Positions 1 to 38,299 of a stretch of 38,299 nucleotides of DNA are shown here, piece after piece. A model generated the notes under the pieces. The model made no database searches. It saw nothing but the letters and a program-made list of their open reading frames with translations, and was not told the origin of the DNA. Numbering within the stretch: position 1 is the stretch's first letter; every line of letters starts with the position of its first letter. The translations under genes and the position numbers were made by a program. This DNA is from Jaapia argillacea MUCL 33604 (Eukaryota > Basidiomycota > Agaricomycetes > Jaapiales > Jaapiaceae), in assembly GCA_000697665.1 (NCBI GenBank), contig KL197709.1, positions 316,598 to 354,896 on the forward strand, written 5' to 3'.

Positions 1-529
1 ACAAATTGGGGGTTAGATGCTCCATCCTCCACAAATCCTGGCAGATTCTGGGATGATAGGCCTTTGACCACACCAATCCACTCGGTTTCACCCTTGGCAA
101 GATTCCCACACTCAGAAAATCCCTAACCGTGAGAATATCTCTTGGCCAACCCATCATTTGCAATTGAACTGGTTGCTCTGTTTCATTCGAGTATTTTAAC
201 ATCTGACAGAGAAATCAAGCAGTGTAAACTGTCCAAGGTCAGTGAGTGGCTGATGAGAGGTAAATCAAGGATTTCTTCCAAGGCACCCGTACACAAAGGC
301 AATGTACCAATGGTTGTCAGTTTCATTCCCAAACTTTCTAGCCAATATGAGGGTTTCCTAACAGGATTGGACTCGAAGGATGCTGTAGCTTTAGGCATTT
401 GAACCACCATTATTTTTATTCCATTTGATTCGAGGTTTTTTCCTGCCACCTCCTTGCCAAATGGCAAAAGTGGCAGTTGCTGGCTTGCCGGCAACTGGCA
501 GCCCCCCAAAGGGGTTGCCATCAACACTA
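1..529 (-). mobile_element. hAT-like non-autonomous element X, copy 1 (cut by window edge)
   Basis: The stretch matches the reverse complement of 21945-22473 with only a few differences seen by eye. Its inner end at 529 is TTGCCATCAACACTA, which is the inverted counterpart of the start of copy 2, TAGTGTTGATGGCAA. The 8 bp that follow (530-537, CACATATA) correspond to CACGTATA next to the opposite end of copy 2. TAGTGTTG termini and an 8-bp target duplication are typical of the hAT superfamily. The last 100 bp hold many TGCCA/TGGCA pentamers, as in subterminal transposase-binding repeats. About 126 bp of the element should lie left of the window. An 86-codon open frame (142-402) is shared with copy 2, but I see no transposase motif in it. 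Confidence 0.75.
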
Positions 530-537
530 CACATATA

Positions 538-3199
538 CCTTGATGACATATTTGTATTCTCTAATTCGTTGGCTGAACACGAAAAGCATTTGGAGTTGGT
601 GTTCGCGAAGCTCTGCAAAGTGAAGCTATACCTCAGTAAGAAGAAGTGCAGCCTGTTCGCCGAATGCATCGATTGTTTGGGACACATCATTGATGACAAA
701 GGGATCCATGCCGATGCCGACAAAATGGCTAAGGTTAGGGAGTGGTGAACTCCTCACTCTTATCACGATGTGCAACGCTTCTTGGGGTTAGTTCAGTACT
801 TGGCCCCATTCATGCCTGATGTGTGCACCTTCACAAGTCCATTGTCCAGTATGGTCTGCAATGGCCAAGCTTTTGTGTGGAGACCTATCCATGATAAATG
901 CTTTGAAAGCATCAAAGCGCTGGCTTGTCGTGCCCCTATTCTCAGACCAATAAACCCTGACAATGGAGAGACTATTTGGGTGATCTGCAACGCTTCGCTG
1001 ACCGGAGTAGGAGCGTTGTACGGGCAAGGACCCGACTGGTGGATGTGCAGACCAGTAGGCTTCAAGTCGAAAAAGTTCACCAATACTCAGCAGTCATACC
1101 ACACCTACGAGCACGAGACGATTGCCATACTGGAAGCCCTGATGAAATGGGAAGATAAATTGCTTAATCAAAAGATAGTGATTATCACTGATCACAAGGC
1201 TCTTGAGTACATGGGGTCTCAGAAGAATCTGTCGTACCGACAGGTGCGATGGAACAAATATCTCAGTCAATTTGACTACACAATCCAATATGTGAAGGGA
1301 AAGCTCAATAAGGTCGCTGACTGCTTCTTGCAGTACTATGAGTCGGACAACTTCGATGAATGGCAGCCAGAGAACAACTACATGAATGCAGATGTGCGCC
1401 TCGACCCTGAAGGGGACAGCCTCCCAGTGGCGAGGATCCAGGAATTTAGAGCAGCTCAAGCTACTGGTGCTAGGGCTAAGAAGCTCCCTCACACTGGACC
1501 TGTCCGATTGGGACGGCTACAGGACGCTACTGTAATAGAAGAGAGATACATAATGTCGTGTACCATGGCGGAGGCTATACCAGAGGAGCCACTCCCTATA
1601 CCCGCTACTCATATTTCCCTGGAGGATGATGATAACCCCACTCTAGAGGAGGCCATGAAGGCCCAGCCCTCGCTAATGAATAGCATTGAGCGTGATACTG
1701 ACCTCATGGCGGTTGTCCGGAATGGATACACAGATGACGCTTTCTTTTCCAAAGTAGTTGCGGATATTCAAGGGTTTTCATTGTTTACCCTGCAAGACGG
1801 TCTGCTACTGACCAAGGATCGACAAGGGGTCGAGGTGGTGTGCATCCCCTGAGTCATGGTGAACAAACGGTCCCTCACCAAGATCGTGATTGAGCATAGT
1901 CACTCCATACTCAGACACTTGGGGTCATTCAAGACTACTGAGTACATCCGTCATTGGTACTGGTGGCCCAAAATGGCCTCCATTGTTGAGAAGTACTGTG
2001 ATACGTGCAATGTCTGTGCTACCACCAAGACCGTCAATCAAAAACCTATGGGAAAGCTACACTCACTCCCTATTCCGCATTGTCTGTGGGGGTCCATTGG
2101 GATGGATTTTGTGGGACCCTTTCCCAAGTTGCAAGGGTTTGACTATCTATGGGTCATCATCTGCTGATTGACAGCCATGGTGCATTTGGTGCCTGTCCTC
2201 ACCATGGTAACCGCATCTGAGTTAGCATGGATTTACCTCGATTGGTATGTCTGACACCACAGCCTACCAGATTCGATAGTCTCCGATCGAGACAGCAAGT
2301 TCACATTGAGGTTTTGGAGGGAGCTCCATCGATTGCTGGGATCCAAACAGTTAATGTCTACTGTGTTTCACCCACAGACAGACAGCTTGTCAGAACGGGC
2401 TATACAAACTGTTAACCAAGTCATGAGGTCCATGGTCAGTTCTGACCAGTTGGATTGGATCGAAAAGGTCCCCATGATCGAGTTCGTGATGAATTCAAGC
2501 ATCAGTTGCACAACGGGCTTTTCCCCATGTGAACTCATTGGACCTATGCCCCATTTGAACTCATTGGACCTATGCCCCATATGATTCGTCAGCTCAATCC
2601 GTCGCTCGCTATACCCAGGGTGAAAGAATTCACGCTTAAGGCTTTGGACAATTTATCCAAGGCCCACGACACGATTTTGGAGAGTCGAGTCACTCAGGCC
2701 CATCACGCCAATAAGCGTCGTCGTGTTCCTTGAAGGAGACCTGGCCTTTTTATCCACTGAGAACTTATCACTACCGAAAGGCAGAGCTAGAAAGCTCATG
2801 CCGAAGTTCGTGGGCCCATATAAAATTCTTAAGGCAAACCCTATGGAATCGACTTACACACTCGAATTACCCGAGTTGCTAAAGTCACAGCGAATTCATC
2901 CCACGTTCCATGTTAGCCGTCTATGAAGGCATGAGAACAACGACGAGGTCATGTTCCCTCATTGAGAGACCAAGGTGTTCTATGACTTTGGCAAGGATGA
3001 CGAGGCTCAATGGATGGTGGAGTAAATCTCAAGCCACCAATGGGCTAAAGGGAAACCTCAGTTCTTAGTTCGATGGACTTATGGTGACGAAACATGGGAA
3101 ACACTCCAGAATTGCGACAAACTTCAGGCACTAGACCATTATCTGGTATTGTGTGGGGTTAGCACCGCTGCGGAGTTACCCAAGAAGGCAATTGCCTAA
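538..3199 (+). pseudogene. gypsy-1 pol, C-terminal part: RT end, RNase H, integrase, chromodomain
   Basis: Most of the relic reads in one frame. It opens with the YLDD box of RT and its GHIID thumb region. The RNase H domain spans roughly 960-1330 (ICNASLTGVGA ... ITDHKALEYM). The integrase has an HHCC zinc finger (HSHSILRHLG ... CDTCNVC, about 1890-2020), then catalytic Asp in MDFVGPFP and in SDRDSKF, and Glu in LSERAIQ. A chromodomain-like end follows (PQFLVRWTYGDETWE, about 3000-3145). Stops interrupt the frame at about 746, 1850, 2165, 2254, 2924, 2963 and 3024. A 26-bp tandem duplication near 2531-2582 shifts the frame. The first RNase H Asp is Asn (AAC), which fits CpG decay of GAC. It would have copied and integrated the element in the nucleus; it is not functional now. 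Confidence 0.93.
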
Positions 3200-3325
3200 A
3201 AGTGTAAATTGTGGCTCATCAACTGTACAGTTGTCTATAATTGCCAAATTTGTCACATTCTTTTCTTCTTATTTGACCGTATCATCGAATCCTCTTGTTA
3301 TTCTCTGCTGTTTTAATTCATAATC

Positions 3326-5338
3326 ATGGGCAACAAGGATCATTACGGCAAAAAGCAACGATGCTCTCGCTCTCATTCCTGCTCCTGATCTAGGTCCTGC
3401 TGTGGGACCAGCCGACAACACGACAGGGAACGTTCCCTGAGTATTGAGGATGAACAATCAGTTCCCAGCTCCTATGTGTCCGACTCTGAAAGTTAATCTT
3501 GCCATTCCCAACACAATCGTGGTGAAGGACCATTGCAGTCCTTGCAAGTACACAATCTCAATGCTCAGGGTCAATCCGAGTGGGTCTATAGTAAGATGTT
3601 TGGCATGCCTCTTCACACTGATTGTGATATCTACTCCTGTTACCTCCAGCACAGTGTGGCTGATGAGGCCAGATTCCGTGCTCACATCGAATCCCAAATC
3701 GATGCTGTTTGATAGGCCTCTAATTCACTCCGAGATATGTAAGCTTCCACCTCACGTCTCGAAGCACAAGCAGCTGCGAACGAAATCCGAGCCCAGACTC
3801 TCGTTTCCCGTATCGCTGAGCTTGAAGCTGAAGTCCGGAATCGCGAGCTAATGGCAGTGTGTACTGCCTCTGACTTAGGTGAAGTGCAACGACGTTTGGA
3901 TGAGGCCAATCTCAAGATTGCGTGTGGGGACGCCGAACTGGTGTATATGCACAGGCAGGTGGATACTCAGGCACAATTTGCAAATAGGGGAGCATATGGG
4001 CCCCATCGACCGTTCAGAGGTTGTCGAGGTGCTATTCCATCTGGGGGAGTTGTGTCAGGCAGCAACACCGTTGGTGGGTGTTCATGTTCACGCTCCATTG
4101 ACCACGGTACTTATGTTCGAAAATAAGACATGACGTCTGAAGCCACCCTCCCATCTGTGTGGGGATCGGGAGAAGTTCCCCCTCCTGAAATGGGAGGCTG
4201 GGGAAACATCAACCCTAACTCGACAATGGGTGCTCCACAAGGAGGATGGGCAGCTGTCGAAGCTGCCGAGGCTCAGACAACCATCATCAAATACCATTGT
4301 CGAGCGACCTCTCTCGTTGACCATAAATCCAGGTACCACTTCAACAACAAACCCAGGTGGTGATACCTCCACCTCAGTCGCAAACCTACCATCCACTGAA
4401 CGAAAGCGGATCGAGGGTGAAATAGCTACTGGGGCTCGTGATCGACCAGCTCATCTTCCCCCTCCCTGTGGAAGTCGTCCTTTTGGGGGAGGAAGTCACC
4501 ACAATTTTGCCAATGCTACGACTACACAAACTAATAGCATGTTGGCACGTAGGCCAACAACTTATGATTCCGACTCTCGACTTTCTGAAGCCGATATCGT
4601 TCGTCCTCTTCCAATCACCAGGTCTACCACCTTTGACGACATCTGTGAATGGTTGGCGTACTTCAAACATTCCCCAGGGGAGCGACCCCTCGGGGTGCCT
4701 GTGGAAAGTAGCCTGGAACAACTGGATATGATCCAGGTGTGGTTATGGATCAACCAGGCTGGGGCTGAGCTATCCAGACCAAATCGTCACCTGTTTATGA
4801 CAAACACCCTCAGTCTCATGTGGAACCTTGGTACATTCGAGGTGTATTGTGCCAGCCACCCCTGCAAGGAGATATTCGATGTAACTTCATTCACAGGTGA
4901 CCCTGCCAATGTGGAGCACATCCTGACCTACTGGAACAATACAAGTATATCATTGAGTCAGGTGGCCATGTTCAGCCGTTATCATAGCAATTGGGCAGCC
5001 GCACAGGCTGAACCTCCCTCTCGTCAACCCGCACATACTAGGGCATCTCACACCTTGGAATCGACCAACACTCCTTTCTCATTGGTAGTCGCATCAAACC
5101 CCCTCCCGTTGCCTCAGATGCAGATGTGCCAATGGACAACCCTATTGATTTTGGGTCTGATAATGACGAGAACAATGGTAGTATCACCCTCTCCCCTGAG
5201 GCCATCGCGTTGGGACAAGCCGGGGCTGTGATCACCACTATCATGACTGCTGCTGGGGTTATATCCCCCTCTCGTAGCGAGTCCAAGGGCAAGGAGGTTG
5301 CTCTGCATGACGACAATGATGAGGCCGACAGTGAGTAA
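3326..5338 (+). pseudogene. extra ORF between pol and 3' LTR of gypsy-1 (function unknown)
   Basis: An ATG at 3326 starts MGNKDHYGKKQRCSRSHSCS. The same frame continues to about 4270, with stops at about 3386, 3494, 3713, 3716, 3740 and 4124. It then shifts to the frame of 4230-5231 and again near 5110-5126, ending ADSE at 5338. The order is an Arg/Ser-rich N-terminus, a probable coiled coil at about 3760-3950 (AELEAEVRNREL ... EVQRRLDEANLK), a Gly/Pro/Thr-rich linker, a globular C-terminal part at about 4600-5010 rich in Trp and aromatics, and an acidic tail. I recognise no domain. Because it lies between pol and the polypurine tract it belongs to the retrotransposon. It could be a third structural or envelope-position ORF, but I see no signal peptide or membrane segment. 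Confidence 0.68.
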
Positions 5339-5486
5339 TTGTTGATTGAGTCGATGGCCATGAGCCATCCGGGTATTTACCCTCTCTCACAATTTTCCCA
5401 ACTGTTGGTATCATTTTGTTCGTCCCCTTTATCATTTTTTCAGGTATCCTCAAGCATTCGGATTCCCCAGTGGATTTGGTTCTCAT

Positions 5487-5495
5487 GGGGGAGGA
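5487..5495 (+). other. polypurine tract of gypsy-1
   Basis: GGGGGAGGA directly precedes the TG of the 3' LTR. This is where second-strand DNA synthesis is primed in LTR retrotransposons. Its position fixes the LTR start and places the extra ORF upstream inside the element. Confidence 0.8.
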
Positions 5496-5780
5496 TGTAA
5501 GGACTTGGGTCCTTCATGGACAGTTGCAGGACTGGTGGCTGAGTTTGTTGTTGTTTGTTGTCATGATTGAGACCTTGTTCGTCACTGGCGCGACTTCCCT
5601 TCCAGCAGATTATCTTGTGCTGTGTTCACTCTATTGTCTCACTCGCCTTTGTCTTGCTCTCTTGTCTCACTTGCCTTTGTCTTGCTCTCTTGTATCCTCG
5701 TGCTAGTTACTGCCCATCTCTATAAGAAGGGTTATGGTTCTACTAGTGTGACCTCAAGAGGACAGATAAGGCGCTTTACA
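5496..5780 (+). repeat. gypsy-1 3' LTR (285 bp)
   Basis: It begins TGTAAGGACT and ends GCGCTTTACA, so it has TG...CA termini. It aligns end to end with the reverse complement of 27846-28102. It is 28 bp longer because of a tandem duplication of a TTGTCTTGCTCTCTTGT-containing unit near 5645-5695. Apart from that, all differences from the other LTR seen by eye are transitions, almost all at CpG. The 5 bp after it (5781-5785, ACTGA) are the target-site duplication and match the 5 bp outside the 5' LTR. Confidence 0.93.
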
Positions 5781-5785
5781 ACTGA

Positions 5786-6031
5786 TCTTGCAGTAGATTA
5801 GATCTCAGACCTGAACAACTGATTATCTCCGAACTTGCAGAACCTTCCCGCTCTGCAATCCTGCATTGAGTGGTTATCTTATCTCAGATTCATCCGAACC
5901 CCACGATCTCTACTTCAGGTCTGTTTTATCCATCAATGCTTTCTAAAATAACTGAACTCCCGTTCTTCAATTTCTATCTGAAGACAAACTACCCTTTTCT
6001 CTCGGACCTCACGCACCCCAAGTACCCCACA
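5786..6031 (+). repeat. remnant of an LTR of the TGTGGGG/CCCCACA family (3' end)
   Basis: The last 80 bp (about 5950-6031) closely match 30473-30547, and both copies break off exactly after AAGTACCCCACA. That shared break marks an LTR terminus. Further upstream the similarity fades but can still be followed (CTACTTCAGGTCTG against CTACCTAGTCTG). This copy has T or A at several sites where the other has C or G in CpG. Gypsy-1 is inserted into or next to it, at ACTGA. Confidence 0.6.
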
Positions 6032-6372
6032 GCATAAGGGAATGATTCGATCTCGAGGGAGAGGTTGCATGGTCTGGCTGAGGTCAGATAAGGTGTGAGT
6101 TTTGGTGGGGGAATGAAGTTCCGACCTGCAGAAGAGTTCGCTGGTCAGAGAGCCACTTGGGCAGGGGGAGTTAGGATGAGTGTCTTGGCAAGGATGGAGG
6201 GGAGGGACATCGAAATTCTGCTTGTAAGGAGGGTCTGGACCCATAATGATATACACTGCACCTGTAGTCGAGGACCAGAGGGGTAGATTGTCCATTTGTT
6301 GAGCTGATTCAAGGAGAGCACACAAAGTCTTCCAGCAGACAAAGGGTTTTCCACTAGTCCTGATTACCTATT
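6032..6372. other. no gene recognised
   Basis: This could be the internal region next to the CCCCACA-ending LTR. Minus-strand frames at 5933-6325 and 6145-6354 are open, but they run across the LTR boundary and show no domain. Confidence 0.4.
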
Positions 6373-6740
6373 CTACAATACTGCTGACTGCTTCCACACA
6401 CCTTGGTGTAAATCTCAGTGACTGTTGTACAATAGATGGGATGATTGTACAATGGCTTGTATATTATACAATGGATTGTACAATCTGTGAATGATTGTAC
6501 AATCAACTGGCAATGGATTGTACAACCAACTGGTGATGGATTGTACAGCCAGGAATAGATTGTAGAATATGGGTGATAGCATTGTAGAATTACTTCCTGC
6601 ATATAAAAATTCGGTGGAGTCACAATAAAATATGGTTGGGCATTTAATAGAATCACATGACCTGTCAAAACTGTAAAATAGATTATAAAATACAAAAAAT
6701 AGTCGAAAAATCAGAATAAAATTCTACCCGCGTGCTATAG
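6373..6740 (+). repeat. AT-rich repeat with TTGTACAA palindromes (probable transposon terminal region)
   Basis: TTGTACAA occurs at 6425, 6445, 6476, 6495 and 6518, with near copies at 6541 and after. Several are spaced 19-31 bp apart and preceded by GGA or TGA. The first 50 bp, including ACCTTGGTGTA, resemble 21770-21820 in the same orientation, downstream of the transposase gene. That region also has TTGTACAA at 21835 and 21894. I read this stretch as the 3' terminal part of another copy of the transposon family represented at 14330-21944. Its own coding part is missing. Confidence 0.45.
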
Positions 6741-7153
6741 GGGGGTAGGGACCAATGGCTTACCTTTGGGTATCTGACTCACAATGACTAACTATACCTT
6801 TGTCTATCTTTCAATGCTCAAGTGTTGGAATTGTTGACCTTTGAACGATCAGGTCTAGTCTCAGGCAGTCTGTCATGGATAGAAGTTGTTGGAGCAATAA
6901 GGCTTGATAGCTAACCTCAGATGTAAAGTGGGTGAAAACCGAACCTTGCAGTTGTCTCAAACTGACTATCTCAAGTCATGGACTCATATAAGAAACCTCT
7001 GGAATGAATGTCTTTACCACCCTCCTCTCAGCGAGCACCTGGCAAACGTGAAATCGGTAGTCAACTGTTCATTATCAAAAAAAGTGAAGTTGCCAAAACA
7101 GACAATGTGAGTATTTAGGATTGTAGTCCCCATTTCTGAGTGCCCAATATGGG
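6741..7153. other. no gene recognised
   Basis: The stretch lies between the TTGTACAA repeat and the gypsy-2 relic. A 68-codon plus-strand frame at 6904-7110 shows no family features. The G-rich run at 6738-6751 (ATAGGGGGGTAGGG) may be the end of the preceding element. Confidence 0.35.
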
Positions 7154-10100
7154 TTATCCCACATTACCAGCACAACCGAGCATCAACCAAATGACTGATT
7201 TCCACCTCTCGAGAATATTTTTGGTGGGAAAACAATATTGTGGGAATGTTGATGTAGAAGCTGGCGACAATTGACTTGAAGGAGCTCTTGGGAGGTTCTC
7301 CTTGATGTATGGATCGTCTGAGTAGTCAGACCAAGGGGACGAATTCGAGGTCGTGGGCAACTGAGAGCTACCCATTGGCACATAGGGCATGGCAGTCGTG
7401 AGGAGAATGGTGTGTGGGGAAAGTAAACAGGGTGGGATATACTCAGTTGAAGTAGGGGCAAGGGAAAGTGCTGATAGTGGTGGAGGGGATGGGGAAGTCG
7501 AATGCGAGGCTGGAGAGGATGTGTGGGTCATGGGCAGGTTGAGAGGAAAAAGGTGTGGTCGTTCTGGACAAGCCAATCCTGGCAAACCCGAGGGTGAAGG
7601 GTCTGTGAGTGGAGGAGATGATGGGTATGGAGTGGGAGGTCGCTTGGGTCCATATAGCTTCCCCGCAATCTTTCTGCTTCTGTACTTCCTTCTCTTCCAG
7701 CGCTCTCCCACGAAGTCGTTCTCCTCATCGGAATCTGTGAGCTCTGCTAGAGGTGGTGGAGAGTCTGGATCTTCCTCAAGTGGGAGAGTGTGGGTAAAGG
7801 TTGAGGTGGAGGTGTACAAGGAGTGTGTGGTAGTCAGATTACTGGGGGAAGGTGTTGATTGGTCGTCGGGAGAGAGACTAGATGGTTGTGATGGGCTTGG
7901 GAGTTCAGACGTAGCTAGAGATGGGAGTGGAGTAAGCAGATGTGGTCAAATTCGAGCTTGTTTCCTTTGGAGAGTGTACTGACCTGGTTGACTTGCGACT
8001 GGCACAAAAGAGCATTCACTCTCCATTTCTACAGCTTCTCTGCACAAGGTTCCTGAGCAAGTCGGCTCCTCTCCTTCTATGCACATTCTCTCCTCTTTGT
8101 CTGCAGGTACCCAGGGTGGAGGGCTCTCGTACTCCTCGTTGTCGGGTGAGGGAGAGGGTGAGTCATACTTGTAGATCACGTCACCTTTGTCTGGCTCATG
8201 ATCTTGGTCGTCAGTTGACGAGAGAGGAATGTCGTCAGAAAAAGCGACCGGTGAGGGAGGGTTGTAATTCAGCATGTGGCAGATCCAAATGCCTCTTGGG
8301 AGGTATCCCTCTCCCTCCAGAATGTTCTGGCATGCAGATGGTTCGTTAGAAATGGGGGAGGAGGAGACAGGAGGGTTGGCAGTGAGTGGAGGATTTATGG
8401 GATGGGAGGGTTTGAGTTCTGGGTCGTCGAGAGGGTTCAGATTGGATTCGAATGGAGAGGTAGTGATGGTAAGGGAAGAGGTAACGGGAGAAACGAGTGA
8501 AGGGTCTGGGTGAAGCAAAGCAAGTGCTGCAGGGTTGGTGTCTGCGGTGGGGGTCAGTGGGTAGTTGTACACCCAGTCAAGATCAGGCCTCCAGCCACCG
8601 TGTGATTTGAGGTAATATTCGGCCAAGGAGGAGTCCATATCTTCAGGGTTGAAGTTGCCAGCAGGGATTATGAGGTCTTCAGGCCTTGCCTGAACCATTC
8701 AGACTTGAGGTAATACTGCAGCAAAGACGTCTTCGTGAGCATGAGGTGAAAGGTGCTTTCTTGGCAAAACCAACATCTCAAGTCAAGATGTTGAGTTATT
8801 GGAAGCACCAAAAGTGACATATGTACTGTCACTTCGTTCCTCTATAGAAATGAAGTTTTGTAGCATCCACAGACGTCCAAGTAATAAATCAAATGGAACA
8901 TGGTCAGCTACCCAGAACTCTCCTCAAGTAGTTACTCCTCCACAAAGGAGGGGTACTCGAGTAACAAGTCTGCGCATCTTACCTTCACCTCCATTAGCGT
9001 CATTCATGATTAGCTTCCAAGATTTGTCAATCAGAAGGCATGTTGCCTGCTGATAAATTCACCAATTAAGGATATTGATCTCTGATCCTGAGTCAATGAT
9101 CGCATGAACCTTATGTCCATCAACTTCGATGGGGATTGTGATAAGTGGTCCACCTAACAACCTTTGTCCCTCTTCCTCTACGAACACTACTGTTGAGCTC
9201 TGCTCCGGTTTTTTCACTTTCAAGAGAGCTTGGAACTCACCAGCCACATCCTTGGAGAGTCCAACGACTTCTCCAACCGTCATCAAAAGAGGGGTGGCTA
9301 GGATTCGAGTGAGTACATCCTTCATATCAATCTTCTTTGCTAGCTCAGACTTACAAGGGTTAGGGCCTTTCGGGTTAACAAAAGGCTTCGGTTTCATCTG
9401 GGCGGTCGCAGGCTCAGTCACACGATGCTTCAAGAGCATCAGGTCTTCCATGACAAAGTCCGAATTGTTGGGATCGATAGGAAGGTCAGGTCGGATGTTG
9501 ACTGGGGTGATCCCAGTGGGGAAGGGGTTGGGCATGGGGTTGAGAGTGTGAGAGGGTATAGCAGTTTCTGATATTGGTATGATGGAATTGTGGGTGGGAG
9601 ACTGAATTTGTGAGTTCAATTCATCCCTTCTTTTATTCCTTTTCCAAGTTGGTCTGGGTGGTGGATACACACCATCCAGAATTTCCCTCCTTTTCGTGCC
9701 TGCGATCTTCTGACTGTGGAGCACAGGGTACACTCCCATCTTGTCCCCTTCATCGTCACTCTTGTCACCAGTCTTGTCTGCCTTGTCCGCTCCCAGGCTA
9801 TAGGATATAAAATTCACTGAAGGTTTCATTTGTTCTACTGCGGCTACAATCGATTCACCATCTTCTTGACAGATTCTGGTCCCATCCATCATCATTATCC
9901 TTCCAGCTTCGTCCTTGGTAACTATTCCTTTTGTGAGGAGCTCTGTTAACTCAGGGCATGTATTCATCATGTGTCCTGACTGGTTGCACCTGAAACAGTG
10001 CATCCCCATTCCTCCTGAACGATTTCCCATTGCTCTAGAGGGTCCTGGAGCATTTCCGCCGCTTGGTAAGTTTGTTCTATTGAAATTGGAGGTATTCTCA

Positions 10101-10950
10101 GTCGGATCGATGATCCGTGGGGCCCTAACTACTTTTGCGATGTCAGGATCCATTTTCAGGGCTCAGTAGTACAGCAGTCCATACGTCGGGTTGTCAATGG
10201 ACATGGCCCCCATCTGCTGAATCAGGTTCTCCATGTTGTCACGGAATCTTGCCGCATCCTCCTCTCTCTCCAGCCGTTTCAGCGCATCTCTCACCGGTTT
10301 TCCTACCATCAACTCTCATTCTTGAACGCCAGGCGTTGCTTCTCGCCTTCAGCCTCCTCCTTGTCTTTTCTTTGTCAACAACAGCGGTCTTCCCCCTTGT
10401 CTTCCCACTACTCTATAGTGATGTTTCATTTGCACCGTGTCCAGGTCCTCATTGCTCTCAGACTCGATCGACTCCTCCGTATCTGAGTCTTCCATTCTTT
10501 CTTCATTGTTATCTGAGTCATCTGCATCAAACCTTTCAGGGTTCAGAATGAACTCTGCGGCGTCAATGATCTGACTGATCGTGAAGGGTTTCCTGATGTC
10601 ATGGTCAGGTGTGGCTTGCATGATTCACAGCTGGAGGACGTCTTGCATCTGCCTTGGTAGGCCCTTCCAAAAATATTTATCATAGAACTCCTTGCTAATT
10701 GCCTTCTTGTGGATTAGCCATCCTCCTACCTGAATGAACTTTCGTTGGTAGGCATGGAATTCTTTTCTCAACAGGATTGGGAGTCATCAGGTCCATCTTG
10801 CCAATGCTTGGAGATCCTTTTCTTTATACCGTAAGTTCTCGTCTTCTGAGTCGTACAACTTCAATATGTCTGCCTTCAGGTCTGACCAACTGTAACAGCT
10901 GTGTATCAACAGCTCGTCACTGAGTCCGAGAGGTGTCTCCTATCGACACT
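7154..10950 (-). pseudogene. gypsy-2 gag-protease-linker polyprotein relic
   Basis: One minus-strand frame can be followed from about 10950 to 7154 through several stops. It contains a capsid-like segment (about 10620-10950, with YFWKGLPRQMQDVLQL), an acidic Asp/Glu/Ser stretch, and a CCHC zinc knuckle CFRCNQSGHMMNTC near 9957-10000. After a Pro/Asn-rich region comes a retropepsin-like protease with the active-site IIDSGSEINI near 9070-9100 and the later hydrophobic VPFDLLLGR. A Pro/Ser/acidic linker follows at 7154-8698. RT, RNase H and integrase should follow but are absent, so the element is truncated at both ends. The CCHC type and the long linker distinguish it from gypsy-1. I see no LTR. 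Confidence 0.85.
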
Positions 10951-11408
10951 GGCGGGCTTCAGAGCTACACTGGTGTGTTGACTTGAACAGGTAGCCTCGC
11001 AGTCAAACACACGTAGAATGTGTTCCTAAGTGCTACATGAATAGCTCCTTAGGGTGCTCGATAGTGAGGCATGGTTGTATGCACAACCATCCTGAGACAC
11101 GAGAGCATGTCATAGACACGCAAGAGGAATCTAAAGAAAAATATGAGCGCATATCGTGTCCTATTTCGGACGTGAGACACAGGAGGTGAGCCTTAACAGC
11201 TAACCATGAGATATCAGAAACTAGTAGTGTCGCTCGATTCACAGATCGACTGTCAGTCAAGACATCGAACGTGAAGAATAATAAGCAGATTACATTCAAG
11301 CTAAGTGTTGTATATGATACATAGGCGCGTGTGCACAGAGTTCTAATATTTCTAAGTCTGTTGGCTGATTGCAGAGGCCACCACTTCTGTACCCATTACA
11401 TAGCCCCC
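10951..11408. other. no gene recognised
   Basis: The stretch lies upstream of the gypsy-2 gag relic and downstream of the minus-strand gene at 11409-14153. The minus frame at 11033-11299 has no recognisable domain. It could include LTR or leader remnants of gypsy-2, but I found no partner copy in the window. Confidence 0.35.
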
Positions 11409-14153
11409 CTAGTCTTTGCAAGCAGTCTGAATGTCGTCCGAATAAGAGTCCCTCTCCCATTGTAAGGGGGGAAGACCACGTGAAGCAAGCAAGTCAGGAA
11501 ACTGTTGGCACAAACAGCAGCATAGAGTTTCAGTGTGCGACATGGATCCTGGGTCCAGGATGCAGTTAGGCGATTGTACGTGCTGCTTTGCCACTTTCTT
11601 CCAACTTATCCTTCCCAGGGGAATCCTAGTGCAAGCCATGATACCCTTGTAGATGTCCTGGAACCACCTCTCGCACTCTGAGTTCCAGTACCCATGCCAG
11701 TGCTCGAAGTCTTTGAAGTGCTCGAGTTGGGGCCAAAGCCAGAGGGTACTCTCTGTCAGGCCAAGCAGGAGATTCTGTTCGTCGTTCAACACGATGTAGT
11801 CAACTAGATCTGTCCCATGTTCAGCCTGAGTATAGCCCTCTCTGATCGCATAGCTGGATGGACTGGTCAGGCGGTTGGAGTACATGTCCAGTGAACCCCA
11901 CATGGTAGTTATACGCCACAGGAGTCCTCCCTCCTTCAGCACTTGGCGCATATGAGGCCGTGCAAGAAGGTTTCGAACAGCTTCCACATAGTCGGCACAC
12001 ACTTTTTTGTAGTCAGTCCCATTCTTTCTTTTCGAATGAGCAAATCCACGTCCAGGTTTAAATGTATTGGGGAGAGGGTCTCTACTGGCAGAGTTGTGTG
12101 TGGCTGGCCGCATTGGTCCCAAAGATTGTACCTGGGTAAGTGTGAACATGGGCCTGAAGTTTGCCCCTATGCAAAGTAGGTATGATGCAAAGTTCCTAGG
12201 CTCCCAATCTGGATTGGAGGTGACTAAGTGCCATAAGAGGAGCTCTGTCTGAGGGTCGCATAGGATGATCACATTCCTTAAGTCGATGTTGTGAATGGAG
12301 ATCTTGTCATGTCTCCAACCATCCATCAAAGGCAAGCACTTGAGTAATGGAGCAAAGGCTTCCTGAATAAATTCAGGAATACCCTGCAGGGAGGTCAGGA
12401 CCCTCAGGGTGAGTGCAGGGGCAGAGCTGTAGCCCTCAGACCTGGGAAGCCTTGGCGGGGGTGAGGCGCTGCGAATTCGGCTGGACAGCCTACCATGAGC
12501 AGGACGTCCAGATATGGTTCATCTGGGGGGCGAGGGCCTGTAGACACATTTGCCGTCGCTTGAATATTTGCTGTAAGTCTGAGATGTACTCGAGGACAGT
12601 CTGGGATCGATTGTGTGCTCAGGTGACCTGATCCTGGGGCGAGATGAATGTCGTTGATCAGCCGATCGAGCAGGAGATGTATAGCAAGCCGATCGAGCGA
12701 CAGAACCATAGTGAGCCTTGCTGATCTGGTCCTCCAGAGGTCTCTTCACTGGGGGGTTCTCGAACCTATCCTGTAAGGGAGTGTGTTGTCAGCCCCTAAA
12801 CAAGCTGCCTCTGCTCCTGTAGCTGCAAGATGTGCTGCAAGAGAGTGGACGTCGATTTTGTGAATGTTCTCTCGACAATGAGTATCGATCTGGGGATCGA
12901 GAGCGAAGGGAGGCCAGGGATCTTGCTAGTGAGTGACCCTGAAGGTAGGCATCTGACCTTGGAGGTGTGTGAGGAGATGTGGGACCATCTTGAGTACCTG
13001 GTGGATCCACGTGTATGGGGGAGTGTGGTCGGGGTGAGGGGCTACAGGTCCTGGGAGGTGTTTCAGGTGCTGACGACCATGATTGGGCATTGTCCATTCC
13101 TGTTGGGGACCATGACAGAGCCCTTGGTTCATCCGTAGCAGTGACAAGATCTGCTTTGATGTCCATCTCAGTTGCTAGCACGAAGAGAGGTAAATGATAC
13201 CAGCTATCAAGCAGTATCGACTGCAATGCCTCCTGTGCCTCTCTTGAGGCCTATGGGTCCCCTTCTGCAGCCAGTGCTGCATCATCCAAGTTGCAGGCAG
13301 CCTGCGCCTCCCTCTCATCATTAAGCTGGCGCTTCTCATCTCTGGAGAGCTTGGGTTGCGATGGTTGCTGAGGGGTGGGATTCTGCTTCTTGGATTTCTT
13401 TCCATAGTGGCATGCCTTTGCCTACTTGGTCTGCTTCTTGGTTTGGAGGAATTTGGTGTCCAGTTCAGTTTGGATCACCCCTGCACTCCTCACACCATTA
13501 TGTTTGGGTTCCCACTGGAGCAATGTGAGCTTCACTACTGCCGCTGCTCGTTCCTTGTTGCTCCAAACGTACGTGACCGGAACAGAGTGTTTGAGCTATT
13601 TGAGGACTGTGATAAATGGCATGTCAATCCTGAGGATGTCGATGACCACTCCTCAAACAGGAGCTTCATCCGCTAGGCCCAAGCTCAAGACGATCTTGAT
13701 GAAATCCTGTATGAGCCAATTGAGAGTTTGCCACTGTGCCAAGGAGCACAAGTGGAAGCAGACAAAGCCCAGCTTTACTAGCGCCTCGTGATGACAGTCC
13801 CACAAATGGGCCATGGCTTCCTCTGTAGAAACGTACAGACGATTGAGGAAGGCTAAGTTGGGGAGTGGGAAGTTATTGTCTAGTTTTCCAATATGAGGGA
13901 GGATCTCATATAGGAGGGTCTCAACCCTCATCACGTCGTTGTGGCAAGCGATCTTTCCTCCTGGCTTGAATTTGAATAGGGTTGCATCCTGCTCGGAGGG
14001 GCGCAGGATGTGGTCAGCTGGCTCGTGATAGCACCAGAGCCAGTCAGGGCCAAGAGATCTGTTCTTCTGAGGGATATACTGTAGCAGAATGATTTGTAGC
14101 AACAGACCTCTGTGGTGTGGCACATCAGATTTGAATACCTTGGGGCAACAGAT
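11409..14153 (-). pseudogene. large decayed gene of unknown function, divergent from the transposase locus
   Basis: Four open stretches (13653-14123, 12789-13226, 12519-12749, 11409-12335) lie in exactly one minus-strand frame, so this was one protein of about 900 residues now broken by a handful of stops. At least the stop at 13653 is TGA, which CGA would give. The N-terminal third is hydrophobic and Trp/His-rich (SLGPDWLWCYHEPADHI ... NRLYVSTEEAMAHLWDCHHE). The middle is low-complexity, with Arg/Ser/Pro repeats (SLARSLASLRSRSPDRYS). The C-terminal third is globular (DGWRHDKISIHNIDLRNVII ... ECERWFQDIYKGIM). I recall similar sequences as multicopy hypothetical proteins in Agaricomycetes but cannot name a domain. 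Its head-to-head placement with 14330 suggests a shared mobile unit. Confidence 0.6.
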
Positions 14154-14700
14154 TGATCATGACTCGTGATGGGGGACAAATTAGCAAGTGTTGGCAGCAG
14201 CAGGCAGTTGCAGGGGCCCTATTTGAGCCAAGGTGACATGAAGAAATAAGCGATAATTCAGTGGAAATTCACTGGGTTTGTTCTGAGCTGAGGAGAATTT
14301 TTACTCTCTATGTTGTTGAGAAAACCACCATGTTGTCCCAACCCCCTCCTCTTACTGGGGTTCCTCAGCCTCTCATATCCCGAATTAACCATCTTCTCCC
14401 TCTTGACCCTCCTGCCGAAGAGTCAAAGTACATTTTCGGCCTGGATGCCGATGACGAGAAGGAGGAGGGGGTTTGGTATGCATTCAATAGTGACCTTGAG
14501 AGGTGCTTTGAAACACACACCCTCGGGTCCCATGGCAGCCTTATTCAATTCCGTGAACATGGTAAACAGCTTGAGGATCTAACAAGCTTGATGAAAGTGA
14601 CAGTGAAATGGCTCAATGAGGGAGAACGTACCTTGTTCGAGAAGTGGGTCAACCAATTGATTGATGCAGCCCAGGCAGTCAGTGCCAAAATTCCTCCCAG

Positions 14701-14756
14701 GTGATTTTGTTATTGAACTTTCATTGAACACTCACACTGACCATAACACATCTCAG
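14701..14756 (+). other. predicted intron (56 bp)
   Basis: The donor is GTGATT, with a CACTGAC branch-like site and acceptor ATCTCAG. Removing it joins exon 1 to exon 2 in phase 2 and moves the reading frame exactly into the open frame of 14815-15207. Confidence 0.6.
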
Positions 14757-15282
14757 ACCAAAGCGGAAGGAAGCTGAGGAACCATCAAATGTTGTCACTT
14801 GACCCAGTAAGACTGTGAAAACGGGGGAAGAAGGTGCCGCCATTCTGGTAGACCGTAGCACTGATGGCGAGCAGACCAGGTCCGAGACCACTGTTTCCAG
14901 AGTTGCTGTGATTGTGGTTGACAGTGATGACGAGAACAATGTTGTCCCAGGCTCAGCTCATAACGGTCCTCCAAAAACCATCGGTGGTTCGTTGTCAGTC
15001 ACATCCACACCCTCTGAGACTCCGAAAGAACTCAAGCAGACTTCATTCGATAACTTCAAGTGGAAGGTCTTGTTGCGTGAGGAGAAGGAAGCCCAGAACA
15101 GGAAGGATGTTGAGCAGCTCCAAAGGAGGATGGTCAAGAAACGGGAGGAGGAGGCAGAGAGGAGAGAGATCAAGGCAGACAAGAAACGAGAGGTTGATAG
15201 GGATTAACAGAGAAGGCACAGAGAGAAGACGAAGAAGGAGAAGGTGTTGACTGGGAAGGTGGGAAAGAAAACAGCCAAGATG

Positions 15283-15335
15283 GTGAGTTGCTTAACAATG
15301 ATGCAGCCACGACATGGCTAACCTTGATGCTGTAG
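15283..15335 (+). other. predicted intron (53 bp)
   Basis: It has the donor GTGAGT, a perfect GCTAAC branch site near 15318 and acceptor CTGTAG. It lies after codon ATG in phase 0 and links the coiled-coil exon to the Cys/Trp-rich exon. Confidence 0.65.
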
Positions 15336-15510
15336 CAACTCCTCAGCCATGATCCTGGTGCTGTTGAGCTTCCCGATCTTGCAAAAATATCACGACCTGC
15401 TGGATCCTGCTGGAAGACAAAGCAGAATGGGAAGAGAGGTGGTGCCATCCAGCTTAAGCATCGATGTATGAATTGGTATCACCCCTTCCTCTGGCAGGAC
15501 CCTGGATTAT

Positions 15511-16715
15511 AGACAGTTGGGTGGGATAGGTGTCCTGGTGGTGATCTCAGTGAAAATGGGCCAAGGTCGGGTATCATCCAAGTATCAACATTCAGATTCG
15601 ATGGAGATGTTGGATACCTGGTCTCTGTATATGGTCTGGAAGTGTTGGAAGGTCGGGTACAGATCCCGGTGCTTGTAGCACATGTATCATTGTTGAGATC
15701 TTGATATGTTCAGACTTCCATGTCAGGTCAGGTCAATCCAAACAAAGACTAACAACTCAATGTTTCGATGTGGTGATTGCATCGTTGACACCTGTGCGTT
15801 GCTTCCCCTCCGCTGTCTTGTTGTCATTGGATATCGTCGATCCAGATGTTTGCCCACAATGCACCATGTTCCACTCTTAACAGGGCATGAAGCAATGCCC
15901 CTTGTTGTCGAAAGAGCTCCATTCACAAGTCCCCAACCATGATGAATACCATGAGCTGTCGCACACAACAAGATGACACTTATTTCTCAGTGGGTAATCT
16001 TGTTCCTACTAACAGTTGCTGGGAATCAAGATTCGCAATGTCAGATTGACGGGACGGAGTACACTGGGATCGGTGAGCTCAATAAATTATCTAGGACCCT
16101 TCGATTCATGCTGACATGCAACCCAAAGCTTTTAAAGGTGAGGGGGTAAATCCCTTGAATTCCAAGCTCTTTGCCACATTCACCAACTCCCCTCAATGTC
16201 CTGAAAAACCCCCTTGGTGAGGAAGGTATCACTCAGACCCACTCGTACTGATGTGACCTTTCTGCTCTCGTCTGTTCGATGGTGCTTTTACTCAACCGTG
16301 GTGCTCGTTTTGCTTTGTATTGTTGCTTTGTTGCATTGGCTTGCAGTCTTCCAGACTGTCTCTATTTCTTCTCAACTGAGGATCAATGATTTTGCATTCA
16401 TGATTGTCTGGATGTTCTCGCTTGTCTTTGGAACCCTGAGTCTTGCATGGGGTAGGTTTGCACTCAAATCAATCTTTTTAAACTGAACTGACCCCTTCAA
16501 AAGCTCGGTTTTGTTCACTGGACCTGCAATCAGTCAGAAACTCGATTTGGTCTACCCGCCGACAACGCTCCCATCCATTCAGTGTTTCATCTCGCCGATA
16601 CATTACACTCCTCAGACAGAACTCGACTTACTTTACAGTTCATATCCAAGGTCTACCCAATCAATCACATGAACTTTGTGTTTGTGAGTAGATCACTTAT
16701 TTTTGATGGCCTCTC
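15511..16715 (+). other. decayed middle of the transposon locus, with one likely exon at 16016-16137
   Basis: No long frame is convincing here. An open piece at 16016-16137 (CQIDGTEYTGIGELNKLSRT ... NPKLLK) is bounded by an acceptor with a CTAAC site (CCTACTAACAG, ending 16015) and a donor (GTGAGG, from 16138), so it looks like an exon. The frame at 15336-15690 stays fairly open past one TAG. The hydrophobic plus frame at 16214-16486 is not supported as a gene. The stretch probably held middle exons of the gene that ends at 21760. Confidence 0.4.
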
Positions 16716-17013
16716 TTGTTAAGGGCAGTTTCATCAGTAATCAGCAATGAGACACTTGTCTCTGGACTTCGATGTGATATCTCCCGTCAAACAGGCCTAC
16801 CAAGCCACCTTCACTATTCTTTGTACTTAGATTCTTATCCCTTGCCCCTTCCTGACAGTGCAAATCTCGCCAGTTGGGGAGTTGGCTTGTTTTCTGCCTT
16901 GCATGTTCATGTACCCATCCTTGGAGGTTCGGGGGCTATCAACCAAAATTCCGATCTCAGTACAGCAGAGAATCGAAAGCAGGATTGAAGTAACTCTGAT
17001 GCTAATGATGACG

Positions 17014-17078
17014 GTATATCTTTTCACTGTTCCAACCTCTTGTTCTTCACTGCTAATAGTTCCAACCCCCTTGCTTAG
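17014..17078 (+). other. predicted intron (65 bp)
   Basis: It has donor GTATAT, branch-like TGCTAAT and acceptor TTGCTTAG. The split codon G|AT joins the frame of 16716 to the frame that continues QECYSLSSSVKG. Confidence 0.55.
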
Positions 17079-17183
17079 ATCAAGAATGTTATTCATTATC
17101 CTCCTCAGTCAAGGGAAAGAGCAAATCCGAGCCTTCTCCACATAGCCTGAAGGCAAAAAAGCAGAAAACCATATTTGAAACAG

Positions 17184-17240
17184 GTGTGTCTTGTTCCTTG
17201 TGTTTCTTGGAATGTAGCTGACCAACTGTTCGAGAACTAG
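17184..17240 (+). other. predicted intron (57 bp)
   Basis: It has donor GTGTGT, branch-like AGCTGACC and acceptor GAACTAG. The split codon G|GC joins the Lys-rich linker (KAKKQKTIFET) to the protease exon. Confidence 0.55.
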
Positions 17241-18538
17241 GCCCAGCAAGTAGTGGTTTGTCTTCTGCAATACCCGAAACTGCCACCTACAAACCAGAAA
17301 CAATCTTCATTGAGGATCATGAGCGAACCTCAGTCCATGATTCACCTACTCCATTTGAATCTTCGCGTTGGATAAAACAGGGGAAACAGTACAAGGATGT
17401 CCCAATGACTGTCTCTTTGGAGCTGTGTCGCCGTGTTCGTGTTCCACCCCCCGCGACCATACTCCTTCCACTGGGCAACATGCCCATCCTCAATCTTCTT
17501 GATTTCACCCTTCCTCGTGTCCTGGGTTCCTTTCAGCTCATCCCACCCATGAGTTGTTTCTCTTCAGATGCTCCCAATACTGGTTTTGAGAGCATAATGA
17601 CCCAGCCAATCCCTTCTTGGGAATTCGTGGAGCAACTATGAGCCTCGGCCGGCCAGGCCATGTTGGATGGGATGTTATCCATCTGTAGTTGGCAAGATAA
17701 ATCGTCACCCCTCTGCCTTCCATTCAGTGTGATGTCATTTTGGTTGACACTCCACATCGCAATATCTGCTCAAGATGATTGGGCTCGGACAGTGAAGTGG
17801 CTTGCATCGTTTGGTATTCCATCGCTGGACCTTGCTAAAGCATGTGCACATTCTCATTATTTGCTTTCCATCATTCCATGGAACCAGTGGATTCCATCAT
17901 ATGGTCACGTTGGAGAGTTTGCCCAAATGCTGCAAAACAGGTTTCTCAGCGATACCATCATCAATGCAATGATTCATAGAGTCAACTCTTGTTTGTTGCT
18001 CTCTCCATCCCCTCCAGCCATCTTCATCACTAGTCTCCAGCTTTCGACATACCTTGTTGGTAACACCTCTCTCACAAAGAAATCTCCTCTGACTCATCCG
18101 CCATACAATACACAATCAGCTGGTTATCTCCAAGATATGGGCAAGCAGGTGAAGGAGAGCACTTGTATCCAGCTTCCCTCCCCCTTCTATAGCCCGCCAT
18201 ATCATTGGGCTGTAATCTCCATCAACATTCTGCTTTGCACCATCCATTGTGGTGACTCCATTGGCCAAAATTGTCCCAAGGTTCTCGTAACAGCACTCGC
18301 AACCTGGCTTCGACACCATTTTGGTGGTCGGCCATTCACTTTCTCCAACAACCTTTGGTGTGCCAGGCAAGACGATGATAGTGTCTCCTGCGGCATTATC
18401 GCGATTAATACAGTCAAGCACCATGCCTTTGGAGAACCATTGTGGTCCAAGACAAACTGGGAGTTACTGCGAATCGAAGAATTCAATAGTATTCTTGGTG
18501 ACTTTGTAGATTCGTTTGATCCTGAGACTGTACCTCCA

Positions 18539-18600
18539 GTAAGTATGCTATCCATAACTTGGGATTTGATTGGACTGACAATGGATTCTGTTGTGGTCAG
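18539..18600 (+). other. predicted intron joining protease to transposase (62 bp)
   Basis: It has donor GTAAGT, branch-like GGACTGAC and acceptor TGGTCAG. It is phase 0: the protease frame ends at codon CCA (18536-18538) and the Ser/Pro-rich linker starts with AAT at 18601. It is the main evidence that protease and transposase were one polypeptide. If it was not spliced, the protease would end at 18706. Confidence 0.75.
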
Positions 18601-18645
18601 AATACTCCAGCATCGACATTTCCAACTGCTTCAGCCTCGGAGTCG

Positions 18646-18940
18646 ACAATGCTATCACCGCCGACATCACCTTCACTCTCCAAGCCTTCTGATGTTGCCT
18701 TGTTGATATCTCCAGTCCATCTGCAGGATAGCAAAAGTACTCGATCAGCTACACCTCCAGCTGCCTCTTCCTCCACAACGCCGTCACCATTGGCATCACC
18801 TTTACTCTCCAAGCTGTCAGATATTGGCTTGTTGATATCTATCGTACATCTATGTGATAACAAAAGTACTCAAGCTTCATCTCTCACTGCTTCTCCCTCT
18901 ACAATGCCATCACCATTGGCATCACCTTCACCCCCCACCA
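18646..18940 (+). repeat. 43-residue tandem repeat in the protease-transposase linker
   Basis: Copies start near 18646, 18775 and 18901 (129 and 126 bp apart). Each encodes a variant of T-x-PSPLASP-x-LSK followed by SDxxLLISxVHL; the third copy is partial. It is a flexible Ser/Thr/Pro-rich spacer that has expanded by in-frame duplication. Confidence 0.8.
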
Positions 18941-19860
18941 TTCTTGATCCAGTGCTACCGCCATCTAAACAGGTCGGCACTAAGAAATCTCGAACGCTAA
19001 CCAAATCTATGGATTTTGGCCCAGTTGGAATTAGTTGCTCTGCAGTGGCAGCCAAAGTATTGATGGCCAAAGTGGCAGCGGGAACACACATCATCGACAA
19101 GGAGAAATGGGATCAATATGTGGAGAAGATCTTGGCAATGGACCCAGATGCCGAGGTTGAGTTGGATGAGCCACTCCTCATCTGTCATTCTGTTTGCAGG
19201 AAGGACTTCAAACAATGGCCACTTTATGATATGGGCAATTTCAAGAAGCATCTTGAGAAGTGTAGGCGATCCACCCAACCAGCTGGGGGGACCCATACAT
19301 TATCATTCCTCTTCAAATCTCTTAGTCACTGACAATCTTCTTCCTCGTTAACCCCCCTTTTGATTGCCCGTGCTGCTCGCCCAACAATCCTCCCTCCTGA
19401 CCAATATTGGCCCTGCCCTGGCTTGGCCGAGAAGAATAATGCCCAAATTCCAATTTATCTCTCACGCACTCAAGTCTCCAGTGCAGGGGGGAAGTCTACT
19501 CTGTTCATAGCCAAGGAATTTTACCCAGAGATTACAAAGCTTCGGCACCTCTCTGATGACCAACGAGAGGTTGTTGATCTGGCACAAAAACATAGCCACA
19601 TCTGGCGGAACGACCACATTCGCCAATGTGTCTTTTCTGTTCATTGTTCAGAACAGGTTCATCAAGCCCCACAAGACTTGGACGCAAAGCTGTGCACCCC
19701 ATGTTTCGCCCTTTTGAAGATGTCAAAGTTCAAAAATGTGTTGAATCGGAAGGAACACACCTTGAAGAACAAACTCTTCACACCTGACAAGTATCTTGTT
19801 AATCTGGAGATTTCTAAAGTAATGGCAAAGAATCCTGCTCTCCAGGGCATCCTTGAATCA

Positions 19861-19912
19861 GTGAGTACAAAGTATCAGTCACGTTTAGCTTGTGTTGTTA
19901 ACCCCCATTCAG
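19861..19912 (+). other. predicted intron in transposase (52 bp)
   Basis: It has donor GTGAGT, branch-like GTTAAC and acceptor CATTCAG. It is phase 0, between codon TCA and GAC. It brings the frame of 19360-19860 into the long frame that ends at 21760. Confidence 0.75.
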
Positions 19913-21760
19913 GACAAGCCCTTCCTAGCCACGTTCATTGGGCAGCTCCTTGCTGGAAAGTTTGATAAGACTCCAGTCTTTACAGAACTCCTCCAAGTTA
20001 TGGCAGATGTTACCAATCGAGAAGACCATGGAGTTGGGCTTCAGAACATGCAGTATCCAACCAGTTATGACCAGTGGGCGCAGACAATGCAGATCATTGC
20101 ACCCCGAGCGTACTGTCAGTTCAAGCACGTCTTTCCCTCATGTAGCAAGCGAAGTCATCGTGGACGCCGATCGACTGCACCTAAATTTCAACAAGGAATC
20201 CACATTTGCATCGACAAGCGACTCTCCAAATACTGCTCCAATTACAACTATCCCCCCGACGCGCCACTTGCTCAGGGTGTCGATGATACCAAACTCCATC
20301 GTGCCTTCCGCCTGTCATACGTTGCTGAGAAGGGCAAGTGGTTCATCTATGGGTCAATTGGGCAGCCCCTCGAAGTTGCCAACCCTGAGGCGTTACAGGA
20401 TCAACTTGATGCTGCAGAGTCCCTGAAAGCAGACAAGGTTCGATTATGGATCATACAAATTCCCCTCCCATATGTCCCACCTCTTGTCCTCGCTGTTGAA
20501 CCAGTAGGCGCAAAAACCAATGCGGTGCAGCTAGCTTCATTTGAAACAAAACTCCTCTCCTACATCATTCCCAAATTCACAATCATCTCTATTGCCTCTG
20601 ATGGTGCTGCTCCAGAGCGAGATGCCCACAGGCTTCTTGCCACAAACAATCCATCTGTTCAGTACCGAATTCCATATCCTGGAGGGGGGAAACCTCCTTT
20701 GATTTTCTCCATGATCAACCTTGACAGTGCTGTTCTTACCATCATCCAAGATCCCAGCCACTGTCTGAAGACCTTGCACAACAATCTGTTCTCTGGGGCT
20801 TGGTTGCTCATCCTGGGTCAGCACCCAATCTACTATGAGCAAGTGCAAAACATAGCGTTTGATGAGGTGGGACCTCTCTACCGCTGTGATGTTGAGAAAT
20901 TGGACTGTCAGGATGACCGTGCTGCTTCACGACTATTCTCCGCAGCAGCGTTGAAATATTTGGTTGAATCGTATCCAGATAATCTGGGGCTGGCAATCTA
21001 CCTATTTGTCTTTGGTGATATGGTAGATGCCTACCAGAACCGAGCGATCTCCCACCTCGAATGTGTGAAGATGGTCCTATGAGCCAAGTTCTTCAAGGAC
21101 ATCTGGAAGACCTTTCTCCAAGAAGCCGGATATCCCAAGGCTCGATATTATATCTCCCAAGAAGCTGATGACATTAGTGATATCCTCATCAATGGTTATA
21201 TATCACTGGTTATCATTCACCAGGATCATTTAGAACGACCTCACGCATTCCCCCTTCTTCCTTGGCTTCATGGCACATCTCTGAATGAGCATGTATTTGG
21301 GGTGTGGTGCTCCATTCTCAAAGATCCTACAATGCTCGATGTCCTTCACCTCATCCCAAAAACCAATGCGATGCTTCAGTCAGCATGCCAAGTTCGATAC
21401 TCATCAAAGGCTGATTTCAAGAAGACGGCATCTGGCTACTTCAGTGGCGAAGGGGCAAACCTCCATGTTCTGGCTGAGTACCCATCCGACTCTGAGATTG
21501 CTAATGCTGCAAATACAGCTCTTGAGGAGGCAATGACACTATGGGATCTTCTTGGATATGATCCCTCTATTTCCAGCCCTTCGCTGCTACCTCCGCAACT
21601 AACCATTGACTCCTCGGTGACCGAAGATACTTTGGATCAGGAAACCCACGACAACAACAACGATACAGAGTCCATATCCGACACAGATGAACTACTATCC
21701 CCCAATGCCGATCTTCAAGCAGCTCTTGACGAGAGTCAACATGTTGAGGGGTCCTGGTAA

Positions 21761-21944
21761 ACTCTAGTACAATACTGTGGTAGTTGACCACAGACCTTGG
21801 TGTATAAGTCCTGGTGAATAGTACCAGACTTGCTTTGTACAAAATGCACTGGTGTTTCTGTAGAACAGAATCTGATAAAACCAGATGTGTTTTTTGTACA
21901 ATCTATGTTTTGTATTACAGTATGTTATTAGGATAGGGTGGGGG
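21761..21944 (+). repeat. 3' flank / terminal region of the transposon locus
   Basis: This AT-rich stretch has TTGTACAA at 21835 and 21894 and the ACCTTGGTGTA motif near 21794, both shared with 6373-6740. It ends in GATAGGGTGGGGG, directly against the terminus of X copy 2. The 8 bp GGGTGGGG (21937-21944) should be the target duplication of X copy 1 if the inversion model is right. Confidence 0.45.
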
Positions 21945-22599
21945 TAGTGTTGATGGCAACCCCTTTGGGGGGCTGCCAGTTGCTGGCAAGCCGGCAACTG
22001 CCACTTTTGCCATTTGGCAAGGAGGTGGCAGGAAAAAACCTCGAATCAAATGGAATAAAAATAATGGTGGTTCAAATGCCTAAAGCTACAGCATCCTTCG
22101 AGTCCAATCCTGTTAGGAAACCCTCATATTGGCTAGAAAGTTTGGGAATGAAACTGACAACCATTGGTACATTGCCTTTGTGTACGGGTGCCTTGGAAGA
22201 AATCCTTGATTTACCTCTCATCAGCCACTCACTGACCTTGGACAGTTTACACTGCTTGATTTCTCTGTCAGATGTTAAAATACTCGAATGAAACAGAGCA
22301 ACCAGTTCAATTGCAAATGATGGGTTGGCCAAGAGATATTCTCACAGTTAGGGATTTTCTGAGTGTGGGAATCTTGCCAAGGGTGAAACCGAGTGGATTG
22401 GTGTGGTCAAAGGCCTATCATCCCAGAATCTGCCAGGATTTGTGGAGGATGGAGCATCTAACCCCCAATTTGTCCCCTCAGATGTTGTCGCCTATGGTAC
22501 CCTGCCACCCCCCTGCCAGCGCCCCCCTCCCTTGCCAGCCGGCATGCCAGCTGCTGGCAGCTGGCACGGCAGGGTGGCATGGCACTGCCAACAACACTA
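21945..22599 (+). mobile_element. hAT-like non-autonomous element X, copy 2 (655 bp, complete)
   Basis: The ends are TAGTGTTGATGGCA and TGCCAACAACACTA, imperfect terminal inverted repeats. Both subterminal zones are packed with TGCCA/TGGCA and small palindromes (GCCAGCTGCTGGCAGCTGGC near 22547). 21945-22473 is almost the same as the reverse complement of 1-529. The right flank is TATACGTG (22600-22607), the complement of CACGTATA in gypsy-1 RT. The left flank GGGTGGGG does not match it, so the two flanks come from different insertion events. The element codes for no complete transposase and would need one in trans. Confidence 0.8.
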
Positions 22600-22654
22600 T
22601 ATACGTGGATGAATTAGAGAATACAAATATGTCATCAAGGTATATGTGGATGAA
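22600..22654 (-). repeat. 41-bp tandem duplication in gypsy-1 RT at the X junction
   Basis: On the minus strand the 41-bp unit at 22654-22614 (starts TTCATCCACATATACC) covers the YLDDIFVFSN box. It is followed by the first 14 bp of a second unit (TTCATCCACGTATA, 22613-22600), at which X begins. The rest of the second unit lies at 530 onward. The unit length is not a multiple of three, so RT was already broken before X inserted. Confidence 0.7.
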
Positions 22655-23640
22655 TATTCCAATGAATTCACGAAATAAATGGGTCATGAATCGTTGGAAC
22701 GTAGTGGGAGCATTCGTATCCCCTTGCTGCATGACATGACTAACGTAGGTAGCATATATGGTGGCAAACACCATCTTCCATACGTCGTCGGGGTCTACCC
22801 TCATCTGCTCATAGGCATCGGACATATCAATCTTAGACCTGACCCTAGCTCAAGCCACATCGTGGCGTATTCATCTTGGTCAGGGAATGGAGTAACATCC
22901 TTGATGGTATTATCATTCCGTTTACGACAGTCAACCACTGTGCGAATGTTGGATGACTTGGGTTTAGTCAGCGTAAGCATAGGGGCGGCTTGGGGAACCG
23001 TGGCTTCCTCCCACCAACCAGCCTGTAAATATCGATTGATCTTTGCCCTCAGCTGTGGCTTAAGAGCCTCCGCGCATTGAGGCAGATGGTAAGCGTAGTG
23101 CTTATTCTCATCAATCAATGGGATTTTGTGGTTGATCTCCCTCAATGGAGGCAACTCCAGTGGGATAGTACCTAGTAGGTCTGCGCACTGCTCCATCCAC
23201 TTCTTTCTGAGCTTTTGACAAAGCTCGGGGTCGATGCAAAAGTTATCAGGCTCAGGGGGAATCTTCTTTGTGACGTCAGGATCTGTCAGAGGTCGATGAG
23301 AATTATAGGATTCTTTATTATTATTATTAGCATTAGCTGTAGATGATGAGGGGTGGACCCTCGTAGATTCTCCGTAAAAGAAACTTCCTGACACCTCTTC
23401 ATCGATCTGCCAGTTCAAGAAGTATTCATCGACTACTTCTTCCACCGTGGTCTTACGAGGTTTTGCAAGTGATGGTGGGTTGCTCGTGTCCTCGTTTCAT
23501 GACAACATTTTTGTCGGGAAGGAGTTGCGGGCCAGTATTTCAGCCTTTTCTTTCCTTGAGAGCACCTCCTCCATGGATAGTTCACGGGTGGAATGGAATG
23601 AGATTCCTGCATTGTCTCGTCGAAGGATTCTGTTTCCTCA
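22614..23640 (-). pseudogene. gypsy-1 reverse transcriptase, N-terminal part
   Basis: The frame of 23445-22801 carries the pre-RT and finger regions (LRAKINRYLQAGWWEEATVP ... NIRTVVDCRKRNDNT). A one-base frameshift near 22810-22825 leads into MSDAYEQMRVD, MQQGDTNAPTTFQRFM and the catalytic YLDD box, where X cuts the domain. The remainder of RT is at 538 on the plus strand. The protease lies upstream in the same frame. Confidence 0.93.
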
Positions 23641-24370
23641 AGGGCCCTCCCCCCCTTTAAACAGGGTAATTGGATTAGATCCCGATTTCAATATTCCATG
23701 TTTAAAGTCCATTGATATCCCCATTCGTCGCATGAAAGCCATCCCCAACACTGCGTCATAACGATCAATGTTCACAATATTGAAGTAATGATGGACGGTG
23801 TTAAGTCCAAACTGAATTTCCACCGTCGTACCAAATTGAATTGTAGACCTGCTGCCCACACATCCTAGTTGGAGTGGCACAGGTTCTTCCAATTTGGACA
23901 CTGGTATCTTCGCTATGGCAGCGAACCCAGGGCTCAACGAGTCTGTTATACTCCCTGAGTCAAGCAGGGCGAACACTGATACACCTTTGATATTCACGTA
24001 GCAGCACATAACCTCTTTGGCTGGGCGGCTAATGTTAGGTCGAGTTATTTTTGCATCAAGCTTCCTCAGCTGGGCCCAAGTAATGGTATCCAGTGTTTTA
24101 CCATTCGGTTTCATCGAGAACATGATTGGTGACAATCGACCATTCGAGGGCGAGGTTTCCTCATCAGACAAATCAGACACCTCCTGCAGGTCAGGTAGTC
24201 TGGACCATTGGTCATCCAACTCAGGATCCGAACCATCTATCCTCATAGCACTAAGCCTGACTGATCGAGCTAACCTTGAGTAGTCTGACCCATACCAGTT
24301 GTAGTAGTCTGACGGGCTCGAAGATTCATAAGAGGTGTTCAAGAACTCCTGCCTCAATGAGGAATGACCT
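23638..24370 (-). pseudogene. gypsy-1 aspartic protease
   Basis: It contains a retropepsin active-site motif, FALLDSGSITDSLSP (about 23930-23980), and the later DAVLGMAFMRRMGISMDF, the second conserved strand of Ty3/gypsy proteases. This piece is open for 239 codons. It lies in a different frame from gag, so gag and pol may have needed a frameshift, or an indel has occurred since. Its role was to cut the Gag-Pol polyprotein in the particle. Confidence 0.9.
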
Positions 24371-24611
24371 TGCTCACATTGACTGGCTCGTGAATCTTCG
24401 GAATCAGATTGATGACCTCGACAGTCACCTCTCCTGAATTCATTGGAGTCTGTTGGTTATGACATGTGATATCCAGTGATGTAGAGGTTACATGAGGACG
24501 GTTACCTGATGGTTGACCATTCCTTGAGTATACTCAGTCATCGCTAGGACATTTGTACCCTGAGGGGTGGTCGTCCCGCCTTGCCTCGTTCCCATATTTA
24601 TCATTCTTGCA

Positions 24612-27600
24612 TCAGTTGTCCTGTCCGCTGTGATACAATCGATGCTTTCCAGCCTCATAATATGACGAGGGTCGACCGTCCCTTCGACAGAATTCTCGAC
24701 TGTCCCTGTCATATTGAGCTGATCCACCCATCGCACCCTGCCAATGGTCTTGCAATTGCCCTGAAGAGTGTCGGTCATAATGCTCCCTCCGGTGTGTATC
24801 ACGATCTTCATATTCTTTAGCACGCTTTCCCGACGACAATTTATGGTCACCTCATTGTGATCCGCTGATGTGTTGCTGCTGTCTGAGGAACCGAAGGGAG
24901 GTTTCCATTTTGATGGCTTCTCGATACATGACTTCCGAAGGAGTGAACTCGGCGTTAACCCCACGGTTTTGCATAAGTAAACTCCTGATGCTCTCGGGAA
25001 GACCTGCCAAGAATTCTCTCCTGAAGGTGTAGTCATCCGGAGCCACCACCATCCGACCTGCGTTATGATCCAGGGTGTTATAAAAGGCAGCTACTTCGGT
25101 CTCAGAACTGTATTGGCAGTTGTAGAACTTATGTACCACCTTCTGGGCGGTGGCCTTGTGTAAGAATCGGATGTGCATGGCGCAAATGACCTTCTCAAAT
25201 GATAACTCGTGTTCGTCATATGACGGGGTGTCAATTTCATGGTTAAACCATGATAATGCCTCGTGGCGAAGAAATTGACTGAGGAAGTCAACTCGCATGC
25301 GATCGTAAAATTCACCAGTTAACCCTTGCATCGACATCCATCTCAATAGGAACTGCAGCCAGTTTTCGAACTTTTCAACATCGTCCTTGCCTTCCTAATT
25401 GTAGGGAGTTGGGGTCTTTAGTCCCTTAGGCAGGCAGTAGTCCTTTGGTTCATGATCCAATCGTTCTCGAATCATAACTCGAACTCACTGTAAGGATTCG
25501 GCTTTGTAGTCTGCAGCCTGGGTTACTACCGCAGTGGGATTAAGATATGAATAAAGAGGGGCCAAGTGAGTGTGGCTCATTTGATCGACTTGTGTATGAT
25601 GTGATATTGAACTAGCGCTACCCTCCTCGAATCTTAACTGAGTGACTTGTGGGGCAGTAGTGTGAGGGTCGTTACCCTCAGCTGGCTCCCCCGCCTCTTC
25701 GTCACCATTGGTACTCTCATCTTTGTTTGGAGGTGGGTCTCCACCTGGGGGAGGTCCTCCGCCTCCACCATCAGGGGGTCCTCCACCTCCACCATGAGGA
25801 GATCCTCCTCCTCCACCTGATGGAGGCCCTCCGCCTCTCCTCGGATCCCCAGCACCACTAGGGGGTCCTCTTCCACTGCTGCCATTGCTTCCACTACCAC
25901 CACTGGGTGGGTTACCTCTGTTTGCACGAGGCACCTCCCTTCTATTCAAATGTCCTGAACTCCAACTGTTTCCTCCTCTGTTTGAAGGTAGAGGAGTCAG
26001 ACCTCGATCTCATGGCAATCTCATGTCGCTCAATCTGCTGTGATGAGGGGGAGGTACTCTATTTCCCCCTTCATCCCGTCGATGTGGTTCGTCAGCCCTC
26101 CTACTTGGTTCGCTGTCATTATGACTTGACCCAGGGGGAGACAGAGCTGGAGGGGCTCTTCCTCATCCTTGTCCTCCCCCTCATCCACGTCCATGACCTC
26201 CCCTGTGCGCTGTCCTATGAGGTCCAATGATTGGACTTCGTGGTCGCGAGGGAGGATGAACAATCATCAATCCTGACAGATCTAAGTGGCCGTATGGTTC
26301 CCCATGTTTGCTAGGGGGGTGTAATGGTGAAGGTGCATTAGACTGCCCCATTGGCATCTGACAGCCGGTTTCACCTTCCCTGTCATAGCCTGTGTCTGTG
26401 GCTACAGGAGCATTGTGCCTAGATGTGTGACGACTCATAGGATTAGGGGCAATGCCCACATAAGGGTCATGGATTATAACATTTTTGTATTTAGAGGATA
26501 GGTGCGGGGGTTCTTCAATAGGCTGATTAGCCCTCGTAGTTCTAACTTCGACTGGCAGGACTGGTATACGAGACACCGTCCCAATGCTATTGCTGAGTGG
26601 ATCCTTGCTTGTACGAGGTGCGACTGCCTCTCGGCCACTGTATGGGGTCAAATGAGCGTTAGCCATTCTTTTGAACACATGCTGACATCGTTCTTACACG
26701 GAGTTGGTTTCGTCAGCTCGACGCTGACCTCCCAAATGAGAAATAGACATTAATATATTAGGGTCATCTGACCCTACCACACGATGGGGGGTTTGAGGCA
26801 CCACGGTGGTACCTCTCGCCCCAACCGTAGTTCGGTCAAACAAAAACGGTCTAGCAGATGAACTACCTGTTCTCGAGGAGACCCTTGACGTGGGTCTCTC
26901 CAGGACAGACACAAAACTAGGGATGCAGGAGGGTACAAAGTTGTACCCTCAACCACTGCCGGTAGCAGACGAGAATACACTGGACATGTTATTCTGACCC
27001 GTCATGACTTGTTTGGCATTCCCAAGTTGAGTCTTGAAGAAATGATCAGCCGATTTCATGTCCCTTGCCATCTCGGCCGCCCTGGCCTGTAAGTCGGCAT
27101 GCAGCTTGTTGCTGGCAGCCATCGAATCAGCCAATGCCTGGTTAAACTCGGTAAGGTCCTTGTTAGCTTGGTCCCACCACTCTCACGACCAGCTTTTCAG
27201 CATAGCAATCACAACAAGACTGGCTTCTACATTAGTCTCAACTGATAGTGGTCGATAGGACGATGTCGAGTCACTGGGTAGCATTGACAACGTGGTGCTC
27301 ATGGTGGGCCGTCGTGGGTCCACTAGCATTGACACCCCCAGAGAAGGACCCCTTCCAAATGGCTCAGGTCCAAAGACATTAGAAGGGTGCTCACCAAAGG
27401 ACCCTCAAGCTCCTCCTTCAGGGAGCGCAGCGCTGTGATTGCCCTGGGGCATGACCAATTTGTCTCCCTCATCCTCAGACTTGACCTCACCCAACTCTAA
27501 GGCTGCCGCGGTGGCATTGACTTCGATTGACGAACTAGCGGTCATGTCTGGAGGAGGTATCCCCACCTCAGCGTCAGTTCGTCCTGGGAGTGGTGAGCCG

Positions 27601-27770
27601 GTTCCATCAGGTAGCGGGTCGATTGGGGCGGTAGTATGTCGCACGTTATCGCCAGGATCAGGGGGCTCAGAGGCTCACGGTGAAGTGACACGGTCAGCGT
27701 CAACAACAGGTGAAGGGATGACCACCCTTTTGGCATTCAATCGGCCCTTCTTCTTGTTTTTGCCAGACAT
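24612..27770 (-). pseudogene. gypsy-1 gag
   Basis: The ATG at 27770 starts MSGKNKKKGRLNAKRV. Seven open stretches down to 24612 lie in this one frame, so gag was about 1,050 residues, unusually long. A disordered N-terminal region and a helical stretch (about 26950-27134) come first. A Gly/Pro repeat region follows (25485-25949, runs of GGGG with PP). The capsid domain is at 24852-25346 (RVDFLSQFLRHEALSWFNHE ... REFLAGLPESIRSLL). A basic His/Arg-rich tail follows, without a clear CCHC knuckle. Gag would form the virus-like particle and bind RNA. Several stops break the frame. Confidence 0.85.
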
Positions 27771-27845
27771 AGTGCTGTCCTGCTTTTGCTATAAGTCGCG
27801 AAAAGCTGTAGGGGTTCAAAATAAAAATTTCCAGGTTCAAAAAGG

Positions 27846-28102
27846 TGTAAAGCGCCTTATCTGTCCTCTTGAGGTCATGCTAGTAGAACCGTAACCCTTC
27901 TTATAGAGATGGGCAGTAACTAGCATGAGAATACAAGAGAGCAAGACAAAGGCGAGTGAGACGATAGAGTGAACACAGCACAAGATAATCTGCCAGAAGG
28001 GAAGTCGCGCCAGTGACAAACAAGGTCTCAATCATGACAACAAACAACAACAAACTCAGCCACCAGTCCTGCAACCATCCATGAAGGACCTGAGTCCTTA
28101 CA
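27846..28102 (-). repeat. gypsy-1 5' LTR (257 bp)
   Basis: It runs TGTAAGGACT to GCGCTTTACA on the minus strand and is the partner of 5496-5780. It lacks the 28-bp duplication found there. I could not match the 18 bases after it (27845 downward) to a particular tRNA primer. Confidence 0.93.
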
Positions 28103-28720
28103 TCAGTACTCTAAACTGAAAAGTGAAAGAAAGTCATAGATCGAAACTAAAAGCATGTTCACTGGAACACTAAGAAAGCACAGCAATACAAAGCGGACTA
28201 AGAACAAGCACTTTAAGTAAATCAAGCGAGACAAAAGAGAATCACTAATCGTAAGTTGAGAAAGCACACGAAACATCGTAGAAAGTACCTTGGAATTCCC
28301 GAGGGTCACTAACGTCGTCGGGAGAAAGAACAAAACTAGTCATCGAGAACATTGGAAAGTCGTGAGCGTCAGAGTCGTGAACATTGTCGTAAGAACCACA
28401 GAATATCACTCGGGAGGCCGGATAGGGCAGAAAGAACTTGTATTCCAAAGCAAATAGTACAGGATTATATACTAGATAATATGTCATACTGAAATTCATC
28501 TAAGTCCTACATTCTACTCCCTAGCCCTAGCTATCTGAGTGCCTTACAAGTCTGTGAATGAGTATGAATGAGTCGGATGGAGACGGAGTCAGGAAGAGCA
28601 AGCGCGAGTGAATCCACATAAGATTGTGATCGATGAAAGGTCTCTGAGATCGTGAATAGTCAATAGTGAGCGTAAGAGTTGATATGAGTGAAGATATTGG
28701 ACGTGAACAGACACAGTCGA
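28103..28720 (-). other. flank of gypsy-1: possible 5' part of the interrupted LTR
   Basis: No gene is seen. Read on the minus strand it is pyrimidine-rich with short frames and a TATA-like TATATAAT near 28465. If gypsy-1 is excised and the inversion undone, this stretch joins 5786-6031 across one ACTGA. The joined piece would be an LTR-like sequence ending in CCCCACA, the same family as 28721-30547. Similarity to that LTR outside the last 80 bp is weak by eye. Confidence 0.35.
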
Positions 28721-30547
28721 TGTGGGGAACCCAATCCGCCTACTAACGGAATCGCGCCATTATACCATTTCAACCGTAACTCCATCAGGTTGAGCAGACA
28801 GCATCCCTCTCTTCAGATCGAGTCGAACTTACTAGTTCCATATGGTTTCGGACCTGACATCCCATTCCCTCACTCCTGACAACCACACGGCACTCAGTCC
28901 CATCCCAAACGAAACTCGACTCTCAGTAATTTGCTCCCTCGTCGTTCCGAACTCGGAAATATCCAAACGTCCGAAGGCACGCCCAATTCTCCTAACGATT
29001 CGATCGTATTCCGGATAACGTCGGATTTTCCTATCCGCTCCAACTCCGAGATTCCTCCTGAGACCAGATGTCCACCATTTCGCCTCCACGTTGCTCAGTA
29101 TCGGGATTTCCGATATTCTACGGTTAGGACTGTATTCGACCCGACGATACGATTCCGATGCACCCGATGCAAACGTTCATAGGAGTCCGGAACATCGGAA
29201 TTCAACTCAAGACTAGTTGTTCACCATCTCGCCTCCACATCATTCAGTATCGGGAATTCCGACGTTATCAAGTTAGGAACGTATTCGTCCCGACGATACA
29301 ACTCTGACGCACCCGATGCGAACGTTTCTAGGACTCCGAGACACCCGATTCGACTCAGATCTCCTCCTTCACCACCTTGGACTTACGACCTTGCACGTCT
29401 CTGGAACCTCGACAATCTTATCAGGAAGTTCTTTATCTCGATGATCCGAGTCCCCAATACACTGCCACAACACGTTCCGATGATCCAATACTCCAGGATC
29501 TACAAAACACTTACATCACTCTCCACACCATCGCTTATCGACTTCTCCACCTCATGTCTGTGCTCTTGCGCTGAGTCCTCGATCAGGAAGATACTCGCTT
29601 TAGGTTTCCGAGATTAACTACTATAGATCCTGCTCATCCCGAGGCTTCTGTGCACTTCCTCTTTCGGTCCGATACGCCTCCAATAGGACTTCACTCGCTT
29701 CCAAGGAATACTCAGTATGTTTTACCTCAGTTACTTGACTTCCAACTTGTCCCCCTCTTTTGTTGTGCACTCTCTCACTTGAATCACACTCATGTTGTCC
29801 CGAATTCACTATTCCCTTTATCCTTTCCTATTCCGTAGCTACCTCATGTACTTAGATATAAAAACATGTCTGTAGCTACTTTCCCAAGAACAATCTTTCA
29901 TGATCTCTCTCATCCGGAGTTGCTCTCGGATATCGTTCACCCTCGCGCTCTCAATCTAAGCTTGTCTTTGTGTCGCTCTCTAGTGTCCCCCTCGGAATCT
30001 AACTGTCTCAGGCTTCGGACTTCTTTGTCTTCAGGATTTCCAGTTTTCTTACTTTCGACTTGTGTTGACGTTTCCCGACCTTCATGTTCTATCTCGACGC
30101 TTTCTTTTCGATTCATTCCGATCTTATTTCGTTCCGATTAGTGTTTTCCTTTCGTTCCTATCCCGACGTATTAGTTTCAGTTCGTTTCGATTCGATTTCT
30201 TCGTTTTCCTTTCGTTTTAGTTTGTTTTCATCACACGTCTTACAGTTAGTTTCGTCGTATCGCGTCCTTAGATTTCCGAGCAGTCCGACCCGATTCCCGA
30301 CGTTTCGGACACCTGCACAAGTACTCGCCATAGCGCACCCTCCCCTCGGGATTACTCCTCCACTATCACTGTGTCAAGTCGAGTTTCCCTTTGTGTTCCG
30401 ATTACTGGACACATCGTTTCCGGACCCTACCTAGTCTGTCCTACATATTCCCGCATCCCGAAACACTGATCCCTCCCGTTCTTCGATTTCTATCTGAAGA
30501 CGAACCACCTATCTCTCTCGGACCTCACGCACCCCAAGTACCCCACA
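28721..30547 (+). repeat. long LTR (1.83 kb) with TGTGGGG ... CCCCACA ends
   Basis: It starts TGTGGGGAAC and ends AAGTACCCCACA, a perfect 7-bp terminal inverted repeat with TG...CA ends. The 3' 75-80 bp recur at 5951-6031 with the same sharp end. A TATAAAAA box at 29857-29864 is followed by several hundred bases of CT-rich, CpG-rich sequence (TTCGTTTCGATTCG), like an LTR promoter with transcribed leader. Its rich CpG content contrasts with the decayed relics around it, so it may be younger. The flanking 5-mers (GTCGA before, TCGAG after) do not match, so it is more likely a 5' LTR followed by internal sequence than a solo LTR. Confidence 0.55.
29062..29359 (+). repeat. two 149-bp direct repeats inside the long LTR
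   Basis: CGCCTCCAC occurs at 29081 and 29230, and the surrounding 149-bp units align along their length, sharing TCAGTATCGGGA, ATTCGACCCGACGATAC-like and CACCCGATGC segments. They lie upstream of the TATA box, where LTR enhancers often form tandem repeats. Confidence 0.75.
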
Positions 30548-31163
30548 TCGAGCAAAAGAAAGGAGATCGGTACTAGTGCAAGTAGGGTGATTTCGTTCAG
30601 GTCGCACTGGAAGTGAGAGATTCCAAGGTGAATCCTATCGAGTAGTTCAAATGTGCCTTTTGATTCGTACTCCGTGGGTGATTCTGTGATGACAGAGTGG
30701 GCCTGGGTGAGCATGTCTTGTTGATATGTAATCGAGATTGCAGATGGATGAGGTCGAGCATGCAAGGTCCTAGGAGTTCTGGATTGTTCCAGCGAATAGG
30801 GAACATGAGATGTTTTAGCCCAGTATCGAAGTCTTCAAGTGTTGAGTCATGTATGAGGATCGTTAGGTATCCCAAAGATCATTAGTTTAAGGGGGCGATA
30901 GGGGTTCTGAAGCACTAGTATCTGACATGTTCAAGAGGGTTTGACACAGAGTTGATCATGATGTATTGCTGAAGAACCATCCAATCCGTGATCTAAGATG
31001 TCCAAGTGTCCTCGGCATCACAAGATCTCCAGATCTGACGTGTACTTCGTGATGTGTTGTTAGCTTGTTCTCATAGATCATGGTTGTAGCATGTATTCCT
31101 CGATCCGTGATCCATTTCTGAACTTCCTATTTTGTCTTACCTATTCAGATCTCTGTCTTATCT
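30548..31163. other. no gene recognised (leader or internal region of the long-LTR element)
   Basis: The stretch directly follows the LTR end and starts TCGAGCAAAAGAAAGG. A minus-strand frame at 30597-30875 (92 codons) is open but has no recognised domain. I see no tRNA-complementary primer site that I can name. Confidence 0.35.
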
Positions 31164-31589
31164 ATGGCTTCAGTATCTTCAGAAATCCTGATACAAACAT
31201 TCTCGGACCTCGAATTGAGTCTTGCAGGGACAGGTAAGCCCAATATCGCGAGGCGTTCGTTGATCTCGTGTAATTGGTGTGTTCCATTGATAGGCAAATT
31301 GATCTTCCCACAACACGAACTCCTCGACTCGACTCGACTCATGAAAGTCCCATTCAAGGGGCCAACCATAGGCATCTTCATGCAGTGGCAACACGAAGCA
31401 ATTGAACTGCTCACGAAGATTGCTTGCGACGAATCCTACATCTGGAATCGAGGAATGGACGCCGATGACTCATCCGAGTACGTTAAGTACCTCGAAAACT
31501 TTATCCAACAAGTCAGCATTAAGATGTTTGAATTGAAGGGGATCGCAAGCCTGTGGGACGCTGAGTGGGGACGATTGAAGCACAAGTGA
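31164..31589 (+). CDS. hypothetical protein, 141 aa
   Basis: The ATG at 31164 is preceded by a pyrimidine-rich leader (GTCTTATCT) and the frame is open to TGA at 31587. The product begins MASVSSEILIQTFSDLELSL and is acidic and mostly helical in character, with several Trp in the second half (FMQWQHEAIELL, ESYIWNRGMD). There is no signal peptide or membrane segment. I do not recognise it. It has no internal stop, unlike most relics here, and lies between the long LTR and the gypsy-3 relic on the same strand. It may be a small accessory or gag-like ORF of that element, or chance. Confidence 0.45.
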   Translation: MASVSSEILIQTFSDLELSLAGTGKPNIARRSLISCNWCVPLIGKLIFPQHELLDSTRLMKVPFKGPTIGIFMQWQHEAIELLTKIACDESYIWNRGMDADDSSEYVKYLENFIQQVSIKMFELKGIASLWDAEWGRLKHK

Positions 31590-32349
31590 GAGGATGATCT
31601 TGCCGTCCAATGTGCGACTGCTCAGTACTGGGCTGAGATGGGTCCAAATGGACTGCACCCTTGTGAGGTTTCCTAATTTTATCATCTCCATTTTCTTTCC
31701 CCCTTCATTATCAATTCATCAGCATCTTATTGACCTCACCACTGCCACTTTCTGACCACCCATGCCTATTACTTTCCCTGCCTTGATTCTGTTCGCTTTG
31801 CCCACTCTCGGGCCTCAATATTATATCCAAATTCTGATAACCCTCGACATCTCCTATCCAACTCCTCTCACCATTCGTCTCAATTTCATCTTCGACTCTG
31901 ACTCAATCGCTCTCTCGACAAAAGTCGCTCCTGTACACCATGGCATCTTTCTCTCATTCTCTGCTTTCACCCCCTCTTATGCATTCGGGGCATGGACATA
32001 TCCTTCCCCATCCTATTTCCTCATCTCCACATCGTTTATCTTTGCCTCATTGCATTCACCAATGGACTTTCATGTGCTTCCTTCCCCGTTATTTATTATT
32101 TGCTTTTTTTTTCGAATTTTGACCAGTATTGTTGACAGACATTTGTAACCCCTCTTCCTCTTCTGTATTTATTGATTCTTTGCATTCTAATGGACTTCCC
32201 CTTTCGCTTTCTAACCCTATGTATCCTCCCCCTTTCATCTTTCATGCATTCCTATGGACCTTATCCCTAGTTTTAGTTCTATTTATTTGCTTTTTCCCTA
32301 TTTATACGGACACACATCGCCATAGCACTTACCCACTTCATTCCTGACC
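31590..32349 (+). other. pyrimidine-rich stretch with TGCATTC-x-ATGGAC repeats, no gene
   Basis: The sequence is dominated by C and T on the plus strand. TGCATTC followed by ATGGAC recurs at 32051, 32181 and 32245, each followed by a CCTT/TTTATT-rich tail, a degenerate tandem repeat. The long plus frames at 31762-32148 and 31940-32122 code for Leu/Pro/Phe-rich peptides because of the base bias and are not convincing genes. It may be the leader of gypsy-3. Confidence 0.4.
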
Positions 32350-33037
32350 ATGTATTACTACCCACAAGTCGCTCCTGCAATGTCAAGTGCTGTTCCAGAA
32401 TTTTGGAGTGACTGTACATCTCATTACAGTCCAAACTTACCCTTCTATCAAGAACCCTACTTCCGACCCTCTATCTCATTCCCTTCGACAAGAACCACAC
32501 AATCTTTGTGGCATTAAATACAAGTCTATGGACTTAGAGCTGATGAATCAAACACAGGAATCCAGCCTAAGAATTCGGAAATATAATATCTTGGAGAGTA
32601 GCTCTTGAAAGTGTGGGGCGGACAGCGATGACTCAGACTTGAGCCCCCAACCACAGATACTTACAGAGCTCTTTTGGGAGACACTGAACTTCATCGACTC
32701 AGCAAAAGAGAGAGAGAGAATAGTAGAAACAGGAAGAGAGTTTTACTATGAATCAAACCAGAGTTTGCTGAGTGTATTTATGCAGGAACAAAGTCAATAG
32801 AATATCGAAGTCACCTTTTTGCAGAAGGAGACCGAATCTGGTTATATGAAGGAACCTATCAACAACTAGTCTCTGAGAGCTTCATTGTCGGACTTCGGTT
32901 ATCACATCACATGCACCAATTGGCTATCAAAACCGATCCTCGGCTCAAGCCTAAAGTCTAACTGGGACATGGAGATTCCCCAGCGATTTACTGTATGCTC
33001 CAATAAATGGAGAAGTCATATCAGCTGTGAATGACCA

Positions 33038-34108
33038 ATGACCCTCTTTGGAAGAGGGGAAGACGAAATCATGGGAAGTGCTCTTTGGGCTGCCAAGTGC
33101 ATTTCCAACGAACCAGGAGAAGACAGACTCAGAATCTTAGCCAATTGGGTACACAAGAATCACCGAAGCTCAATCTCACAACAAACATTAGACGACCTCA
33201 ACACATTTGACAATGAAATGGCAGCAGCTGTGCTGCAACAGCTCAAGATGGGCCTATCCACATTCATTCTAGACGAAACCCCCAACCTAGAGCAGGTGAG
33301 GGTAGGGACAATGTATAAGCGAGTTGATAAGAAAATCAAACCCATTCCTGGAGTATTTCCTTCCGATGCCAAGGTCAAATGGCAAATCCCAGGAGACCCA
33401 TTAATGACACTCCCTGTTCTCACCCCCTTTCCCCCTGAATTCCAAGCAACCAATCGTATTTCAGCCAAAGACATGGACTGATCGGAGTAAACGCAGACCA
33501 ATTCCTACTCCCAGAAGAAGAGAGATTATTCAAGCACATTCTGGTGCTAAATGAAAGGTCGCTTGCTTTCAATGAAAGCCAAAGAGGGACATTTCAGGAT
33601 GATTACTTTTCCCCTTACATCATACCAACTGTACCCCACATACCTTGGGCCCAATCAAATATTCCTATTCCACCAGGCATAAAAGAGCCAGTAACTAAAC
33701 TAATCAAGGAGAAAATTGCTGCAGGAGTCTATGAACCGTGCCAGTCTTCCTATGAGTCCAGATGGTTCTGTGTCCTAAAGAAAAACGGCAAACTGAGGCT
33801 AGTACATGACCTTCAGCCCCTAAATGCAGTATCCATTTGTGACACAAACCTCCTGCCAATCCTTGAGGATTTTATCAAGCCCTTTGCTGGACAGCAGTGC
33901 TACACAGTATTTGATCTCTTCTCAGGGTATGATGCCAGGAAACTTGATGAAGGCAGCTGAGACCTCACCGCATTCCTCACCCCATTAGGTCTAATGCGTC
34001 TTACGTCCATCCCCATGGGATACACTAATGCTGTGGGAGAATTTCAAACCTGCATGGAGTTTCTGCTCCAAGATGAAATGCCTGATACCTTCTGATCAGA
34101 GTTAAGCA
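33038..34108 (+). pseudogene. gypsy-3 reverse transcriptase, truncated
   Basis: The frame of 33038-33481 (acidic pre-RT region with FPPEFQATNRISAKDMD) shifts by one base near 33478. It continues as IGVNADQFLLPEEERLF, PHIPWAQSNIPIPPG, RWFCVLKKNGKLRLVHDLQP and YTVFDLFSGYDARKLDEGS. After one TGA at 33958 it reads TPLGLMRLTSIPMGYTNAVG and FQTCMEFLLQDEMPDTF. The palm Asp (FDLFSGYD) is present, but the sequence breaks off before the YxDD box. The deletion point lies near 34095-34110. Confidence 0.85.
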
Positions 34109-34109
34109 A

Positions 34110-35396
34110 TTAATCCTAGAGGTAGACGCCAAATACATCAAGGACATGCTAAATAATCCTGACCTCCAGCCAGTAGCCTCCATCAATCAATGGATCCAAG
34201 GAATTTTACTATATGACTTCACCATCAAACATGTCCCTGGAGACGAACACCGAGGACCAGATGCTCTCTCCCAGCGAGAGCTGACTCCGGCGGAGTTAGC
34301 AGAAGAGCCGGAACCAGATGATTGGCTAGATGAAATAGCACTCCTCATCCAATATAACCAATGCCCTGTTGAACCAGGGACACAACTAACTGACCAGAAG
34401 CTACCCTCATTTAATTTCAACCAAGCCAGTCAAGACAAGAGCCTTGACCAAATCAAGAAATTTCTAGAAACCCAGAGGACGCCTCTATTTCCAGATACAT
34501 GTGCTCAGTGGAGATTTGTTCAAAGGGCAAAACAATTCTTCATACAGGACCAAGCTTTATTCAAGAAGATGAAGGGAAGGAGACCATTCCTGGTCATTCT
34601 TAATCCAGCAAAGCACCAAGAAGTCCTAACTGAGGCCCATGAAAGGAGCGGACACTGCAGAGTATTCAGTGTGTTTCACCTTATCCAAAAGTGTTTCTTC
34701 TGGCCACACATGTACCAAGACATCAAACAACATGTGGGATCCTGCCATGAATGCCAAATCAGAAGGGTGTGCCAGGTGGAAATACCCCCAACAGTGTCAA
34801 CCCCAACTACTCTATTCAGAAAAATCTATGTTGACATCATGCACATGCCTAAAGCCAAGGGTTTCAACTGGATAGTAGCTGTAAGAGATGATTTGTCCCT
34901 GGCAGCTGAGGGAAGAGCACTGAAACAAGTAACAGCAAAAGAATTGGCCAAATTCTTTTGGGAAGAAATAATCTGCTGCTATGGAGCGATTGCTGAAGTC
35001 ATAACTGATAATGGAAAAGAGGTACAAGGCGCTTTCAAGACCCTATTAAGGAGATATAAAATTCCACAGATCAAGATTTCACCCTACAACTCAAAGGCAA
35101 ACGGAGTAGTGGAACAAGGCCACTTTGTTATTCGAGAAAGCATTGTAAAAGCATGTGAAGGAGAAATCAGCCAATGGCCAGACCTGGTACATCATGCCTT
35201 CTTTGCTGACAAAATAATCACTCAAAGAACTACAGGATTCTGCCCATATTATCTCCTATTCGGCAGAGACCCAGTCCTGCCATTTGACCTCACCGAAGCC
35301 ACATTCATGGTAGATGGACTAAGAAAGGGACTAACCAGCACCAAGCTTCTAACCTTGTGGATTAGACAATTGGAGAAGCGACCAGAAGACTTATAA
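34110..35396 (+). CDS. gypsy-3 RNase H tail plus integrase, open frame
   Basis: The frame is open for more than 416 codons. It starts with the end of RNase H (LILEVDAKYIKDMLNNPDLQ, then FTIKHVPGDEHRGPDALSQR). The integrase zinc finger follows (HERSGHCRVF ... CHECQIRR, about 34635-34765). The catalytic Asp in KIYVDIMHMP (about 34830), Asp in VITDNGKEV (about 35005) and Glu in KANGVVEQGH (about 35110) are all present. Retroviral-type integrase joins the cDNA to host DNA. The RT active site is gone, so this is not an autonomous element. The stop at 35394 (TAA for probable CAA) clips the C-terminal domain. Confidence 0.85.
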   Translation, partial: LILEVDAKYIKDMLNNPDLQPVASINQWIQGILLYDFTIKHVPGDEHRGPDALSQRELTPAELAEEPEPDDWLDEIALLIQYNQCPVEPGTQLTDQKLPSFNFNQASQDKSLDQIKKFLETQRTPLFPDTCAQWRFVQRAKQFFIQDQALFKKMKGRRPFLVILNPAKHQEVLTEAHERSGHCRVFSVFHLIQKCFFWPHMYQDIKQHVGSCHECQIRRVCQVEIPPTVSTPTTLFRKIYVDIMHMPKAKGFNWIVAVRDDLSLAAEGRALKQVTAKELAKFFWEEIICCYGAIAEVITDNGKEVQGAFKTLLRRYKIPQIKISPYNSKANGVVEQGHFVIRESIVKACEGEISQWPDLVHHAFFADKIITQRTTGFCPYYLLFGRDPVLPFDLTEATFMVDGLRKGLTSTKLLTLWIRQLEKRPEDL

Positions 35397-35590
35397 TGTG
35401 CTGCGGTGACCATTGCTCAGAGTCACTTCAGATCAGCATGGGACTTTGAAAAAAGATTTGGTCAACGGATTTCCAGACAAGAATTCAGTCCTGGAGAGCT
35501 AGTCTTGAAACAAAAGACACAAGTAGAAAAGTCCATGGACCGAAAACATCACCCATGATATCTAGGCCCTTATGAAGTCTTGGTATGGAA

Positions 35591-36396
35591 ATGATTCGCT
35601 TGCGCCATATGTCACCAGTCCCTGTACCAGTATTATAATGTACCAGAACAATTACCCATTTTGCACATTACAATGACCTGGAGACAATGCCTCGGCTATT
35701 AATCTGGTGCGCATTATAATGCATCTCCACAGAACATAATAATGCCCTGCTGCCACTTCGTGACTGCTTACAGGGTCCAAAAAGGGGTGCTAAACAAAAG
35801 GACAGAAAACAGAAAAACACAAAAGATGGAAAACAAAATACTCCAGAAACAACTTCTGGAAGAAAATTTGAAAATAGACAATAAACGATAGTGTTAAAGA
35901 GGGCATCGAAAAGAGAGGGTGGGTACAGAAAATTGAATGAAAACTGTAAAGAAAGCCAGATGGTGTTGATGTTGTGCATTGAATTCAGTAGAAATGGATG
36001 ACATTAGAGTTGGATAAAAGACGGTGGGTGAGGAGGGCATTAGAGTTGAATATGAGAAAGCGGGCGATGACAATCTTGGAGTTGACGATGAAAGAGCAGT
36101 AGCAGTTGAAGAGAACATTTCGGTTGGAAATGAGAAGCTGGAAAGGTGATGTTCGAGTTTGAAAAGAGAAAGTGGGTATCAACACCATGAACCTTCACTC
36201 AGTTGATCGTTCTCATGTGTGACACTTCTCTCTAGAAACAACCTCAATCAGTGACAGATCTGCCAATAAATCACACAAGGACATTACCTTTTCTTTCGAG
36301 GGGCCTGCTTTGCAGGAGGCTTGACATCATCTGCCTGATCTCTATTGTTCAGTAGGTAAGCATCTAGGCATTAAGGAACATGAAAAAAAAATACCT
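35591..36396. other. no gene recognised; contains a minisatellite
   Basis: The AT-rich stretch between gypsy-3 and the gene at 36397-37870 holds no convincing frame. Minus-strand frames at 35668-35979 and 35894-36118 arise from purine-rich repeat DNA. Confidence 0.4.
36001..36182 (+). repeat. degenerate ~36-bp minisatellite
   Basis: Units start near 36001, 36038, 36070, 36114 and 36149 (spacings 37, 32, 44 and 35). Each has ACATTAGAGTTG or a variant followed by a GA-rich tail (GAAAAGAGAAAGTGGGT type). Units are diverged. Confidence 0.6.
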
Positions 36397-37870
36397 TCAC
36401 TTCTTGCCTCTGGCTTTAGCTGGCGGTAACCCATCTGTTGTACCCATAGCTCCCAATACCAGGCCTCCTGCTGGCCATGTTGAAATCATGGATTGAAGAA
36501 CCCATTCTACATTGTCTACTGCCCCCAGCAGATGGACATCTGAGACCTCCACCTGGTCAGCATCAATGCCCTTGGCCCACCATGATAACTCCATAAGAAC
36601 TGTGATAAAACCATTTGGACCACCCTGACGAAGGTCACTCCAGTCTAAGCCTTCAGGTTGAGCCAACACTCCACCAGAGTCGAGTCAAGCAGATGGTTGC
36701 ATCACTGTCCACCAAGCTGTCGACTTGGCAATGTGATCCTGGACTGTGGAAGCTGAGCTCTCTGAGAATGAAGCCTTGGTGTCACTCCAAGGATACCTTG
36801 ACATTTTCCACTTCTTGACAGCATCAGGGATACCTGGAGCGGTCAAAGCAGGACCTTTCTCCTGGAAGATGAAGTGTGATCAGCATCATGAAACAAACAA
36901 ACAAATTAAGAAAAAATACCACAAATCCAAGATGCCTCTCCATCTCCACATAGAGGCTGACACAAACCCTCCACTTCAGACCCAGCTTAAAGCGCCACAT
37001 GTACCCAACACCTTCAAGCATCCACTTTGGCCAATGCTCCCACACGGTAACTACTTGAGCTTGCAGCAACATCACTGATCTGGGTGAAGCAGAAGTGGCC
37101 AACAATGTTTGGGATGGCTGCGAGAAACTATGGGAAGGGAGTGGTAGAGTAGTTTGCCCTACAGAAGCAGGGGTGGCTGATGGCAGAGGAGGAGGAAGAA
37201 TGTTCTTTGAAGTAGTGGCTGCAATGGTTTGAGAGCCTACTAACAGCAAATGAACTACTCCAGGAGCAGCGGTCAAGGGAGTCGTAGGTATGGACAATGG
37301 GATAGGTAATTGCATTGCTGATTGGCCTGCTTTGAACCATGGGGGAGATGGCAGTAGGACTCTATTTGTTTGAGCCTGAGCCTTTGCCTGATTGTGAGAT
37401 ATCAGCACAGGGTTGAGCAGCTGGGCAGCAAAGTTGGGTGAAGGGATATAGGGAAGGATGCTTGATCTGGCAGGGGAGGCTATGCATGAGCCAGGTCAGG
37501 ACACCCTTAAGGCAAGATAGGCAAAGACAGAGGATGGGCCCACATTCCCACCTACAGCGCCACTGGGAGGAGCCACCTGACCATTGGGAACTGATCCACA
37601 AGAGGGTGATTGTGATGCCAAAAGAGTTGAGGTCTGTAGCATGATTGGCTTTGTTGACAGTGGGATGATGTTAGGGGGAGGAGGCTGGATTACAACACCA
37701 TTTGAGCAGGTCGGTTGAGAGGTGGGGTGTGGTTCACAAACCTCAATTGACGCTGTGGATCCGACAGCAATTGAGGAAGCCAATTGGGGTAAGAGATGTG
37801 CCTCAGCTGCTCCGGCCAATGGCACAGCAGCAGCAGTCAATGAGACCAGTGCACATGGTTCAGCTATTTA
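36397..37870 (-). pseudogene. uncharacterised basidiomycete protein family (WW-x-x-MQP / GGPNG type), decayed
   Basis: Two exons on the minus strand join in frame across 36919-36862. The first (about 37870-36920) is Pro/Ser/Thr/Ala-rich and then has WEHWPKWMLEGVGYMWRFKL. The second has KGPALTAPGIPDAVKKWKMS, STAWWTVMQPSA, DLRQGGPNGFITVLMELSWW and VDNVEWVLQSMI, ending AKARGKK at 36397. From memory, many Agaricomycete genomes carry numerous proteins with a WWxWWxxLQP block followed by a PG/PNG-L-S-V-V-x-x-L-x-x-WG block; this is a diverged member. Their function is unknown. TGA stops at 37496 and at about 36687 (QPSA, then LDSGG) fit CGA decay. No start codon is certain. Confidence 0.6.
36862..36919 (-). 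other. predicted intron (58 bp)
   Basis: On the minus strand it has donor GTATTT after GGATTTGTG and acceptor TTCCAG before GAGAAAGG. It is phase 0 and joins two frames that share the same family. Confidence 0.6.
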
Positions 37871-37932
37871 CCCCCTTTAATAACCCGTCACCTGACGAAC
37901 ATTTTTGAGGATGGTAACGGGCCAACCGACAC

Positions 37933-38077
37933 CGGCCGACGGTCCAATATACCCATTACTAGTGTAGCGGCCGATGTCTTCTATAGGCTCGCTAATAATG
38001 GTGCAGCTGATGGAGGATAGGTTGTATACTATTGCAGCGGCCGATAGTCAAGAATTGGGATGGATACGTAGCGGCCG
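37933..38077 (+). repeat. 35-bp minisatellite with GTAGCGGCCGA core
   Basis: CGGCCG occurs at 37933, 37968, 38038 and 38072, with a decayed copy (GCAGCTGA) near 38003. The spacings are 35, 35, 35 and 34 bp. Outside the core the units share little. Confidence 0.75.
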
Positions 38078-38299
38078 ACCTAAGATCACATATATATAAT
38101 GCTGAAACATCTATTAACTTTGTATAGTAAGGGCCATCTAGTTTTGATAATGTATTGTAGCACCAGGGATCAGGTGGGGGGCCAGTGGACAGAGGGGGGT
38201 GACTGAGAGGACATTGTACACTGGTCTCAGGGTACAATAGATGCTCAAGGGGTACCTTGGAGGGTCTGGGGAGGGTGTATGAGGTTGGAGGTGGGGGGG
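38078..38299. other. G-rich stretch, no gene
   Basis: It has several GGGGGG runs and TTGTACA/GTACAATAG motifs (about 38213-38242) that recall the TTGTACAA regions at 6373 and 21761. It is possibly another transposon terminus that continues beyond the window. Confidence 0.35.

Follow-up and report, generated by a model that had tools for sequence, protein, structure and literature searches.

Three nested mobile elements divided by an inverted segment between two opposed hAT-like elements in the genome assembly of Jaapia argillacea

The window, a stretch of 38,299 nucleotides from the assembly of the basidiomycete Jaapia argillacea MUCL 33604, contains a segment (530–21944) that is inverted and bounded by two opposed copies of a hAT-like element, called X here (Table 1). 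The inverted X arms (1–530 against 21944–22473) are 99% complementary, and both breakpoints (529/530 and 21944/21945) fall exactly at X ends. Besides X, the window holds the retrotransposon gypsy-1 and the older repeats T and G0, each of these three being split at the identical two points, as well as the first half of a repeat M. A scaffold gap of 3861 N (C1:312737-316597) stops directly before the first base of the window and truncates the left X, so the outer flank of that copy is unreadable.

Table 1. Mobile elements, their parts and target duplications in the window
Feature	Coordinates	Strand	Remarks
Left X, hAT-like, non-autonomous	1–529	-	5' end at 529; 529 of 655 bp, remainder lost in scaffold gap
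gypsy-1, 3' half: RT end from YLDD box, RNase H, integrase zinc-binding domain, 3' LTR (5496–5780)	530–5780	+	Pfam RT_RNaseH and Integrase_H2C2 over cut-off; YLDD alignment; LTR ends
One half of 8-bp X duplication in gypsy-1, CACATATA	530–537	+	pairs 7/8 with 22607–22600
38 bp at YLDD box, also on the other half	530–567	+	single in 10 other copies displayed
ACTGA, 5-bp gypsy-1 target duplication	5781–5785	+	directly after 3' LTR
Repeat T, 3' end, target of gypsy-1	5781–6031	+	contiguous with 28103–28720 (-) in 3/3 fetched T copies
Part of older element G0, host of T	6032–10163	+	colinear with C78: 6039–6090, 6144–6238, 8564–8616, 8746–10163
Repeat M, first half, broken at 21944 by X	21746–21944	+	
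Right X, complete, 655 bp	21945–22599	+	ends TAGTGTTG...CAACACTA
Other half of X duplication, CACGTATA on minus strand	22600–22607	-	
gypsy-1, 5' half: 5' LTR (28102–27846), weak protease match, RT to YLDD box plus 41-bp tandem unit	22600–28102	-	
ACTGA, 5-bp gypsy-1 target duplication	28103–28107	-	directly before 5' LTR (28107–28103)
Repeat T, middle part	28103–28720	-	
T2, T-like element (TGTGGGG...CCCCACA) in T	28721–30547	+	4-bp duplication TCGA
Repeat T, 5' part	30548–31312	-	
G0, other side of T insertion site	31313–31686	-	then 6039+ in C78, 6160+ in C11

Gypsy-1 is recognized as a Ty3/gypsy LTR retrotransposon by its TG...CA LTRs and its 5-bp target duplication. The RNase H and the integrase zinc-binding domain are located after the YLDD box and score over the Pfam cut-off; the protease matches stay below the curated one. 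The RT-region open reading frame (22801–23496) gave no Pfam match, so the assignment of the RT rests on the YLDD alignment. The initial annotation had proposed that the half reading rightward from 530 and the half reading leftward to 22600 are one insertion, with ACTGA outside both LTRs, and that flipping 530–21944 restores the order of the element. The ACTGA duplication was confirmed (5/5), and the remainder of the proposal is borne out by comparison with paralogs within this one assembly, which provide the base for the uninverted state: other gypsy copies hold the two halves as one continuous stretch, the sequences flanking the two LTRs are contiguous in all three T copies fetched, and the outer flanks of T adjoin in two paralogs of the G0 retroelement (C78 and C11). 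Flipping the segment once rejoins three nested elements, in which T was inserted into the older G0 and gypsy-1 then into T. The alignment of the fuller flanks had been named beforehand as a possible refutation of a single insertion; it was run, and the flanks match. Two separate gypsy-1 insertions merely resembling halves would have nothing in their favor beyond the inverted layout, and are refuted by these empty-site tests, in which the flanks join up at two outer levels, together with the shared 5-bp duplication; we give this explanation practically no credence. The 4-bp duplication of T itself (GTGT/GCAT, 2/4) is weak, both mismatches fitting CpG decay of GCGT, and was not counted as evidence.

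Terminal inverted repeats of hAT elements start with the consensus (C/T)A..G, which the ends of X fit, and X also presents the 8-bp target duplication of this superfamily. The duplication around X that had been annotated in gypsy-1 does pair once the flanks of the two X copies are exchanged, but at 7/8 rather than 8/8 (CACATATA against CACGTATA), whereas the right X taken in place gives GGTGGGGG against TATACGTG, only 3/8. Among the 76,584 octamers on both strands of the window, just 11 agree with TATACGTG in at least 7 of 8 positions. The single mismatch in the exchanged pair is a transition of CpG type; in C34, the closest paralog, the sequence is CACGTATA. Four other X copies have both flanks readable, the duplication being 8/8 at C55 and 7/8 at C10, offset by one base at C12 and missing at C5. 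The alternative that X is the end of a larger transposon with upstream open reading frames was rejected, since other X copies occur by themselves, two of them with duplications of their own, and since M in other places extends beyond the X site.

Both halves of gypsy-1 meet at the YLDD box, where the RT had been described as cut. However, they overlap there by the same 38 bp (530–567 and 22648–22611 on the minus strand), and over the box the right half has an additional tandem unit of 41 bp, which none of the 10 other gypsy places displayed contains. The overlap is most readily understood as a 41-bp tandem duplication together with the 8-bp duplication of X, a reading preferred because, with the latter and the two ATTC repeats bounding the unit, every base is explained. 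A staggered-break inversion with a 38-bp duplication leaves 11 bp (ATCCACGTATA, 22600–22610, minus strand) unexplained, and was rejected. The same bases bear on a reversed-ends transposition that would start from two directly oriented X copies within gypsy-1; in maize, such transposition generates inversions flanked at both breakpoints by a hAT element (PMC8225341). Two donors would bring different flanks and would lose the stretch between them, whereas in gypsy-1 the sequences next to the X copies make up a single 7/8 duplication of one site, and the RT at the break misses nothing and has 38 bp twice. As this route requires two different donor insertions, we disfavor it and think that it is very improbable.

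The right X breaks repeat M as well. The comparison of this repeat covered 14 displayed of 17 M-like places besides the window and the C6 copy, leaving out L053, L055 and L056, whose matches end short of the junction. At the X position, 11 of the 14 copies continue with (T)CAAATAAA-like sequence, two enter N and one differs. The missing M half would be expected in the gap, where the left X should end in ...CAACACTA and be followed by GGTGGGGG and then by the remaining M (TCAAATAAATCGG-like), on the minus strand. The second pair of exchanged duplications, at the M site (expected GGTGGGGG), likewise falls inside the gap. A pattern search of the assembly for the predicted junction between the X end and M, with up to 3 mismatches, returned 0 matches. 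The M copy to the left of the gap (C1:312424-312633) was rejected as the missing half because it is oriented the wrong way, has a 5' part of its own and is 79% identical.

The gap also raises the question of a mis-join, in which the contigs would have been joined in the wrong orientation at X, while the chromosome itself would have X inside an undivided gypsy-1 and another X within M. The left X begins at the very end of the gap, C3 is a further X copy that terminates at a run of N, and the left and right copies are identical over 352 bp (X positions 50–401), which exceeds short reads. Against this, the right X was assembled through, with variants at 40, 49 and 402 that differ from the left X, so that reads of more than about 355 bp would suffice to phase it, and the size of the gap is not round, as might be expected if mate pairs link it. 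In our opinion, a wrong join is rather improbable, though still a serious candidate.

Homologous X copies in opposite orientation sit precisely on both breakpoints, as they do in inversions by ectopic recombination, and exchanged duplications are a published sign of this route in the Galileo inversions of Drosophila (PMC2775673). We tentatively favor, with a little less than even confidence, that 530–21944 was flipped by homologous (ectopic) recombination between two opposed X copies. X would first have entered gypsy-1; a second X, probably by a local hop, would have landed, oppositely oriented, in M at a distance of about 21 kb; and a crossover between the inverted copies would have flipped the segment. 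The local hop is an extra step, needed because two of 7 randomly placed X insertions fall this close, within 22 kb, in about 2% of draws (uniform placement, without insertion preference). The deciding sign of recombination, a chimeric structure of the copies, has no informative sites because the left and right X have 0 non-CpG differences in 529 bp: they are identical at 526/529 positions, the three differences are all CpG-type transitions, and 126 bp of the left copy are unread. The two copies share a non-CpG-type substitution at site 79 that is absent from all of the five other copies, and have 2 non-CpG differences to C10 and 3 to C12.

Recombination between the inverted X copies in one step, as put forward in the initial annotation, fits the junctions, but a hybrid-element transposition leaves identical junctions, and the mis-join discussed above would also produce the arrangement. 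In a hybrid-element (sister-chromatid) insertion, a single X would have been present, in gypsy-1; after replication, a hAT transposase would have picked up its 5' end from one chromatid together with its 3' end from the sister and inserted both into M nearby, giving the inversion and two opposed sister copies. This would be one event after the first insertion, it predicts identical opposed copies with the same exchanged duplications, and it accounts for the closeness of two of the 7 X copies. Identical copies are named as the feature that distinguishes this model from recombination (PMC2775673), and the identity at non-CpG sites is predicted by hybrid-element insertion at least as well as by recombination. 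Nevertheless, this identity is weak evidence, as the unlinked C10 and C12 differ over this stretch at just 1 non-CpG site, and a recent local hop followed by recombination, or gene conversion, likewise yields identical copies. Domains for hAT dimerization occur at 31 places, but an autonomous element with the ends of X was not found with an 18-base terminal-repeat pattern at up to 1 mismatch (11 exact matches, all in X copies, and one more at 1 mismatch; a reversed control pattern gave 6), and X is assumed to be mobilized by another element. Moreover, the accounts of sister-chromatid events in maize describe inverted duplications, composite insertions and deletions rather than clean inversions (PMC8225341, PMC3744419); a clean inversion is the stated outcome of hybrid element insertion in PMC2775673. 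We think that hybrid-element insertion is rather improbable, while still a serious candidate. At that same low probability, the locus would record a natural one-step transposition of one non-autonomous hAT element in a basidiomycete, by which X was duplicated, 21.4 kb were inverted and a nest of three elements was split.

Comparison with known systems helps to place these mechanisms. Inversion 2z3 of Drosophila buzzatii, like the arrangement in Jaapia, has two opposed transposon copies (Galileo) at its breakpoints and exchanged target duplications (PMC2775673). For 2z3, the duplications exchanged are of 7 bp, the copies proved chimeric and sequence was obtained from chromosomes lacking the inversion, whereas in Jaapia one of the duplication pairs falls inside the gap, X varies too little for chimerism to be tested, the transposon is hAT-like and 21 kb are inverted. 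Alternative transposition of maize Ac/Ds shares with our case a hAT element and 8-bp duplications, and its reversed-ends inversions have an element at each breakpoint (PMC8225341, PMC3744419); in Jaapia, by contrast, the donor flanks come from a single site and the transposase partner of X is putative. The hybrid element insertion of Drosophila P (PMC3744419; outcome in PMC2775673) would give identical opposed copies and exchanged duplications in one step, but P belongs to a different transposon superfamily, and the event in Jaapia is deduced from one assembly only. Our literature search found no report on inversions in Jaapia and, judged by title and the start of the abstract, none on exchanged duplications in fungi.

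Transposon-driven inversions of this type are already known and rather commonplace, and this one would dismember gypsy-1, with no function implied. In this well-marked, transposon-flanked inversion, the nested insertions make it possible to gauge independently in which order the events took place. One gypsy insertion cut by an inversion can resemble two truncated elements, which misleads repeat annotation. If the inversion is true, the content of the 3.9-kb gap would bear on whether, in this fungus, recombination or a one-step transposition produced it.

The two halves of the split LTR retrotransposon gypsy-1 are, judged from the sequence around them, one insertion and not two, because the segments outside its LTRs are contiguous in other copies of T, the 1.6-kb repeat that was its target. 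This was the decisive test: the segment outside the 5' LTR (28103–28720) and the one outside the 3' LTR (5781–6031) are joined in all three T copies fetched (C10, C28, and C82, with 85–91% identity, drawn from a longer list of T matches), which rules out two independent insertions. The initial annotation had claimed a single insertion and named a fuller alignment of the flanks as its possible refutation; this alignment was run, and the flanks match. The claim is also borne out by the arrangement of other gypsy copies (see the table) and by ACTGA, confirmed on the outer side of each LTR. It does not depend on whether the assembly was mis-joined at X, the element found at both ends of the inverted segment 530–21944.

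On the same kind of evidence, T is itself an insertion, lodged within an older element, G0. In contig C78, the sequence outside the T start (31316–31686, minus strand) and that outside the T end (6039 onward) are separated by 6 bp, and the colinear match continues through 6144–6238, 8564–8616, and 8746–10163 with 68–85% identity; C11 gives the same order (31317–31689, then 6160–6282). Since the flanks of T adjoin in both contigs, flipping 530–21944 would rejoin three nested elements together, and the restoration proposed for gypsy-1 extends to gypsy-1, T, and G0 at once. T is also interrupted by T2, beyond which it resumes and reaches 31312. On the right side, an integrase-like ORF (34086–35396; Integrase_H2C2 over the cut-off, rve slightly below) possibly belongs to the older element hosting T.

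Coordinates of the split retrotransposon, the X copies, and the insertion in T
Feature	Position	Strand	Description
gypsy-1 3' half	530–5780	+	contiguous with 5' half in other gypsy copies
gypsy-1 5' half	28102–22600	-	contiguous with 3' half in other gypsy copies
right X	21945–22599	+	complete, 655 bp, ends TAGTGTTG...CAACACTA
left X	1–529	opposite to right X	529 bp present, rest cut off by gap
T2	28721–30547		1.8-kb T-like insertion in T; ends TGTGGGG...CCCCACA, perfect 4-bp duplication TCGA

The window is C1:316598–354896 in the assembly of the basidiomycete Jaapia argillacea MUCL 33604 (order Jaapiales; 43.7 Mb, 95 contigs), and one protein that it encodes matches a hypothetical protein of this strain at 100% identity over 93% of the query. 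X is matched in seven places of the assembly, the window pair counted in. We read it as hAT-like because the copies in C55 and C10 show 8-bp target duplications (exact and 7/8, respectively). These are two of the four copies outside the window with both flanks readable; in C12 the flanks agree only when shifted by one base, and in C5, where the match falls 9 bases short at one end, there is no target duplication. The C3 copy runs out at N. An 18-base pattern of the X ends has 11 exact matches, every one inside X copies, and one more at 1 mismatch (the reversed pattern, used as control, gives 6 at up to 1 mismatch); no autonomous partner with X ends was found in the assembly at this threshold. 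hAT dimerisation domains occur in 31 places of the genome, and one match (L008:2639–2818, C1:309638–309817) lies near the X pair, about 3 kb left of the gap, a run of 3861 N adjoining window base 1 on its left.

The octamers around the right X agree at 3/8 in place (GGTGGGGG/TATACGTG) and at 7/8 once the flanks are exchanged (TATATGTG/TATACGTG); 11 of the 76,584 window octamers, both strands included, match TATACGTG at 7/8 or better. The 8-bp hAT-type duplication announced around X is thus present, but imperfect. Its sole mismatch is a CpG-type transition, with the CpG form present in the closest paralog, C34. Both gypsy-1 halves break at one YLDD box of the RT, as had been described, but 38 identical bases at this box are common to both. 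The end of the right half shows an ATTC-led unit, a second ATTC-led unit as far as CACGTATA, and then X. This points to tandem duplication of a 41-bp stretch between two ATTC repeats, with X probably inserted in the second unit; the 10 other gypsy copies displayed all lack it. The duplication lies at 22600–22655 (minus strand), over the YLDD box, and has a length not divisible by three.

The repeat M breaks off at 21944, where X begins, and 11 of the 14 other M copies displayed go on with (T)CAAATAAA-like sequence (two enter N and one differs). The rest of M, with GGTGGGGG in front, would be expected outside the left X, within the gap; the predicted junction of X end and M has no match in the assembly at up to 3 mismatches. 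An M copy directly left of the gap was rejected as the missing half, its orientation being wrong. A series of plus-strand ORFs occupies 17642–21760, with a copy in C6 at 84% identity; three examined were without Pfam match, and one has 80 homologs among the matches listed, those named being from Jaapia itself, Hypholoma, and Mycena.

A crossover between the opposed X copies would flip 530–21944 in one step, as initially proposed, and the junctions fit; but hybrid-element insertion, in which a single X yields both copies and the inversion, gives identical junctions. We keep recombination first, because nearby opposed repeats of this size would be expected to recombine often over time and because hybrid-element events have, to our knowledge, been recorded chiefly in a handful of model systems. 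The window X pair has no non-CpG differences, an identity that hybrid-element insertion predicts, although it would also be expected under recombination if X had hopped locally not long before or the copies had undergone gene conversion. Among the X copies, this pair shows the highest identity (526/529 sites, compared with 518–522/529 for pairs with C10 or C12, C10–C12 included) and has in common, at site 79, a non-CpG-type substitution that does not appear in any of the other five; its closeness stands out little, because C10 and C12 differ at only one non-CpG site. A passage of the Galileo study takes chimeric copies as the mark of recombination and identical copies as that of hybrid-element insertion (PMC2775673). 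For maize hAT elements, parts of two papers describe reversed-ends and sister-chromatid transposition, the latter giving there inverted duplications, composite insertions, and deletions and not clean inversions (PMC8225341, PMC3744419). Reversed-ends transposition is disfavoured, since both X copies have one donor site in common.

Whether the inverted order is biologically real, by contrast with the single insertion, hinges on a correct assembly join at X. A wrong join is possible if the reads were short, because the left X stops at the gap, a second X copy likewise stops at N, and the window copies are identical across 352 bp. A search by title and abstract start on inversions in Jaapia and on MITE/hAT inversions and exchanged duplications in fungi, with most subscription papers outside it, found no report on this locus among the papers listed. 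Transposon-flanked inversion is a known class of event.

Of the 257 sites aligned between the LTRs of gypsy-1, 13 are different (12 by CpG-type changes), besides a 28-base length difference; the X pair differs at 3 of 529, all CpG-type. These values agree with a pair of X copies that arose long after gypsy-1 inserted, with CpG content uncontrolled and non-CpG counts (1 and 0) too small for dating. The predominance of CpG-type differences between repeat copies in the window (1–38299) suggests methylation-linked or RIP-like decay.
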